The position numbers and the translations under genes were made by a program. The notes under the pieces were generated by a model. It had not been told where the DNA came from and did no database searches. It saw nothing but the letters and a program-made list of their open reading frames with translations. 64,000 bases of DNA, from the NCBI GenBank assembly GCA_027019265.1, contig JALUWX010000112.1, forward strand, positions 62,001-126,000, written 5' to 3'. This document shows, piece after piece, positions 1-64,000 of the stretch. The DNA comes from Phycisphaerales bacterium. GTDB lineage: Bacteria > Planctomycetota > Phycisphaerae > Phycisphaerales > UBA1924. Every line of letters starts with the position of its first letter. Positions within the stretch are counted from its first letter, which is position 1.

Positions 1-1
1 C

Positions 2-28
2 TTCGGCGACGACGCGCAGGCCGCGTAA
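2..28 (+). CDS. C-terminal tail of upstream flagellar gene, probably motA (partial)
   Basis: An open frame ends FGDDAQAA-stop just before the motB ribosome-binding site. Only eight residues are visible, so identity rests on position: motA normally precedes motB and the two form the stator pair. Nothing in the residues themselves proves MotA. Confidence 0.4.
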   Translation, partial: FGDDAQAA

Positions 29-40
29 AGGAGGACGGCG

Positions 41-787
41 ATGGGCAAGAAGAAAAAAGAAGCGCCCAAAGCAGAAGTCCCCGAATGGGTCGTCACCTTC
101 GGCGACCTCATGTCGCTCCTCCTCTGCTTCTTCGTGCTCCTCGTCTCCTTCTCCGAGATGAAGAAGCCGCGTGAGTACCAGAAAGTCATCGACGCGATCA
201 AAGAATCCCTCGGGGTCGAAGGCGGGCTCGGGCTCGCGCGCCTCATCGAGTCCACCGACAACTCCATGGTCTCGTTCAAAGAAGAGCGAGCACAGCGGGA
301 CGGACAGAAGAAATCCACCAACGAGAACACCGACCCCAATGTCCAGGGACGACAGACCATGGTCTCAATCGTCCAGGAAGGCGCGAGACACGCCATCGGC
401 GGCTCCATCGAGTTCGAAGTGGGGGACTACCAGCTCTCCAAGGTCGCGCAGGACACCATCCGTGACGCGATCGCGCCCAAAATCCGAGGGCTCAACTACA
501 TCTGCCCCATCGTGGGACACGCATGGGGCTTGGAAGAGAAAAGGTCCGGGCTGAGCTACGACGAACTCGCCTACAAGCGTGCGCTCGCCGTCAAGGAGTA
601 TCTGGTCCGAGAATGCGCCGTGGACGCACAGATCTTGCGGGTTGAATCGGCATCCAACACCGAACCCATGTCGCTCGACCAGGGCTCCGGGCAAGTCGGG
701 GTCTCGAACCGCCGAGTTCAGGTCTATCAGACCGGACGGACGATCGAGCAGGTCCACCCGGACCCGAACTTCACCGGATCGGACTGA
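41..787 (+). CDS. motB: Flagellar motor stator protein MotB
   Basis: 248 aa. Inner-membrane stator subunit that couples proton or sodium flow to flagellar rotation and anchors to peptidoglycan. A basic N-terminus is followed by a single membrane helix (about residues 18-38) starting TFGDLM; Asp22 matches the essential ion-binding Asp of MotB. The C-terminal half (about 120-235) is an OmpA-like peptidoglycan-binding domain, ending with the typical SNRRVQV segment. The start is fixed by a strong AAAGGAGG ribosome-binding site at 27-34. It is the first complete gene of the flagellar block; fliL follows 18 nt later. Confidence 0.93.
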   Translation: MGKKKKEAPKAEVPEWVVTFGDLMSLLLCFFVLLVSFSEMKKPREYQKVIDAIKESLGVEGGLGLARLIESTDNSMVSFKEERAQRDGQKKSTNENTDPNVQGRQTMVSIVQEGARHAIGGSIEFEVGDYQLSKVAQDTIRDAIAPKIRGLNYICPIVGHAWGLEEKRSGLSYDELAYKRALAVKEYLVRECAVDAQILRVESASNTEPMSLDQGSGQVGVSNRRVQVYQTGRTIEQVHPDPNFTGSD

Positions 788-805
788 TCGAACGAGGGAC
801 CGAGC

Positions 806-1333
806 ATGGCCGACGAGAACACCACCGAATCCAACGAGCAATCCGAGAAGAAGGGCGGGGGGATGAAGCTCATCCTCGTCGTCGCTGTCATCATGCTCCT
901 CGAAGGCGGGGTCGTCGCGTTCCTCGTCTCCTCCATGGGAGGCCCCTCCGCCGCGGATGCGTCCCAGCTCGAACTCCTCGAAGGCACCGGCGAAGATGCG
1001 CCCCTCGAGATCGACCTCATCGAAGAGCGTTTCCAGAACATGTCCACCGGGCATGTCTGGGAGTGGCGCGTCAAGATCGTTCTCCGCGTGAAGCAGAAGA
1101 ACTCGGCCTACATCGAGAAGATCAAGGAACGTGACAACGCGACCCTCACCGAAGGGATCGCGATGATCTTCCGGCGTGCCCAGGACCGTCACCTCCGAGA
1201 ACCCGGGCTCGAGACCATCACCCGTCAGCTCACGACCTACGTCAACGAAGTCTTCGGGACCGACCCCGACGGGATCCCCCGTGTCGATCGGGTCATCATC
1301 CCCGAGTGCAAGGGCTTCCGCGCCGACGCCTGA
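806..1333 (+). CDS. fliL: Flagellar basal-body-associated protein FliL
   Basis: 175 aa. Short acidic cytoplasmic N-terminus, one membrane helix (about residues 20-44, MKLILVVAVIMLLEGG) and a periplasmic domain rich in charged helices, the standard FliL architecture. FliL rings surround and stimulate the stator, which fits the motB neighbour. In most bacteria the next gene is fliM. Here it is followed by 155 non-coding bases and then fliN. Identification rests on topology, size and context, because FliL is weakly conserved. Confidence 0.85.
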   Translation: MADENTTESNEQSEKKGGGMKLILVVAVIMLLEGGVVAFLVSSMGGPSAADASQLELLEGTGEDAPLEIDLIEERFQNMSTGHVWEWRVKIVLRVKQKNSAYIEKIKERDNATLTEGIAMIFRRAQDRHLREPGLETITRQLTTYVNEVFGTDPDGIPRVDRVIIPECKGFRADA

Positions 1334-1395
1334 TCCCCGCGATCCACGCGGAGCACGATCCCAACGCACTTTCTGCGCTTCATGCGCAACAAACT

Positions 1396-1453
1396 GGCGC
1401 GATCCGTGCGCTCCGTCCGATATCCGGTATCTGAGACGGCGCGGAGTCGCGCC
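1396..1453 (+). promoter_or_regulatory. Large imperfect stem-loop in the fliL-fliN spacer
   Basis: Three helices stack: GGCGCGA (1396-1402) with TCGCGCC (1447-1453); TCCGTG (1403-1408) with CGCGGA (1440-1445) through one G-U pair; CCGTC (1413-1417) with GACGG (1435-1439). About 18 pairs enclose a 17-nt loop that itself contains GATA/TATC. It is the main content of the 155-nt gap where fliM would be expected. An mRNA processing or attenuation role is inference. Confidence 0.5.
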
Positions 1454-1488
1454 CTCGTCCCTGCGCGGGCGGAGCCCGGGAGCACAGC

Positions 1489-2082
1489 ATGGCCGACGAA
1501 CCCGACAACACCCCGATCGAAGGCGAAGAAACGCCCGAAGAGGGATCGACACCCACCGATCCCGAATCGACGAGCGAGCCGGATCCGGAAGACCCCCTAG
1601 CCGCCGTCGAAAACGCCGAGCAACTCGCCGATTCCGCCGCGGAGCAAGCGGAGGAATCCGAAGAAGACGACATGTCCGAGGAGGAGGCCGCCGCTCTCGC
1701 GATGGCCATGGGCGCGATCACCGCCGCGGCGAACCCTCAGGAAGCCCCCGATCCCGCCCCCTCCCCGAGCGTCCCGACAGACGACGCCGCGAGCTTCGAC
1801 CCCCCCGAGTTCTCCAGCTCGGGTTCGGGGAGTTCCAACCGGGACCTCGATCTCCTCGCCGATGTCCACATGAACGTCCGGATCGAGCTCGGACGGACCA
1901 AGATGTTCGTCGAGGACGTCCTGAGTCTGGGAGACGGCACCGTCGTCGAGCTCGACAAGCTCGCCGGCGACCCCGTCGATGTCTACGTCAACGATCGGCG
2001 CGTCGCGCGGGGCGAAGTCCTCGTCCTCAACGACAACTTCTGTGTCCGTATCAGCGAGATCCTCGATCTGCGCGAGAAGTAA
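1489..2082 (+). CDS. fliN: Flagellar motor switch protein FliN
   Basis: 197 aa. C-ring component that switches rotation. The C-terminal 80 residues (from about 118, LDLLADVHMNVRIELGR) form a SpoA/FliN domain with the usual VYVNDRRVARGEVLVLND segment. The first 115 residues are an acidic, Pro/Ser-rich low-complexity extension, much longer than in enteric FliN (about 137 aa total). The start is preceded by GGGAGCACAGC. It is followed at 62 nt by fliO. No FliM precedes it, so this protein must pair with a FliM encoded elsewhere. Confidence 0.9.
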   Translation: MADEPDNTPIEGEETPEEGSTPTDPESTSEPDPEDPLAAVENAEQLADSAAEQAEESEEDDMSEEEAAALAMAMGAITAAANPQEAPDPAPSPSVPTDDAASFDPPEFSSSGSGSSNRDLDLLADVHMNVRIELGRTKMFVEDVLSLGDGTVVELDKLAGDPVDVYVNDRRVARGEVLVLNDNFCVRISEILDLREK

Positions 2083-2121
2083 TCCTCCGAGAGTTGAACG
2101 AGAGCGGAGGATCCGCTCGTT
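2083..2121 (+). promoter_or_regulatory. Two mutually exclusive hairpins in the fliN-fliO spacer
   Basis: Hairpin 1 pairs TCCTCCG (2083-2089) with CGGAGGA (2105-2111). Hairpin 2 pairs AACGAG (2097-2102) and CGGA (2105-2108) with TCCG (2112-2115) and CTCGTT (2116-2121). They share bases 2105-2108, so only one can form. No U-tract follows either. An attenuation or processing role between fliN and fliO is inference. Confidence 0.35.
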
Positions 2122-2144
2122 GACCATGCCAGGACGGCAACCAC

Positions 2145-3056
2145 ATGCGAGCGAACGCGACCCCAACGCTGATCCTCACGATCTTCCTCTTTTTCACGAA
2201 CGCGCACGGAGCGCCCCTCGGACCCAGCATCGAGGAGGTCCCTCCCCGGGTGTCTTCCGAGGTCAACGACAGCGCTGCCGCTGAACCATCCGCCGTCACG
2301 ACCCCAGCCCGTTCCCCGATCCAGCCCCGGGTCGAGCCCGAGCCGACATCGTCGAACAGCACGCTCCCGCTCGGAGCCCCCCGTGAACGCGCCCTCCCTC
2401 TGAGTCCCGAAGAGAGCAGGAACGCTTCGTACGCGCTCCCCCAGGGGATGACCCGCACCGTCCTCTCATTGGCTGGAGTCCTCCTCGTCATCTTCGCGCT
2501 CGCGCACATCGCGAAGCGCGTCGCAAAGTCCAGCGGCTCTCTCACCTCGAAGCTCGGCGCCGGCGGCGAAGCCCCCTCGGGTCTCGTCGAGGTCCTCGGG
2601 CGCTACCCCCTCGCGCCCAAACTCACCCTTGTCGTCATGAGGTTCGATCGGCGCATCCTCCTTCTGGAACACGCGCACGGCTCCCGAGACCGCCGCTCCA
2701 CCTCCGGCTCCATGCGCACCCTCTCCGAACTCACGGACCCCGAGGATGTCGCATCCGTCATCCGGAAAGTCCAGGGCGCGAGCCCCGAATCCCACGCAAA
2801 GCAGTTCGAGCGGACCCTGCGCCAGCTCGGGGAAGCAACGGACAACGAGATCCAACGCGAACTCCTCAACGCGCAGCGCACCAACCCCGCGCCCGGGGTC
2901 CATGTCCAGAGTGTCCGCCGCGCCCCGAGCGCCGTGATGACCAACGACGAGGGGGACCGTGCGGAACTCACGGGCGCCTTCGACGCGCCGGCGGCCGGGG
3001 AAGTCCTCAAGCGCCGACTCGGCGCGATGCGTCGCAACAACGGGGGACGCGCGTGA
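2145..3056 (+). CDS. fliO: Flagellar biosynthesis protein FliO
   Basis: 303 aa. Assists assembly of the FliPQR export gate. N-terminal signal-like helix (about 7-22), a Pro/Ser/Glu-rich linker, a membrane helix at about 104-123 (TVLSLAGVLLVIFALAHIA), then the FliO cytoplasmic domain with EVLGRYPLAPKLTLVVMRF. The C-terminal 150 residues are charged and exceed the usual FliO length. Its stop overlaps the fliP start by 4 nt, indicating translational coupling. FliO is poorly conserved, so gene order carries much of the call. Confidence 0.85.
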   Translation: MRANATPTLILTIFLFFTNAHGAPLGPSIEEVPPRVSSEVNDSAAAEPSAVTTPARSPIQPRVEPEPTSSNSTLPLGAPRERALPLSPEESRNASYALPQGMTRTVLSLAGVLLVIFALAHIAKRVAKSSGSLTSKLGAGGEAPSGLVEVLGRYPLAPKLTLVVMRFDRRILLLEHAHGSRDRRSTSGSMRTLSELTDPEDVASVIRKVQGASPESHAKQFERTLRQLGEATDNEIQRELLNAQRTNPAPGVHVQSVRRAPSAVMTNDEGDRAELTGAFDAPAAGEVLKRRLGAMRRNNGGRA

Positions 3057-4081
3057 TCCGCACGATCGTTCTCATCGCGATCACGCTCTTCAGCTCGAGC
3101 GCCAGAGCCCAGCTCGGCCCGGGGCTCCCCGCGCCCTCACCCTCAAGCCCGACCCTCACGACCCCGAGCTCGGATATCTCCTCCATGAATCCCCTCGTCG
3201 CGCTCCAGAGCGCCGGCGACGCTATGAGCACCAACCGATCGGGCGCCCCCGGAACCGAGCAATCCGGGCTCTCCGTCGCGCTCAACATCATGCTCCTCCT
3301 CACGGTCGTCGCGCTCGTGCCGTCGATCATGCTGATGACGACCAGCTTCGTCCGGATCATGGTGGTCCTCGCGCTCCTCCGACAAGCGCTCGGGACCCAG
3401 TCCCTCCCCCCGTCCCAGGTCATCACGGCGCTCGCGCTCTTCATGACGGCCATGGTCATGAAACCCACGATCGACCGGGTCTGGGACCAGGCCGTCGTCC
3501 CCTACCAGTCGGGAGAAGTCCGGAACCTCGACGAGCTCTGGGTCCGCGCGTCCGAACCGATGCGCGACTTCATGTTCGACCAGATTGAAGCGACGGACAA
3601 CTGGTCCTCCCTCTACATGATCCTGAACTACCAGGGGGTCGATACAACCGAGCCCCAGAACCTCACCCGCGCGGATGTCCCCACGACCACCCTCGTCCCG
3701 GCCTACATGCTCAGCGAGCTCAAGGTCGCGTTCCTCATGGGATTCCGGGTCTACCTCCCCTTCCTCGTGATCGACATGGTCATCGCGTCGCTCCTCATCT
3801 CGATGAGCATGATGATGCTCCCCCCCGTCCTCATCTCCCTCCCCTTCAAGCTCATGCTCTTCGTTCTCGTGGACGGATGGTCCCTCGTCGTCGGCTCCCT
3901 CCTCGAATCCTTCGTCACCAACGGTGCGTCCCCGGGGCTCAGCGCTCAGCAAGGGATGATCCTCCTCCCGATCATCCTCATCGCGCAGCTCCGGGCTCAC
4001 GGCAGCGAAGGCGAGCTCGTCTACGAACGGAAGTCACCACTCGCGAGACTCCTGACGAGAGGGACGCGCGATGCTCGATGA
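3053..4081 (+). CDS. fliP: Flagellar type III export gate protein FliP
   Basis: 342 aa. Core of the export gate with FliQ and FliR. A cleavable signal peptide (residues 1-21) is followed by about 50 Ser/Pro-rich residues, then the FliP domain with membrane helices and the family segments SFVRIMVVLALLRQALGTQ and LSELKVAFLMGFRVYLPFL. It is longer than typical FliP (about 245 aa) because of the N-terminal linker and a charged C-terminal tail. GTG start overlapping fliO; the end overlaps fliQ by 11 nt. Confidence 0.96.
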   Translation: MIRTIVLIAITLFSSSARAQLGPGLPAPSPSSPTLTTPSSDISSMNPLVALQSAGDAMSTNRSGAPGTEQSGLSVALNIMLLLTVVALVPSIMLMTTSFVRIMVVLALLRQALGTQSLPPSQVITALALFMTAMVMKPTIDRVWDQAVVPYQSGEVRNLDELWVRASEPMRDFMFDQIEATDNWSSLYMILNYQGVDTTEPQNLTRADVPTTTLVPAYMLSELKVAFLMGFRVYLPFLVIDMVIASLLISMSMMMLPPVLISLPFKLMLFVLVDGWSLVVGSLLESFVTNGASPGLSAQQGMILLPIILIAQLRAHGSEGELVYERKSPLARLLTRGTRDAR

Positions 4082-4325
4082 AGCCGTGATGGACATCGTG
4101 CGTCAGGCGCTCGTCATCGTGCTCCTGATCGCCGCGCCCCTCCTCCTGATCGGGATGGTTCTGGGTTTGATCATCTCCCTCTTCCAGAGCGTGACCTCCA
4201 TCCAGGATCAGACCCTGACGTTCGTCCCCAAGATCCTCGCGATCATCGTCGCCGCCATCCTCCTCCTCCCCTGGATCATCACCACCGTGGGGCAGTTCAC
4301 CATCGAGATGATGCAGCTCTTCTGA
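4071..4325 (+). CDS. fliQ: Flagellar export gate protein FliQ
   Basis: 84 aa, normal length for FliQ. Two hydrophobic helices (about 12-37 and 48-75) with the family core SLFQSVTSIQDQTLTFVPK between them. Forms the helical export gate with FliP and FliR. The start overlaps the end of fliP and the stop is 2 nt before fliR, so the genes are translationally coupled. Confidence 0.96.
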   Translation: MLDEAVMDIVRQALVIVLLIAAPLLLIGMVLGLIISLFQSVTSIQDQTLTFVPKILAIIVAAILLLPWIITTVGQFTIEMMQLF

Positions 4326-4327
4326 CC

Positions 4328-5149
4328 ATGCCGAACGTCGAGCCCATCCTGAGCCACCTCTTCCCCCTGATGCTCGTCGTCGCGCGTCTCACGGGGTTGT
4401 TCGTGTTCACACCCGTGCTCAGCTCCACGACCATCCCGACGATGTTCAAGGCGCTCCTCGCGTTCGGGTTCGGGGTAGCGCTCGTCCCCTTTATTCCTCA
4501 GATTCCGCCGAGCGCATCCATCGATATGGTCCAGCTCGTCCCCCTTCTCTTCGCGGAACTCCTCGTGGGGATCACCATCGGGCTCATCGCCGCCGTCCCC
4601 CTCTACGCCATGCAGATGGGGGGCTACATGATGGGGTACCAGGTCGGGCTCTCCCTCGCGGAGTCCTTCAACCCCGAACTCAACACCTCGGGCTCCGTCG
4701 TCGGACAGATGCTCTACTTCATGGGCGCGATGCTCTTCATCTCCGTGGGCGGGCTCGATGTCCTCTACCTCACCCTCGCAGAGTCCCTCCGGACCGCGCC
4801 GATCGGCGCGTTCACGGCGATGGACGTCCCTCTCGACTTCTTTGTCGCCGTCCTCTCCTCCGGGTTCGAGATGGCCATCCGGGTCTCGGTGCCGATCCTC
4901 GCCGCCGTCTCCATGACCCAGGTCGCGATGGGGCTCGTCATGAAGACCATGCCCCAGATCAACATCATGAGCATCGGGTTCGCGATCCAGATCATGGTCG
5001 GATTGCTGATCCTTGTGCTCATGCTCAACGTCATCGCGGAAGTCGCGATGGACGAGGTCGATTGGGTCATGCAAGGGCTGAGCGACTGGGTCCGCAACCT
5101 CGCGCCCCCCGCGCCGGCGTCAGCTCCGATCGGGGGTCCCCATGGATGA
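4328..5149 (+). CDS. fliR: Flagellar export gate protein FliR
   Basis: 273 aa. Polytopic inner-membrane protein with about six helices; the central stretch YMMGYQVGLSLAESFNPE is the usual FliR signature region. Completes the FliPQR gate and contacts FlhB, whose gene overlaps its 3' end by 8 nt. Length and topology are typical. A Pro/Ala-rich tail ends the protein. Confidence 0.95.
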   Translation: MPNVEPILSHLFPLMLVVARLTGLFVFTPVLSSTTIPTMFKALLAFGFGVALVPFIPQIPPSASIDMVQLVPLLFAELLVGITIGLIAAVPLYAMQMGGYMMGYQVGLSLAESFNPELNTSGSVVGQMLYFMGAMLFISVGGLDVLYLTLAESLRTAPIGAFTAMDVPLDFFVAVLSSGFEMAIRVSVPILAAVSMTQVAMGLVMKTMPQINIMSIGFAIQIMVGLLILVLMLNVIAEVAMDEVDWVMQGLSDWVRNLAPPAPASAPIGGPHG

Positions 5150-6245
5150 CCTCGGAGAGCGGACCGAAGCGCCGACCCCCAAGCGCCTCGAAGAGGCACG
5201 CAAGAAAGGGCAGGTCCCCAAGTCCCAGGACCTCTCGGGCGCGCTCCTCATGCTCGGATCCGTCTGCGCCCTCATCGTCCTCGCGCCGATGATCGCGAGC
5301 ATGTTCATGTCGGTCATGCAACGCACACTCGGGGACGGGCTCAGCGCCGAACCCATCAGCATCGATTCCATGCGCGTCGGCGCGTACACCTCGTTCAGCG
5401 AGATGGGGCGGGTCATGCTCCCCGTGCTCCTCATCACCATGGTCATCGCCTATCTGTCCCAGTTCGTTCAGGTCGGGTGGCTCATGACCGCCGAGCCGCT
5501 GCGCCCCCAACTCAACCGTCTCAACCCCATCAGCGGATTCAAACGCATCTACGGGAAGCGTGGGCTCGTCAAAGCCATCATCAACACCCTCAAGCTCACG
5601 CTCCTCATCATCGTCTCCTCGCTCGTCATCCGCGCGCAGCTCGATACCGTCGCGACCCTCCCCAAGCTCACCGCCGCCGCCGCGATCATGATCGTTCTGA
5701 AACTGATCATGATCATCGCATTCACCCTGATCATCATCCTCCTCGCGCTCGCGATCATCGACGTCCTCTACCAACGCTGGCAGCACAACGAGGACAACAA
5801 GATGACCAAGCAGCAGGTCAAGGACGAACGCAAAACCATGGAAGGCGATCCCCAGCTGAAGGGACGCCGCCTCCAGATGGCGCGCGAGATCGTCATGCAG
5901 CAGATCGGCACCGCCGTCCCTCAAGCCGACGTCATCGTCACCAACCCGACCCACTTCTCCGTCGCGATCAAGTACGACAAGGACTCGATGAACGCGCCCA
6001 AGGTCACCGCGAAGGGCGCGGACCTGATCGCGCTCCGGATCCGCCAGCTCGCGCGGACCAACGATGTCCCCATCATCGAACGTCCCCCCCTCGCGCGGGC
6101 GCTCTACTGGGGTGTCGATGTCGGGCACGAGATCAACGCCGAGCACTACGAAGCCGTCGCGGAACTCCTCGCGTACGTCTACCGGATGGAAGGGTCACTC
6201 GAACAGCAAACCCGCGAACTGGAGACCAGCGCCGCCGGCGTATAA
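5142..6245 (+). CDS. flhB: Flagellar export switch protein FlhB
   Basis: 367 aa. Export-gate protein that switches substrate specificity from rod/hook to filament. N-terminal GERTEAPTPKRLEEARKKGQ is the family signature, followed by four membrane helices and the cytoplasmic domain with the self-cleaving NPTH motif at residues 268-271. Cleavage occurs between the Asn and Pro in characterised homologues. Length is normal. It overlaps fliR and is separated from flhA by 11 nt. Confidence 0.97.
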   Translation: MDDLGERTEAPTPKRLEEARKKGQVPKSQDLSGALLMLGSVCALIVLAPMIASMFMSVMQRTLGDGLSAEPISIDSMRVGAYTSFSEMGRVMLPVLLITMVIAYLSQFVQVGWLMTAEPLRPQLNRLNPISGFKRIYGKRGLVKAIINTLKLTLLIIVSSLVIRAQLDTVATLPKLTAAAAIMIVLKLIMIIAFTLIIILLALAIIDVLYQRWQHNEDNKMTKQQVKDERKTMEGDPQLKGRRLQMAREIVMQQIGTAVPQADVIVTNPTHFSVAIKYDKDSMNAPKVTAKGADLIALRIRQLARTNDVPIIERPPLARALYWGVDVGHEINAEHYEAVAELLAYVYRMEGSLEQQTRELETSAAGV

Positions 6246-6256
6246 CGACGTAGACC

Positions 6257-8443
6257 ATGCCCGAGCAAACCGCTCCATCCCAGCTCCCCGAATGGTTCCA
6301 CCGGATCGCCGCGCACCGATCGCTGATCGTCCCGATCGGGTTCGTGATGCTCCTGAGCGTGCTGCTCATCCCCCTCCCCCCGGCGATCCTCGACATCCTC
6401 ATCGCCTTCAACATCTCCCTCGGGGTCATCATCCTCCTCACGACGATCTACATGAACCGATCGCTCGAGTTCAGCGTGTTCCCATCGCTGCTCCTCGCGA
6501 CGACCATGTTCCGTCTCGTCCTCAACGTCGCTTCCACCCGGCTCATCCTCACCGCGGATGCCGCGACACCCCAGGACGCCATCGGGGTCGCCGGGAAAGT
6601 CATCAGCGCCTTCGGGACCTTCGTCGCTGGGGATTCCCTCTTCGTCGGGGTCATCATCTTCGCGATCCTCATGGTCGTGCAGTTCATGGTCGTGACCAAG
6701 GGCGCCGGGCGCATCGCCGAAGTCGCCGCGCGATTCACCCTCGATGCCATGCCCGGAAAGCAGATGGCCATCGACGCCGAGCTCTCCAACGGCATGATCA
6801 CCGAGCACCAAGCCCGGGAACGCCGAGACGAGATCGCACGAGAAGCCGACTTCTACGGCGCGATGGACGGTGCCTCCAAGTTCGTCAAAGGCGACGCCAT
6901 CGCCGGCATCATCATCACCCTCATCAACATCGCCGGCGGCTTCGCCGTCGGGATCGTGGACAAGGGTTGGCCGGCCGGACAAACCGCAGAGATCTTCACC
7001 AAGCTCACCATCGGTGACGGGCTCACCTCCCAGGTCCCCTCCTTCATCATCTCACTCGCGGCGGCCCTCATCGTCACCCGATCGGGGGACAAGGACAACC
7101 TCGGGACCACCATCACCTCTCAGCTCGTCCAGCAGCCCAAGGGTCTGATCATCACCGCGTGCTTCCTCGTGGTCCTCGCATTCACCCCCCTCCCCACGGT
7201 CCCCCTCCTCGCAACCTCCCTCGGGCTCGGCGCGATCTCCTACGTCATGCTCCGCGCCGCCAAGGAAGAGCAAGCACGCGCCCGGGTCGAAGCCGAGCAC
7301 GAAGCCCAGTCCGCGCCCCAGCCCGAGCCCCAAGTCGAGGATCTCCTCAAGGTCGATGTCCTCGAGCTCGAAGTCGGATACGGGCTCGTCCCCCTCATCG
7401 ATACCCACCAAGGGGGAGATCTCCTCGACCGGATCAGCGCCGTGCGCCGACAGCTCGCCGTCGAGCTCGGACTGGTCATGCCCCCCGTACGCATCCGAGA
7501 CAACATGCAGCTCCCCCCGAGCGAATACCGGATCAAAATCCGCGGCAACCCCGTCGCAAAGGGCAACTCCGAACCGAGCCGACTCCTCGCAATGGACTCA
7601 GGGCTCGCAACCGGAACCCTCGAAGGCATACCCACCACCGAACCCGCCTTCGGGCTCCAAGCGTGGTGGATCGAACGCGCCCAACGCGCCCGCGCGGAAT
7701 CGATGAACTACACCGTCGTGGATCCGACAAGCGTTGTCGCAACACACATCACCGAAGTCGTCAAGACCTACGCCGACGAACTCCTGACGCGCGAAGAAGT
7801 GAACAACCTCCTCGAAGGGCTCAAAGAGAAAGCATCGAAGCTCGTCGAGGACACCATCCCGGGCATCATCAAAGTGGGGGACCTCCAGAAAGTCCTCCAA
7901 TCCCTTCTGCGCGAGCGCGTCCCGATCCGGGACATCGAAACCATCCTCGAAACCCTCGCCGACTGGGGAACCAAGACCAAGGACACCGACGTCCTCGTCG
8001 AGTACGCGCGCAACGCGCTCCGTAGAACCATCTGTTCGCTCTACGCCGACCACAACGAGCAGGGCCAGCTCTCCCTCGTCTGCGTCACCCTCGACCCCGC
8101 GCTCGAAGACCAGATCAGCGCCTACATCGACCGGGGGGCGGCCGGGACCGTGCTCAACATCCCCGCGCGCATGGCGAAACGCGTCGCGACCCAGTGCGCC
8201 ACCTCCCTCCAGAATGTCACCGCGCACGGCCGACTCCCCGTCGTCATTGCGTCCCCCCCTGTCCGGGGCGCGGTATTCCAGATCCTCGAACCCCACATCC
8301 CGGGTGTCGCCGTCCTCGGGTACAACGAGATCGTCTCGGGGATCGATGTCGAATCCGTTGGGCTCGTCGCGCCGATCAGCGACACCCCCGAACCCGCGCA
8401 GCGGAGCGCCAACCAGGAATCAGTCCCGGCCGGGGTCGCCTAA
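6257..8443 (+). CDS. flhA: Flagellar type III export protein FlhA
   Basis: 728 aa, typical size. N-terminal half has about eight membrane helices with the conserved cytoplasmic FHIPEP-type loop (AARFTLDAMPGKQMAIDAEL). The C-terminal half (from about 355) is the cytoplasmic ring domain that docks chaperone-substrate complexes. It acts as the proton-driven exporter with FlhB and FliPQR. No strong Shine-Dalgarno is visible before the ATG, but it lies only 11 nt after flhB. Confidence 0.97.
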   Translation: MPEQTAPSQLPEWFHRIAAHRSLIVPIGFVMLLSVLLIPLPPAILDILIAFNISLGVIILLTTIYMNRSLEFSVFPSLLLATTMFRLVLNVASTRLILTADAATPQDAIGVAGKVISAFGTFVAGDSLFVGVIIFAILMVVQFMVVTKGAGRIAEVAARFTLDAMPGKQMAIDAELSNGMITEHQARERRDEIAREADFYGAMDGASKFVKGDAIAGIIITLINIAGGFAVGIVDKGWPAGQTAEIFTKLTIGDGLTSQVPSFIISLAAALIVTRSGDKDNLGTTITSQLVQQPKGLIITACFLVVLAFTPLPTVPLLATSLGLGAISYVMLRAAKEEQARARVEAEHEAQSAPQPEPQVEDLLKVDVLELEVGYGLVPLIDTHQGGDLLDRISAVRRQLAVELGLVMPPVRIRDNMQLPPSEYRIKIRGNPVAKGNSEPSRLLAMDSGLATGTLEGIPTTEPAFGLQAWWIERAQRARAESMNYTVVDPTSVVATHITEVVKTYADELLTREEVNNLLEGLKEKASKLVEDTIPGIIKVGDLQKVLQSLLRERVPIRDIETILETLADWGTKTKDTDVLVEYARNALRRTICSLYADHNEQGQLSLVCVTLDPALEDQISAYIDRGAAGTVLNIPARMAKRVATQCATSLQNVTAHGRLPVVIASPPVRGAVFQILEPHIPGVAVLGYNEIVSGIDVESVGLVAPISDTPEPAQRSANQESVPAGVA

Positions 8444-8554
8444 GCAATTCACCCCGATTGTGGACAACCTGTCGGTCACTGGCAACCACACGATCCCGTG
8501 GATATCTTGGGGAGAACAGACCCTCTCCGCTCCAACGAGCCAGGACGGCCAACG

Positions 8555-10300
8555 ATGAAGCTGAAAACCTACACCGCCTCCACCATGGCGCAAGCGCTCG
8601 CGCAAGTCCGCAAGGACCTCGGACCCGATGCGCAGATCGTCCACACACGAACCTACAAAGCGGGTTCCTGGTTCGGCATCGGGGGCCGCGCCGTTGTGGA
8701 GATCACCGCATCCTCCCCGGCCCCAGCGCCCAAGCGTCCCACGGCTCAACCCAGAAGACAACGCCCCCTCCCCCCCAAACCCGCGCGTCAGCCCGAGCTT
8801 GAACCCAAGCCCGCGCCCAAACAAGCGCCGGCCGCGCGTGAACCCATCGAGCACGCGCCCGAGATCACCGTCCCGAGACGGACCCGGGTCAGCGCCACCA
8901 CGAAACCCGACGATCGAGCCGCTTTGTTCAGCGATGAAGTCTCGTCCCCCCGACCCATCCGATTCTCCGCGCGCCCAGCAGCGCACGAAGCGATCGATAT
9001 CTCGCCCGTCCATTCACCCGAGCCCGTCGAGCCCGAAGCTCCGAAGCAAGAAGAGCCCGAGCGCGATCCGATCGACGGGACCCAGTTCGCTTCAAGCTGG
9101 ATCGAGACGAGCGATCGTTCCACCCCAGAGATCCAGGACGAGATCGATTCTGACTCCGCACCGATCGATGCCTTCTCTATAGAAGATGCCGACGAGGACA
9201 CCTCGGAAGACATCATCGAGTCCGCCGCGCCCGAGCCCGTGTTCGATGCGCCCGAGCCCGAACTCCACGACGAGCAGGACGAACAGTCGGCCGACGAACT
9301 CCGAGACAAACTCGCATCCCTCGAACGGATGATGTCGAGCGTGCTCGAATCGACGAGACGGACCGACTTCACCCTCGCGCGAGCGGCCGGCCGAGACCCG
9401 AGCAACGCAACCACCCTCGGGGGTCCGCTCGGCGCGCTCCACGCGCAGCTCGTCGAGAACGAAGTCCCCATCGACCTCGCAGACTCCTTCGCGAACGAAG
9501 TCCGCGCGACCCTCGAGCACGACGAACTCGCCGACGCGCGAGCCGTCCAGCACGCGCTCCTCGGCGCGATCGAGCGATCCATCTCCACCATCGGATCCCT
9601 CGCGGCCCAGGACGACGAACCCACCCATCAGCCCGGGACCCCGCGCGTCGTCGCGCTCATCGGCCCCACAGGGGTGGGTAAAACCACCTCCGTCGCCAAG
9701 ATCGCCGCCGGCGCCAAACTCCGAGCCGGGAAGCGGGTCGGGCTCGTCACCTCCGACACCTACCGGATCGGCGCGGTCGAGCAGCTCAAAACCTACGCCG
9801 ACATCATCGATCTCCAGCTCCGGGTCGCGAACAACCCCGATGAGATGAGGACGAGCATCGACGCGCTCCAGAACTGCGACCTGGTCGTCGTCGATACCGC
9901 CGGACGATCCCAGCACAACAGCGATAAGCTCTCCGAGCTCAGGGACTTGCTCGAATCAGCGCGGCCCGACGAGATCCATCTCGTCCTCTCCACAACCGTC
10001 TCCCCAAAGGTGCTGCAATCCACCGCCGACAAGTTCAAGGATCTCGATCCGGACCGTTGTGTGCTCACCAAGCTCGACGAGTGTGTCTCCACCGGGCTCC
10101 TCGCGCGGATCGACGAGCTCGTCGGGCTCCCGATCAGCTTCGTGACCACGGGTCAGGAAGTCCCCGATGACCTCCGCCCGGCCCGCGCCCCGCGCCTCGC
10201 GCGAGCCGTCCTCGAAGGACCCGGCGCGATCACTGGGACGAACATCCCCCGCGCGACATATGATCCTCCCAACCACAAGGGTCTTGGGGAGGAGTCGTGA
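8555..10300 (+). CDS. flhF: Flagellar SRP-like GTPase FlhF
   Basis: 581 aa. SRP-family GTPase that sets flagellar position and number. The upstream in-frame ATG at 8498 is rejected because FlhF proteins begin MKLKTYTA-like, which matches 8555. Residues 1-60 form the B domain, followed by a long Pro/Glu/Asp-rich region (about 65-270), then the N and G domains. G1 is GPTGVGKTTSVAKIA, G3 is DTAGR, and TKLDE is the G4 region. The 3' end overlaps flhG by 4 nt, the usual flhF-flhG pair. Confidence 0.94.
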   Translation: MKLKTYTASTMAQALAQVRKDLGPDAQIVHTRTYKAGSWFGIGGRAVVEITASSPAPAPKRPTAQPRRQRPLPPKPARQPELEPKPAPKQAPAAREPIEHAPEITVPRRTRVSATTKPDDRAALFSDEVSSPRPIRFSARPAAHEAIDISPVHSPEPVEPEAPKQEEPERDPIDGTQFASSWIETSDRSTPEIQDEIDSDSAPIDAFSIEDADEDTSEDIIESAAPEPVFDAPEPELHDEQDEQSADELRDKLASLERMMSSVLESTRRTDFTLARAAGRDPSNATTLGGPLGALHAQLVENEVPIDLADSFANEVRATLEHDELADARAVQHALLGAIERSISTIGSLAAQDDEPTHQPGTPRVVALIGPTGVGKTTSVAKIAAGAKLRAGKRVGLVTSDTYRIGAVEQLKTYADIIDLQLRVANNPDEMRTSIDALQNCDLVVVDTAGRSQHNSDKLSELRDLLESARPDEIHLVLSTTVSPKVLQSTADKFKDLDPDRCVLTKLDECVSTGLLARIDELVGLPISFVTTGQEVPDDLRPARAPRLARAVLEGPGAITGTNIPRATYDPPNHKGLGEES

Positions 10301-11232
10301 CCCAGACGTTGACGGATCCAGATCAAACACAATCCGGCGTGCGTGACCAGGCGCAGCGCCTCCGCGAGCTTGTCTCTCGGACCGCGCCCGAGAGCACCGA
10401 CGGAACGGCGGAGCAATCGCCCCGGGTTCGGCGCGCGCCCGTGATCGCCGTCGCTTCGGGCAAAGGCGGGGTCGGGAAGACCTCCACCTGTGTCAATCTC
10501 GCGATCGCGCTCTCGAGAAGGAACCGGCGCATCTGCTTGCTCGACGCCGACCTCGGATGCGCCAACGCCGACGTCCTCTGCGGGCTCATGCCCACCTCCC
10601 GACTCGACAACAGCGCCGAAGCGCCCACCTCGCTCCAGGATCTCATCGTCGAAGCCCCCGGAGGGTTCGGGCTCATCCCCGGGTCCGTCGGGATCGGGCT
10701 CGCCGGAGAGCTGAGCGATCAAGACCGACGCGCCCTCATGCGCCGGATCGACGAGCTCCACGATTCGTGTGATGCGATCATGATCGACACCAGCGCCGGG
10801 CTCGGCGCGTCCGTCACCAGCTTCGTCGAGCACGCCGACAAAGGTTTGGTCGTCCTCACCCCCGAGCCCACCAGCGTCGCCGATGCGTACGCGCTCATCA
10901 AAGTCCTTGTGACCCGTGCCTACGACGAGGACCGACTCGATTCCCTCGATCTCGCGATCGTCCTCAACCAGGTCACAAACGAACGGGAAGCGATCAAGGT
11001 CTACGAACGCATGCGCGGGGTCTGCGAACGATTCCTCGACATCAACATCCCCATGTTGGGGTATCTGCGTTCCGACAAGCGCGTCCCCAAGGCCGTCAAA
11101 GCCCGCTCCCCCTACATGCTCCGCTCCCCAAGGTCCCCGATCGCGCGGGACATGATGACCCTGGCGCAGTCCATCGTCGAGTGGGCCAACATCGAGCCAC
11201 GGATGAGCTTCGTCCAGCGCCGGGAACCCTGA
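10297..11232 (+). CDS. flhG: MinD-like ATPase FlhG (FleN/YlxH)
   Basis: 311 aa. ParA/MinD-type ATPase that limits flagellar number and regulates FlhF. Deviant Walker A ASGKGGVGKTS at about residues 49-59, followed by LLDADLGCANADVLCGL and the IMIDTSAGLG switch region. GTG start overlapping flhF (GTGA). About 40 residues precede the Walker motif; in characterised FlhG an N-terminal DQA/Q motif binds FlhF, and DQAQRLRELV occurs here at residues 19-28. Length fits the family. Confidence 0.95.
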   Translation: MTQTLTDPDQTQSGVRDQAQRLRELVSRTAPESTDGTAEQSPRVRRAPVIAVASGKGGVGKTSTCVNLAIALSRRNRRICLLDADLGCANADVLCGLMPTSRLDNSAEAPTSLQDLIVEAPGGFGLIPGSVGIGLAGELSDQDRRALMRRIDELHDSCDAIMIDTSAGLGASVTSFVEHADKGLVVLTPEPTSVADAYALIKVLVTRAYDEDRLDSLDLAIVLNQVTNEREAIKVYERMRGVCERFLDINIPMLGYLRSDKRVPKAVKARSPYMLRSPRSPIARDMMTLAQSIVEWANIEPRMSFVQRREP

Positions 11233-11373
11233 CCCACAGGTCATCCACAGGGTTCAACATCCGTCCACGATCGACCGATATCAAAAAAACTTTCCCGATC
11301 GGTGCGCCGTTTGCGTGCCCGTATCACAGGTTCAGGATGCGCAGGTTCTGCGCGGGTGTGAAGGAGCCAGCGG

Positions 11374-11751
11374 GTGTCCGATGTGTACGAAGCCAGCGAT
11401 GTCGATCTGGTCGATGACAACGCCGAGTCCCCCGATCAGTTCGGAGGCGAACGACCCGCGCGGATCGTCGGCGGGGTCCTCGGGCTCATGGGGTTCGTCA
11501 CAGCGCTCCTCGTAGGGCTCCTGAACGCCAATCCCGGGCTCATCATCGTCACCCGCGCGCTCGTCGCGCTCATCGTGTGTTGTGTCATCGGGCGCATCAT
11601 CGGGCGCATCGGTGAGATCTGTGTCGAAGAGTTTCTCATGCGTTATCGCGAAGAGAACCCCATCCCCGGGATGCCCGAAGCGCTGAAGCGCCTGTATAAG
11701 AAACGAGCCGATCAAGAAGCACTCAAAGGTCAGTTCACCCCGAAAGCTTGA
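11374..11751 (+). CDS. Small two-helix membrane protein in flagellar operon, function unknown
   Basis: 125 aa. GTG start supported by AAGGAG at 11361-11366. An acidic N-terminus (about 1-28) is followed by two hydrophobic helices (about 32-50 and 56-74) and a basic C-terminal tail. I do not recognise a family. Position between flhG and fliA suggests a flagellar or motility-related role, but that is inference from location only. Confidence 0.7.
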   Translation: MSDVYEASDVDLVDDNAESPDQFGGERPARIVGGVLGLMGFVTALLVGLLNANPGLIIVTRALVALIVCCVIGRIIGRIGEICVEEFLMRYREENPIPGMPEALKRLYKKRADQEALKGQFTPKA

Positions 11752-11769
11752 AAAAATCTGACAGACTCG

Positions 11770-11800
11770 TTGAGCACGCGCGCGCGCGAATTGGTATACT
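11770..11800 (+). promoter_or_regulatory. Putative promoter of fliA
   Basis: TTGAGC at 11770-11775 and TATACT at 11795-11800, separated by 19 nt, which is longer than the ideal 17. TATACT is the best -10-like hexamer in the gap. The predicted start point falls inside or just before the inverted repeat at 11805-11828. A housekeeping sigma-70-type promoter would let FliA be made apart from the upstream operon. Confidence 0.45.
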
Positions 11801-11804
11801 CCCA

Positions 11805-11828
11805 TTGCGGGCATGGATTCGCCCGCAA
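11805..11828 (+). promoter_or_regulatory. Perfect inverted repeat just downstream of the fliA promoter
   Basis: TTGCGGGC (11805-11812) and GCCCGCAA (11821-11828) form a perfect 8-bp dyad with an 8-nt centre. It starts 5 nt after the TATACT box, at the expected transcription start, so it could be a repressor operator or a 5'-terminal mRNA hairpin. Which one applies cannot be told from sequence. Confidence 0.5.
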
Positions 11829-11914
11829 CAGCATGAGATCACGCGCCGGAACGTCCCGATTCGTCGGTTCACATCCCCCCAACCGGCGCGTCGTCAACGG
11901 TCAAGGAGACGACC

Positions 11915-12769
11915 ATGACTGCCCTGCGATCACGTTCGCGCCTTTCTTCACGTGCAAGCGCACGTCACGCTGAAGCGACCGGGCTCCCGTCCAAGTACGA
12001 CGAGCTCGAGCACGAGGCGCTCTGGACGGAATACAAGAACAACTACACCGAGGATCTCCGCAACTACATCGTGGAGAAGTTCCTCCACCTTGTTCGTTAC
12101 AACGCGGAACGCATCTACCAACGCCTCCCCGATGAAGTGGACCTCGAGGACCTCATGAGCGCGGGGCTCTTCGGGCTCATGGACGCCATCGACGCCTACG
12201 ACCTCGCACGCGGCGTCAAGTTCGAGACCTACTGCGCCCCCCGTATCCGGGGCGCCATCCTCGACGAACTCCGCTCCATGGACTGGGTCCCCCGTCTTGT
12301 CCGTCACAGAACGGCCAAGGTCGAACAAGCCCGCCAACGGATCGAGATGGAACTCGGGCGCAAAGCGACCGACGACGAGATTGCGCAGTCCCTTGAGATC
12401 GACGACGAAGAGTTCACCAAGTACAAGCGCGACTCGTCCGCCGTCGCCGTCACCTCCATCACCCGGAAGTGCTTCCAGTCCGACGGCTCCCGCGAACTCC
12501 GCGAGATCGATGTCATCAAGGACGAGACCCAGGTCGCGCCCGTCAAGGTCATCCAGCGCCAGGACCTCAAGGAGCTGATGACCAAGGGGCTGACCCGCGC
12601 CGAGCGCCTCATCGTCATCCTCTACTACTACGAAGGGATGACCATGAAGGAGATCGGGACCACCCTCGACCTCTCCGAATCGCGCGTCTCCCAGATGCAC
12701 TCCTCTATCCTCGCGCGTCTCAAAGCCCAGATGCAGCACCGGATGCGCGAACTCGAGCCCATGCGCTAA
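11915..12769 (+). CDS. fliA: Flagellar sigma factor FliA (sigma-28, WhiG/FliA type)
   Basis: 284 aa. RNA polymerase sigma factor for late flagellar genes. Region 2 contains VDLEDLMSAGLFGLMDAIDAY, region 3 begins near residue 125, and region 4 near the C-terminus has YYYEGMTMKEIGTTLDLSES and RVSQMHSSILARLK, as in FliA/WhiG proteins. The start is set by AAGGAGACGACC before the ATG. A 24-residue basic N-terminal extension precedes the sigma domains. A terminator follows, and the gene closes the flagellar block. Confidence 0.93.
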   Translation: MTALRSRSRLSSRASARHAEATGLPSKYDELEHEALWTEYKNNYTEDLRNYIVEKFLHLVRYNAERIYQRLPDEVDLEDLMSAGLFGLMDAIDAYDLARGVKFETYCAPRIRGAILDELRSMDWVPRLVRHRTAKVEQARQRIEMELGRKATDDEIAQSLEIDDEEFTKYKRDSSAVAVTSITRKCFQSDGSRELREIDVIKDETQVAPVKVIQRQDLKELMTKGLTRAERLIVILYYYEGMTMKEIGTTLDLSESRVSQMHSSILARLKAQMQHRMRELEPMR

Positions 12770-12796
12770 TCCACCGAATCCGACATCTCTCTCTGG

Positions 12797-12823
12797 CCCG
12801 CGTCCGTTCGGCGCGGGTTTTTT
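12797..12823 (+). terminator. Rho-independent terminator after fliA
   Basis: CCCGCG (12797-12802), 9-nt loop, CGCGGG (12812-12817), then six T (12818-12823). Clean intrinsic terminator ending the flagellar transcription unit. Confidence 0.9.
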
Positions 12824-12849
12824 CGTCCCGCCGCGCCTTCACTTGTCCC

Positions 12850-13326
12850 GTGGAGCACGACGTCTACATCGCGATCGGATCGAATCTCGGGGACAAGGCC
12901 TCGACCATCTTCAGCGCCATCGGCGCGATCGACGAGCTCGACTCGACCAGCGTGGTCCGTCTCTCGACCCTCATCGAGACCGACCCCGTCGGCCCCGGGG
13001 ACCAGGACACCTACCTCAACGCCGCGGCCCATCTCCGAACCGCCCTCCCCGCTCGGGCTCTCCTCGACGCGCTCCTCAGCATCGAATCCGACCACGGACG
13101 AGACCGAGCCAACGAAGAGCGGTGGGGGCCAAGAACCCTCGACCTCGACATCCTGGTCTTCGCCGACCACACCATCGACGAAGACGGGCTCACCGTCCCC
13201 CACCCGAGACTCCACGAACGCCTCTTCGTCCTTGTCCCGCTCACCGAGATCGCGCCCGACCTCACGATCCCCGGGCGCAACGAAACGCCGGCTCAGCTCC
13301 TGATGAAGCTGTCGCCGGCGAGGTGA
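12850..13326 (+). CDS. folK: HPPK (2-amino-4-hydroxy-6-hydroxymethyldihydropteridine pyrophosphokinase)
   Basis: 158 aa. Transfers pyrophosphate from ATP to 6-hydroxymethyldihydropterin in folate synthesis. Begins VEHDVYIAIGSNLGDK, the FolK N-terminus, and contains the HPPK signature RWGPRTLDLDIL. GTG start at 12850 is chosen because the family starts there; the longer open frame upstream runs through fliA and its terminator. No convincing ribosome-binding site is visible. Stands alone, with no other folate genes nearby. Confidence 0.93.
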   Translation: MEHDVYIAIGSNLGDKASTIFSAIGAIDELDSTSVVRLSTLIETDPVGPGDQDTYLNAAAHLRTALPARALLDALLSIESDHGRDRANEERWGPRTLDLDILVFADHTIDEDGLTVPHPRLHERLFVLVPLTEIAPDLTIPGRNETPAQLLMKLSPAR

Positions 13327-13350
13327 GTTCAGTCAATGTGAACCGTTGGT

Positions 13351-14367
13351 TCAGCCCGCTTCCGCGCGGGGATGCGCGTCCTTGTACGCTTCCTCGACCC
13401 GAGCCGTGGACAGGTGGGTGTACACCTGGGTCGTGGATAGGGACTGGTGACCCAGGAGCTCCTGGACACTCCGGAGATCCGCGCCGTTCTCGAGCAGGTG
13501 CGTCGCGAACGAGTGACGGAGCGTGTGGGGGGAGATGCTCGGATCGAGCCCCACCCCGCGCAGGTACTTGTCCAGCTTCCGACGAACCGAACGGGACGAG
13601 AGCCGCTTCCCGTGCTTGTTCAGGAACAACGGGACCTCCGTCCCCTCCTTGCGCTGACTCCAGATCGGTCCGAACTTGGGGTCGCCGGCCATCATCTCGA
13701 TGTAGCGACGGATCGCGCCCAGCGCGTGGGACCCGAGCGGAACGATCCGCTCCTTGCGCCCCTTCCCTCGGACGTGCATCGCTTCGTGCTCGATGTCCAG
13801 GTCGTTATGGTTCAGACCCACGAGCTCCGAGACACGGATCCCCGTCGAGTACAGCGTTTCGAGCATCGCGCGATCACGCCGACCCAGCACATCGTTCTCG
13901 CTCGGCGCGGAGAGCAGCCGTTCGACCTGATCGACCGTGATCGCCTTGGGGAGGCGCTTCGACTGACGGGGTGTGCGGATCAGGGTCATCGGGTTCGACG
14001 AGGCGTACCCGTTGCGATGCGCCCACTTGTAGAACGAGCGGAGGGTCGCGATTTTCCGCGCCATCGTCGCCGGGGAGTAGTTCTGTTCCCCCAGGAACGC
14101 AAGGTACGCCCGGATCAGGTCCGCGTCCCCATCACAGATGGTGTCCGTGAGCGTGGTCCCCTTGACCATGGGGTGGCTCGACGTATCCGTGCGCGCTTTG
14201 AACGCGAGCTGCTCGTTGTTCGTGTCGATCGGGTTCCCCGACTCGTCCACGAGATACTCGATGAACTGACGAAGGTCCGCGCCATAGCACCGAGCCGTGT
14301 AAGGCGAAAAGTGGCGTTCGTCGGTCAGGTAGAGCCCGAAGCTCTCGGTGATCGGCAGCGTGGTCAT
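13351..14367 (-). CDS. xerC: Tyrosine site-specific recombinase, XerC/XerD type
   Basis: 338 aa. Likely resolves chromosome dimers at dif; an integron- or phage-type integrase role is less likely, since the gene sits in a housekeeping context. N-terminal SAM-like core-binding domain (about 1-120) and C-terminal catalytic domain. Catalytic residues visible: Arg178 (TGIRVSEL), Lys in VRGKGRKER, His281 and Arg284 (HTLRHSFATHLL), His307 and Tyr316 (QVYTHLS). The start is MTTLPITESF; 18 further in-frame upstream codons do not resemble the family. A GGAG lies 12 nt upstream. Confidence 0.87.
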   Translation of the reverse strand: MTTLPITESFGLYLTDERHFSPYTARCYGADLRQFIEYLVDESGNPIDTNNEQLAFKARTDTSSHPMVKGTTLTDTICDGDADLIRAYLAFLGEQNYSPATMARKIATLRSFYKWAHRNGYASSNPMTLIRTPRQSKRLPKAITVDQVERLLSAPSENDVLGRRDRAMLETLYSTGIRVSELVGLNHNDLDIEHEAMHVRGKGRKERIVPLGSHALGAIRRYIEMMAGDPKFGPIWSQRKEGTEVPLFLNKHGKRLSSRSVRRKLDKYLRGVGLDPSISPHTLRHSFATHLLENGADLRSVQELLGHQSLSTTQVYTHLSTARVEEAYKDAHPRAEAG

Positions 14368-14436
14368 GCGCACGTCTCCAAACTCATCTCTAGGGTGACG
14401 CCCAATCCATCGGGCAAACAAATCAATGCACAGGCG

Positions 14437-14718
14437 CTATCGGGCGTGACCCGGACCCGCTTGAGTCCGATCACCCCCAAGGTGAATAACAATCTGGGTC
14501 GCGACCACTTCCGCGTCGTCCCACGACAACGGGCGGTCCTCAAGGTCCGCATAATCCGCGAGCGTCTCCAGCATCAGACGGAGATCCCCCCTCGAGCACG
14601 TGAAGCGCCAGAAATGCGGATCACGCTCGAGCGACACGCTCACAAGCTCGTTCGGATCAGAGACAACCTTCGGATCGGTGTGCACGAACGAGCCCCTCGT
14701 GGGTCGAGCGATTCTCAT
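14437..14718 (-). CDS. Hypothetical protein, 93 aa
   Basis: A small soluble protein, MRIARPTRGSFVHTDPK at the N-terminus, with a mixed strand/helix pattern and a Gly/Arg-rich end. It lies between the lipoprotein gene and the recombinase on the same strand, with short gaps, so the three may be co-transcribed. No family recognised. Coding is supported by the strand context and third-position C bias; the exact start (14718 ATG or 14730 GTG) is uncertain. Confidence 0.5.
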   Translation of the reverse strand: MRIARPTRGSFVHTDPKVVSDPNELVSVSLERDPHFWRFTCSRGDLRLMLETLADYADLEDRPLSWDDAEVVATQIVIHLGGDRTQAGPGHAR

Positions 14719-14756
14719 CGCCGCGCCCACGACCCGTCCGGGGACTCACGCCCGAG

Positions 14757-15512
14757 TCATCGCTCCCGCGTCAAGCGGAGCCATTCCTCGTCGATGAGTC
14801 GGCCGACCGTGTGGTGGGCAACAAACTTCGTGTACAGCTCCATGCTCGCGGTATACACCCGCCACCCCAGTGCGCTCGTCCGATCCGAGCGCCCCTCCGC
14901 GTATCTCCTTAGTTCCAGAAGCACCCCGTGATCCCGCGCGTCCAGATGTTCGGACACAACGCTGAACGGGGTCCCGTTGAACCGCGCCCCATCGAAGCGA
15001 CCGAAATCGGTAAACGCCATCGACAACGCATGAGGATCCAGATCGACATTCGTCCGATGGGACAACGCGCCCGCGCGGGCGTACAACGCCATCGCGAGCC
15101 CGAGCGTGGGGGGGTCGTACGGGTCATACGCCGTCACCGATCCAACCACGATCCCGTCAACCCCGAGCGCGTTCGCGAGCGAGATCGCTTCGGATTCCGT
15201 TGTCACATGACGGATCCCCATGGATTCCATCATCGCGAGGGTCCGGTTGATCGGGAGACACCGAACCCCGCGCACCCCCTGGACCGCGCCGACGATCGCG
15301 TCCCCGATCCTGTCCTCACGGACGATCGAAACCCCCGACTCGTTGTTCGGAGGCACCACCGCCCAGAGCACATCCCCGTTCGTCGTGTCGTACGGCGAAA
15401 CGATCACCCTCGGGGTGTCGAGCCGATCACGACGGTTCGAGTTGCAGCCCCCACACACCAACCCGAGAAGGGCGAGCGTCAGGGCCGCGAGCATGGTCTG
15501 TTCACGTGTCAT
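14757..15512 (-). CDS. Predicted lipoprotein with TolB-N/CsgG-like fold
   Basis: 251 aa. N-terminal lipoprotein signal with LLGLVCGGC at about residues 15-23; the lipobox is slightly atypical. The mature part has DRIGDAIVGAVQGVRGVR, then MGIRHVTTESEAISLANALG and VDGIVVGSVTAYDP. The alternation of 'make the name, look it up, report existence' segments resembles the nucleotide-like fold of the CsgG/TolB-N type lipoproteins. That assignment is inference from pattern. Localisation to the outer membrane or periplasm follows from the lipid signal. Confidence 0.6.
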   Translation of the reverse strand: MTREQTMLAALTLALLGLVCGGCNSNRRDRLDTPRVIVSPYDTTNGDVLWAVVPPNNESGVSIVREDRIGDAIVGAVQGVRGVRCLPINRTLAMMESMGIRHVTTESEAISLANALGVDGIVVGSVTAYDPYDPPTLGLAMALYARAGALSHRTNVDLDPHALSMAFTDFGRFDGARFNGTPFSVVSEHLDARDHGVLLELRRYAEGRSDRTSALGWRVYTASMELYTKFVAHHTVGRLIDEEWLRLTRER

Positions 15513-15642
15513 GGCGTCCCTGCCGCGTGACGGACGGGCCTCCATGCCCGATCCCAACATCCGTGTGCTCCGCGCCGAAACCGACAACCAGAGCGGGAAT
15601 CAGCGATCCGTCGCTTTCACGACGATCGCCGGAATGATCTGC

Positions 15643-17139
15643 TTATTCCTGATCCGTCGGAGCCGTCGCGAACGACGATTCGAACTCAGGGTTCCTCAGC
15701 GAGGCGCTCCGCACCGCTTGTGACAGTTCCATCGACCAGAGGTGGTCCTGTCCATCCATATTCGACACAAAGAAGATGTCGTTGTTCCGACCCCAAGCGG
15801 GCATCAGGTCCACCGACGACCCGTCCGTCAGCTTCACCTTGTTCGTCCCATCGACACTCACCATCCAGATCGTCGAAGAATCGGGACGATCCGACTTCGC
15901 GCTCGACCACGCTTGTGAGTACGGGACGGCCGCGAAGCACACGAAACGTCCATCAGGGGACCAGGTCGGGTTGATCAGCGCCTGACCAGCACCCGCGGCG
16001 ATCTCCGTCTCCCGACCGGCCGATCCCTGTCCGGGAGTGAACTCGACCGTCCAGACACTGAACGCGCGATCATCCCGTTCACGGGAACGCTGGAACAGGA
16101 TCAGATCCGACCCGTCCGTCCCCGTCCCCGGGATCGGGCACCACTCGGGGAAGAGCCCGAACCCGATGAACTGCGCCCCGTGATCACTCGCGATGTCCTG
16201 CACCCAGAGCTCCCAGCGCCCGGACTGCTGTCCGAGCCGGCAGAACGCCATCTTCGTCCCGTCCGGGGAGAACGTCGGGTGCAGATCGTGCGATGTGTCG
16301 CGCGTCAGCTGGACCGTCTTGCCCCCTTCGCTGGGCATCATGTAGATGTCCCACGACCCCGCGCGATCCGAAGCAAACGCGATCGACGACCCGTCCGGGT
16401 TCGCCGCCGGCATCACGTCCTGCGCCGGATCATCCGTCAAACGGGTCACCACCGCGCCGTTCACGCTCTTCGCGTAGATATCCGCCGTTGGACGATGCTG
16501 CGTCGATGCGTAGTACAGCGTGCCACCATCGGGAGACACGATCGGGTCGAAGTCCGACCCGGCGTACGCCGCCGTGATCTTCCGCACGTTCACCGTCGCG
16601 CGGAAGAAATCGCTCGATTGCTCCGTGGGGAGCTCGATCCCCATCGCGTTGGAGTACACCCACGCGCTCAGGTCCCCGCCCTCGATGCTCTGCTCCGGAG
16701 CGACAGGCGCGCCCGCGTACGGATCCGGCGCGGCGCTCGTCACGGGCTCATCGCTCACCATCGACTCGGGAGACGGGTTCGTCGTGATCGAGGCGCTCGT
16801 CACCCGGTTCGAAGGGGTCGATGTGCTCGCGAGCGGCCTGGGGCTCGTGATCTCCGAGTCCGACGGAGCCGACTTCGCGAGCTCCGCGCGGACCGCGAGG
16901 TCCTGGACCGTCGAGCCCGAAGCGTTGGCTCCCGAGTTCGGGGTGTAGTACGAGCTCTGGTTCGTGTTCGCGGCGAGCGACGCCTGCTGCGCCTTCTCCT
17001 GCTCCACCTGGTGCTGCTTGTTCCGGTTCCAGTACCCCCAGCGACGTTCACAAGCCGTTGAAGTCAGCATCGTCCCGGCGAGAAGCGTCAGGAGCATGGG
17101 TTTCGCGAGGGTGGTGGACGTGCGAATCGCGTCGTGCAT
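15643..17139 (-). CDS. Exported TolB-like beta-propeller (PD40 repeat) lipoprotein
   Basis: 498 aa. Signal with LTSTACERRW, so a lipoprotein anchored near Cys30. A Ser/Thr/Pro-rich linker (about 40-165) precedes a C-terminal propeller with PD40 repeats: SDFDPIVSPDGGTLYYAST, SIAFASDRAGSWDIYMM, DLHPTFSPDGTKMAFC, NPTWSPDGRFVCFAA and DLMPAWGRNNDIFFVS. This repeat is shared with TolB, but there is no TolB N-domain and no tol/pal neighbours, so it is called TolB-like only. Probably a periplasmic or outer-membrane binding scaffold. Confidence 0.8.
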   Translation of the reverse strand: MHDAIRTSTTLAKPMLLTLLAGTMLTSTACERRWGYWNRNKQHQVEQEKAQQASLAANTNQSSYYTPNSGANASGSTVQDLAVRAELAKSAPSDSEITSPRPLASTSTPSNRVTSASITTNPSPESMVSDEPVTSAAPDPYAGAPVAPEQSIEGGDLSAWVYSNAMGIELPTEQSSDFFRATVNVRKITAAYAGSDFDPIVSPDGGTLYYASTQHRPTADIYAKSVNGAVVTRLTDDPAQDVMPAANPDGSSIAFASDRAGSWDIYMMPSEGGKTVQLTRDTSHDLHPTFSPDGTKMAFCRLGQQSGRWELWVQDIASDHGAQFIGFGLFPEWCPIPGTGTDGSDLILFQRSRERDDRAFSVWTVEFTPGQGSAGRETEIAAGAGQALINPTWSPDGRFVCFAAVPYSQAWSSAKSDRPDSSTIWMVSVDGTNKVKLTDGSSVDLMPAWGRNNDIFFVSNMDGQDHLWSMELSQAVRSASLRNPEFESSFATAPTDQE

Positions 17140-17285
17140 GGTTCACTCCGTTGATCAATCGCCGGCGATCCAGCGCCGGCCTCCGACCCGTCCCAATGCG
17201 GGTGTGTCGTTTCTGAAGGGTCGTTGGGCTCCGCCCTGACGATCCGCGCGAGTGCGAGGCGAGGATCCCTCCGTGGACCCCTCGG

Positions 17286-17303
17286 ACGGCGCGCCCGCGC
17301 CGT
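17286..17303. repeat. Perfect 8-bp inverted repeat upstream of the PD40 gene
   Basis: ACGGCGCG (17286-17293), two C, CGCGCCGT (17296-17303). A near-contiguous dyad of this size could be a protein-binding site or a very tight hairpin. It lies about 150 nt upstream of the PD40 gene start. Confidence 0.4.
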
Positions 17304-17378
17304 GTCCTCAAGTGCCCTTATCGGACGAGTTATGCTGACCCCTTGAACCCGACCCCCGGAGAATCCCTCCCCCTCCCG

Positions 17379-17416
17379 AAAAAATCGCGAGCGGGCCCCA
17401 CCACAGGCCCGCTCGC
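17379..17416 (-). terminator. Intrinsic terminator of the 91-aa gene
   Basis: Perfect 11-bp stem, GCGAGCGGGCC (17387-17397) with GGCCCGCTCGC (17406-17416), 8-nt loop, and an A6 run at 17379-17384 that reads as T6 on the minus strand 2 nt past the stem. Confidence 0.9.
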
Positions 17417-17449
17417 TCAGCGTAAACAGACACTCTCCCCCGGAACCGG

Positions 17450-17725
17450 TCAGACCACCCGACGACGAACCATGATCGCAGGCGCATCGTTCGGCCGATC
17501 CCACGATCCCGACCCCCTCGGTCCCTGCGTGTAGTGCAGATGATCCAGGTACTTCCGCAAAAGCTCGTCATCGAACTGCGCCAAAAACGATGCCGTCGCG
17601 CTCGGGTTGATCTCGATGATCTCATCCACCACCTGGGTCCGGGACAACGCCGTCGTCGGCGCGGCCGCGCGGGGGGTCATCTCAATCGTGGGGGTCCTGT
17701 GCGACATCGAGAACAGATCAGCCAT
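17450..17725 (-). CDS. Hypothetical protein, 91 aa
   Basis: A small soluble protein. The central part, VVDEIIEINPSATASFLAQF, is predicted helical and looks like a short protein-interaction segment; the ends are polar. Start supported by a GGAG about 10 nt upstream and the end by a strong terminator 34 nt past the stop, so it is a genuine transcription unit. I do not recognise a family. Confidence 0.7.
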   Translation of the reverse strand: MADLFSMSHRTPTIEMTPRAAAPTTALSRTQVVDEIIEINPSATASFLAQFDDELLRKYLDHLHYTQGPRGSGSWDRPNDAPAIMVRRRVV

Positions 17726-17887
17726 ATGGTGGTACTCCAGATTCCTACGACGACGGCGTCCTTGCCGTCGAGCATTCGATATCGGGACCCACCCCCCCGC
17801 GCGTGCAGCGTGTAATGCGCACGGACCTTCCGGACCTGCGCCGATGAGCGCACTTCCCGCGCGTGCCTCTCGATTGGAATCAGGAAC

Positions 17888-18706
17888 TCAGACGAAGTCG
17901 GAGATCGGTTCGCTGTCCGAAACCGGCGCGTCCGAACCCTCCCCGAGATCGAGCTCGATCTCCCCGTCCTTGATCTCGAACGTCACCCGCTGATCGCGCA
18001 CCAAGACCAGCAGCGCCAGGAACACCCCGATCATCTGGACCTTGGGCTTACCCTCGACCAGTGCCCGGAGCGTGGTGGGGGGCGCGCCCGACCCGCGCGT
18101 GGTCAGGGTCTCCATGATCCGGTTCGCATGGGTCTCGATCGGGGTGTCATCGCTGAGCACCTCGTGCTGACCCAACCGGTCGAAGTTCACGCTCTCGACG
18201 ATCAATCGGAACGCTTCGACCAGGTCCGTCAGGTCCAGGTCCTCGATCTCCATCTCCCCGAGCTCGTCCATCGCTTCGTCCAGCGCGTCCGAGTCCACCC
18301 CCCCGATGCGCACCGGAGCACGCTTCGACCACGACTCCCGACGCGCGTCCAAAGCGTCGGCCGCGTCCCGGTACTTCTTGTACTCGAGCAGCGCCCGGAC
18401 CAACTCCGCGCGCGGGTCCTCCCGATCCTCGTCCCGAGGGTCATCCCCCTCGTCCTCATCGCTCCGCTCGATCTCCTGCGCCAGGATCCGGGACTTGAGC
18501 TCCATGAGCGTCGCCGCCATCACCAGAAACTCGCCGGCCAGATCGATATCGATCGTCTCGATCTCGTCGAGGAACCCCAGATACTGCTCCGTGATCGGCG
18601 CGATCGGGATGTCGTGCAGATCCACCTCGTGCTTCCGGATCAGGTACAACAGCAGGTCCATCGGACCCTCGAACGCATCGAGCCGGACTCGGTACATCTC
18701 GCTCAT
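17888..18706 (-). CDS. scpA: Segregation and condensation protein A
   Basis: 272 aa. Kleisin subunit of the SMC-ScpAB condensin. Begins MSEMYRVRLDAFEGPMDLLL, followed by IRKHEVDLHDIPIAPITEQY, both hallmark ScpA segments. An acidic insertion (about 90-110, DEDEGDDPRDEDREDP) and a C-terminal winged-helix-like part follow. Length is normal. The longer upstream frame (to 19102) lies inside kdsD and is rejected. It is divergent from kdsD with only 36 nt between starts, and appears leaderless. scpB is not in the window. Confidence 0.93.
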   Translation of the reverse strand: MSEMYRVRLDAFEGPMDLLLYLIRKHEVDLHDIPIAPITEQYLGFLDEIETIDIDLAGEFLVMAATLMELKSRILAQEIERSDEDEGDDPRDEDREDPRAELVRALLEYKKYRDAADALDARRESWSKRAPVRIGGVDSDALDEAMDELGEMEIEDLDLTDLVEAFRLIVESVNFDRLGQHEVLSDDTPIETHANRIMETLTTRGSGAPPTTLRALVEGKPKVQMIGVFLALLVLVRDQRVTFEIKDGEIELDLGEGSDAPVSDSEPISDFV

Positions 18707-18712
18707 CCGTTC

Positions 18713-18718
18713 AGTGTA
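18713..18718 (-). promoter_or_regulatory. -10 box of scpA, leaderless arrangement
   Basis: On the minus strand TACACT ends 6 nt before the scpA ATG, with no Shine-Dalgarno between. Transcription would begin at or next to the start codon. Confidence 0.55.
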
Positions 18719-18730
18719 GCGCAATTCGCC

Positions 18731-18736
18731 TATTCT
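18731..18736 (+). promoter_or_regulatory. -10 box of kdsD, leaderless arrangement
   Basis: TATTCT, then TGGGGG (6 nt), then ATG. Faces the scpA box within a 36-nt intergenic gap, so the two promoters must overlap. Confidence 0.55.
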
Positions 18737-18742
18737 TGGGGG

Positions 18743-19816
18743 ATGACGAGCACCCGATCCGTCCCCGAAACGAGCCCGCGCGTGCGATCCAACGCCCCCA
18801 ACCCGTCTGAAGAGATCCGATTCATCGCGTCGGTCCTCGAACACGAATCCAGCGCCATCGCGCGGATCGCGTCCGGCGTTGACGACACCTTCGTGAGCGC
18901 CGTGGACCTCATCGTCCAGTGCGCCGACTCCGGGGGGAACGTGGTCGTCTCTGGTCTGGGCAAGTCCGGGCACATCGGCGCCAAGATCAGCGCCACCCTT
19001 GCTTCCCTCGGGATCCCCTCCCACGCCGTCCACCCCACCGAAGCCGCCCACGGCGATCTCGGGCGCTTCCAGTCCAGAGACGTCGTCATCGCCCTGAGCC
19101 ACTCAGGAGAAACCGAGGAACTCGTCAACCTCGCCGCGATCCTCCGCCAGGACAAGCTCCCGATCATCGCGATCACCCGGGGGGACACCGACACCCACGA
19201 CCCTTCCTCCCTCCAGCGCCTCGCGCACGTCACCCTCAAGGTCGGGGTCGTGGACGAAGCCGGGGACGGATCCGTCCCCGCGCCCACCACCTCGACGACG
19301 GCCGCCCTCGCCATCGGGGACGCGCTCGCGCTCGCCGCAGCGCGACGACGCGCCTTCTCCCACGACGACTTCCGAGCCCGTCACCCCGGGGGACAGCTGG
19401 GCTCCCTCCTCCGTCCCGCGCTCGAGCTCGTCCGATTCCGCGCGGGAGAGAACCTCCCCATCGCGCACGAGTCCGACACCGTCGCAAACGCGCTCACCAG
19501 CGCCGCCCAGGTCGTCCGTCGTCCCGGCGCGCTCCTGATCGTCAACGACTCCGGAGAGCTCTCCGGGATCTTCACCGACTCCGATCTCCGCCGTCTCGTC
19601 CTCGAAGACCCGAGCAAACTCGACACCCCGATCCGCTCCGTCATGACGCGCGACCCGAAAGCGCTCCAGCCCAACGCGACGGCCGCTGATGCTGTCACCA
19701 TGTTCCGTCAGTACCGCGCGGACGAGATCCCCATCGTGGACGACAACAAGCACCCCCTCGGGCTCCTCGACGTCCAGGACCTCATCGCCATGCGCCTCGT
19801 GAAGGACGATTCGTGA
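18743..19816 (+). CDS. kdsD: D-arabinose 5-phosphate isomerase, KdsD/KpsF type
   Basis: 357 aa. Converts ribulose 5-phosphate to arabinose 5-phosphate for KDO synthesis. N-terminal SIS domain with GNVVVSGLGKSGHIGAKISA and the HPTEAAHGDLG and SHSGETEEL motifs, the RHPGGQLG segment, then two CBS domains (about 225-350; TVANALTSAAQVV, IRSVMTRDPKALQPNATA). Extra ~30 residues precede the SIS domain. The ATG at 18743 is chosen; the longer frame would run into scpA. It overlaps kdsC by 4 nt (GTGA). Confidence 0.95.
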   Translation: MTSTRSVPETSPRVRSNAPNPSEEIRFIASVLEHESSAIARIASGVDDTFVSAVDLIVQCADSGGNVVVSGLGKSGHIGAKISATLASLGIPSHAVHPTEAAHGDLGRFQSRDVVIALSHSGETEELVNLAAILRQDKLPIIAITRGDTDTHDPSSLQRLAHVTLKVGVVDEAGDGSVPAPTTSTTAALAIGDALALAAARRRAFSHDDFRARHPGGQLGSLLRPALELVRFRAGENLPIAHESDTVANALTSAAQVVRRPGALLIVNDSGELSGIFTDSDLRRLVLEDPSKLDTPIRSVMTRDPKALQPNATAADAVTMFRQYRADEIPIVDDNKHPLGLLDVQDLIAMRLVKDDS

Positions 19817-20319
19817 GCCAGCCCGACCCCAAAGACACCCAGCTCCTCGTCTTCGACGTTGACGGCGTCCTGACCGACGGCACCATCAACCTCGACGACC
19901 ACGGGGTCGAAACCAAACGCTTCAACGTCCGCGACGGGTTCGGGATGAAGCTCTGGATGAACAAGGGCTTCCAGATCGCGATCATCACCGGACGTTCGGG
20001 TGAAGCGCTCAAGCACCGACTCGCAACCTTCGGGATCGAGGACGAACTCATCATCCAGGGCTCGGGAAACAAATCCGAATCCCTCGACAAGATCCTCGCG
20101 CACACGGGGATCGACGAAGCCCACATCGCCTACCTCGGCGACGACTGGCCCGACCTCCCGGCCATGCGCCGCGTCGGATACCCCATGGCCGTCGCCGACG
20201 CCGAGCCCGAAGTCATCGCCAAAGCCCGTTACATCACCACCCGAAAAGGCGGCCATGGCGCCGCGCGCGACGCGATCGCGCACCTGCTCGAATGCAAAGG
20301 CCGCTATTCACCCGAGTGA
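19813..20319 (+). CDS. kdsC: KDO-8-phosphate phosphatase
   Basis: 168 aa. HAD-family phosphatase removing phosphate from KDO-8-P. Motif I is FDVDGVLTDGTI (nucleophile Asp and acid/base Asp), motif II TGRSGEAL, motif III Lys plus GDDWPDLPAM. It lacks a cap domain, as expected for this subfamily. GTG start overlapping kdsD. Together they supply the KDO branch, implying LPS-like outer-membrane glycolipid. KdsA and KdsB are not in the window. Confidence 0.95.
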   Translation: MSQPDPKDTQLLVFDVDGVLTDGTINLDDHGVETKRFNVRDGFGMKLWMNKGFQIAIITGRSGEALKHRLATFGIEDELIIQGSGNKSESLDKILAHTGIDEAHIAYLGDDWPDLPAMRRVGYPMAVADAEPEVIAKARYITTRKGGHGAARDAIAHLLECKGRYSPE

Positions 20320-20342
20320 ATGTGGAATCGGCAGTGGGGGGG

Positions 20343-20915
20343 TTACGAGCTGGTCCGGTCCACGATCCGGTAGTCCTCACGCTCCCCGCGCCCGCGCAGG
20401 GGGTAGTCCTTCCGGAGCGGGTGCGCCGGGAAGTCCTCCCACGTGAGGATGCGCCGAAGGTCCGGGTGACCCTCGAAGCGGATCCCGAACATGTCGAAGA
20501 CCTCGCGCTCCGTCCACTCCGCGCCCGGCCACAGGTCGCAGACCGAATCGACGACCAGCGCCGGATCGTTCTCGATCCCGTCCGTCGGGATCGACGGGTT
20601 CAGGTACACCTTCACGAAGAACCGATCATCGCGCGAGTACGCGCACAGGTTGTACACCACCGCGAACCGACCCAGGGTCTCGCTCGGGTAGTCGAGGTAG
20701 TCCACCCCGATCACGTCCGACAGGAAGTTGTACGCGCAACGCTCATCGTCCCGGAGGAACCGCATGACCTCGTGCAGGTCCTTGGGCTGGACGATCAACG
20801 TCGCTTGACCCCGGTACTGCGTCGCGCGGAACGACGACTCCGGGAACGCGCTCTTCACCAGCGCGAACGTCGGGTGCGTCGGGGTCTGGTCCGTGTCCTT
20901 GACTTTCGTGCTCAT
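20343..20915 (-). CDS. nuoC: NADH-quinone oxidoreductase subunit C (30 kDa type)
   Basis: 190 aa. Peripheral-arm subunit of complex I. Contains the family signature [23 protein letters not shown] and the usual [16 protein letters not shown] and HPLRKDYPL segments. ATG at 20915 with GGAG 8 nt upstream; seven extra upstream codons are rejected. It stands alone here: neither nuoB nor nuoD is adjacent. A TAGGAT box lies 36 nt upstream (20952-20957). Confidence 0.94.
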
Positions 20916-20980
20916 CGATCGCTCCGTGCGTTTCACCCAATCGGTCCGCCGATCCTAGGGGCCCTCCCGTTCCCGTGCCC

Positions 20981-21547
20981 TCACCCGAGGGTCAGGATCC
21001 GCCCCGACGGGATCGCGCGGACCAACTCCCCAATGCGCTCCGATCCCCCCAACTCATCCGACCGATCCACCACCCCCCAGACACACCCCATCTCCGAATA
21101 CGCATCCGTGAACCGCTTCACGTGATCCTCCGCGTCCGATTCCATACTCGGCGCGATCCACCCGACCGGGTCCGCGAGCACCTGCGCCCCCAGATTCCCC
21201 ATCGCACGGACCCAGCTCTGGGTACAGATTGCATCGCTCAGCTTCCCCCCGAGACCCGGGAGCACCACCAACTCAATCCCCTCGTCCTTCGCGCGGCCCA
21301 GCACCCCCTTCGACATCGCGAAGTACGAGTCCCACGAATCCTGCGACCACCCCAGCAGCGCCTCCGCGCTGGGCTCCGGGTCCACCCGCGCATGCTCCCC
21401 GCACCGGACGATCAGTGTCCCGCTCGGCGCAGCAAGCTCCATCTCCGCCGACAGCACCCCGTCGCTCACATCCGCGATCACCGCGCCGTCTTCACCGATC
21501 ACCTGGGTCCGGGTCATCACACTTCGCAAAGGGGTCGTCGTCATCAT
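20981..21547 (-). CDS. Conserved-looking hypothetical protein, 188 aa
   Basis: No family recognised. The middle contains ELVVLPGLGGKLSDAICTQS and the C-terminus GELVRAIPSGRILTLG; the alternation of strands and helices suggests a compact alpha/beta fold. No signal peptide. ATG at 21547 is chosen because a TACGAT box ends 5 nt before it, fitting the leaderless pattern; the next ATG (21544) is adjacent. Divergent from the LptC/OstA-like gene with a 50-nt gap. Confidence 0.65.
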   Translation of the reverse strand: MMTTTPLRSVMTRTQVIGEDGAVIADVSDGVLSAEMELAAPSGTLIVRCGEHARVDPEPSAEALLGWSQDSWDSYFAMSKGVLGRAKDEGIELVVLPGLGGKLSDAICTQSWVRAMGNLGAQVLADPVGWIAPSMESDAEDHVKRFTDAYSEMGCVWGVVDRSDELGGSERIGELVRAIPSGRILTLG

Positions 21548-21552
21548 CCCCC

Positions 21553-21558
21553 ATCGTA
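21553..21558 (-). promoter_or_regulatory. -10 box of the 188-aa gene, leaderless arrangement
   Basis: Minus-strand TACGAT, then five G, then ATG. No Shine-Dalgarno-like spacing is possible. Confidence 0.5.
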
Positions 21559-21585
21559 GTGGGGGACCCCGCACGATCGCCGCAC

Positions 21586-21591
21586 TACCAT
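21586..21591 (+). promoter_or_regulatory. -10 box of the LptC/OstA-like gene, leaderless arrangement
   Basis: TACCAT, then six C, then ATG at 21598. Opposes the TACGAT box of the divergent gene 27 nt away. Confidence 0.5.
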
Positions 21592-21597
21592 CCCCCC

Positions 21598-24500
21598 ATG
21601 CCCGGACCCCGAGGCCCATCACCCCGATTGCTCGGACTCATCGCGGCCGCGATCATGAGTCTCGTCTTCATCGCGATCATCTGGATCTCGATCAGCCCCT
21701 CCACCTCCACCCAATCCGACGACCCCTTCGGGGACGACGAGGACATCCCCTCCCTCGAGGAGATGGAAGAGGGATCCCGGATGGTCGTCACCATCGCCGA
21801 CCGGGACGACCCCACCCGGATCGCCGGAACCCTCGTCGCCGACGAGTTCACCCCCATCGGCCAGGGCCGACGAAGACTCGTCAACCCCGATGCCTGGATC
21901 TACACCCGGGACGGCCGCGCCATCCACGTCACCTCCGACACCGGCGTCCTCCTTATGCCCAACCCCAACGAGCCCCCCGAGTCCGGGACCCTCGAGGGGA
22001 ACGTCACCATCAACGTCCACGACACCGTGGATGGCGCAAACCGCAGCACCCCCGGCGCCTTCGACACCGGGTCCGACCCCACCCTCATCGCACGCTTCAA
22101 AGACCCCGTCGAGTTCGAACGGCGCTACCTCCGCCTCACCTCGTCGGGCTCCTTCACCATCGAGAGCGACGCGCTCGACTTCTGGGGCGCGGACCTCACC
22201 ATCATGCTCAACGACGTCCAGAACCGCGTCGAGCTCATCGAAGTGAAACAAGGCGAGCGCCTCGTCCTCCGCCAGCGCGAATCCACCCCCATCACCCACA
22301 CTCCCGAGCAGCACCCCGGAGTCCGCTTTACCCACGCAAGCTACACCCGCGTGCAGGACGACACCCCGGGCGACGAACCAACCATCACCCCCGCGCCGAC
22401 CCCGAAGCCAAGCCCGAAGCGCGAAACCCCCTACCACACCACCTTCGACCAGGACGTCCGTGTCGAGCTCATGGGCACGGGCAATGTCACCGCCGACACC
22501 CTCGAGATCTGGTCCCTCATGATCGACGGCTCACTCCCGAGCACCGCCGTCCGGGACATCAACTTCGCCGAGGACACCCAGACCGCGCCGAGCCCGACCC
22601 CCTTCGAAACCAACGACGACCCCGCCGAACCGGAAGCCGGTTCGCCCTCCCCGGACATCGCCGAAGAGAACGGACCCCGTCCAACCACAGAGAGCAAACG
22701 GAAGCCCTCGACACCTGCTACAACACCAACACCGCGCCTCGCGCCGAGGACCACCGACCTGAACGAGGGCGACGTCCTCATCACCTGGGAAGGCCCCCTC
22801 GTCGTCAAACCCATCAAAGCCGACCAGCCCAACCCCCTCCTCGACGACCAACTCATCCTCGCGCTCAGCGCCGATGAACGAGTGGACTTCAGCGCCCCCG
22901 ACCGAGGGCTCTCCGGGCACACGAAGCGCCTCGCCTACCACGCAACCCAGGGCCGTCTCGACCTGAGCGCGGATCCCACCGATCCCCTCTCCATCAACGT
23001 CGAGAACTCCGGGGCCATCGAGACCACCTCGATCAACGCCGACCTCGCGCGCGGGATCATCGCGATCGAAGCCCAGGGCACCATCTCCAGCGCCCCGACC
23101 CCGACCGATCCCATGGCGCAGATCGGATGGAACGACCGCGCCCAGTTCACCCTCCACACCCAAGACGACGGCACCATCCTCCAGCGCCTCTCCGGCGCCG
23201 CCTTCGAAGGCGCGGTCCTCGCCTCGCGCGACGACGCCGTCGTCAACGCGGACACCATCATCGCGACCCTCCGACCCGACGGCGATCCCAACACCTCCCT
23301 TGAATCCATCGCCCTCACCCAGGGCGCCCTCCGCTCCGACGAGGGCTCCCTCGCAGGGGACGAGATCACCATCGGGTTCACCCAGGACATCACCAACCTG
23401 CGCGTCAACCCCTCGACCCTCAGCGCCAAAGGCGCCGTCGTCGGGTCCTCCACCCAAGGGCGCATCGAAACCCAGACCCTCGACGCGCTCCTCGCGCGGG
23501 ACCTCTCCGGCGAAGTCCGGGTCCGCCGCGCCACAGCAACCGGCCCCACCGACTTCCTCGGAGAGAACAACACCCACGCCAACGGGACCCAGCTCAGTGT
23601 CAACACCGAAACCAACACCATCGTCATCGCCGGCGACAACGCCCGCGCCGGACAAGGCGGGTCCGTCATCCGTGGAGACGAGATCGAGATCAACACCCGT
23701 CAGCGCGCCGCAAACGTCACCGGCCCAGGGACCTTCGACCACGACATCATGACCGACGGCGTCCCCACAGGAGGACACCTCCGCGTTTCGTGGACGCAGT
23801 CCATGCGCTTCGAAGACGCGCTCGGGACCATCGAGTGCGCCGGAGACGTCGAAGCCATCTCCACCCCCGATGCATTCACCCGGGACACCCTCAAAGCCCA
23901 GCGCGTCGAGATCGAGCTCTCCCCCCTCCCCGAAGCGGACCGGATCCGCGACCCCTTCTCCGAAACCAACGAAGCCCCCGAACGACAGCTCCTGAGCGCC
24001 CGCGCCTTCGGACGCGCCCGCGCCGGGACCGACCCGGAACCCGCGAGCGTCGAGTCGCGCACCTACGACCCGAGCGATCCCGACCGCGCTATCGGGGTCC
24101 TCTACCTCGAGGGGTCGGAGATCATCGCCGACAATCAAGCCCAGACCCTGAACGTCCCCAGCGCCGGGACCATGCTCATCCTCGACCGGGACGACTCCGA
24201 CGACGCGCCCCAGACCGACAGCTCCGTCACCCCCGGCCCCACCGGCCCCGGGCTCACGCGCATGACCTGGTCCGGGTCCCTCGCGCTCAACCGCGCCTCC
24301 GGGAATGCAACCATCCTCAACAACGTCCAGATCCGCCACAAATCACTCAACACCGCGCGCGTCTCGGACCTCATCGCCGACCGACTCGACGCAACCTTCA
24401 GCGTCGCGCAGGGCAGCGACCCGAGCGATCCCGCCTCGATGGGCGCCGTCTCCCTCCTCCGAGCCCACGCGCAAGGCCGGGTCCGCTTCATCGACGCAAA

Positions 24501-24708
24501 CCGCACCCTCCTCGCCGACGACGCGATCTACAACGCCGAGAACGAAACCCTCTTCGCCAGCGCCAACGACGACCGGATGGTCACCCTCCGAGACTCCAAC
24601 GAACCAACCCCCATGAGCGCCCGCACCCTCCTCTGGGACCTCACCACCGACCGCATCGAAATCGACGCCCCCAGCCCCGTCCGCGCCCCGGCCGGCGCAC
24701 GTCCCTGA
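21598..24708 (+). CDS. Large LptC/OstA-like envelope protein
   Basis: 1036 aa. One N-terminal membrane anchor (about 10-32, LLGLIAAAIMSLVFIAIIWI), then a long beta-rich periplasmic region. Sequence shows recurring LptC/LptA-like elements: WIYTRDGRAIHVTSDTGVL, SFTIESDALDFWGADLTIML, DNARAGQGGSVIRGDEIEIN, LLADDAIYNAENETLFAS. This suggests several beta-jellyroll OstA-type units in one chain, possibly a bridge for lipopolysaccharide transport. LptC is normally about 190 aa. Near kdsD-kdsC, where enterics have lptC-lptA. Function is inference. A Pro-rich stretch lies at about 255-275. Confidence 0.65.
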   Translation: MPGPRGPSPRLLGLIAAAIMSLVFIAIIWISISPSTSTQSDDPFGDDEDIPSLEEMEEGSRMVVTIADRDDPTRIAGTLVADEFTPIGQGRRRLVNPDAWIYTRDGRAIHVTSDTGVLLMPNPNEPPESGTLEGNVTINVHDTVDGANRSTPGAFDTGSDPTLIARFKDPVEFERRYLRLTSSGSFTIESDALDFWGADLTIMLNDVQNRVELIEVKQGERLVLRQRESTPITHTPEQHPGVRFTHASYTRVQDDTPGDEPTITPAPTPKPSPKRETPYHTTFDQDVRVELMGTGNVTADTLEIWSLMIDGSLPSTAVRDINFAEDTQTAPSPTPFETNDDPAEPEAGSPSPDIAEENGPRPTTESKRKPSTPATTPTPRLAPRTTDLNEGDVLITWEGPLVVKPIKADQPNPLLDDQLILALSADERVDFSAPDRGLSGHTKRLAYHATQGRLDLSADPTDPLSINVENSGAIETTSINADLARGIIAIEAQGTISSAPTPTDPMAQIGWNDRAQFTLHTQDDGTILQRLSGAAFEGAVLASRDDAVVNADTIIATLRPDGDPNTSLESIALTQGALRSDEGSLAGDEITIGFTQDITNLRVNPSTLSAKGAVVGSSTQGRIETQTLDALLARDLSGEVRVRRATATGPTDFLGENNTHANGTQLSVNTETNTIVIAGDNARAGQGGSVIRGDEIEINTRQRAANVTGPGTFDHDIMTDGVPTGGHLRVSWTQSMRFEDALGTIECAGDVEAISTPDAFTRDTLKAQRVEIELSPLPEADRIRDPFSETNEAPERQLLSARAFGRARAGTDPEPASVESRTYDPSDPDRAIGVLYLEGSEIIADNQAQTLNVPSAGTMLILDRDDSDDAPQTDSSVTPGPTGPGLTRMTWSGSLALNRASGNATILNNVQIRHKSLNTARVSDLIADRLDATFSVAQGSDPSDPASMGAVSLLRAHAQGRVRFIDANRTLLADDAIYNAENETLFASANDDRMVTLRDSNEPTPMSARTLLWDLTTDRIEIDAPSPVRAPAGARP

Positions 24709-24723
24709 TCATCAAGATCACCC

Positions 24724-24981
24724 TCACCCCACCGTCGTCACAACCTTCTTCCCATTGCACCCCGGACACGGAATCGGGTGCCCCGTCCCGGGCTGAAGCG
24801 CCGGGACCCCGTTGAGCCCGAGCGTCCTCGTCGCGACCGTCATGGGACAAGGCACCCACCCCCGACCCACACACTCCGGACACATCTTCAACTCCACATC
24901 CCCGACGAGCCGGAGCGTGGGTCCCTGATCGGGAGCGATGGGGGAGGTTTCTGCGTTCGCGAGGGTGAGCGTGTGGTCCAT
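24724..24981 (-). CDS. Small DnaJ-type zinc-finger protein, 85 aa
   Basis: Contains CPECVGRGWVPC (CxxCxGxGxxxC) and CPGCNGKK, the repeat units of the DnaJ central zinc-binding domain, with no J domain. About 32 polar residues precede the first motif. Possibly a redox or metal-binding accessory protein. The start (24981, MDHTLTLAN) is uncertain; upstream in-frame ATGs at 25026 and 25038 exist but add poorly coding sequence. It converges on the LptC/OstA-like gene with a 15-nt gap. Confidence 0.55.
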   Translation of the reverse strand: MDHTLTLANAETSPIAPDQGPTLRLVGDVELKMCPECVGRGWVPCPMTVATRTLGLNGVPALQPGTGHPIPCPGCNGKKVVTTVG

Positions 24982-25147
24982 ACCGAGATATCGGCACAAT
25001 CCGCGTCGATCCTGAGCCCGATCCATCCCCAAACGCATGATGAATCCAAACCCTTCGGACCGGGACGATGGGGATTCACCCTCACAACCGGGAACCGCGC
25101 GACACGACCCGCCGTATCGCCACCCGAGAGAAAAGGAGACATCCCTC

Positions 25148-25753
25148 ATGCACACACACACCTCCCCGCGAGCCACGCTCGCAACCGTTGTCGCTGCGCT
25201 GTCCTGCGCCACAATCGCTCACGCCGAGTTCATCTCGATCGATTTCAACGAAGAGTTCTACCCGAGCGAAGCGCCGTTCGTGTTCCTCACCGATCAGCTC
25301 GAACCGGAGTACGGCGTTCGCTTCTCGAACCCCGAACCGGGCGAGTCCGTCCGGTGGTTCCGACCCGGAACCACCATCTTCAGCGGCGCCCTCGCGACAC
25401 GAGACCCCTTCGCCGCGCCACCCTTCGCCTACCCGCTCCGCATCGACTTCACCGAGCTCGTCAACGCCGTCCAGATGCGCGCCTTCGACGGCGGCGGCGA
25501 CGTCGATATCCTCAACATGCGCGCGTATGACACATCCGGAATCCTCGTCGATCACGCCCAGGTCATCGACGACTTCGGTGTCCCCGGCCGCACGATCTCC
25601 GTCTTCGCCGACGAGATCGCATACGTCGAGCTTTCCGTCGAAGCGAACACCAGCGGCGTGTTCTTCGACGACCTCGCGTTCAACACCGTCCCCGCGCCCT
25701 CCAGCGCCGCGATCCTCGCAATCAGCGCCCTCGGGATCCGCCGCAGACGGTAA
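25148..25753 (+). CDS. Secreted PEP-CTERM-like protein
   Basis: 201 aa. Signal peptide (about 1-25, LATVVAALSCATIAHAE) and a beta-rich mature part with no recognised catalytic motif. It ends VPAPSSAAILAISALGIRRRR, a PEP-CTERM-type sorting tail (Pro motif, hydrophobic stretch, Arg cluster), implying processing by an exosortase that is not in this window. Start chosen by AAGGAGA upstream and by the signal peptide; 37 longer in-frame codons are rejected. Probably surface-attached or released. Confidence 0.8.
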   Translation: MHTHTSPRATLATVVAALSCATIAHAEFISIDFNEEFYPSEAPFVFLTDQLEPEYGVRFSNPEPGESVRWFRPGTTIFSGALATRDPFAAPPFAYPLRIDFTELVNAVQMRAFDGGGDVDILNMRAYDTSGILVDHAQVIDDFGVPGRTISVFADEIAYVELSVEANTSGVFFDDLAFNTVPAPSSAAILAISALGIRRRR

Positions 25754-25768
25754 TCGAAAATCACGACA

Positions 25769-27043
25769 TCAAGAAAGCGAACCGACAAAGGCATGGAACC
25801 GATCCATGCCCTTGTTGATCTGGTCCTCCGAGCACGCGAACGAGATCCGCACGTGGTTCCCCGAGATCCCCCCGAAGTCATCGCCGGGGACAAACGCCAC
25901 ATGCGCCTCGTCGAGCAGCGCCTCCGACAGCGACGGAGCATCCACGATCTTCGCGCCCTTCGGGGTCGTCTTCCCGAAGAGCCCCGACACATCCGGGAAC
26001 ACGTAGAACGCGCCCGTGGGCTTCGCGCACGTCACCCCGTCGATCTCCGACAACCGCCCCATGATCAGATCCGCGCGCTGCGCGAACGCATCACGCATCC
26101 GCACCACCTCGGCCGCGACGTCTTTGTTCGTCAGCGCCTCCCGGATCGCCGCATAGTTGAAGCTCGTGATGTTCGTCGTCATCTGACCCTGCAAGGTCCC
26201 CATCCCCTTGATCAGTTTCTTCCCGAACTCCCCGGGCATCGCCGCGTACCCGATGCGCCACCCCGTCATCGCGAACGCCTTGGACATCCCGTTCACCGTG
26301 ATCACCCGTTCCGCGATCTCCGGAACACTCCCGATCGAGAAGTGCGCGTGATCTCCGTACACGATCTTCTCGTAGATCTCGTCCGTGATCACGACCAACT
26401 GAGGAGCCCGCTCGATCCCCTCCGCGATGACGGCCGCAAGATCCCGAAGATCCTGCTCCGAGTACATCGTCCCGCACGGGTTGCTCGGGGAGTTCAGTAC
26501 GAGCACGCGCGAGCGCGGATTGATCGCGTCCTGGAGCTGCTTCGGGGAGATCCGAAAGTCCGTCTCCGCCGTCGCATTCACCTCGCGCACCGCACCCCCA
26601 GCGAGCTCGCAGATCGGCCGGTACGACACCCAAGCCGGGGTCGGGAGAATCATCTCCCAAGCGTCTTCACCCACCCCGGGCTCATCGAACAAACACTGCG
26701 CGGCGTTGTACAGCACATGCTTCCCACCCACCCCGATCGCAATGTGCTCCCCCGTCAGCCCCGGGATCCCGTTCTCTTCCGTCAGCTTCTTCGCGATGCA
26801 CTCGCGGGTGGCCATGTCCCCCAAAGTCGGGACATACTTCGTCTGACCCTCCCGGAGCGCCTTGATCGCCGCATCCTTGATGGGCTGAGGGGTATCGAAG
26901 TCGGGCTCCCCAGCCGCGAACCCCAGCACATCCACCCCGCTCGCTTTCATCGCCTTCGCCCGATTGTTGAGCCCGACCGTGATCGAGGGTTTGAGGGACG
27001 AAACACGCTTGGAAAGGTCGATCGAGCCGCTCGTCGTCGTCAT
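25769..27043 (-). CDS. aspC: Class I/II PLP aminotransferase, aspartate aminotransferase family
   Basis: 424 aa. Fold-type I aminotransferase. Substrate-side motif NSPSNPCGTMYS and PLP Schiff-base lysine in NGMSKAFAMTGWRIGY; the usual FVPGDDFGGISGNHVRISFA arginine region near the C-terminus. Most similar by eye to AspB/AspC-type enzymes of subgroup I; the exact amino donor cannot be read from sequence. A TAGGAT box at 27074-27079 and GGAG before the ATG define the start. Converges on the PEP-CTERM-like gene. Confidence 0.85.
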   Translation of the reverse strand: MTTTSGSIDLSKRVSSLKPSITVGLNNRAKAMKASGVDVLGFAAGEPDFDTPQPIKDAAIKALREGQTKYVPTLGDMATRECIAKKLTEENGIPGLTGEHIAIGVGGKHVLYNAAQCLFDEPGVGEDAWEMILPTPAWVSYRPICELAGGAVREVNATAETDFRISPKQLQDAINPRSRVLVLNSPSNPCGTMYSEQDLRDLAAVIAEGIERAPQLVVITDEIYEKIVYGDHAHFSIGSVPEIAERVITVNGMSKAFAMTGWRIGYAAMPGEFGKKLIKGMGTLQGQMTTNITSFNYAAIREALTNKDVAAEVVRMRDAFAQRADLIMGRLSEIDGVTCAKPTGAFYVFPDVSGLFGKTTPKGAKIVDAPSLSEALLDEAHVAFVPGDDFGGISGNHVRISFACSEDQINKGMDRFHAFVGSLS

Positions 27044-27123
27044 ACCGGATCTCCAGGGTCAAAGGTACGTTCGATCCTAGTCCCCGATGGAACACGAGCC
27101 CCAACCCCCCCGTACCGAACACC

Positions 27124-28434
27124 ATGCACAGAAACACGCTCGCCGTGGGGGCCGTGTTCGCGCTGGGGACAGCCGCGCAAGCACAAACCTTCATCCAATC
27201 CGATCGGTTCATGACCGACGATCTCGTCTCGAACGAGCAGTTCGGCTCCGCCATCGACATCCAAGGCGATGTCGTGGCCATCGGACGACAGCGCGACTCA
27301 GGGCAGGTGTTCTACACCGGGTCGGTCTACCTCTTCGATCTCGAGACCAGCGAGCTCCTCCACACGCTCCGCCCCGATGACCCTGTCGAGCAGATGTTCT
27401 TCGGCGCGACCGTCGCGATGAGCGACGATCACATCATCGTCGGCGCGCCCTTCGAGAACAACTCCGTCGGATCCGTCTTCGTCTTCGATCGCGCAACCTT
27501 GGAGCAACAGTTCAAGATCCTCCCTCCGAACCCCGTCGGGTTCACCCGGTTCGGGAACTCCATCGCGATCCACGACGACCGGCTCCTCATCGGCGCTCCG
27601 TACGCACAGTCCGGAACCGGAGCTGCCTATCTCTACGATCCGAACACGGGACAACTCATCAGCGAGCTCCAGAGCCCGACCCCCCAATCCGGAGCCCAGT
27701 TCGGGAACTCAGTCGCGCTCGACGCAAACCGCGCCGTCGTCGCACAGAGCGCTGCGGATGTCGGAGAGCAACCCAGTGCCGGCGCGGTCCAGATCTTCGA
27801 CACCCGGACCGGATCGTTCGAGCAGACAATCACCAAGCCATTCCCGGCCCGGTACGAGTCATTCGGCGGCGCCGTTGCACTCGACGGCGACTTCCTCCTC
27901 GCGAGCTCCGGAGAACCCCGGCCCGAAGCCGGACCCTTCGCAGCGGGTGTGGCGCACCTCATCGATCTCAACACAGGCGAGTTCGTCCAGCGCTACGCAA
28001 GCCCCGACCCATCGAGCCCGAGCGCAGGCGCAACCGTCGCAATCGACTCCGACACCGTCCTCATCGGCGCGCCCTTCTTCCTCGACGGTCCCATCGTCTC
28101 ATCGGCCTACGCCTTCGACCGAACCACCGGCCAGCAGATCGCCAAGTTCGTCGAATCTCAACAAGCCCCTTACACCGAGTTCGGAGCAACGCTCGACCTC
28201 CAAGACGGCGTCGCCGTCATCGGAGCCAGACTCTCCGATGGTTACACCGGGTCCGCATTCCGCTTCGACATCCCCTCAGCCCAGTGCGCCCCCGACCTGG
28301 ACAACTCCGGATCCGTCAATATCGATGACCTCAACGATTTCCTCGACAGAGTCATCGATTACAACAACGACGGTAACTTCGACTTCTTCGATATCCAGGA
28401 CTTCATCACCCAGCTCAATCAAGGCTGCCCCTGA
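27124..28434 (+). CDS. Exported repeat protein with C-terminal dockerin-like EF-hand
   Basis: 436 aa. Signal peptide (1-19, FALGTAAQA). Seven or so repeats of the FGSAIDIQGDVVAIG type (FG-x-(S/A)-(V/I)-(A/D) ... GAP), each about 50 residues with VYLFD/VFVFDR at the end, typical of FG-GAP-like beta-propeller repeats. The C-terminus (about 390-436) has two acidic loops, PDLDNSGSVNIDDLNDFL and DYNNDGNFDFFDIQDFI, resembling calcium-binding type I dockerin segments. Role unknown; probably adhesion or surface structure. No ribosome-binding site is evident. Confidence 0.8.
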   Translation: MHRNTLAVGAVFALGTAAQAQTFIQSDRFMTDDLVSNEQFGSAIDIQGDVVAIGRQRDSGQVFYTGSVYLFDLETSELLHTLRPDDPVEQMFFGATVAMSDDHIIVGAPFENNSVGSVFVFDRATLEQQFKILPPNPVGFTRFGNSIAIHDDRLLIGAPYAQSGTGAAYLYDPNTGQLISELQSPTPQSGAQFGNSVALDANRAVVAQSAADVGEQPSAGAVQIFDTRTGSFEQTITKPFPARYESFGGAVALDGDFLLASSGEPRPEAGPFAAGVAHLIDLNTGEFVQRYASPDPSSPSAGATVAIDSDTVLIGAPFFLDGPIVSSAYAFDRTTGQQIAKFVESQQAPYTEFGATLDLQDGVAVIGARLSDGYTGSAFRFDIPSAQCAPDLDNSGSVNIDDLNDFLDRVIDYNNDGNFDFFDIQDFITQLNQGCP

Positions 28435-28478
28435 ATCCCGGTTCCGGGGTCATAAATCCCGTTTCCGAGCCCGGAATA

Positions 28479-28501
28479 ACACAGATCCACCGGGTCTGTG
28501 T
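28479..28501 (+). repeat. Perfect 7-bp hairpin between the repeat-protein gene and rpsO
   Basis: ACACAGA (28479-28485) and TCTGTGT (28495-28501), 9-nt loop. No T-run follows, so it is not a canonical intrinsic terminator. It may end transcription of the upstream gene or belong to the rpsO leader. A TACGAT box at 28522-28527 could drive rpsO. Confidence 0.35.
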
Positions 28502-28617
28502 GGATCTCCCGCACCAGCGGTCTACGATTGTCCGCCCAACCGGGGCATGCTCACCATCATGGCTCGACGCCGAGGGCTGCAACGTCGCATCCCCGTGCGT
28601 GACAAAGGATTACAACC

Positions 28618-28887
28618 ATGCCGCTCAACGCCGACGAAAAAACCCAGATCATCAAAGACTTCGCCCGTGAAGAAGGCGACACCGGGTCCCCCGAGGTCCA
28701 GGTCGCGCTCCTCACCGCGCGCATCAAGCAGGTCGCGACCCACCTGCGCGAAAACAAGCAGGACACCCACAACCGCCGCGGCCTCGTCATGATGGTCGGG
28801 AAGCGCAACCGTCTCCTGCGCTACCTCGCGCGGACCGACAGGCAGCGCTACCTCGACCTCATCGGTCGTCTCGGCCTCCGCAAGTAA
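28618..28887 (+). CDS. rpsO: 30S ribosomal protein S15
   Basis: 89 aa, normal length. Binds 16S rRNA early in assembly. Shows the family signature [16 protein letters not shown], then [15 protein letters not shown] and [20 protein letters not shown]. It starts at 28618 with a weak AAGGATTACAACC upstream. It is followed by a terminator and then pnp, the common rpsO-pnp order, but separated here by 272 nt. Confidence 0.97.
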
Positions 28888-28902
28888 TCAACAACCACAC
28901 GC

Positions 28903-28932
28903 GCCCGTCGGAAACGACGGGCGTGTTTGTTT
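28903..28932 (+). terminator. Intrinsic terminator after rpsO
   Basis: GCCCGTCG (28903-28910), GAAA tetraloop, CGACGGGC (28915-28922), then GTGTTTGTTT. Flanking ACAC/GTGT can extend the stem with a 2-nt bulge. Confidence 0.85.
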
Positions 28933-29159
28933 CCGGATCGGCGCGATCGCCGGTCCAGAGTACGGGCCGATCAGACGTGGATCGGCAAGGCCCGCTCGGA
29001 GCGGCAGTCGGCGCAGCACATCGACCAGCGTCATGTGTCACGCCCTCTGCCCCTCGCGTGGGGACGGGCCTCAGAAATGCGCACCCCGTGCACACACGGC
29101 CAAGCGCAGACGACCGGGCTCCCCCGCGCACCCGGAACACAGAGGCAAGGTAAAAAACA

Positions 29160-31490
<2,331 letters not shown>

Positions 31491-31539
31491 GCCCTCATCG
31501 AGGACCAAAGCGGTTTTTCCTCCAATATGACGTTCCCAC

Positions 31540-31572
31540 ACACGCCCCCGAATGATCGGGGGCGTGTTCTTT
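31540..31572 (+). terminator. Intrinsic terminator after pnp
   Basis: Perfect 11-bp stem, ACACGCCCCCG (31540-31550) with CGGGGGCGTGT (31557-31567), 6-nt loop, followed by TCTTT. It directly abuts the -35 element of the next gene. Confidence 0.85.
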
Positions 31573-31599
31573 GACGCGCACCCCGCTTTCTGGTACGCT
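31571..31599 (+). promoter_or_regulatory. Sigma-70-type promoter of the cold-shock-domain gene
   Basis: TTGACG (31571-31576), 17-nt spacer, TACGCT (31594-31599): the clearest housekeeping promoter in the window. Its start point would be about 31606, giving a roughly 100-nt 5' untranslated leader. Long leaders are typical of cold-shock mRNAs; any thermosensor role is inference. Confidence 0.75.
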
Positions 31600-31706
31600 C
31601 GTCCAATGAGGGGTCCGAGAATCCCTCTCCGCTCGTTCGAAGCGCTGGGCTCGTGGTCAGGCGCTCCCCGTTCGAGCCGTGCTCTCTCGCCGTCGGGGGC
31701 TTCGTG

Positions 31707-32012
31707 ATGACCGACTCCAGCAACACACTCACCGATATCCAGGGAACCGTCAAATGGTTCGACCCACGAAAGGGCTACGGCTTCATCGTCGGCCCCGAGG
31801 GTCAGGATATCTTTGTCCACTACTCCGTCATCGACGGCGATGGATTCCGGGTCCTCACCGACGGCTCCATCGTCATCTACAGCGCCCAGAACTCCGACAA
31901 GGGCTGGCGCGCCACCGCGTGTGTCAGAGCGGAAACCAAAGAAACCGATGACCCCGAAAGCCCCGAGGTTGTCGTCTCCAAACGCACCTACTCACGCACA
32001 CCCCGTCGGTAA
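31707..32012 (+). CDS. Cold-shock-domain protein with extended C-terminus
   Basis: 101 aa. Single-stranded nucleic acid-binding beta-barrel. Contains TVKWFDPRKGYGFIVG (RNP1) and QDIFVHYSVI (RNP2), diagnostic of the family. It is longer than the usual 66-70 aa, with a 35-residue charged C-terminal tail. ATG at 31707 is chosen because cold-shock domains begin close to their N-terminus; an in-frame upstream ATG at 31653 lies in the leader. The downstream histidine kinase has its own start signal. Confidence 0.9.
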   Translation: MTDSSNTLTDIQGTVKWFDPRKGYGFIVGPEGQDIFVHYSVIDGDGFRVLTDGSIVIYSAQNSDKGWRATACVRAETKETDDPESPEVVVSKRTYSRTPRR

Positions 32013-32027
32013 CCCCCAACCCCGACC

Positions 32028-32033
32028 TACCCT
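32028..32033 (+). promoter_or_regulatory. -10 box of the histidine kinase, leaderless arrangement
   Basis: TACCCT, then CTCACC (6 nt), then ATG at 32040. Confidence 0.5.
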
Positions 32034-32039
32034 CTCACC

Positions 32040-32885
32040 ATGATCATCGGCCTCGCCATCGGTCTCCTCGTCGGCCTCGCCGCCGGGACCGCGATCGCGC
32101 GTGTCTCCGTCGCGCGAGCCATCGCACGCGCCCGTGTCTCCGAACGACGAGCCCGTTCCGCCGAACGACTCGCCGAGATCGGTTCCATGACCTCCGGCCT
32201 CGCGCACGAGATCAAAAACCCCCTCTCCACCATCGGGCTCAACGCCCAGCTCCTCAGCGAAGCGATCGAAGAACTCGAGATCCCCGAAACCGACCGGACC
32301 CGGATGACCCGAAGGGTCGGCGCGCTCCGCTCCGAAACCGAACGACTCCGGGGGATCCTCGAAGACTTCCTCCAATACGCAGGAGAGCTCAGACTCGCGC
32401 TCCGAGAGACAGACATCAACCAGCTCGTGGAGGAGCTCGCCGACTTCTTCCACGTCCAAGCCCAGTCCCGGAACGTCAGGATCCGCATCGAGCTCGCGCC
32501 TACACCCATCAACGCCGTCGTCGATCCCGACCATCTCAAACAAGCCCTCCTCAACCTCATGCTCAACGCCGTCGCCGCGATGGACCGACCCGACATCACC
32601 CAGCGCGAGCTCATCCTCCGCACCCGCGCCACCCGCGCCGAGGACTCCACCCAGGTCGCCGCGATCCACGTCATCGACACCGGACCCGGGATCGACCCCG
32701 AGACGATCGAGAAGATCTTCCACCCATACTTCACTACGAAAGCGGGGGGGACCGGGCTCGGGCTCCCCACGGCGCGGCGCATCGTCGAAGCCCACCACGG
32801 GCACCTCGACGTTCACGCCGTCCCCGGGACCGGGACCGAGTTCTGTCTCACCGTCCCCATCGATCCCCAGCCCCAATCCGACTGA
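32040..32885 (+). CDS. Membrane-anchored sensor histidine kinase (NtrB-like)
   Basis: 281 aa. N-terminal membrane helix (about 1-20), a short coiled linker, then HisKA with His56 in GLAHEIKNPLSTIGLN, and HATPase with the N box (HLKQALLNLMLNAVAAM), G1 (DTGPGI), F box (FHPYFTTK) and G2 (GGTGLGLPTARRI). No sensory domain beyond the N-terminal helix, and no response regulator beside it, so its partner is elsewhere. Signal unknown. Confidence 0.9.
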   Translation: MIIGLAIGLLVGLAAGTAIARVSVARAIARARVSERRARSAERLAEIGSMTSGLAHEIKNPLSTIGLNAQLLSEAIEELEIPETDRTRMTRRVGALRSETERLRGILEDFLQYAGELRLALRETDINQLVEELADFFHVQAQSRNVRIRIELAPTPINAVVDPDHLKQALLNLMLNAVAAMDRPDITQRELILRTRATRAEDSTQVAAIHVIDTGPGIDPETIEKIFHPYFTTKAGGTGLGLPTARRIVEAHHGHLDVHAVPGTGTEFCLTVPIDPQPQSD

Positions 32886-32887
32886 CC

Positions 32888-34168
32888 TCAGACCAGCGCC
32901 TGCGCGATCCGCTCCGAAGCATCCTCGAGCTCCGTGCGTGTGTTGAGCAGATCCGGGCACAATCGCACAAACGCCCCATGACCCGACGGGCTCGGACGCG
33001 CATCCGCATTCACCCCGTGCGCCTTCAGCGCCCCGATCGCGCCCTTCGAATCCTCGACACGAACCAGCACATACGCGCCGTGCGACTCCGGAGTCGCGAG
33101 CGAAACCCCCTTCGCCGATAGCAGATCACCCAGCACCCCCATCTGCTCGAGCGAATACGCGCGAAGCCGACCCACCCCGATCGCATTCGTCAGCACCAAC
33201 CCCGGGAGCGCCTGCGCATACGTCAGCACGGGCTCCGTCGCTTCGAGCCACCCGTCCCCGCCCTTGGCAAACTCGGGCGCATCGCTCCGCGCATACGCAA
33301 ACGGCTCCGCCTTCGCGAACCACCCCGTCTCCGTCGTGAACACCGAATCCCGCTCCGGAACCCCGGGCGCATCACGGAGATGACGAGCATTTACCCACAG
33401 CCAGCACGCGCCAGGACCCCCGCGCGTGTACTTGTAGTTCCCCCCGATCATGAAGTCCGCATGACGATGCGCATCCCCCAGCTCAATAACCCCGGCCGCG
33501 TGATACGCATCGAGCAGCACCTTCGCGCCGTTCGCATGCGCCGCATCGATGACGTCCCCGACCTTCGTCAGCATCTGCCCCATCGCGAAGCACACCACCG
33601 AGCACACAACCAGATCCACATCGGGACCGATCGCCCGCGCAACCGCACCCTCCTCGATCAACCCGTCCTCATCCGCGTCCACCCAGCGCACCTCGATCCG
33701 CCCTTTGTGCGCCATCGCTTTGAGCACGAACTCGATCGAATCAAACTCCGCGCGCGTCGCAACAACCACCGGCCGATCCTTGGGGAGCGCATGGATCACG
33801 CTCCGCAGCCCCTGCGCCGCGCTCGTCTTCGGAACCACCGAGTCCGCGCGATCCACCCCGAGCAATCGCGCAAGCTCCGCCCGATACCGCTCCCGCTGCG
33901 CCATCCACAAACCCCAAGCCCCGTCCAGATCCTCGTACCACGAATCCAGACTCGCAACCACCTCGTCGCGCACACAGTCGAGCGGCCGACCGAGCGAGTG
34001 GTTCGCAAGATAGATCTCGTCCGCGCTCACGTTCCGCGCCAGCACCCTCGAGAACAACGGGTGCACATGCTCCACGAGCCCCGCCTCCGTCAGCGCCCCG
34101 GACCCCATCGCGCGCACCGCGTGCTCGATGATCGGATCGCACACCAGCTCTCCGTCGTGCGCGCCCAT
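32888..34168 (-). CDS. kynU: Kynureninase-like PLP enzyme
   Basis: 426 aa. Aminotransferase class V family; kynureninase hydrolyses kynurenine to anthranilate and alanine. Lys in GGNYKYTRGGPG fits the PLP Schiff-base region, and LLDAYHAAGV carries the PLP-binding Asp. Start at 34168 overlaps the kynA stop (ATGA). A longer frame to 34714 is a shadow of kynA. Next to tryptophan dioxygenase, so kynureninase is the best reading; a related cysteine-lyase activity cannot be excluded from sequence. Confidence 0.82.
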   Translation of the reverse strand: MGAHDGELVCDPIIEHAVRAMGSGALTEAGLVEHVHPLFSRVLARNVSADEIYLANHSLGRPLDCVRDEVVASLDSWYEDLDGAWGLWMAQRERYRAELARLLGVDRADSVVPKTSAAQGLRSVIHALPKDRPVVVATRAEFDSIEFVLKAMAHKGRIEVRWVDADEDGLIEEGAVARAIGPDVDLVVCSVVCFAMGQMLTKVGDVIDAAHANGAKVLLDAYHAAGVIELGDAHRHADFMIGGNYKYTRGGPGACWLWVNARHLRDAPGVPERDSVFTTETGWFAKAEPFAYARSDAPEFAKGGDGWLEATEPVLTYAQALPGLVLTNAIGVGRLRAYSLEQMGVLGDLLSAKGVSLATPESHGAYVLVRVEDSKGAIGALKAHGVNADARPSPSGHGAFVRLCPDLLNTRTELEDASERIAQALV

Positions 34169-35004
34169 CAGATATGCGTCCGAACGTCCCAGAGCTCTGG
34201 GAAGAACCGATGGTCGATCATCTTGCGCAGGAAGTTCACCCCGCTCGAGCCCCCCGTCCCGATCTTGTACCCGATCACCCGTTCCACCACCTTCATGTGC
34301 CGGAACCGCCAGTGCGCGAACTGCTCCTCCACATCCACCAGCTTCTCGCACATCTCGTACGCATCCCAGAACCGTTCGGGCTCCGTGTAGATGATCTTGA
34401 ACGCTTCGAGCACCCCCTCGTTCGCCACATGCGCCACCGTCACATCCCGCTCCAGCACCTCCCCCGGGATCGGGAGCCCGCGCCGATCCAGATACCGAAG
34501 GAACTCGTCGTAGATACTCGGCGCTTCCATCGCCTCGCGAACCATCGCCCCGTGCACCGGGTCGTGCTCGTGGATCTCGAGCATCCGCTTGTCCTTGTTC
34601 CCGAGCATGAACTCCACCACCCGGTACTGCACACTCTGGAACCCCGACCCCTTCCCGAGCACATGCCGAAACTGGACGTACTCCGCCGGGGTCAGCGTCG
34701 CGAGCACATCCCACTGCCTCAGCAGCACCCCCTGGATGTGCTTCACCCGAGCCAGGATCTTAAACGCCGGCTCAAGCTGATCCCCCTGGATCCACGTCAC
34801 CGCCGACTTGAGCTCATGGATCAGCAGCTTGAACCACAGCTCCGTCGTCTGATGCTGGATGATGAACAGCAGCTCGTCGTGGTGCTCGGGCTCCGACAAC
34901 GGGTGCTGCGCCGACAGCAATGTCTCCAGGTCCAGATATCCCGAATAGGTCATCCCCTCATCGAGCTTCGTGTGGAGCGAATCCTCAAACGCACGCTGTT
35001 CCAT
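34168..35004 (-). CDS. kynA: Tryptophan 2,3-dioxygenase
   Basis: 278 aa. Haem enzyme making N-formylkynurenine. Family segments: [20 protein letters not shown] near the N-terminus, [29 protein letters not shown], and [14 protein letters not shown] near the end, which forms the active-site loop. Length matches bacterial TDO. Start is backed by GGAGG upstream and a TAGACT box at 35031-35036. Together with kynU it forms most of a kynurenine pathway; no kynB is visible beside it. Confidence 0.94.
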
Positions 35005-35124
35005 CGATCAACCTCCGTCCAGTGTCCCCGAGTCTAGCAGCCCCCTACCCACCACCCGATCCGCCCCCAATCGTCCCCGGGGTGTACACTTGACCTGACT
35101 TCAAGGAACCGAGGAACCCCACCC

Positions 35125-35994
35125 ATGAAAATCGCGTGCTCCACCCTCGTCTGCCCCGAATGGACCCTCGAAGAAGCCGCCAACAACGCGGCCCAGATGG
35201 GCTACCTCGGTCTGGAGATGCGCGCCTTCGACGAGGACGACACCCTCCTCGCCTCCAACCCCCTCCATCACGACCCCCAAGACATCGAAGCCATCTTCGA
35301 CCGCGCCGGGATCGAAGCTATCAGCTACGCCACCGGCGTCACCCTCGACCATCCCCACGTCTTCCCCCCCGTCCTCGGGCACCTCTTCATCGACAACGAA
35401 GCCCCCGTCAAGGAAACCAAACGCTTCGTGGACCACGCCGCACGCGCCGACATCGACTACGTCCGCATCTACCCCGGGACAAGACAGCACGGCGAACCCG
35501 CCGCCTGGTCCGACCGGCGCATCGGCGAACGTCTCGTCCTCGCAGCCCAAACCGCGCGCAACACCAACACCCGGGTCCTCATCGAGAACACGGGCTCCTT
35601 CGCAAAGGCACAGGACCTCCTGAACCTCGTCGAGAGCTACCCCTCCCAGTGGCTCGGAATCTCCTACAACATCGCTCAAGGCGTCTTCGCCGGCGACGAC
35701 CCCATCGCCGCCGTCCAACTCCTCGGCGACCGACTCCACACCCTCAAACTCGCCGACGCCGACGCCGAGCACCACCCCGCCCTCCTCGGGGAAGGCGTCC
35801 TCCCCCTCCGGGACACCCTCGTCGCGCTTCAGGACACGGGCTCCAATGCCTGGGCCGTCTACGAACACCCGCGCCTCTGGATCAAGGACGAGCGCGACCC
35901 CCAGGACGTCCTGAGCCACGCAGCAGACACCCTCTACGCATGGCTGGGCTCCACCCAGCCGAGCAACGCCGACCCGATCACCACCGGCGCATAA
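35125..35994 (+). CDS. Sugar phosphate isomerase/epimerase-type TIM-barrel protein
   Basis: 289 aa. AP-endonuclease-2-like TIM barrel. First strand MKIACSTLVCPEWTLEEAAN, then GYLGLEMRAFDEDDT; His, Glu and Asp residues (for example IENTGSFAKA and HTLKLADADAEHHP) fit a metal site. Substrate unknown; relatives include hydroxypyruvate isomerase and xylose isomerase-like proteins. TACACT at 35085-35090 is a plausible -10, and GAGG precedes the ATG. queG follows 8 nt later. Confidence 0.75.
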   Translation: MKIACSTLVCPEWTLEEAANNAAQMGYLGLEMRAFDEDDTLLASNPLHHDPQDIEAIFDRAGIEAISYATGVTLDHPHVFPPVLGHLFIDNEAPVKETKRFVDHAARADIDYVRIYPGTRQHGEPAAWSDRRIGERLVLAAQTARNTNTRVLIENTGSFAKAQDLLNLVESYPSQWLGISYNIAQGVFAGDDPIAAVQLLGDRLHTLKLADADAEHHPALLGEGVLPLRDTLVALQDTGSNAWAVYEHPRLWIKDERDPQDVLSHAADTLYAWLGSTQPSNADPITTGA

Positions 35995-36002
35995 ACTCGC
36001 GC

Positions 36003-37016
36003 GTGGACGATTCAAGCGCCCTCACCCAATCCCTCATCACCCGCGCCCACGAGCTCGGCTTCGCCCTCACCGGGATCGCAACCCTCGAGCCCATCGACCG
36101 CGCCCCCCAGCTTCTCGATTGGCTCGACCAAGGCAAGCACGGCTCCATGTCCTGGATGGAATCCCACACCGACCTCCGCACCGACCCGGGCAGGATCCTC
36201 GACCACGCAAAGTCCGCCCTCGTCGTCGCCGACCTCTACGCAACCCGCGCCACCAACACCGACACCCCCCTGAAGCCCGGCGAAGGCCGAATCGCGCGCT
36301 ACGCGCGGGGTCGTGATTACCACGACACCATGAAGCAACGCCTCCACACCCTCGCCGACGAACTCAGAGCCCTCGCGCCCGATTCGGACACCAAATGCGT
36401 CGTGGACACCGCCCCTGTCCACGAGCGTGAGCTCGCCCAGCGCGCCGGGCTCGGATGGATCGGGAAACACACCCTCCTCATCCACCCCAAAGCCGGCTCC
36501 TACATGCTCCTCGGCGCCCTCGTCACAACCCTCGACCTCACCCCCCCGAGCTCTCAACCCACGATCACCGACCACTGCGGCTCATGCACCCGCTGCATCG
36601 ACGCCTGCCCCACACACGCCATCACCCCCTACAGCGTCGATGCCACCAAATGCATCGCCTACCTCACCATCGAACACCGCACCCCCATCGACCCCGCCCT
36701 CCATGAAGGGATCGGAGATTGGGCCTTCGGGTGCGACATCTGCCAGGAAGTCTGCCCCCACAACTCACCACGCACCCCCGAGTCACTCGACCCGAACCAC
36801 CGAACCCCCAACCCCGTCTACCACAGCACCCGGGACCGACTCGACCTCCGCGACATCCTCACCTGGACCCCCGAAGACCGATCACGCGAGCTCAAAGGCA
36901 GCGCCATGAAACGCTCCAAGCTCGACATGCTCAAACGAAACGCGATGATCGTCCTCAAAAACCAGGGCGTGGACTTCACATCATCGTGTGAGCATCCGAC
37001 CGATCCGTGCCCTTGA
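36003..37016 (+). CDS. queG: Epoxyqueuosine reductase
   Basis: 337 aa. Cobalamin- and Fe-S-dependent last step of queuosine synthesis on tRNA. N-terminal domain with VVDTAPVHERELAQRAGLGW (active-site region), then two 4Fe-4S motifs: CGSCTRCIDACP at 192-203 and CDICQEVCP at 244-252. GTG start 8 nt after the preceding gene; a longer frame through that gene is rejected. The 3' end overlaps the convergent membrane-protein gene by 41 bp. Confidence 0.93.
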   Translation: MDDSSALTQSLITRAHELGFALTGIATLEPIDRAPQLLDWLDQGKHGSMSWMESHTDLRTDPGRILDHAKSALVVADLYATRATNTDTPLKPGEGRIARYARGRDYHDTMKQRLHTLADELRALAPDSDTKCVVDTAPVHERELAQRAGLGWIGKHTLLIHPKAGSYMLLGALVTTLDLTPPSSQPTITDHCGSCTRCIDACPTHAITPYSVDATKCIAYLTIEHRTPIDPALHEGIGDWAFGCDICQEVCPHNSPRTPESLDPNHRTPNPVYHSTRDRLDLRDILTWTPEDRSRELKGSAMKRSKLDMLKRNAMIVLKNQGVDFTSSCEHPTDPCP

Positions 37017-38184
37017 GCACAAACGCCCCGACCGCCGCGACCACCACCCCCGGGATCAGCCACACCAGCTGGCGCTCGATGAACCCCATCCAGAACATCG
37101 GGGTCGCGACCCCGATCGCCGCCCACATCATCCAGCGCTGCATCGGGACCCCCGTCGAGTGCGCCCGGACCGCGCGGTACAGCACCGCGCACGGGAACAC
37201 CAGCCCGTAGAACCACAGGAACGACCGGTACCCCACCTCACCCATCGACATCGCCGCGTACGACCCCGCGCGAGCAAGCCCGAGCCCAAGCCCGGCCGCG
37301 AGCAGCGCCGTCCCGTACGAAATCTGCATCGTCCCGATCGAATCCCCCCGGATCGCATGGAGCCGATCCAGATGGACCCGCACCGTGAACACCCACTGAC
37401 ATCCCAGGTGCACCACGAGCCACGCACCGAGCCACTCCGGGACCGCCCACGCGCCACCCCCGAGAATCCACCCAGCGTACCTCGTCGTCAGCACGATCAT
37501 CGCCGCGAACAGCACCCCGAACCCCACCGTGAATCCCACACGCCCGCTCGTCTTCCCGGGCAGATGCTCCCGCGCATGATGGAACGTCCCGTCCAGATAC
37601 GGACACAGCAAGAACCCCAGACACGCCAGCGGCCCAAGGAACCACGCCGAGTACGAAGACTTCGGCGCCTCGATCAGCGCGTCAGTCGCCGCATCCCCAG
37701 CTCCCGTCACGAGCATCGCGACCAGCAGACCGAGCGACACGAGCATCAGAACCGCCGACAGCGCAGGAGCTTTCCCCGCGCGCACGATCCGACCACTCAC
37801 GATCGCAAACGCCACCACAACCGCCCCCGCGCCGAACAGATACGTATCCGTCAGCCCCAGCGCATCCCGGATCATGGGACCAGCCCACAGCGCCCAGTAC
37901 ACGTGATACGCGATCGTCACCACCCCGAACCACCACACCCACCCCGAGTGCTTCTCGACGAACCGCTTCGAAGCTTCTGGGCTGGTGAGCACCCACCCCA
38001 TCGCCGCCGCGCCCACCACATTCGGAACCGCAAACACGATGAACCCCAACCACCCATGATCCCGGAGCAACAACCCCGGGAGGAACATCCCGATACACCA
38101 CGTCCACGAGCACGCAAGGTACGCGCCCCACAAGAGCGGGTTCGTCGTCAACCGAACTGAACCTTCAGCGCCCTCGGCGCTCAT
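36976..38184 (-). CDS. Polytopic membrane protein, unknown function
   Basis: 402 aa. About ten or eleven hydrophobic helices with short loops, no recognised motif. The first helix region is WGAYLACSWTWCIGMFLPGL, the last VWLIPGVVVAAVGAFVL. The pattern of conserved Trp and His in loops (GTFHHAREHLPGK) could mark a cofactor or substrate site but this is speculative. Start overlaps the stop of the hotdog-like gene (ATGA), so the two are translationally coupled. The 3' end overlaps queG. Confidence 0.7.
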   Translation of the reverse strand: MSAEGAEGSVRLTTNPLLWGAYLACSWTWCIGMFLPGLLLRDHGWLGFIVFAVPNVVGAAAMGWVLTSPEASKRFVEKHSGWVWWFGVVTIAYHVYWALWAGPMIRDALGLTDTYLFGAGAVVVAFAIVSGRIVRAGKAPALSAVLMLVSLGLLVAMLVTGAGDAATDALIEAPKSSYSAWFLGPLACLGFLLCPYLDGTFHHAREHLPGKTSGRVGFTVGFGVLFAAMIVLTTRYAGWILGGGAWAVPEWLGAWLVVHLGCQWVFTVRVHLDRLHAIRGDSIGTMQISYGTALLAAGLGLGLARAGSYAAMSMGEVGYRSFLWFYGLVFPCAVLYRAVRAHSTGVPMQRWMMWAAIGVATPMFWMGFIERQLVWLIPGVVVAAVGAFVLKGTDRSDAHTMM

Positions 38185-38930
38185 GCGTCACCCGAAGATT
38201 TGCGCATCTCTTTCTCACGCATCTCTTTTTCCCGATGATGCGACTTCGGCGTCACATGGAACGTCGCCTCGCAGCGCCCCACCCGTTTGGGCTTCTTCCC
38301 CTTCCCGCCCTTCGTCTCCACACCCACCGCCTCGGACTCCCCGTCCTCCGCGCCCTTCCCCTTCTTCCCCAGACTCGGGAGCACCTGGATGATGTCCATC
38401 CGGACCGTGATGTTGAACTCGTTCCCCGTCTCCACGAGCGCATCGATATCGTCCAAGGGGGTGATCCGGTACTCCGCAGGGCCGAAACACGGGCGCAAGA
38501 ACTTGTACTCAAGATGCTTACACACCACCGTGTAATCGCCCCCGCACACCCCGAACACGTACGACCCCCCGGCGATCTCCGAGTTCCCCAGAAGCGCCGC
38601 GCCGGCCATCGCGTTGTACCAGTTCTTGTTAAACCTCCGGAAAGGCAACGTCGCCTTGAACGTGTGCTCATCCACACGTTTCATCGTGATCCCCGAGCGG
38701 AACGCATACGGGAGCCACACCAACGAACACACCCGGTGCCAGAAGTTGTTCTTCACACTGAGCCGCTCAAAGAAGGACTCCAATCGCTCATACAGCGTCG
38801 GCTTCCGCGATTTCGACACCTCACGCGAATCGCCCGCGTTCGGTTCCGGAGCCGCAATCTTCGCCGGCTCCATCGCCTCGATCGTCGGCTCGTTCCCGCT
38901 GTCCTGGATGGGTTCTGTCTGTGTACTCAC
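38181..38930 (-). CDS. DUF4442/hotdog-like protein
   Basis: 249 aa. After about 50 polar residues, RMTFKATLPFRRFNKNWYNAM-type sequence (about 85-105) and AGAALLGNSEIAGGSYV resemble the DUF4442 (PaaI-like hotdog thioesterase) family; the C-terminal 50 residues are Lys/Arg/Glu-rich. Enzyme activity is unproven. Two in-frame GTG starts exist; 38930 is chosen because the TACAAT box at 38942-38947 would leave only 2 nt before 38939 but 11 nt before 38930. Coupled to the membrane protein downstream. Confidence 0.55.
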   Translation of the reverse strand: MSTQTEPIQDSGNEPTIEAMEPAKIAAPEPNAGDSREVSKSRKPTLYERLESFFERLSVKNNFWHRVCSLVWLPYAFRSGITMKRVDEHTFKATLPFRRFNKNWYNAMAGAALLGNSEIAGGSYVFGVCGGDYTVVCKHLEYKFLRPCFGPAEYRITPLDDIDALVETGNEFNITVRMDIIQVLPSLGKKGKGAEDGESEAVGVETKGGKGKKPKRVGRCEATFHVTPKSHHREKEMREKEMRKSSGDA

Positions 38931-38941
38931 GGCGTTCACCG

Positions 38942-38947
38942 ATTGTA
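38942..38947 (-). promoter_or_regulatory. -10 box of the DUF4442-like gene
   Basis: Minus-strand TACAAT, 11 nt before the chosen GTG start and 2 nt before an upstream GTG. It leaves at most a very short leader. Confidence 0.4.
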
Positions 38948-38984
38948 GTGCACCACACCCCCCGAGACCCGATTCTCACCAACC

Positions 38985-39995
38985 TCACCCACCAACACCC
39001 GCCTCCACGAGCGTAAACCACCCGTGCTCATCACGTTCCACCCTCACGAACGGGTCCCCGGGCTCGTGGTCCAGCACCAGCACCCACCCACGCTCCGCCG
39101 CCTCCTCCAGGAACCACCCCTTCGTCACCATCGACGTATAGGGCTCCACGTCGTACGACAACGAATACGCCTGACCCCCGTGCCACCTCGTCGGCATCAC
39201 GTCCGGCGTAAACACCAGCTCCCGACCCTCCACATCCGTGAAGTGCACCGCTTGCTGTCCCCACGTATGACCCGGAACCAGGAACACCCGGACCCCCGGG
39301 AGCACCTCCGTCATCCGCTCCTCAACCCCCGCTTTCGGGCGCTCGTCCCGCGAGGGCTTCCGATTCAGCGGGAACGGCCTGGGCGAATCGACCAAACGCA
39401 TCCGCGCTTTCCCACCCCCAAGCGGTAACGACTCGTCCTCGAACGGGAGCAGATGATCCCGGTAGTACGTCCTCGTCATCACCGCGTCGTTGTTCCGCGC
39501 GTCCACCCACTCCCGGCGCTGCACGATCAGCTCCGCGTTCTCGAACGTGAACCGCACCCGGGGCTCGTCCCCCGAAGCCGCGCCGGGTTTCGTCGCCGTC
39601 CAGTGGGGCTCCTCCCCCTCGCGCACGCGCCTCGTCAGCCCCCCAGCATGATCGAAGTGCAGGTGCGACACGATCACATGATCGATCTCCTTCGGATCCA
39701 CCCCCACGCGCACGACCTCGCTCTCGACCGTGCGCCCGTCGAGCCCGAAGATCTTCGACATCTTCTCGTCGAGCTTGTCCCCCGTCCCCGCTTCGATCAG
39801 CACCCGACGTTTCCGCCCCAGCTCCGGGTCCACGTCCTCCGACTCGAGGAGCACACAGTTGTGCATCAGCTCGATCCGGTTCTTCTCATCGGGCTCCACC
39901 GAGCGCGTCCACACCACCTTCGGGATCACCCCGAACATCCCGCCCCCATCAAGAAGAAACCGACCAGCCCGAAGCAACGTCCATGTGTATCGCAT
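38985..39995 (-). CDS. Metallo-beta-lactamase-fold hydrolase
   Basis: 336 aa. Metal-binding motif SHLHFDHAGG (HxHxDH) in the first half, with the further His in VPGHTWGQQAV and Asp/His in FTPDVMPTRWHG. MBL-superfamily hydrolase, probably a lactonase or similar; substrate not predictable. Start MRYTWTLLRAG at 39995 is preceded by TACGCT with a 5-nt gap; an upstream in-frame ATG (40022) is rejected. About 25 residues precede the first fold strand. Confidence 0.85.
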   Translation of the reverse strand: MRYTWTLLRAGRFLLDGGGMFGVIPKVVWTRSVEPDEKNRIELMHNCVLLESEDVDPELGRKRRVLIEAGTGDKLDEKMSKIFGLDGRTVESEVVRVGVDPKEIDHVIVSHLHFDHAGGLTRRVREGEEPHWTATKPGAASGDEPRVRFTFENAELIVQRREWVDARNNDAVMTRTYYRDHLLPFEDESLPLGGGKARMRLVDSPRPFPLNRKPSRDERPKAGVEERMTEVLPGVRVFLVPGHTWGQQAVHFTDVEGRELVFTPDVMPTRWHGGQAYSLSYDVEPYTSMVTKGWFLEEAAERGWVLVLDHEPGDPFVRVERDEHGWFTLVEAGVGG

Positions 39996-40000
39996 GGCCC

Positions 40001-40006
40001 AGCGTA
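40001..40006 (-). promoter_or_regulatory. -10 box of the MBL-fold gene, leaderless arrangement
   Basis: Minus-strand TACGCT, then GGGCC (5 nt), then ATG. Lies 14 nt beyond the T-run of the GAPDH terminator. Confidence 0.55.
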
Positions 40007-40020
40007 TGCGCACCCACACC

Positions 40021-40050
40021 AAAAAACGCGGGCACCCGAAGGCGCCCGCG
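40021..40050 (-). terminator. Intrinsic terminator of the GAPDH gene
   Basis: CGCGGGC (40027-40033) with GCCCGCG (40044-40050), extended by ACC/GGT around a TTCG-type loop on the minus strand, then six T (A6 at 40021-40026). Confidence 0.88.
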
Positions 40051-40098
40051 CTCTGATATCACCCAAAGAGTGGGGGAGTGAAAGGGGAGGCGAAAGCC

Positions 40099-41136
40099 TT
40101 ACAGCCCGTCCTTCTCACCCATCATCTTCATCATGTCCACACAGCGGTTCGCGTACCCCGCCTCGTTGTCGTACCACGAGATGATCTTGAAGAAGTTCGC
40201 GTTCATCTCGATCCCCGCGCCCGCGTCGTAGATCGACGAACGGGGATCACCCACGAAGTCGCTCGACACAACCTGCTCCTCCGTGTACCCGAGCACACCC
40301 GACATCGCGCCCTCCGAAGCCGCCTTCATCGCCGCGTTGATCTCCGCGAGCGTCGTGGACTTCTCCGTCCGGAACGTCAGGTCCACAGCGGACACATCCG
40401 CCGTCGGAACCCGGAACGCCATCCCCGTCAGCTTCCCCTTCGTCTCGGGGAGACACAGACCGACGGCCTTCGCCGCACCCGTGCTTGCCGGGATGATGTT
40501 CTGATACGCATTCCGACCCCCGCGCCAATCCTTCTTCGAAGGACCGTCCTGGGTCGGCTGCGTCGCCGTCGCCGCGTGCACCGTCGTCATCAGACCCTCG
40601 ATGAGCCCGAAGTTGTCCAGGATCACCTTCGTGATCGGCGCAAGACAGTTCGTCGTGCACGAAGCGTTCGAGATGATCGTGTCCGTCTCCGGGTTGTACT
40701 TCCCGCAGTTCACCTTGTGCACGTACGTCGGAACCGTGTCCGGTGTCTTCGTCGGCGCCGAGATCACCACACGCTTGCACCCGTTGTTGTCGATGTGCTT
40801 CTGCGCGTCCTCACCCGTGGTGAACAGACCCGTGCTCTCGAGCACGTAGTCCACACCCATGTCGCCCCACTTCAGATTCGTCGGGTCACGCTCCGCCGTG
40901 CAGATCGTCTTCTTCCCGTTGACCGTGAACGACCCCTCCTCCGCGCTGACCTCAGCGGGCTTCCCGTCGATCAGGAAACGACCGTGCATGGTGTCGTACT
41001 TCAGCAAGTACGCAAGGTTGTCCGACCCCACCAGGTCATTGATCGCCACGACCTCGATCCCCGGCGTGTTCGCCGCGATCCGATACACGAGACGACCGAT
41101 CCGTCCGAAACCGTTGATACCGACTTTGATGCTCAT
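40099..41136 (-). CDS. gap: Glyceraldehyde-3-phosphate dehydrogenase
   Basis: 345 aa. NAD-binding start [14 protein letters not shown], catalytic Cys in [12 protein letters not shown], and [17 protein letters not shown] at the C-terminus. Phosphorylating type I GAPDH. Length slightly above the typical 335 aa, with small insertions (for example [17 protein letters not shown]). Preceded by GGACGG. Independent transcription unit with its own terminator. Confidence 0.97.
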
Positions 41137-41245
41137 GGAATCCGTCCTGTCTGATCAAGAAGTGCGTCCGAGCCAGAAATGCAACTCAACCCGACTCTAC
41201 GGCCCCCCATTCCCGATTTCCCCCTCCCCACGATCAAGATCCCCC

Positions 41246-43111
41246 TCAGTCCCGGATATCCGACATCACCCGGGGTGGAAACGCCGCCCGGAGCGCATTC
41301 GCCACCGCGAACACATCGATCACCTCCTGAGAGATCGCACCCGCAACCGGGGGCAGATACCCCATCGCCGCAAGGATCATCCCCACAACGCTCAACAACA
41401 TCCCCCCAACCGCGCTCTGCAACGCGATCCGCCGCATGTGCTTCGAGATATGGAAAAACTCGTCCACCCGTTCCAGGGTCGAGTCCATGATCACCACACC
41501 CGCCGCCTCCGTCGTGATATCCGACGCCTGACCAAACGCGATCCCCACCGTCGCAAGCGAGAGCGCCGGCGCATCGTTGATCCCGTCCCCCACGAAACAC
41601 GTCCGCGCCTTCTCCATCTCCTCCCGGACGATCCCCACCTTCTCTTCCGGCGTCCGCTCCGCGATCACATCCCGGATCCCCACCTTCTCCCCCAGATACC
41701 GCGCCTCCGACTCCCGGTCCCCCGACACCAGCATCACCTTGTCGTACCCATGCTTCCTCGACAGATGCTCGATAAACAGCTTCCCGTCCTTCCTGGGCTC
41801 GTCCCGGAACTTCACCGTGGCCGCATACGTGCCATCGAGCACCACCACACACTCAAGCCCGGCCGTCTGCTCCGGGAGCAGCCCTACCCCATCCGGATCG
41901 ATCCCCCCCAAAGCCTTCCGACCCGTCACAAGCACCCGTGTCCCCGAGATCAACCCCTCAAGCCCCTGCCCGGGCTTCTCCGAAACCTCCGTCGGCTCCG
42001 AGATCGACACCCCACGCGCCTCCCCGAGCTCCACGATCGCGTCCGACAATGGGTGCTTCGAATACCGCTCGAGCGACACAATCATCGACAGCAGCTTCCC
42101 CTCGTCCACCCCATCCCGCGCGATGATCTCCGTCACCACCGGGGTCCCGTAGGTCAGCGTCCCAGTTTTGTCGAAGATGATCGTCTTGCACGTGTTGATC
42201 ACCTCGAGCGCCCCCGGGTCCTTGACCACGATCCCGCGCTTCGCCGACAGCGAGATCGACCCGATGATCGCGACCGGGATCCCGATCAGAAGCGGACACG
42301 GGGTCGCAACCACCAGCACCGCGAGGAACCGGGTCGGATCACCACTGATCACCCAAGCCACAATCGCCAGCGCCACCGCGATCGGTGTATACACCGCGCC
42401 CAGCTGATCCCCGAGCCGGCGCATGTGCGGCTTCCGCTCCTCCGTGTCCCGCATCACCTGCATGATCTTCGCGTACCGAGAATCCACCGCTTCCCGGGTC
42501 GCCTCGATCGTGATCGCCGACTCCCCGTTCACCGACCCCGAGATCACGCTCGACCCCGGCGCCTTCGACATCAGGTACGGCTCCCCCGTCAGGAAGCTCT
42601 CGTCCATCACCCCATGCCCATCCACCACCACCCCGTCCACCGGCGCCGTTTCGTGCGGAAAGATCGTCAGATGATCCCCGACCCGGACCTCCTCGAGCGC
42701 CACATCCTCGAGCGACCCCTCCCGTTTGATGTGCGCCACCGAAGGCATCCGCTTCGCCAGCGCCTTGAGCACGCTCGAAGCATTCGCCACCGCGTACCGC
42801 TCCAGCGCCTCCCCACCCGACAACATCAGCACCACGAACGACCCCGCCAGATACTCACCCAGCAGCACCGACGTCACGATCGAGATCCCCGCAAGCAGAT
42901 CCGACCCGAACTCCCGTTTCAGCGCCTTCCCCACCAGTTCCACAACCAGCGGCGTCCCCCCCAGCCCCAAGCACACCCATAGCACCCACCGCGCCTCCTC
43001 GATCGACACCCCCATCCCGAAACGCAGCACCAGGTACACCACGATCGTCACGATCGCGATCGCCGCGATCACGATCTCGCGCCTGTCCCAGAGCCAACGC
43101 AACCCCTTCAT
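41246..43111 (-). CDS. Heavy-metal-transporting P1B-type ATPase with TPCP motif
   Basis: 621 aa. Actuator TGEP at 175-178, phosphorylation DKTGTLT at 314-320, and hinge GDGINDAPAL. The membrane motif is TPCP (270-273) rather than CPC. No N-terminal metal-binding domain; protein begins directly with membrane helices. C-terminal end is not His-rich. Cargo metal is unknown; the TPCP class has been linked to nickel, cobalt or iron in some reports. Start overlaps the dihydroorotase stop (ATGA). Fragments upstream in another frame are rejected. Confidence 0.85.
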   Translation of the reverse strand: MKGLRWLWDRREIVIAAIAIVTIVVYLVLRFGMGVSIEEARWVLWVCLGLGGTPLVVELVGKALKREFGSDLLAGISIVTSVLLGEYLAGSFVVLMLSGGEALERYAVANASSVLKALAKRMPSVAHIKREGSLEDVALEEVRVGDHLTIFPHETAPVDGVVVDGHGVMDESFLTGEPYLMSKAPGSSVISGSVNGESAITIEATREAVDSRYAKIMQVMRDTEERKPHMRRLGDQLGAVYTPIAVALAIVAWVISGDPTRFLAVLVVATPCPLLIGIPVAIIGSISLSAKRGIVVKDPGALEVINTCKTIIFDKTGTLTYGTPVVTEIIARDGVDEGKLLSMIVSLERYSKHPLSDAIVELGEARGVSISEPTEVSEKPGQGLEGLISGTRVLVTGRKALGGIDPDGVGLLPEQTAGLECVVVLDGTYAATVKFRDEPRKDGKLFIEHLSRKHGYDKVMLVSGDRESEARYLGEKVGIRDVIAERTPEEKVGIVREEMEKARTCFVGDGINDAPALSLATVGIAFGQASDITTEAAGVVIMDSTLERVDEFFHISKHMRRIALQSAVGGMLLSVVGMILAAMGYLPPVAGAISQEVIDVFAVANALRAAFPPRVMSDIRD

Positions 43112-44433
43112 CGCGACAGCGCCCCCTCCATCTCGTACCGAACCTCGCCGCCCACGATCGTCATCACCGCGCGCACCCCCATCTCCCAACCAAGGAACGG
43201 CGTGTTCACGCTCTTCCCACCCAGATCCTCCTCGCGCAGCGTCCACGAGTGATCCGGATCGATCACCGTCACATCCGCCGTCCCCCCGACCTTCAGCGAC
43301 CCGATCCCGCATCCGTCCAAGCAGCACAGCTTCGCCGGGTTGATCGTCATCATCTCGAGCATGTCGCGCCACCCGATCACCCCCGTCTCGATCAGCGCCT
43401 TGTGGTACAGCCCCAGCGCCGACTCGAGCCCGATGATCCCGAACGGCGCCGCCGCCACCGGGTTCCGTTTCTCGTCCGAGTGATGCGGCGCATGGTCCGT
43501 CGCAAGGATCGTGATGATCCCCTCACGGATCCCCTCCTTGAGCGCATCGATATCCGACTGCTCCCGGAGCGGCGGGTTCATCTTCGCCATCGACCCCTGC
43601 TTCTCAACCGCTTCGTCCGTCAGCAGCAAGTGGTGGGGGGACGCTTCCGCCGTCACGGGCTGACCCTCGCGCTGCGCCCGCGCCACGATCTCCACCGACC
43701 CCCCCGAAGACATGTGCTGCACGTGGTACGCGCACCCGATCCCCGAGTTGAGCCGAACATCGCGCTCGATGATCAGCTCCTCCGCCTCGCGCACCCACCC
43801 CTTGAGCCCGAGCTTCTGCGCCACCTCCCCAGCGTGCATCACCGCGCCCTGGGTCAGCGTCGTCTCCTGACAGTGCTGCATGAACGCTTTCCCCGTCGGA
43901 GCCACCGTCGCAAGCACCGCGCGCATCACGTTCGCGCTCTCGATCACATCCCCATCGTCCGAGAACCCGACGGCCCCAGCCCGATCGCACAGCCCGATCT
44001 CCGCGAGCCGCTCCCCCTTCCGACCCGCCGTCGCGCACGCGACACTGAACACCCGACACTTCCCCTCCCGCGCCGACTTCGAAGCCACATACTCCACCAT
44101 CTCCGGCGAATCGAGCGCCGGCGACGTGTTGGGCATACAGCACACCGTCGTGAACCCCCCGATCACCGCCGCGTTCGTCCCGCTCGCGATGTCCTCTTTA
44201 TGCGTCTGCCCCGGGTCCCTCAGGTGCACATGCGGGTCGATGAGCCCCGGAGCCACGATCAGCCCCTCACATTCCACCACCCGATCGAACCCCGAAGGAT
44301 CCACCGATTCCCCGATCTCCCGGATGGTTCCCCCCTCCAGCACCACATCGCGGGTCGCATCCAGACCCGAACCCGGGTCAACGACACGCCCTCCACGGAG
44401 CAGAACACTCCCCGACTTCGTTGAATCGCTCAT
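43108..44433 (-). CDS. pyrC: Dihydroorotase (PyrC, class I type)
   Basis: 441 aa. Third step of pyrimidine synthesis: carbamoyl aspartate to dihydroorotate. Metal-binding DPHVHLRDPGQTHKEDI, GGFTTVCCMPNTSPALDS, a central MQHCQE and a HMSSGGSVEIV segment, and ILATDHAPHHSDEK near the end, all class I dihydroorotase hallmarks. The start is leaderless with TATCGT 5 nt upstream. It is translationally coupled to the P1B ATPase, an unusual pairing. Divergent from tRNA-Pro. Confidence 0.94.
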   Translation of the reverse strand: MSDSTKSGSVLLRGGRVVDPGSGLDATRDVVLEGGTIREIGESVDPSGFDRVVECEGLIVAPGLIDPHVHLRDPGQTHKEDIASGTNAAVIGGFTTVCCMPNTSPALDSPEMVEYVASKSAREGKCRVFSVACATAGRKGERLAEIGLCDRAGAVGFSDDGDVIESANVMRAVLATVAPTGKAFMQHCQETTLTQGAVMHAGEVAQKLGLKGWVREAEELIIERDVRLNSGIGCAYHVQHMSSGGSVEIVARAQREGQPVTAEASPHHLLLTDEAVEKQGSMAKMNPPLREQSDIDALKEGIREGIITILATDHAPHHSDEKRNPVAAAPFGIIGLESALGLYHKALIETGVIGWRDMLEMMTINPAKLCCLDGCGIGSLKVGGTADVTVIDPDHSWTLREEDLGGKSVNTPFLGWEMGVRAVMTIVGGEVRYEMEGALSR

Positions 44434-44438
44434 CCCCG

Positions 44439-44444
44439 ACGATA
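44439..44444 (-). promoter_or_regulatory. -10 box of pyrC, leaderless arrangement
   Basis: Minus-strand TATCGT, then CGGGG (5 nt), then ATG. No Shine-Dalgarno can fit. Confidence 0.55.
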
Positions 44445-44473
44445 GCCCCCCTCGCCCCGCCCGATTTCCGCGC

Positions 44474-44479
44474 TATCAT
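44474..44479 (+). promoter_or_regulatory. -10 box of tRNA-Pro
   Basis: TATCAT about 28 nt before the tRNA 5' end, oriented toward it. A -35 element is not clear. Confidence 0.4.
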
Positions 44480-44507
44480 CACGACCGCTCGAAAGAGCAA
44501 ACACCAC

Positions 44508-44582
44508 CGGGGTGTAGCGCAGCTTGGTTAGCGCGTCTGACTGGGGGTCAGAAGGTCGGAGGTTCGAATCCTCTCACCCCGA
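44508..44582 (+). tRNA. tRNA-Pro (anticodon GGG)
   Basis: Acceptor stem CGGGGTG (44508-44514) pairs with CACCCCG (44575-44581), discriminator A at 44582. Anticodon stem TCTGA/TCAGA with loop CTGGGGG, giving anticodon GGG, which reads CCC codons. T-arm contains GGTTCGAATCC. No encoded CCA. The gene sits at the left edge of the AT-richer patch. Confidence 0.95.
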
Positions 44583-44596
44583 TTCTTTGAGTGACC

Positions 44597-44626
44597 AAGC
44601 CCTTCGGCGAGCGCGTCGAAGGGCTT
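44597..44626 (+). terminator. Hairpin terminator after tRNA-Pro
   Basis: AAGCCCTTCG (44597-44606) with CGAAGGGCTT (44617-44626), a 10-bp perfect stem with a 10-nt loop, followed by TCTC. T-tract is weak. Confidence 0.65.
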
Positions 44627-45041
44627 TCTCATTGTGGGGGGTTGGGGATTGTGACGTAGAGCGAATAGTTCATGCTGGCGATTTTGAAGCTACGTCGCTT
44701 GGAGGCGCATTGCGCGAAACGGGGTATGTACTAAGTGCATCGTTTCAAATGTGCTCCATGACTATGACTGATGAAACTCTGACTCTGACAGGATCTGTGA
44801 GTTGACTCTTCCTCAGAACAAGTCCGCCTGCTATGCGGCAACACAGCGGGGTGGATGCCTCGATTAAGAGGAATTCTGATGCAATTCAGTACACTCAGCC
44901 GAATCAATCATAACGCAACTGCGGAAGGTAGGAGTGATGTTGGATCAGGGTGTAGCCGTCCACGAGATTTCATGTCAGATCGGCGTGGCCAAGCAGACGT
45001 TTGGTTGTTAATAAAAATTATATGTTGAAGGAGGATTCACA
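44627..45041 (+). other. AT-richer region after tRNA-Pro without an intact gene
   Basis: Compositionally unlike the rest of the window (visibly more A/T, including TTAATAAAAATTATATG). From about 44880 it contains an IS3-type transposase fragment. The rest (44631-44879) shows no supported open frame; an in-frame ATG reading from inside the tRNA is chance. Confidence 0.6.
44880..45011 (+). pseudogene. Decayed IS3-family transposase OrfA fragment
   Basis: The frame ending at the TAA at 45009 translates to AESIITQLRKVGVMLDQG followed by VAVHEISCQIGVAKQTFGC. This matches the helix-turn-helix start of IS3-family OrfA proteins (generic form: EQII-KLREVEVLLSQG, then VAEACRQIGVTEQTYYRWR). Here the reading stops right after QTF, and an in-frame TGA lies at 44877-44879. 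So only about 40 residues remain; no OrfB and no terminal inverted repeats are visible. The match is from memory of the family, not a search. Confidence 0.6.
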
Positions 45042-46268
45042 ATGCGAGCAAAGTCGATTTTCAGGCGTTTCGGAGTAGTGTTGGGTGTATTTTGTATGTA
45101 CAGCGGGGCCATGGCGATCGATGGCGGGACTCCCCCGGCAAGCACCGACACACGTTTTGATGCTGTTGCAGGGTTTTCGCTGACCTCATGGCTTGAGGTC
45201 ACGGATCCGAGTGATTCGCGATACGGGAACACCTCCTGCGGAGCAACCTTGATTGATCAGCATCATGCGATTCTGGCGCGTCATTGTCTTCCTGTGCAAT
45301 TTGACAGCTCAAATCCGCCAGAGCCTTACGCATATTCGCTGCGATTCAGGCGAAAAACGGATGGTACTGTGGGCGGGTTCCAGGATCCGCCCAGCGCATT
45401 TCATGATGTTGAGATTGACTACTTCTTGTTCTCTGAGCAGAATTTGCCGCATCACGAAAACCCGGGCGAGACACTCGCCAACCCCGACCTCGTGATCGCG
45501 CATTTGGCGACTCCGGTCACGCATATCAATCCACTGGATTTTGCTAGCGAAGCCGAAGTTGTTGCAAACCTGGGTGAGCCTGCGTGGCTGGTTTCGTGGG
45601 CTCGTCGGGCGATGCGGGCATGTGACTCCGCTGTTCCCTCCGGGGTATCATCGATCACGGTTGGGTGGAATGAGCCGGGGAGTTGTGGTGTCGAAAACAA
45701 TGATTCGGGAGGAGGGCTCATCATTGAAGTTTATGATGATGTCGCTGAAATCTATGTGCCGAAGCTCGCGGGAGTGATAGTGCAATTTGGATCGGCCGTC
45801 CGCCCACAGATCCATCAGGCACTGGAGACGGAATGCGTGTATGCATGGGCAAGCTATGCGGATTTCGTGCTGCCTGAATATTCGTGTGACAGTATTCTAT
45901 CTGTCGATTTGAACAATAACTACATGGTCGATGAGGGAGATATCGCGTTGCTCACAGCCATGCAAGGGCCTTGCAGTGGTGGGGATCCGTGCTCTGCGTT
46001 CGATCTTGATCAAGACGGCGTCTTGACCAAGGCAGAAATCAACCTGATTGTCTCGTTGATGATCCCGGCACTGGGCAACAGGTGTGAATGTATTGAAGAT
46101 ATAAATGACGATGGGATGATCGACAGCGCCGACTTGGCAGAGTTGACAGCGGCGTGGGGTTTGTGCCCTTGTGATGACATCTGCCCCGCCGATTTTAACA
46201 AAGATTACGCGGTCGACTCAGCTGATCTGGCGATGTTGCTTGCGGCATGGGGTCCTTGTGATCACTGA
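45042..46268 (+). CDS. Secreted trypsin-like serine protease with EF-hand/dockerin-like C-terminus
   Basis: 408 aa. Signal peptide (1-25, GVFCMYSGAMA). A chymotrypsin-fold domain with His81 (AILARHCL), Asp149 (NPDLVIAHLATP) and Ser222 (NNDSGGGLI), each in the usual context, though the Gly before Asp-Ser and the Pro after Gly-Gly are changed. The C-terminus (about 290-408) has four DxN/DxDG loops such as DLNNNYMVDEGD, DLDQDGVLTKAE, DINDDGMIDSADLAEL and DFNKDYAVDSADLAML, resembling EF-hand or dockerin repeats. Strong AAGGAGG ribosome-binding site. Third positions are less GC-biased than in neighbouring genes, suggesting foreign origin. Confidence 0.8.
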   Translation: MRAKSIFRRFGVVLGVFCMYSGAMAIDGGTPPASTDTRFDAVAGFSLTSWLEVTDPSDSRYGNTSCGATLIDQHHAILARHCLPVQFDSSNPPEPYAYSLRFRRKTDGTVGGFQDPPSAFHDVEIDYFLFSEQNLPHHENPGETLANPDLVIAHLATPVTHINPLDFASEAEVVANLGEPAWLVSWARRAMRACDSAVPSGVSSITVGWNEPGSCGVENNDSGGGLIIEVYDDVAEIYVPKLAGVIVQFGSAVRPQIHQALETECVYAWASYADFVLPEYSCDSILSVDLNNNYMVDEGDIALLTAMQGPCSGGDPCSAFDLDQDGVLTKAEINLIVSLMIPALGNRCECIEDINDDGMIDSADLAELTAAWGLCPCDDICPADFNKDYAVDSADLAMLLAAWGPCDH

Positions 46269-46297
46269 TACGCAAATGTAAACATCCGAATCTGTGC

Positions 46298-46335
46298 AGC
46301 ATACTTCCTTTGCGAAGCCGCAAGGGAAGTATGCT
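46298..46335 (+). terminator. Long 17-bp hairpin after the protease gene
   Basis: AGCATACTTCCTTTGCG (46298-46314), loop AAGC, then CGCAAGGGAAGTATGCT (46319-46335). All positions pair, one as G-U. No T-run follows directly, but an AT-rich stretch starts 14 nt later. It may be a bidirectional terminator or a repeat remnant. Confidence 0.6.
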
Positions 46336-47018
46336 ACGCTCGCATTCATAAAATTTATTTTCGTGGCTCTGCCATCTCATAAGTATCGCATCCTCCACGT
46401 TGACGAATCGCGGCCTGCTTAGATTTTGATGCTGTGGTCACAAGGATTGGGCGGTCGTCTTTGCATCAGCATCTCCCGTCCCACATCCACGCGACCACCA
46501 TCGACCATGTCGCCACAACCCTCCTGTCGACACACCTCGCCGATCACTCCAGTCAGCTGCGACTCCGGCATCGAATCTACGATTAAGCCCACATCGCTGA
46601 CAAAGCCCTAGAGAGGCCACAACACAAAAAGGTGAGCCCCAAATAGATCTGCCTCTCACAATCCTCAGCTCAATTGAACACTCGCCAATCACTAGCTCAG
46701 CCGTGCCCCGGAGTTGTCGCGGGGGACAGCATCCAACCCTCACCATACCATGGGCCTCGCGGGAACGATCGGGTACGCCCACTGGTTAAATACTAAGTCA
46801 TGGTGTCCTTGCTCCGGCGAGTTTCGTTGCCAATGGCTTTGAAGCCACAAAATTTATTTCGTCTGTACTTCAAGAGCGACTAATCCTGAGTCAGATCACC
46901 CCACCCATCTCCGTCAGCCCACAAAGCTCCCCCTCAAGAGAGAAATTCTCGACCACCGCTCCCGCGCCCCAACCCAGATCTCAGTATCATGACATCGGCC
47001 TGATGGACACAGTCACCC
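46336..47018. other. 680-nt region without a supported gene
   Basis: Contains an 11-nt AT-rich direct repeat (46350-46360 and 46849-46859, AAAATTTATTT) about 500 nt apart. On the minus strand a 60-codon frame beginning GFVSDVGLIVDSMPESQL, preceded by a TAG stop with coding-like residues beyond it, may be a decayed gene. I do not recognise a protein here. A TATCAT box at 46985-46990 may drive the next gene. Confidence 0.5.
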
Positions 47019-48629
47019 ATGAGTTCTTTTTCCAAACAAAACGGGAAAATATGCACGCTCGAGCAGCTCGTCGCCCACCGATCTGAATCCAGATTGCTCG
47101 GCGAGCCCGTCGTCCATTGCCACGGGTGCTTCGACATCGTCCACCCGGGACACGTCCGACACCTCGAACACGCCCGTCAGCTCGGGAAACGCCTGGTCGT
47201 CACAGTCACCGCCGACGAGTTCATCCACAAAGGCGCAGGCCGACCCTTCTTCTCCGAGCACCTCCGAGCAGAAAACCTCGCCGCCCTCTCATGCGTCGAT
47301 TGGGTATACATCAATCACAATCCCACCGCTTCAGAAATCATCCACCAGCTCCAACCCGATGTGTACGTCAAAGGCGTCGAGTACGAACACAACAACGACC
47401 CCAGGTTCACAGCCGAACGAGACGCCGTCGAATCCAACGGCGGCCGAGTCGTCTTCTCGTCGGGCGATGTCGTGTTCTCATCCAGCAAGCTCATCGAGGC
47501 GCTCTCAAGAAACCCCCAAGACTCCAGCGCGAACACGAACCCAGCCCTCCAAAGTCTGAGACACATGCACACACTCACGAGCGAGATGGTGGATGACACC
47601 ATCCAGCTCATGAGCGGGAAGCGTGTCCTCGTCATCGGAGAAAGCATCCTCGATACGTATGTGGAATGCTCCCAGCCGGAAGTCGCCAGCGAATCCCCCG
47701 TGCTCTCGCTCCGCCCGCTTCTCAAACAGAGCTTCCTCGGCGGCTCCGCGATCATCGCCCAGAATCTCGCATCAATGGGCGCCAAGGTCACCCTGATCAC
47801 CCCATCGCCAAAGAGCCAGTCCGGCGCATCCTTCGAGTCCCAGCTCGGTTCGCAGGGGATCGACGTCATCCCCATCACCTACGAAGGCCCCATGCACGAG
47901 AAAGAACGCTTCCTGTGCCGAGGCCAGAAGCTCTTCAAACTCGATCGGTGTGTCAAGATCGACTTCGACCACATGACACGACGCCGCCTGCTCGAAACCG
48001 CGTGCAAGCACGCACAGAACGCCGACGCAGCAATCATCGCCGACTACGGGCTGGGCATGTGCGGCGCCAAACTCACACAAGACCTGTTCATCAAACTCCG
48101 CCCGCTCGTCCCCTTCCTCGCAGGAGACGTGTCCGGATCGCATACGAGTCTCTCCCACATGCTCCACGCCGACTGGCTCACCCCTTCCGAGCACGAACTC
48201 CGGAGCGCCGTCCCAGACCATGCCGAATCGCTCCCCTCCATGGTCCTCAACCTGATGAAAAAGACCCAGGCCAAAAGGATCGCCCTCACCATGGCCGAAG
48301 ACGGCGTGGTCATGTTCGAGCATGTCGAATCACAAGAAGCCCCGGACGGCCAACTGCTCCAACTCACAAGCCAGCACATCCCATCCCTCAACCACGCGCC
48401 CACCGATGTCCTGGGCTGCGGCGACGCATTCCTGGCATTGAGCACCCTCTCCCATATCGCCGGCTCATCCTCCGTCATGGCCCTCTACATCGGCTCTCTC
48501 GCCGCAGGAGTCAGCGCCGGACGTTTAGGGAACCACCACGTGACCAGAGACGAGATCCTCAACCTGAGCAGGCAACTCGACAGAGAGTTCGCCCGCCAGG
48601 AACAGCCCATCGCCCTGGGACTCGAATGA
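47019..48629 (+). CDS. Bifunctional cytidylyltransferase/PfkB-type sugar kinase, reversed HldE order
   Basis: 536 aa. N-terminal nucleotidyltransferase domain (about 1-175): HCHGCFDIVHPGHVRHLEHA with the HxGH motif. C-terminal PfkB (ribokinase-like) domain (about 200-510): GGSAIIAQNLASMGAKVTLI and the anion-hole motif DVLGCGDAFLAL. HldE (heptose synthesis, kinase then nucleotidyltransferase) has the opposite order. Likely makes a nucleotide-activated sugar for the glycosyltransferases downstream; ADP-heptose-type chemistry is inference. The 3' end overlaps the first glycosyltransferase by 4 nt (ATGA). Confidence 0.8.
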   Translation: MSSFSKQNGKICTLEQLVAHRSESRLLGEPVVHCHGCFDIVHPGHVRHLEHARQLGKRLVVTVTADEFIHKGAGRPFFSEHLRAENLAALSCVDWVYINHNPTASEIIHQLQPDVYVKGVEYEHNNDPRFTAERDAVESNGGRVVFSSGDVVFSSSKLIEALSRNPQDSSANTNPALQSLRHMHTLTSEMVDDTIQLMSGKRVLVIGESILDTYVECSQPEVASESPVLSLRPLLKQSFLGGSAIIAQNLASMGAKVTLITPSPKSQSGASFESQLGSQGIDVIPITYEGPMHEKERFLCRGQKLFKLDRCVKIDFDHMTRRRLLETACKHAQNADAAIIADYGLGMCGAKLTQDLFIKLRPLVPFLAGDVSGSHTSLSHMLHADWLTPSEHELRSAVPDHAESLPSMVLNLMKKTQAKRIALTMAEDGVVMFEHVESQEAPDGQLLQLTSQHIPSLNHAPTDVLGCGDAFLALSTLSHIAGSSSVMALYIGSLAAGVSAGRLGNHHVTRDEILNLSRQLDREFARQEQPIALGLE

Positions 48630-49753
48630 TGCCCCGAATCTCCGTCGTGATCCCCACCCGGAATCGACACGACGAACTCCATCACACCCTCAGCCATCTC
48701 CAGGAATCCGCGCCCTCACTCTTCTCCGAAGATCCCGACCAGTACACCCCGGATGTCCTGGTGATCGACAACGCCTCAGACACTCCCGTCACATCCCAGC
48801 TCCCGAAAGACCTCGCGTCAATGCCGGGGCTCCAGGTGATCCGCCTCGATGAGAATCACGCCGCCGCCGGAAGAAACATCGGAGCCCAGCACGCGCAAGG
48901 CGACTGGATCATGATGCTCGATGATGATTCGGTGCCAACCAGCGGCCCCTTCAACACCATCCTCTCATCGCTCCCCCCGGACGTCCTCGCGCTCGGAGGA
49001 GAAATCCTCCTGCCAGACCAATCCCACGAACAAGGCGGGCTCCCCGAAGTCGTCATCGGCTGCGGCTGCCTCTACCGCAAAGACGCATTCCTGAGCGCCG
49101 GCGGATACGACCCCGCCTTCGAGTACTACGTGGAAGAGTACGACCTGTGCGCGCGCCTCATCCAATCCGGAGGCCGTGTCGCCCACACCCGCGCCCTGTC
49201 CTTCGAGCACCGAAAGGTTCAACAGAACCGAGACTTCCGGATGATCCTGAAAAGAATCGTTCGGAACAACATCTGGGTCATCGACCGATACTGCCCCCCA
49301 GAACTGCGTGATCGATCGATGAGCTCGATGCTCGACCGCTACGAACGCATCGCACGAACCAAGAAGATGGACGAGCACTTCGCCGAGGGTGTTCTCCAAG
49401 CCAATAACGCCCCCGCATCGACATCGCCGCCGCTGACCAAAGCGCACTGGGACCGCTTCGTCGGAAAGCAAGCCGTGAAGGATTCGCTCCTGAATCGGCT
49501 CGTCAACGGCGCGATACAAGAAGTGCAGCTGGTCCGCCCCGGGAAGGGAGCCGAAACAATCGAAGAAGCCCTGCGCGAAGCCGGGGTGTCGATCACCGAT
49601 CGCGCCGGCCACAAAGTCATCGCCACACTCTCCCCCGGCCCGATGATCGATGCCCACATCGAAGACCCGGATCGACACCGAGGGTGGGACTTCATCGAGC
49701 AGCAGCAGGGGATGCTCGACCACGCGCCCACCGTCTCACGCGCCGGTGGTTGA
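48626..49753 (+). CDS. Glycosyltransferase, family 2 type (GT-A fold)
   Basis: 375 aa. GT-A start RISVVIPTRNRHDELHHTL; nucleotide/metal site MMLDDDSVPTSGPF (DxD-type). A GGYDPAFEYYVEEYDLCARL segment is typical of GT2 acceptors. The C-terminal 100 residues extend beyond the catalytic core and have no recognised domain. Overlaps the preceding fusion gene by 4 nt, so it probably uses its product or acts in the same glycan pathway. Confidence 0.85.
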   Translation: MMPRISVVIPTRNRHDELHHTLSHLQESAPSLFSEDPDQYTPDVLVIDNASDTPVTSQLPKDLASMPGLQVIRLDENHAAAGRNIGAQHAQGDWIMMLDDDSVPTSGPFNTILSSLPPDVLALGGEILLPDQSHEQGGLPEVVIGCGCLYRKDAFLSAGGYDPAFEYYVEEYDLCARLIQSGGRVAHTRALSFEHRKVQQNRDFRMILKRIVRNNIWVIDRYCPPELRDRSMSSMLDRYERIARTKKMDEHFAEGVLQANNAPASTSPPLTKAHWDRFVGKQAVKDSLLNRLVNGAIQEVQLVRPGKGAETIEEALREAGVSITDRAGHKVIATLSPGPMIDAHIEDPDRHRGWDFIEQQQGMLDHAPTVSRAGG

Positions 49754-49760
49754 CACACCG

Positions 49761-49808
49761 AGAACCCGGTTGAGCGAGAGGACGCTTGATCCTCCCCTCC
49801 CGGGTTCT
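49761..49808. terminator. Inverted repeat between convergent glycosyltransferase genes
   Basis: AGAACCCGG (49761-49769) and CCGGGTTCT (49800-49808) form a perfect 9-bp stem with a 30-nt centre. Lies in a 53-nt gap between convergent genes, so it could end both transcripts, although no T-run is present. Confidence 0.4.
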
Positions 49809-50832
49809 ACCACTCATGCATCCCCTTGCAGATCCCCACCCCCCGCTCCATCGCGTCCTCAGCAGAAAGCCCGTTGTGGTACCCGCTCGCGCCGACAAGC
49901 CGTGCAAACGCCCTCCACGCTCTGCAATCCGAGAAGAGCGCCGTCAGTTCTTCCGCCGTCAAGCCGTCGGATGCCCGCATCGCGATCCGTTCAAAGCCAG
50001 CGAAATCTTCCGCCAACTTCGCCGCATCCAGATCGCAGATCGAACCCTCGACACCGTCTTTCGTCGCGTACAGATCACCAAAGATACACACCGCGGCCTC
50101 ACGATTGACGTGGTACAGATGAGCCGCTTGGTGCCCCAGCAAAGCCTCCCGACGAAGCACCTGCTCCGCCCGGTACCGATGGTGGTGGGTCACCCGCGCG
50201 TCGGGAAGATACAGCACCCGTGACCCATACGTCTCGCACACCCGAAACGCCCAGTCCAGATCGTCAAACATCGGGTACGCCAATCGTGGATCAAACCGCT
50301 CACAAACTCTCCGCGGGACTGAGAGATTGAGCGTCCACGCGTGCCGAAAACCCCAGTCGAGCTCCGGATCTTCGCGATCCATCCGGTCATAGAAGAAAAC
50401 CCACGACGTCTCACGCATCATCCGATCAATGACACGATCGTCAGATGGGACCGCCCACGGCGCATCACCCAAAAACATCGCATCGGATCGCCCCGCCTCA
50501 GACCGTCTGGTATGCGCCTCTCTGTGAACCCGGATCAGATCAGGGGACGCAATGACATCGTCATTCAAAAACAGAATCAGCTCGCCGCTTGATGCCTCCA
50601 GCGCCCGATTCCGCGCCGCGCCAGGACCCCCCTGAGCCCCAGCAACAACGCGCCCGCACCCCGAACGAGCCCACGAAGACAACGCAGGAGCAACTCCCCC
50701 GGAGCGATCGACACCATCCACCGAGATCCAGATCTCATCATGCGCCCCGAGCTGCCCAATGAGCGATTCCGCGCACGCAAGCGCAGGAGACGGATCACCG
50801 TGCCGGGTTGGAAGAATCACAGAAACACGCAT
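49807..50832 (-). CDS. Glycosyltransferase, family 2 type
   Basis: 341 aa. RVSVILPTRHGDPSPALAC start and ILFLNDDVIASPDLIRVH, a DxD-like site; later AYPMFDDLDWAFRVCE matches the GT2 second motif. The final 70 residues are a helical extension. Convergent with the previous glycosyltransferase. The start codon is ATG at 50832 (MRVSVILP). A TAGTAT box ends 10 nt upstream (50843-50848), with no ribosome-binding site between. Confidence 0.85.
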   Translation of the reverse strand: MRVSVILPTRHGDPSPALACAESLIGQLGAHDEIWISVDGVDRSGGVAPALSSWARSGCGRVVAGAQGGPGAARNRALEASSGELILFLNDDVIASPDLIRVHREAHTRRSEAGRSDAMFLGDAPWAVPSDDRVIDRMMRETSWVFFYDRMDREDPELDWGFRHAWTLNLSVPRRVCERFDPRLAYPMFDDLDWAFRVCETYGSRVLYLPDARVTHHHRYRAEQVLRREALLGHQAAHLYHVNREAAVCIFGDLYATKDGVEGSICDLDAAKLAEDFAGFERIAMRASDGLTAEELTALFSDCRAWRAFARLVGASGYHNGLSAEDAMERGVGICKGMHEW

Positions 50833-50922
50833 GAGAGCGCACATACTACCCCCCAGCGCAATCGCCCATACCCACGATCACCCAGCATCGATCCCCAAGA
50901 ACATCGCCCCCCAGGCGCTCGC

Positions 50923-51447
50923 TCAATCCCCACACCCCGGCCGAAGCGCATCATACCGCAGCGCCCGATCCCCCTCGAACACCACCTCCCCGTTCCGCCG
51001 CATCCCGCACTTCTCCAAAACCCGGATCGAAGCCCCGTTCTCCGGGAGCACCAGCCCCAGGATCCGCTCGAGCCCCAGCACTTCAAACCCGAACGAAAGA
51101 CTCGCAGCGCACGTCTCCGTCCCGATCCCCTTCCCCCAGTACTCCGGAAAGAACCGGAACCCCACATCAACCTCATCCAGCTCCGGAAGATACTTGAGCC
51201 CACAGAACCCGATGACCGCGCCCGTCTCCTTGAGCACACAAGCCCAACGCCCATACCCCACCGTGTCGAAATCCGGATACCGAGCAATCGCGTCCCGCGC
51301 TTCCTCCACCGATCCGATCGCCGGCTCCCCCGTATACCGCATCACCTCGGGATGACTGTTGAGCCGGTAAAACGCCTCACAATCATCAACCGTAAACGCC
51401 CGATGCGCCACCCGCTCCGTCTCCGGCCCTGTTCGATAGCACTGCAT
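50923..51447 (-). CDS. GNAT-family N-acetyltransferase, RimJ/RimL type
   Basis: 174 aa. Acetyl-CoA-binding fold; ERVAHRAFTVDDCEAFYRL near the start and VGFRFFPEYWGKGIGTE (GxGxxT-type motif A, here GKGIGTE) are characteristic of the RimJ/RimL branch. Substrate unknown. Start MQCYRTGPETE at 51447; TAGGAT lies 8 nt upstream (51456-51461). Confidence 0.85.
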   Translation of the reverse strand: MQCYRTGPETERVAHRAFTVDDCEAFYRLNSHPEVMRYTGEPAIGSVEEARDAIARYPDFDTVGYGRWACVLKETGAVIGFCGLKYLPELDEVDVGFRFFPEYWGKGIGTETCAASLSFGFEVLGLERILGLVLPENGASIRVLEKCGMRRNGEVVFEGDRALRYDALRPGCGD

Positions 51448-51503
51448 ACCCCACGATCCTAGCAGCACCGAACGCCCGCTCCAGAGCGTGCGGAAATCTC
51501 AAC

Positions 51504-52631
51504 TCATTCCACCGGGTACATCGCCCCCCCGAACCGTGACAACGCCAGGATCCACTGCTCCGGATCGTGCCCACCCACGAACGTCTCGAACACCGCATGA
51601 CCGCCGCCCTCCACCACCCGATCCCGCGCGATCCCCGTGTGCTCCAAAAACCGCGGCTCAAGCGCCCCCGCCGCAAAGTAAAACCGCGCCCTCACCTCCT
51701 CGTCCTCCCCAACCTCCGGCGGCACACCAACCGACAGCGCCAAGCTCATCCCGAACACATCCCCACGGCGCAACCCCGCGCTCGCCGCAAACGCGCCACC
51801 GTTGCTGAACCCCCCAACCCCAAGACCCTCCCGCGCAAGCGAGACCGGGTACCGACGCGCCACCTCGGGCAGCACCCGATCGATCACCCAATCGAGATGC
51901 GCATCAAACCGCGCCTGATCGAACCCCTCAAGATACTCGCACGCGCGCACATCGAGCTTCGGGTCGTAGGGCTCCGACCGATCCCCCTCGTACCCGCCGC
52001 TGTGCACCCCGATCACCGCAAATCCCGCGCACCGCCCCTCGAGCACCATCGAAGCCACCACCGCGCCCCAGTCCTCCGCGCTCTGACCATCCGCAAGCAC
52101 GAGCGCGGGAAGCGTCCCCATCCCCTCGTACCCCGGAGGGAGCACCACCGTGATCGATCGATCCTTCACCCCCATCGGCCCAGCAATCTCGAACGTCTCC
52201 ACCAACCCGGGCTCCGCCCGTTCAGGAGACGGTGGCGCACGTTCACCGCGCCAAGGCCGGAACTCCGTGTCCATCGAGGGGAACGGAGTGCCGTGGAACC
52301 CAGCCGTCAGAAACGCCTCGTCCCACCGATCCCAGCGCAGCCCCACCACCCAAAGGTCCGTCTCCCCGATCCGCGCAAGCTCCGCGGACACCCCGCCCGA
52401 CACCCACCAAGGCCCCTCCGCCGCGCGCTTCGCGAACCACAGCACATCCCCATCGAGCCAGATCCCCTCAGGACTGTCCCCGAGCGCTTCGTCCACCACC
52501 CCCGCATCGATCCCCTCCTCAACGACCGAATACGCCGCACCCACCTGCGCCACCGCAACCCCAGCGCCACACATCCCCCAAACCAGCGCCACGATCGCGC
52601 CCACACACACGTTCCGTCCAAGCAACGACAT
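51504..52631 (-). CDS. Secreted esterase, enterochelin esterase/EsteraseD-like
   Basis: 375 aa. Signal peptide (about 1-28, ending GVAVAQ). Alpha/beta hydrolase: nucleophile elbow GVGGFSNGG (Ser in GxSxGG), upstream strand FAVIGVHSGGYEGDRSEPYDP, and late His in GGHDPEQW. Resembles putative esterases of the IroE/Fes branch; siderophore hydrolysis is only one possibility. Start MSLLGRNVCV at 52631 has GGAGG upstream. Twelve longer in-frame codons are rejected. Confidence 0.8.
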   Translation of the reverse strand: MSLLGRNVCVGAIVALVWGMCGAGVAVAQVGAAYSVVEEGIDAGVVDEALGDSPEGIWLDGDVLWFAKRAAEGPWWVSGGVSAELARIGETDLWVVGLRWDRWDEAFLTAGFHGTPFPSMDTEFRPWRGERAPPSPERAEPGLVETFEIAGPMGVKDRSITVVLPPGYEGMGTLPALVLADGQSAEDWGAVVASMVLEGRCAGFAVIGVHSGGYEGDRSEPYDPKLDVRACEYLEGFDQARFDAHLDWVIDRVLPEVARRYPVSLAREGLGVGGFSNGGAFAASAGLRRGDVFGMSLALSVGVPPEVGEDEEVRARFYFAAGALEPRFLEHTGIARDRVVEGGGHAVFETFVGGHDPEQWILALSRFGGAMYPVE

Positions 52632-52732
52632 CCCAACACCTCCGCGCACTGAGACCCTCACCCCCACAGATGCGCCCCCCGCACCATCCGGTCACATATC
52701 TCAAATCAAACCCACCCCAAGCACCAGCGCGT

Positions 52733-53191
52733 TCACTCCGTCAGAGGAACCAGAAACCCCAAATGGTGCGCCCCATGCGCCGCATGGAACCGCTCAAACC
52801 CATCCTTGCTCATGGCCCCGAACCCAGGATGCGCATGGAGCTCTTCGCTCCACCCCCGGAACGCCGCCACACACCGCTCCAGTTTCGCGAGCTCCTCCCC
52901 ATCATCGAGCCCCTCCGCCGGAACAAACATCCCCGCCGTCTTCACCCCGTTGATCGACCGGCCATCCAGAATCCTCGGGAGCGCGAACCGCCGCAGCACC
53001 GGGCGCAGCGGCCACCCCATCACCGTCATCCACCTCGGATACCCGCGCATGTTCGATTCCATCGTCAACCGGAGATGACAACACATCTGACCGAGCGACC
53101 AGTTCCCCGTCTGTTCATACCCCGACCCCAAAAGCCCCCGGCACTCCCCAAGCAGCGCATCCAGATCCGCAAGCTTCAGCTCTCGTCGCAT
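52733..53191 (-). CDS. DUF1569/DinB-like metal-binding protein
   Basis: 152 aa. GNWSLGQMCCHLRLTMESN and the C-terminal HAAHGAHHLGFL provide the His residues typical of DUF1569, a branch of the DinB-like four-helix metalloprotein fold. Function unknown; some relatives bind metal and thiol cofactors. Start MRRELKLADLDAL at 53191 is chosen because the family begins there. Confidence 0.75.
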   Translation of the reverse strand: MRRELKLADLDALLGECRGLLGSGYEQTGNWSLGQMCCHLRLTMESNMRGYPRWMTVMGWPLRPVLRRFALPRILDGRSINGVKTAGMFVPAEGLDDGEELAKLERCVAAFRGWSEELHAHPGFGAMSKDGFERFHAAHGAHHLGFLVPLTE

Positions 53192-53283
53192 CACAACCAC
53201 CATCAACAACGCCCCGGCCGCGCCCTCGTCCCTCAAAGGATCCGCCCGAGCCAAACCCCCATCCTACCCCACCCCGAACGCAA

Positions 53284-53829
53284 TCACTCCGGGATCAGAT
53301 CCGCGTTCTCGATCTCCCCCATCCCAAAGATCGTTACATCCCCAGGACTCGCCGCGTGCTTCTTCGCGAGCCGCACATAGTGCGCGGGCAGCTTCGCGAG
53401 ATACGCGCGATCCGCATCGTTCACGTTCCGAACAATCTTTCCCGGAACCCCGACCACCACCGACCCGTCCGGAACCTCCATCCCCGGCGCCACCAACGCC
53501 CCCGCGCCGATCAGACACCCCTTCCCGATCTTCGTGTGCCCGAGCACCTTCGCCCCCATCCCGATCAGCGACCCGTCCCCGATGAACTCCCCGTGCACAA
53601 TCGCGCCATGACCGATCACGACATCCCGACCGATCACATTCGCGAACCGATGATCGCAATGGATCACCGCATTGTCCTGCACATTCGACCCAGCGCCGAT
53701 CACCACCGGCGCCACATCCCCCCGGATCACCGCGCCGTACCACACACTCACATCCGCGCCGAGCCGGACATCCCCGATCACCCGCGCCGTATCCGCGAGA
53801 TACGCACCGTCCCGTTCGTGCATGGTCAT
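53284..53829 (-). CDS. Gamma-carbonic-anhydrase-like hexapeptide-repeat protein
   Basis: 181 aa. Left-handed beta-helix with hexapeptide repeats (VIGDVRLGADVSVWYGAVIR, SNVQDNAVIHCDHRFAN, VVIGHGAIVHG). The His residues at NAVIHCDH and GHGAIVHG fit the zinc site of the gamma-CA/YrdA group. Enzymatic activity is not shown by sequence. Start at 53829 overlaps the stop of the acetyltransferase (ATGA), so they are co-translated. Confidence 0.85.
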   Translation of the reverse strand: MTMHERDGAYLADTARVIGDVRLGADVSVWYGAVIRGDVAPVVIGAGSNVQDNAVIHCDHRFANVIGRDVVIGHGAIVHGEFIGDGSLIGMGAKVLGHTKIGKGCLIGAGALVAPGMEVPDGSVVVGVPGKIVRNVNDADRAYLAKLPAHYVRLAKKHAASPGDVTIFGMGEIENADLIPE

Positions 53830-54503
53830 CGCGACACCCCTTCCGACACCGCGCGCAGCGCATCTAGATCCCGCGCCCGGATCGCATCCAGATTCGCCCC
53901 GATCGTCCCCGGATCCCAGTCCCACCACCGGATCTCCAGCAGCGCCCCGATCGTCTCCTCATCGAACCGCTTCGCGATCGCCTTCGCCGGGTTCCCCCCA
54001 ACAACCGAATAGGGCTCCACATCCCGCACCACCACCGACCCCCCAGCGATGATCGCCCCATCCCCGATCGTCACCCCGGGCATGATCATCGCGTTCATCC
54101 CGATCCACACATCATTCCCGATCACCGTGTCCCCCTTGTTCCCCGGGACCCGGAACATCGCCTCGATATCCGTCGCCGTCGTGCCCGTGTCCATCATGAA
54201 GTTCGCGAACGGGTACGTGGACAACCCCGACATGTTGTGATTCGCCGAGCTCGTCACGATCCGCACCCCGTGCGCGATCTGACAAAACTTCCCGATCACC
54301 AACCGCTCCGGGCTCAGCGGGAAAAGGAACGGTACCAGATACCCCGCATAGTCCTCCAGCACCTCCATGTGCCCGAAGTACGTGAAGTCCCCGATCTCGA
54401 TCCTCGGATGATCGATCACCCTGTTCAGGTGCACCACCTGCTTGATCACCGTCCCATCGGGCATCACCATCGGAAAAGTCTGTGTCGGATCGAGCGTTCG
54501 CAT
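53826..54503 (-). CDS. CatB/Vat-type hexapeptide acetyltransferase
   Basis: 225 aa. Xenobiotic acetyltransferase branch: after about 90 residues, KFCQIAHGVRIVTSSANHNM (active-site His in the loop), then TVIGNDVWIGMNAMIMPGV and AIIAGGSVVVRDVEPYSVVGG (hexapeptide coil and acetyl-CoA site). Similar by eye to VatD or chloramphenicol acetyltransferase B, but the substrate may be a sugar or lipid rather than an antibiotic. Start at 54503: TAGGAT ends 5 nt upstream. Co-transcribed with the gamma-CA-like gene. Confidence 0.85.
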   Translation of the reverse strand: MRTLDPTQTFPMVMPDGTVIKQVVHLNRVIDHPRIEIGDFTYFGHMEVLEDYAGYLVPFLFPLSPERLVIGKFCQIAHGVRIVTSSANHNMSGLSTYPFANFMMDTGTTATDIEAMFRVPGNKGDTVIGNDVWIGMNAMIMPGVTIGDGAIIAGGSVVVRDVEPYSVVGGNPAKAIAKRFDEETIGALLEIRWWDWDPGTIGANLDAIRARDLDALRAVSEGVSR

Positions 54504-54508
54504 CATCG

Positions 54509-54514
54509 ATCCTA
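54509..54514 (-). promoter_or_regulatory. -10 box of the CatB-like gene, leaderless arrangement
   Basis: Minus-strand TAGGAT, then 5 nt, then the ATG at 54503 (an earlier ATG overlaps those 5 nt). Starts just downstream of the terminator of the previous minus-strand gene. Confidence 0.5.
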
Positions 54515-54522
54515 GCCGATCC

Positions 54523-54568
54523 AAAAACACGGCCCGGCGCGCCAGAGAAGCAACGCGCCGAGCCGGTG
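54523..54568 (-). terminator. Intrinsic terminator of the alpha/beta-hydrolase gene
   Basis: Minus-strand stem CACCGGCTCGGCGCG with CGCGCCGGGCCGTG (54554-54568 and 54528-54541) with a small mismatch, followed by five T (A5 at 54523-54527). Lies about 210 nt past the stop. Confidence 0.75.
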
Positions 54569-54778
54569 TGCAACAGATCAGGGATCGAAAGATCCGGATC
54601 TGGAAAGAGATCAACCCAAACCGCACACAATCAGTGCGCACAACAACCATGCCCCATTCCGCGGCCATCAACCCAACACACCCATCAATCCAACCTCGGG
54701 GTCTCTCGTCTCATCTCCGCCCGTCGCACCAAACCACATCATCTCTCGGCGCAACACGAGCGAACAAACATAGCCCGG

Positions 54779-55807
54779 TCAACAGAAAAGTCGTTCAAGG
54801 ACGTGTTTATTCTCCGTCAAGACTCCACGGACCCACTCCGCACGATCAAACCACCGTGCGATCAACCCACCCACCGGATCGAGCATCGGCGCACCATCAT
54901 CCGCGTATGAATCCATGCCCCCCGTCGCACTGATCTGGAAAAGATGGTTCCTCGATCCGATCACCGCGGAGGCGCACGCCGCCGAGCACACGCGATCGAA
55001 CACACCCCGCTCCGCGACGACATCCACGTGACGATCACACTCACCCCAGACGCCGAGCACCGGAACACGAAGCACGCCGAGATCCGCGCCCGGATCGCTC
55101 ATCAGCAGATCACGCACTTCCCATTCCATCGCATCCTTCACCGCGAAATCGACATAGCCGTCCACACCCCCAAACTCCTCCAGATCCCCATCACCCACCC
55201 CGTCAACACTCGCCACGACCATCTCACGCACCGCACGCACACGCGCGAGCGGGTCCTCAAAGCGCACGATCGACTCGAACAAACCGCGCGAATGCGCCAG
55301 ATACCCCTCCCGATCAGCGCCCGCGAGCCCCAGATCATCACAGATCAAACGGCGCATCGCCATCATGAACGACATCCCGTCCCGGATCGCCGACCCCAGC
55401 ATGACCACCCGATCCACGCCCTCCACACGACGCGCCAGCCGGAGCGCGAAGATCCCACCCTGCGAATGCCCGATCACCCCCCTCATCACACCCGGATCAC
55501 GCCCGCGAAGCCACGACCATTGCAGCGAGAGATCATCGAGCAAGATCTTCCCGTCAATTCCGAGATATGTCCCCCCGCTCTCCCCGACCCCCCGATCATC
55601 GAACCGCACTGTCGAAACACCGCGATCCGCCAGCGCCTCAGCCAAAACCGCAAACACCGCATGCCCCGCCACCGTCTCGTCCCGATCCTGCGGCCCGGAT
55701 CCGCTAATCAGCAGCGCCGAACCCACGTGCACACCGCGCGCCGCCGTATACGTCCCGACGAGCGTCACGCCCCGTTCACCCGTCAGAACCTCAACCCGTT
55801 CATCCAT
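54779..55807 (-). CDS. Alpha/beta hydrolase
   Basis: 342 aa. Contains LLISGSGPQDRDE, RFDDRGVGES, the nucleophile elbow GHSQGG, and C-terminal VWGECDRHVDV and SRNHLFQ (acid and His of the triad). Serine hydrolase of unknown substrate. Start MDERVEVLTGE with GAGGAG upstream; an earlier GTG in the same frame (55828) lacks signals. Confidence 0.85.
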   Translation of the reverse strand: MDERVEVLTGERGVTLVGTYTAARGVHVGSALLISGSGPQDRDETVAGHAVFAVLAEALADRGVSTVRFDDRGVGESGGTYLGIDGKILLDDLSLQWSWLRGRDPGVMRGVIGHSQGGIFALRLARRVEGVDRVVMLGSAIRDGMSFMMAMRRLICDDLGLAGADREGYLAHSRGLFESIVRFEDPLARVRAVREMVVASVDGVGDGDLEEFGGVDGYVDFAVKDAMEWEVRDLLMSDPGADLGVLRVPVLGVWGECDRHVDVVAERGVFDRVCSAACASAVIGSRNHLFQISATGGMDSYADDGAPMLDPVGGLIARWFDRAEWVRGVLTENKHVLERLFC

Positions 55808-55932
55808 TCGATGCGTCTCCTCGCTCACCCCGAATCGTCATCATCACGGGGTCAACCGTTCACCCCTCCGAGGGTTGCGACCCGGCAGGCGTACCCTCTC
55901 ACACGACGACACTCCCGACCCAAGGACCCCGC

Positions 55933-56946
55933 ATGAACACCCGACCCCTCGGCTCCTCCGGAATCCAAGCCTCCACCGTCGCCTTCGGCGCCTGGGCCAT
56001 CGGTGGCTGGCAGTGGGGGGGCACCGACGACAACGAAGCCATCAGCGCCATCAACGCCTTCCTCGACGCCGGAGGCAACCTCATCGACACCGCCCCCATC
56101 TACGGCTTCGGACGCTCCGAAGAAGTCGTCGGCCGCGCCATCAAAGGCCGACGAGACGACGTCATCATCGCCACCAAATGCGCCATGCGATGGGACCTCA
56201 CCGACGAACAAAAGAAACGCGCCTTCCACTTCTTCAACACCGGACCCGACGCCGCAGACGCGCAGCCCAACACCGACATCTACATCTACAACGCCCGCGA
56301 CGGCATCCGCGAAGAAGTCGAACGCTCCCTCAAACGCCTGAACATCGACCACATCGACCTCTACCAAACCCACTGGCAACAAGACGCCACCCCCGTCGAA
56401 GAACGCATGGGCGCGCTCGAAGAACTCCGCCAAGAAGGCAAGATCCGCGCCATCGGGGTCTCCAACGCCTCCCCCGAACTCATCGCCGAGTACGCAAAGC
56501 ACGGCACCCTCGACACCGACCAGGAAAAGTACTCCATGCTCGACCGAGACATGGAGTCCACCAACCTCCCCCACGTCGCCAAAAACAACATCGCCTTCCT
56601 CGCCTACTCCCCCCTCGCGCAAGGGCTCCTCACCGGGAAGATCGACCCCAACCGCGAATATCCCCCGAGCGATCTCCGCAGCCGCAAAGACCGCTTCAAA
56701 CCCGACAACGTCCGCAAAGTCGAAGCCATCCTCGACCCCATGCGCCCCATCGCGCAGGCGCACAACATCTCCCTCACCCAACTCACCATGGCCTGGACCC
56801 TCGCCCAGCCCGGATGCTCCCACGTCCTCTGCGGCGCCCGCAACGCCCAGCAAGCCACCGACAACGCCGGCGCAGGAAACGTGAATCTCTCCGCCGAAGA
56901 ACTCGAATCCATCACACAGGCCGTCAACGCCTACACCGGGGTCTAA
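55933..56946 (+). CDS. Aldo/keto reductase
   Basis: 337 aa. NADPH-dependent TIM-barrel oxidoreductase. GSSGIQASTVAFGAWAIGG start, catalytic Asp/Tyr in DTAPIYGFGRSEEVVGRAI, KIRAIGVSNASPELI, and VLCGARNAQQATDNAG for cofactor binding. An insertion of about 30 residues (DEQKKRAFHFFNTG) after the catalytic region is longer than in small family members. Preceded by AAGGA. Substrate unknown. Confidence 0.9.
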   Translation: MNTRPLGSSGIQASTVAFGAWAIGGWQWGGTDDNEAISAINAFLDAGGNLIDTAPIYGFGRSEEVVGRAIKGRRDDVIIATKCAMRWDLTDEQKKRAFHFFNTGPDAADAQPNTDIYIYNARDGIREEVERSLKRLNIDHIDLYQTHWQQDATPVEERMGALEELRQEGKIRAIGVSNASPELIAEYAKHGTLDTDQEKYSMLDRDMESTNLPHVAKNNIAFLAYSPLAQGLLTGKIDPNREYPPSDLRSRKDRFKPDNVRKVEAILDPMRPIAQAHNISLTQLTMAWTLAQPGCSHVLCGARNAQQATDNAGAGNVNLSAEELESITQAVNAYTGV

Positions 56947-56987
56947 CCCACCAATCCGGATCCCAATCCGGACCCGGACCGCAATAT

Positions 56988-57016
56988 TTGTTGCAACGAA
57001 TCATTCGCCCTATCGT
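56988..57016 (+). promoter_or_regulatory. Sigma-70-type promoter of the RND efflux genes
   Basis: TTGTTG (56988-56993), 17-nt spacer, TATCGT (57011-57016). The predicted start is near 57023, giving a leader of about 37 nt. Confidence 0.55.
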
Positions 57017-57059
57017 GCACCGACCCTCCGACAGGCGCACCAGAAAGGCCCCGACGACG

Positions 57060-58250
57060 ATGACGCTCCGCACCCTCGCCACCGCCGCCACCGCCCTCCT
57101 GATCGTCGCCGCCGTCGGCGCCCTGGTCACCTGGAGACTCCTCTCCCCCCAAGCCAACGCCCCGCGCCCCCAATCCCGCATGGAGATCCCCGTCGAGGTC
57201 GCGCCCATCCAGGTCGGACCCATCGAAGACGCGCGCGTCTTCTCCGCCTCCCTCGAAGCCCGCGCCAGCGTCACCATCGCCGCCAAAGTCTCCGGGCTCA
57301 TCACCTCCCTTCCCCTCGACCTCGCCGACCGAGTCGAGCAAGGCCAAACCGTCGCCACCCTCGATAGCGCCGAGTCCGCCCAGAGCGTCGCCCAAGCCCA
57401 AGCCGAACTCGCAGTCGCGCAAGCCGACCTGATCGATGCGCAGAACGCCCTCGAGATCGCCCAGCGCGAACTCGACCGGACCAGAGAACTCAACACCCAG
57501 GGCATCGCCACCGACACCGAGCTCGACACCGCGCGAGCCACCCAACTCGCCGCGAGCGCCGAGCACGAAGTCGCCAAAGCCAACATCCAGCGCGTCGAGT
57601 CCGTCCTCGAAGCCGCACGCATCAGACAGTCCTACACCACCATCCGCGCCGACTGGGAAGGCACCTCCGGAACCCGGGTCGTTGCAAACCGCTACGTCGA
57701 AGAAGGCGAAACCATCACCGCCAACCAGCCCATCATCCGCATCATCGACCTCGACCCCGTCATCGCCGCCTTCACCGTCACCGAACGCGACTACGCCCGC
57801 ATGCGCGTCGGCCAATCCGTCACCCTCACCACCGACGCATACCAAGGCCGCACCTGGACCGGAGCCATCGAACGCATCGCCCCCGCCTTCGACGAAGGAT
57901 CCCGCCAAGCCCGGGTCGAGGTCCGCATCGACAACACCGACGAAGCCCTCCGCCCCGGGATGTTCGCGCGCGTCCGCGCCGTCCTCGAGACCATCGACTC
58001 CACAACCATCGTCCCCGAACGCTCCATCGCCACCCGTTCCGGCGAGCGCGTCGTCTTCGTCATCGACGACTCCGTGACCCCACCCGTCGCGCGAGCCCGC
58101 GCCATCAACGTCGGGGTCATCCAGGACGAACACGCCCAGGTCACCCCCATCGACGATTCCACCCCCTTCGAAGGGCGCGTCGTCACCCTCGGACAGCAGC
58201 TCCTCGACGACGGATCCCCCATCTCCATCCCCTCGGAGCGTGACCAATGA
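57060..58250 (+). CDS. RND efflux membrane-fusion (adaptor) protein
   Basis: 396 aa. HlyD/AcrA-type periplasmic adaptor. N-terminal membrane anchor (about 5-25, [18 protein letters not shown]), lipoyl half-motifs ([20 protein letters not shown]), a coiled-coil hairpin (about 100-190, [19 protein letters not shown]), then beta-barrel and a membrane-proximal domain. Start at 57060; longer frames upstream are rejected. It overlaps the RND pump gene by 4 nt (ATGA). Confidence 0.92.
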
Positions 58251-61200
58251 ACCTCCCCAAGTTCAGCGTCAACCGCCCCGTCCTCACGACGATGTTCACC
58301 CTCATCGTCGTCGTCCTCGGCGCATCCTCCCTCACCCAGCTCCGCATCGACATGCTCCCCGATGTCGAAATGCCCACCCTCACCGTCTCCACCTCCTACG
58401 ACGGCGCCTCCCCCGAAGTCATGGAACGCTCCGTCACCCAGATCCTCGAAGAAATCCTCGCCACCGTCCCCGGCGTCGAAGAGATGACCTCCTCCGCCTC
58501 CGAAGGCAACACCCGTGTCCGCATGACCTTCGTCTGGGGCACCGACATCAACGACGCCGCCACCGAAGTCCGATCCAAACTCGAAACCGAGCTCGAAGAA
58601 CTCCCCGAAGAAGTCTCAAGACCCAACGTCCGCAAGTTCGACGTCAACGCCTTCCCCGTCGTCGTCGTCGGGATCTCCTCCAAGCTCGACCCCGTCGAAC
58701 TCACCACCCTCATCGAAGAACAGATCCGCTACCGCTTCGCCCAAGTCCCCGGAGTCGCCCAGGTGGACGCATGGGGGGGCTACAACCGAGAACTCCGCGT
58801 CGAGCTCGACCAAGCCCGCGTCCGCGCCCTCGGGCTCCCCCTCAACGAAATCCTCTCCTCCATCCGAGACGCAAACCTCGACCTCCCCGCCGGATCCATC
58901 GAAGCCGGGCGCTACGAAGTCACCCTCCGCGCCCCCGCCGAGTTCAAATCCATCACCGATATCGAGGACGTCGTCGTCGCCGTCCGTGAGGGTTCCCCCG
59001 TCCGTCTCGGACAGATCGCCGAAGTCAAAGACACCTACGAACGACTCACCCGACACGTCCGCATCAACAACGAACTCGGGATCCGCCTCGCCATCCGCAA
59101 AGAAGCCGGAGCCAACACCGTCGAAGTCGCAACAGCCATCCTCGACGAGATCGAAGATATCAACCGAGACTTCCCCCAGATCGAAGCCCTCGCCGTCATC
59201 AACCAGGGCAACTACATCGAACGCTCCATCCAGAACGTCGCAAACTCCGTCCTCTACGGCGGCGCCCTCGCCGTCCTCGTCCTCCTCTTCTTCCTCCGCA
59301 ACCTCCCCTCCACCCTCGTCATCGCGCTCGCGATCCCCATCTCCGTCGTCGCAACCTTCGCCCTCGTCTACTTCGCCGGGTTCACCCTCAACCTCATGAC
59401 CCTCGGAGGCCTCGCCCTCGGCGTAGGCATGATGGTGGACTCCTCCATCGTCGTCCTCGAAGCCATCTTCCGCAAACACGACGAAGAACACACCGACCCC
59501 ACCAACGCCTCCATCGCCGCCGCCGTCGAAGTCGGCCCCGCAATCGTCGCCTCCACCATCACCACCCTCGTCATCTTCCTCCCCGTCATCTTCATCCAGG
59601 GGGTCTCCGGGATCCTCTTCCGAGAACTCGCCTACGTCATCGCCTTCGCCCTCATCACTTCCCTCATCATCTCACTCTCCGTCGTCCCCATGCTCGCCGC
59701 GCGCATGCTGAGCAAACGCGACACCAAACAACGCACCGGACCCATCGCCAAGCTCAACGCCATCGCCACCCGGGGATTCGACGCGCTCGACAACGGATAC
59801 CGGGACCTCCTCGTCTGGGTCCTCCGTAACCGCGCCATCACCATCGGCTCCACCCTCCTCGTCCTCGCCGCCACCGTCCTCCTCGTCCCCAAACTCGGCA
59901 CCGAGTTCCTCCCCCCAAGCGACGAAGGCGAAGTCCGCGTGTCCGGAGAGATGGAAGTCGGGACCCGTCTCGATCTGGTAGACGCGCAGACCCGCAAGCT
60001 CGAACAGATCGTCATCAACAACGTCCCCGAGATGACCTCCTGGGTCACCTCCGTCGGCGCATCGGGCTGGAACCCCGGAGACGGAGGCACCGGAGACATC
60101 CGCATCGCCCTCGTCCCCCTCTCCGAACGAACCCGATCCAACACCGAGATCGCCGCGGACCTCCGCGCCAAACTCGACGGCCAGATCCCCGGGATGACCG
60201 TCCGAACCCGCGCCCCCCAAGGACAGTTCCTCCTCGAACGGGTCCTCGGATCCTCCGACAACGGGCTCACCGTCGAAGTCCGGGGCTACGACCTCGAAAC
60301 CCTCGAACTCCTCGCCAACCGCGCCCTCAGCGCCATGTCCGAAATCGAAGGCCTCACCGACCTCGACGCCGAGATCGACCAGGGCGCCCCCCAACAAGAG
60401 ATCTCCATCGACCGCGCCAAAGCCGCAGACATCGGGGTCTCCGTCCGGGACGTCTCCGAAGCCATCGAAACCGCAATCGCCGGCTCACGCGCCGGAGAAT
60501 ACCGAACCGACGACGGCTACGCCTACCGCATCCTCGTCCAGCTCGCCGATGCGCAGTCCCTCTCCATCGACGAAGTCCTCGACCTCACCATCCGTTCCGA
60601 CACCGGACAAGACGTCGCCCTCCGCAACCTCGTCTCCACCGACTTCGGACGAGGGCCCACCGTCATCAGGCGCAAAGACCAACAACGCGTCCTCTCCATC
60701 GACGCAAACGTCGCAGGACGAGACCTCGGATCTGTCGCGCAAGACGTCCAAGCCGCGCTCGACCAGATCCCCACCCCCTCCGGATACGAGTTCCACCTCA
60801 CGGGCTCCGTCGAAGAACAGAAGGAAGCCTCCAACGAACTCGTCCTCGCGCTCGGGCTCTCCCTCGTCCTCGTCTACATGGTCCTCGCATGTCAGTACGA
60901 GTCCCTCCGTGACCCCCTCATCGTCATGTGCTCCGTCCCCCTCGCCGCCATCGGCGTCATCCTCATGCTCTTCATCACCAACACCACCCTCAACATCCAG
61001 TCCTACATCGGGTGCATCATGCTCGGAGGGATAGTCGTCAATAACGCCATCCTCCTCGTAGACCAAACCGGACACCTCCGCCGCTCCGGGCTCGACACCA
61101 ACCAAGCCATCGCCGAAGCCGGAAGACGACGCCTCCGCCCCATCCTCATGACCTCCCTCACCACCATCCTCGGGCTCCTCCCCCTCGCGCTCGGATTCGG

Positions 61201-61381
61201 AGAAGGCGCCGACGCGCAAGCCCCCCTCGCGCGAGCCGTCATCGGAGGACTCCTCACCTCCATGCTCACCACCCTCATCCTCGTCCCCGCCGTCTACTCC
61301 ATCCTCCACCCCAAGCACGCCCTCACCCCCAAAACGGACGACGGCCAGATCTCGCACACAGACCCGGCCGTCGCCCACTAG
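58247..61381 (+). CDS. RND-family multidrug efflux pump (AcrB/MdtB-type)
   Basis: 1044 aa, normal length. Twelve membrane helices in two halves, [20 protein letters not shown] at the N-terminus, [20 protein letters not shown] for the TM4 Asp region, and the duplicated [20 protein letters not shown] in the second half. Proton-driven pump exporting lipophilic compounds; substrate unknown. Overlaps the adaptor gene. No outer-membrane channel gene follows, so it shares one encoded elsewhere. Confidence 0.95.
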
Positions 61382-61425
61382 TTACAAATAGAGCTCGAAG
61401 GTCTCGAAGCCCCTCTCTCCTCATC

Positions 61426-61932
61426 TCACCGACGACGCCGGATCGCGCCCACAGCACCAAGCCCGATCAACGCCAGCCCACCCGGCGCAGGCACCTGCGA
61501 AATCTGCCCACGAACCTCCCCAGCCGGGAACGCATCCGTGTGGAAGTTCGCGTAGATGTTCCCCGCAAACAGCTCGTCAACCAGATCCTGAGTCAACCCC
61601 GTCCACACCGCCGACCCGTCAAGCGCCCAGCTCCCATCGGGCTCGTTGAACGCAAACACAACAGGACCCGCCGAACCCGAAGGCGCGTTGTGCAGGTGCG
61701 AACCCGGAGAAGAGGGGACACCGATCAACTCATCCGAGATCGTCCACGAGAACGAGAACATGTTCATGTCGCTGTCGTACTCCCCCGTCAACGTCCCCAT
61801 AGCAGGGGACCCACTCGGGGTCACCTGCTGATCCCCCGAGGAAATCACCGCGCTGAACTGGGTGATCTCACCATGCGCCAGCCCGACAACCGAAAGCACC
61901 GACAACGCCGCAACCGTGTGTGAAAGCTTCAT
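61426..61932 (-). CDS. CHRD-domain secreted protein with PEP-CTERM-like tail
   Basis: 168 aa. Signal peptide (about 1-22), then a CHRD domain with SHLHNAPSGSAGPVVFAF and NIYANFHTDAFPAGEVRGQI, both family hallmarks. Ends VPAPGGLALIGLGAVGAIRRRR, a PEP-CTERM-type sorting tail. Start MKLSHTVAALSV supported by GAGGAGA upstream; 24 longer in-frame codons are rejected. Role unknown; CHRD proteins are extracellular. Confidence 0.85.
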   Translation of the reverse strand: MKLSHTVAALSVLSVVGLAHGEITQFSAVISSGDQQVTPSGSPAMGTLTGEYDSDMNMFSFSWTISDELIGVPSSPGSHLHNAPSGSAGPVVFAFNEPDGSWALDGSAVWTGLTQDLVDELFAGNIYANFHTDAFPAGEVRGQISQVPAPGGLALIGLGAVGAIRRRR

Positions 61933-61985
61933 CTGAAAGTCTCCTCTACGTGTGTGTGAAAGAAAGAACGAGTAAGCCAAGACCC

Positions 61986-62009
61986 GCTCCGTGCCGTCGA
62001 GCACGGAGC
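61986..62009 (-). terminator. Hairpin terminator after the DUF4394 gene
   Basis: Perfect 9-bp stem, GCTCCGTGC (61986-61994) and GCACGGAGC (62001-62009), 6-nt loop. On the minus strand it follows the DUF4394 stop by 24 nt. T-rich sequence follows only after a gap, so termination may be inefficient. Confidence 0.6.
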
Positions 62010-62033
62010 GAGCAGGAGGGGGACTCCAAACAG

Positions 62034-62897
62034 TTATGAACGACGACGACGCACGCCAGCAGCAGCGCCAAGACCGATCAACGCAAGCCCACCCGGCGCA
62101 GGAACCACGGCCATCGAAGTGATGATCGTCCCACCACCGATCTGACCCAGCATGGTCGATTGACCCGTCGCAAGATCAACAGTCCAGAAGATCGACTGCG
62201 CCCCGTCTTCCGAGACCACAGTCCCGTAAGCGATCCCCGTCGTCCCGGAGATGTCGAACGAAGCCGTGTCGTTCAGGTCGAGCCCGAGCGCACCAACAGT
62301 CCCGAGGGTCCCCGCGCTGTTCGCCTGGGTCACCAGAATGTCGAGCTCCGTGTCGATCCCGTAGAGCTGTGTCGTCGCCGCGCCAGCGAACGAGTTCGTA
62401 TACGCGCTCGAGACCACGCTCGGGTCCATCCCGAAGTTCACATCGCCCGCGCCGTAGAACAGGTCCGTCACCTGGGTCGCCGTCCCGTCGTTCGGGTTCA
62501 GCACCAGGTTCTGGTTCGCCTCGCTCACCACACGGATCCGATCGATCACCGGGTTGAAGTCAAACCCGAACGACGACCCGTTCATCCCGGGCGCAAAGTT
62601 CCCCGCGCCAACAAGCGATGCCTGACCCGTCGACGTGTTGATCGTGTACAGGTTGTTGAAGCTCCCGAGCCCGTACAGCTGACCATCCGCAGGACGGAAG
62701 TCGATCCCGCGCAGACGCTCGTTCGACTGGAGCCCCTGCACCGCTACGCCGGTCAAGAGGTTCGAGGAATCACCAGAGTCCCAGGAAACAAGGTTCCCGG
62801 TATCCGTAACCCCATAAACAGTCTCCTGACCCAGAGCAGTCCCCGAGAGCGCAACCATCGCGCTCAGCGCCGCAACGCTGTTCAATCTAAAGTTCAT
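62034..62897 (-). CDS. DUF4394-like secreted protein with PEP-CTERM-like tail
   Basis: 287 aa. Signal peptide (1-23). Mature part of DUF4394 type: LRGIDFRPADGQLYGLGSFN, FGFDFNPVIDRIRVVSEANQ, GVDVNFGM-type and LGTVGALGLDLNDTASFD segments. Beta-rich and probably extracellular. Ends VPAPGGLALIGLGAAAGVRRRRS, nearly identical to the tail of the neighbouring CHRD protein. Start MNFRLNSVAAL with GGAGAG upstream. Terminated by the hairpin at 61986-62009. Confidence 0.85.
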   Translation of the reverse strand: MNFRLNSVAALSAMVALSGTALGQETVYGVTDTGNLVSWDSGDSSNLLTGVAVQGLQSNERLRGIDFRPADGQLYGLGSFNNLYTINTSTGQASLVGAGNFAPGMNGSSFGFDFNPVIDRIRVVSEANQNLVLNPNDGTATQVTDLFYGAGDVNFGMDPSVVSSAYTNSFAGAATTQLYGIDTELDILVTQANSAGTLGTVGALGLDLNDTASFDISGTTGIAYGTVVSEDGAQSIFWTVDLATGQSTMLGQIGGGTIITSMAVVPAPGGLALIGLGAAAGVRRRRS

Positions 62898-62917
62898 TTC
62901 ATCTCTCCGATCTGTGA

Positions 62918-62937
62918 TGGGCCTGTAGAGTGGCCCA
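62918..62937. repeat. Inverted repeat in the DUF4394/sigma-factor intergenic region
   Basis: TGGGCC (62918-62923) and GGCCCA (62932-62937), 8-nt centre, 21 nt upstream of the DUF4394 start. Sits between the divergent genes, so it may be a shared operator. Inference only. Confidence 0.35.
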
Positions 62938-63086
62938 GTGCGAGAAATTGGCAGCGGATCGAGCGATCCACCAGTTCACCCGCCTTTCGGACCCAACCCC
63001 AGAAAAGTTTTCGTGCACACGACTCTTTTCCCAGATATCCTCGAAACCAATGCACGCACCCCCCGTGCGCCGCGAAAGGAACCCGA

Positions 63087-63668
63087 TTGACCACGAGACT
63101 CGAGAGAATCGCGAACGGAGATGAATCCGCCGTACGCGAGATCATCGACGAGTTCGGCGGCCTCATCTACCGCCTCGCGCGCCGATACCTCGACAAGGTC
63201 GATCCGGAGATCGATGACGCCGTGCAAGACGTGTTCGTTGAAATCTGGCTCAGCGCCAAACGCTTCGACCCCACCAAAGGGTCCGAGGCCTCCTTCATCG
63301 CCACCCTCGCGCACCGAAGACTCATCGACGCGCAGCGCCGCGCCATCTCAAGGCACAAAAAAGCTCGCGCCTCAACCAATCAACCCCGACCTACCGAGCC
63401 CATCGCTCCCATCAGACAAGCCGTCCGTTCCGCCGTCCTTGAAGATATCGCCCAACGCTTCGACGAACTCCCCGACGACGAACGCCAACCCCTCTGGCTC
63501 GCCATCCACCAAGGGCTCACCCACAACCAGATCGCCGACGCGCTCGACACCCCAGTGGGTACAGTGAAGACACGACTCCGAAGAGCACTCCTCCGACTCG
63601 GAAAGAAGCTCCAGGAAACCCAGGGCTCACCCCCCGTTCCGACGACCCCGAAAGGAGGCGCATCATGA
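63087..63668 (+). CDS. ECF-like sigma-70-family RNA polymerase sigma factor
   Basis: 193 aa. Region 2: GGLIYRLARRYLDKVDPEID and DDAVQDVFVEIWLSA, followed by EASFIATLAHRRLIDAQRR. Region 4: LPDDERQPLWLAIHQGLTH and PVGTVKTRLRRALLRLG. TTG start (MTTRLERIANGD) chosen because AAAGGA precedes it and the longer frame upstream has no coding character. Its stop overlaps the next gene's start (ATGA). Divergent from the secreted PEP-CTERM-like genes. Confidence 0.88.
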   Translation: MTTRLERIANGDESAVREIIDEFGGLIYRLARRYLDKVDPEIDDAVQDVFVEIWLSAKRFDPTKGSEASFIATLAHRRLIDAQRRAISRHKKARASTNQPRPTEPIAPIRQAVRSAVLEDIAQRFDELPDDERQPLWLAIHQGLTHNQIADALDTPVGTVKTRLRRALLRLGKKLQETQGSPPVPTTPKGGAS

Positions 63669-64000
63669 TCGATCCCATGTCCCGCCTCCACGAACTCCTC
63701 GCCGACGCGCAGCTCGACCAGCTCACCCCCGAAGACCGGGCCGAGCTCGAATCCCTCTGCGCCCATCACAACATCGATCCCGACGACGACAACGCCCTCG
63801 GCGAACTCATCCTCGCGCTTGATGAATCCGACCAGGACCAAACCCCGATCCCCACACACCTCGCGCGCTCCATCGAGTCCAGAGGACGAGCCATCGTCGC
63901 AAAGGACCCCGACCGCGCCGTTGTCGCCGCCTCCATCGCGCCAGAGCCCAAACGACCCATCGCCCCCTGGCTCCTCACCGCCGCGTGCATCCTCATCGCT
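63665..64000 (+). CDS. Anti-sigma-factor-like membrane protein (partial, cut by window end)
   Basis: 112 codons visible, open at the window edge. Acidic helical N-terminus (MIDPMSRLHELLADAQLDQL, LTPEDRAELESLC) like small anti-sigma domains, then the start of a hydrophobic segment at APWLLTAACILIA, expected to be the membrane helix. Overlapping the sigma gene strongly suggests it is the cognate anti-sigma factor. No zinc motif HxxxCxxC is visible in the readable part. Confidence 0.7.
   Translation, partial: MIDPMSRLHELLADAQLDQLTPEDRAELESLCAHHNIDPDDDNALGELILALDESDQDQTPIPTHLARSIESRGRAIVAKDPDRAVVAASIAPEPKRPIAPWLLTAACILIA

What the first reader, a model, noticed from the sequence alone, without database searches (positions are those of the whole stretch)
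18707..54514. Recurrent leaderless-gene signature: TAnnnT ending 5-6 nt before the start codon
Seen in sequence: eight genes have a TAnnnT hexamer whose last base is 5 or 6 nt before the start codon, and no Shine-Dalgarno. They are scpA (TACACT), kdsD (TATTCT), the 188-aa gene (TACGAT), the LptC/OstA-like gene (TACCAT), the histidine kinase (TACCCT), the MBL-fold gene (TACGCT), pyrC (TATCGT) and the CatB-like gene (TAGGAT). Genes with TAnnnT about 26-37 nt upstream (kynA, the aminotransferase, nuoC) do have GGAG-like sites. Known: leaderless mRNAs in Deinococcus and actinobacteria show this geometry. Inference: leaderless initiation is common in this lineage. The -35 region is not conserved in these eight.
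Basis: partly seen in the sequence, partly recalled or inferred. Interest (0 to 1): 0.72.

Follow-up and report, generated by a model that had tools for sequence, protein, structure and literature searches.

The report
Leaderless genes in a planctomycete lineage
In this planctomycete bacterium many genes appear to start their messenger RNA right at the first codon, using a promoter reduced to three conserved bases; this way of starting genes is known from other bacteria but seems little documented in this group.

Summary
All eight TAnnnT hexamers lie 5-6 nt before the stated starts. The window belongs to a 3.04-Mb genome whose named relatives are mostly Phycisphaerales, Planctomycetota. In a 610.8-kb sample (20%) with starts called without looking upstream, TAnnnT at gaps 5-8 occurs 65 times in 494 genes against 11.4 expected, and at gap 6 is the top-ranked positional pattern; it avoids Shine-Dalgarno (SD) genes (6 of 217 versus 59 of 277). 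Within the genus all testable rows of five of the genes keep TA...T at gap 5-8 (100 of 100 rows, 97 distinct), while bases further upstream vary freely. The histidine kinase does not (3 of 17); the CatB-like gene could not be tested.

Best reading: -10-only promoters starting transcription at the start codon, hence leaderless mRNAs, beside an SD class with an intact anti-SD. In this genome -35 TTG is enriched only upstream of SD-led genes (15 of 49 versus 4 of 91), a coupling not replicated in order relatives. The mechanism is known from Deinococcus-Thermus and Actinobacteria; the lineage is the new part. Across the phylum the signal is patchy (4 of 15 small samples at p<0.01). No RNA 5' ends were available.

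The parts
18713..18718 (-). -10 hexamer TACACT of scpA, gap 6 to ATG at 18706
   Evidence: TA...T before a start in 22 of 30 orthologue rows, 21 of 21 in the genus but 1 of 9 outside it; SMC_ScpA Pfam
18731..18736 (+). -10 hexamer TATTCT of kdsD, gap 6 to ATG at 18743; faces the scpA -10 across 12 bp, 36 bp between the two start codons
   Evidence: 28 of 29 orthologue rows; in 10 of 19 genus relatives scpA lies on the opposite strand upstream with both genes TA-led, 48-1290 bp between starts, in the other 9 no scpA within about 1.5 kb; SIS and CBS domains
21553..21558 (-). -10 hexamer TACGAT of the 188-aa gene, gap 5 to ATG at 21547
   Evidence: in 30 LptC loci a homologue was found in 11 (own included), all 11 TA-led; no Pfam family
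21586..21591 (+). -10 hexamer TACCAT of the LptC/OstA-like gene, gap 6 to ATG at 21598; 50 bp between starts of the divergent pair
   Evidence: 24 of 24 orthologue rows from 21 genomes; LptD_N Pfam
32028..32033 (+). candidate -10 hexamer TACCCT of the histidine kinase, gap 6 to ATG at 32040
   Evidence: weak: 5 of 26 orthologue rows, 3 of 17 in the genus
40001..40006 (-). -10 hexamer TACGCT of the MBL-fold gene, gap 5 to ATG at 39995
   Evidence: 19 of 29 orthologue rows, 19 of 19 in the genus, 0 of 10 outside it, where 6 rows have an SD-like motif instead
44439..44444 (-). -10 hexamer TATCGT of the pyrC-like amidohydrolase gene, gap 5 to ATG at 44433
   Evidence: 23 of 30 orthologue rows, 17 of 17 in the genus
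54509..54514 (-). candidate -10 hexamer TAGGAT of the CatB-like (hexapeptide) gene, gap 5 to ATG at 54503 or gap 2 to ATG at 54506
   Evidence: orthologues not testable: only partial hexapeptide matches in 4 of 24 relatives
35031..35036 (-). contrast case: TAGACT at gap 26 upstream of SD-led kynA (ATG at 35004, GGAGG)
   Evidence: SD-like motif in 8 of 8 genus rows (own included), none TA-led

Best explanation
The hexamers are the -10 elements of housekeeping-sigma promoters that have no -35 element. RNA polymerase is placed so that transcription begins at or 1-2 nt before the first base of the start codon, so the mRNA has no leader and no SD. Such mRNA would be bound through its 5'-terminal AUG and initiator tRNA on a 70S or IF2-loaded ribosome. 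A second class in the same genome has a -10 about 20-55 nt upstream plus a leader with SD, and in about a third of the cases a -35 TTG at spacer 15-19. Shown here: position, conservation, lack of a -35, separation from SD genes, intact anti-SD. Inferred: the RNA 5' end, the sigma factor, and the ribosomal route (from published work on other bacteria).
For: Positional peak with signal-blind starts, 65 against 11.4 expected in 494 genes, and near-exclusion with SD. Allowing alternative starts, 91 of 499 genes (18%) have it; best decoy pattern 67. Orthologue rows: kdsD 28/29, LptC-like 24/24, pyrC 23/30, scpA 22/30, MBL 19/29, against SD-led kynA 2/16; 188-aa 11/11. In the genus 100 of 100 rows of five genes keep TA...T at gap 5-8; in the 97 distinct promoters the bins from -45 to -7 before the hexamer have 1.45-1.88 bits of entropy, so no conserved -35. 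TA...T at other 4-nt-wide gap ranges is rarer: at most 5 of 29 (kdsD), 3 of 30 (pyrC), 1 of 24 (LptC), 5 of 29 (MBL), 9 of 30 (scpA). Bimodal promoter distance. 0 of 43 co-directional TA-led genes overlap the upstream gene against 35 of 176 SD genes, p 3e-4. 16S 3' end GGATCACCTCCTTTCT. The D. radiodurans MP1 control shows the same signal: 7 of 71 genes, and 10 against 2.8 expected allowing alternative starts.
Against: No transcript data. Histidine kinase at decoy level. kdsD of G029 has none. A same-genus 80-kb sample (G010) shows no peak, 3 against 3.9 expected, although its kdsD, pyrC, LptC, scpA and MBL are TA-led. For scpA the decoys TT...A (20 of 30) and T..A.T (19 of 30) score nearly as high as TA...T (22 of 30), and for LptC T..A.T has 15 of 24, partly because TACAAT contains it. 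The invariance of T1, A2 and T6 is built into the search; the finding is that no genus row failed. Position 3 in pyrC and position 5 in LptC are invariant too, so the middle is not free in every gene. Absence from overlapping genes may partly reflect coding constraint, since TA is rare in coding sequence.
Confidence: 0.92

Rival explanations
1. TAnnnT is a non-SD ribosome-binding signal in a transcribed leader and not a promoter element.
For: It replaces SD (6 of 217 versus 59 of 277) and sits near the start codon like an RBS.
Against: Not found in co-directional genes that overlap the upstream gene (0 of 43, SD 35 of 176); the conserved bases are those of a -10 hexamer; anti-SD is normal; in D. 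radiodurans the motif could not be replaced by an RBS (PMC12340547, passages).
Confidence: 0.04
2. Chance or composition: short AT-containing hexamers in a 64% GC genome picked by eye.
For: Only three bases are specified; two further hits in the window were not listed.
Against: Poisson p 8e-28, top of a pattern ranking, and conservation in orthologues.
Confidence: 0.01
3. The head-to-head pairs (scpA/kdsD, 188-aa/LptC) are bidirectional promoters sharing one symmetric -10 element.
For: Starts 36 and 50 bp apart; 4 of 12 divergent pairs under 60 bp are TA-led on both sides against about 0.9 expected from a 0.28 share. One relative (G115) has a 23-bp pair around TATCCTA, readable as -10 on both strands.
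Against: In the window the hexamers do not overlap (12 bp apart in scpA/kdsD); the distance between the two starts runs from 36 to 1290 bp among 11 genus genomes, and kdsD and scpA are TA-led also in the genus members where they are not neighbours. In 9 more distant loci scpA lies opposite kdsD but is not TA-led, while kdsD is in 8 of the 9. Over all divergent pairs both-sided cases equal expectation (7 against 6.6).
Confidence: 0.08

Closest known systems
-10-motif adjacent to ORFs, leaderless genes of Deinococcus-Thermus (Zhong 2025, PMC12340547, passages)
   Same: TANNNT a few bp before the ORF, bases 1, 2 and 6 irreplaceable, mostly no -35, coexisting -35/-10/RBS genes
   Different: Different phylum; no experiment here; about 11-18% of genes here against about one third in D. 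radiodurans
TA-like signals of leaderless genes in bacteria (Zheng 2011, PMC3160421, passages)
   Same: TANNNT about 12 bp upstream of the start, uninformative middle in high-GC genomes, initiation mode changing between related genes
   Different: The word planctomycet- does not occur in the main text; leaderless genes in 207 of 953 bacterial genomes, the named groups not including Planctomycetes
Leaderless transcriptome of Mycobacterium tuberculosis (Cortes 2013, PMC3898074, passages)
   Same: TANNNT -10, no conserved -35, 22% of genes expressed in exponential phase leaderless
   Different: Mapped by RNA; no -35 motif found there, whereas here SD-led promoters are enriched for -35 TTG
Bidirectional promoters of E. 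coli (Warman 2026, PMC12825309, passages)
   Same: Two divergent starts very close together
   Different: There a shared -10 with starts commonly 10, 18 or 23 bp apart; in the window two separate -10 elements
Non-SD genes of Planctomycetes (PMC5397173, passages)
   Same: One planctomycete species, with an upstream bias attributed to leaderless mRNA and/or ribosomal protein S1
   Different: In the passages seen no -10 motif, position or gene is given for it

Membership tests
TA-led leaderless genes (-10-adjacent promoters) | TAnnnT ending about 5-8 nt before the start codon, above chance | tested here: met
   65 against 11.4 expected in 494 genes
TA-led leaderless genes (-10-adjacent promoters) | No Shine-Dalgarno | tested here: met
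   59 of 65 lack it by a simple motif, and 4 of the other 6 owe the label to TAGGAT itself; anti-SD intact
TA-led leaderless genes (-10-adjacent promoters) | Bases 1, 2 and 6 constrained, middle less so | tested here: met
   100 of 100 genus rows of five genes keep TA...T; middle positions 0-1.47 bits. Not so for the histidine kinase (3 of 17)
TA-led leaderless genes (-10-adjacent promoters) | No -35 element | tested here: met
TA-led leaderless genes (-10-adjacent promoters) | Not translationally coupled to an overlapping upstream gene | tested here: met
   0 of 43
TA-led leaderless genes (-10-adjacent promoters) | RNA 5' end at the start codon | not testable with these tools
   no transcriptome held
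Bidirectional promoters with a shared -10 | Shared -10, start sites commonly 10-23 bp apart | tested here: not met
   window pairs 36 and 50 bp, separate hexamers; one G115 pair looks like it
Non-SD ribosome-binding signals | Occurs also in genes overlapping the upstream gene of the operon | tested here: not met
   0 of 43

The most novel reading that the evidence does not exclude
In Phycisphaerales promoter class and translation class are coupled: promoters with -35 and -10 feed leadered SD genes, whereas promoters reduced to the three bases TA...T feed leaderless genes. This lets genes sit 20-60 bp behind a neighbour, or head to head 30-56 bp apart, with the polymerase footprint inside the neighbour's coding sequence. 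Support: own genome TTG 15 of 49 against 4 of 91, p 3e-5, seen after a first look; TA-led share 24 of 68 co-directional genes at 21-60 bp but 10 of 150 beyond 60 bp; median co-directional upstream distance 34 against 66.5 bp. Against: order relatives show no difference (4 of 25 against 4 of 35).
Probability: 0.4. Interest if true: 0.55.

Novelty: new member of a known kind. Interest (0 to 1): 0.45.

Why it matters
It adds a planctomycete order to the groups where leaderless expression looks like a major mode, beside a working SD system. That helps in choosing correct starts in these genomes (TAnnnT next to ATG marks the start; kdsD N-termini of different length begin there) and offers another lineage for asking how polymerase finds promoters defined by about three bases. 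The orthologues that are TA-led in one genus and SD-led outside it make the evolution of that switch testable.

Tried and rejected
A genome-wide pattern count (TANNNT N6 ATG, own genome) was useless: 254 matches against 252 for the reversed pattern, presumably because most ATGs are not starts. A fifth-order gene model on 80-kb samples gave poor calls; a second-order model and alternative starts replaced it, but even the window itself then gave only 2 of 48, so absence in any 80-kb sample is weak. An apparent depletion of TAnnnT at gaps 9-19 is clear against the promoter-rich zone 20-59 but not against the mostly coding background at 100-199 (0.40-0.67 versus 0.72 per position), so I call it bimodality and not avoidance. 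Extended -10 (TGn) was 6 of 65, not a substitute for -35. A shared bidirectional -10 in the window pairs was rejected.

Rows dropped or not seen: only the best 30 loci per search were fetched, so orthologue counts cover kdsD 30 of 61 genomes with a match, pyrC 30 of 34, histidine kinase 30 of 37, scpA 30 of 37, LptC all 30 match rows, MBL 30 of 34 match rows, kynA 16 of 16. Of these, loci whose match did not reach the N-terminus were dropped (kdsD 1, histidine kinase 4, LptC 6, MBL 1); LptC rows include three genomes twice. Of 503 genes called in the own sample, 494 had a real start and 80 nt upstream. The 29 named loci were used for naming only.
Full report
What was checked. The eight hexamers and spacings are in the sequence exactly as given. 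The window is part of a 3.04-Mb, 122-contig genome. Of 29 named loci that encode a kdsD relative, 18 records are titled Phycisphaerales and 4 Phycisphaerae or Phycisphaeraceae, 3 Planctomycetota, 2 only bacterium, and 2 carry other labels (Rhodothermia, Leptolyngbya); the order is inferred from this. Pfam supports ScpA, SIS and CBS domains (kdsD), LptD_N, histidine kinase, MBL fold, amidohydrolase/DHOase-like, hexapeptide transferase and, for the contrast gene, Trp dioxygenase; the 188-aa protein has no Pfam family.

Is it more than chance. I sampled 610.8 kb of the own genome and called genes with a script that chooses starts by coding score and start codon only. Of 503 genes, 494 were usable. 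TAnnnT at gaps 5, 6, 7, 8 occurs 19, 25, 8 and 13 times, with near-empty flanks, and at gap 6 it ranks first among the 3-of-6 patterns tested, ahead of the SD pieces. The sum is 65 against 11.4 (p 8e-28); SD genes have 6 of 217 and others 59 of 277 (p 1e-10); 58 of the 65 start with ATG. Allowing near-equal alternative starts gives 91 of 499 genes, the best decoy pattern being 67; the decoys show that this larger figure contains chance matches. Taking the excess of the blind count as the lower figure, the share is roughly 11-18%.

Conservation. Orthologues were sought in 60 relatives for kdsD and 36 for the other genes, the best 30 loci of each being read. TA...T at gap 5-8 before an acceptable start: kdsD 28 of 29, LptC-like 24 of 24 rows (21 genomes), pyrC 23 of 30, scpA 22 of 30, MBL 19 of 29, histidine kinase 5 of 26, SD-led kynA 2 of 16. 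Decoy patterns are mostly far lower, but not for scpA (TT...A 20 of 30, T..A.T 19 of 30), nor wholly for LptC (T..A.T 15 of 24), and for the histidine kinase they exceed it (AT...T 10 of 26). Inside the genus the first five are complete: 20/20, 23/23, 17/17, 21/21, 19/19. T1, A2 and T6 are fixed by the search pattern; what is informative is that no genus row failed while middle bases change (TACACT, TAGGAT, TATGAT, TAAGAT in scpA), and that the bins from -45 to -7 before the hexamer have 1.45-1.88 bits of entropy, so not even orthologues share a -35. The 188-aa gene, divergent from LptC, is TA-led in all 11 homologues found in 30 LptC loci. Outside the genus MBL is TA-led in 0 of 10 rows and scpA in 1 of 9, several rows having an SD-like motif instead. 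The CatB-like gene had no full-length relative in 24 genomes at the threshold used.

How it works. The hexamer has the place of a sigma-70 -10 element whose start site is the start codon, so the mRNA is leaderless. Against a translational signal: TA-led genes do not overlap a co-directional upstream gene (0 of 43; SD 35 of 176), and they sit close behind it (median 34 bp against 66.5). The anti-SD is intact and IF3 is encoded, so both modes coexist. Promoter distances are bimodal: 5-8 and about 20-55. In this genome the second class shows TTG at spacer 15-19 in 15 of 49 cases (control windows 0-5) and the first in 4 of 91 (control windows 4-9), p 3e-5. This comparison was made after seeing a first version of it and did not replicate in order relatives (4 of 25 against 4 of 35) or clearly in other classes (9 of 28 against 6 of 39).

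Head-to-head pairs. scpA/kdsD (36 bp between starts) and 188-aa/LptC (50 bp) each have two separate facing hexamers. Among 84 divergent pairs in the sample, 12 are under 60 bp; 4 of these are TA-led on both sides and 7 on one; over all 84 pairs both-sided cases (7) equal expectation (6.6). In 10 of 19 genus relatives scpA lies opposite kdsD with both TA-led, 48 to 1290 bp apart; in the other 9 it is not nearby, yet every genus kdsD and scpA row is TA-led. In 9 family loci scpA lies opposite kdsD without being TA-led. So the elements belong to the genes and not to one shared promoter.

Distribution. With 80-kb samples and alternative starts the signal reaches p<0.01, uncorrected, in 4 of 15 relatives: G129 (same family), G046 and G049 (same order) and G079 (another family of the phylum); G115 is marginal (p 0.011); the other ten are not significant, including same-genus G010. 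Controls: E. coli 7 against 14.4 expected, D. radiodurans MP1 10 against 2.8. These samples are small; the window alone behaves erratically in the same kind of test.

What is known. Passages read: Zheng 2011, PMC5397173, Zhong 2025, Cortes 2013, PMC10783764, Warman 2026. Together they describe the same geometry, the loss of -35 and the need for bases 1, 2 and 6 elsewhere, and one hint for a single planctomycete. Library searches for leaderless with Planctomycetes (4 papers), Planctomycetota (2) and Phycisphaer- (1) showed no gene-level report for this lineage in the listings and in the passages read of two of them; one search showed 10 of 238 papers, none holding the word leaderless. Subscription papers are not covered, and Zhong's domain-wide supplementary figure was not seen.

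Verdict. Observation confirmed and interpretation supported for six of eight genes; weak for the histidine kinase, untested for the CatB-like gene. New member of a known kind.

Noticed in passing
L190 (D. radiodurans MP1) 23963-23994: Annotated divergent genes whose starts are 30 bp apart, with two facing TAnnnT hexamers, like the window pairs.
   Followed up: partly
G115:C11 sample (L185-L188): Divergent pair 23 bp apart around TATCCTA, readable as a -10 hexamer on both strands with gap 9 to each ATG.
   Followed up: no
G000 sample, SD-led genes: TTG at -35 spacing is enriched upstream of SD-led but not TA-led genes.
   Followed up: partly
window 36003-37016: QueG-like gene with TAAACT-N5-GTG where TAA is the stop codon of the preceding gene.
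   Followed up: no
window 44001-48000: Lower GC (0.561 against 0.626-0.666 in the other 4-kb bins) and sparse genes.
   Followed up: no
G040, G109, G119: No IF3 C-terminal domain match in 3 of 78 genomes of the phylum search; may be incompleteness.
   Followed up: no
L048 (G029): kdsD orthologue without a TA-led start, although TACCCT lies further upstream.
   Followed up: no
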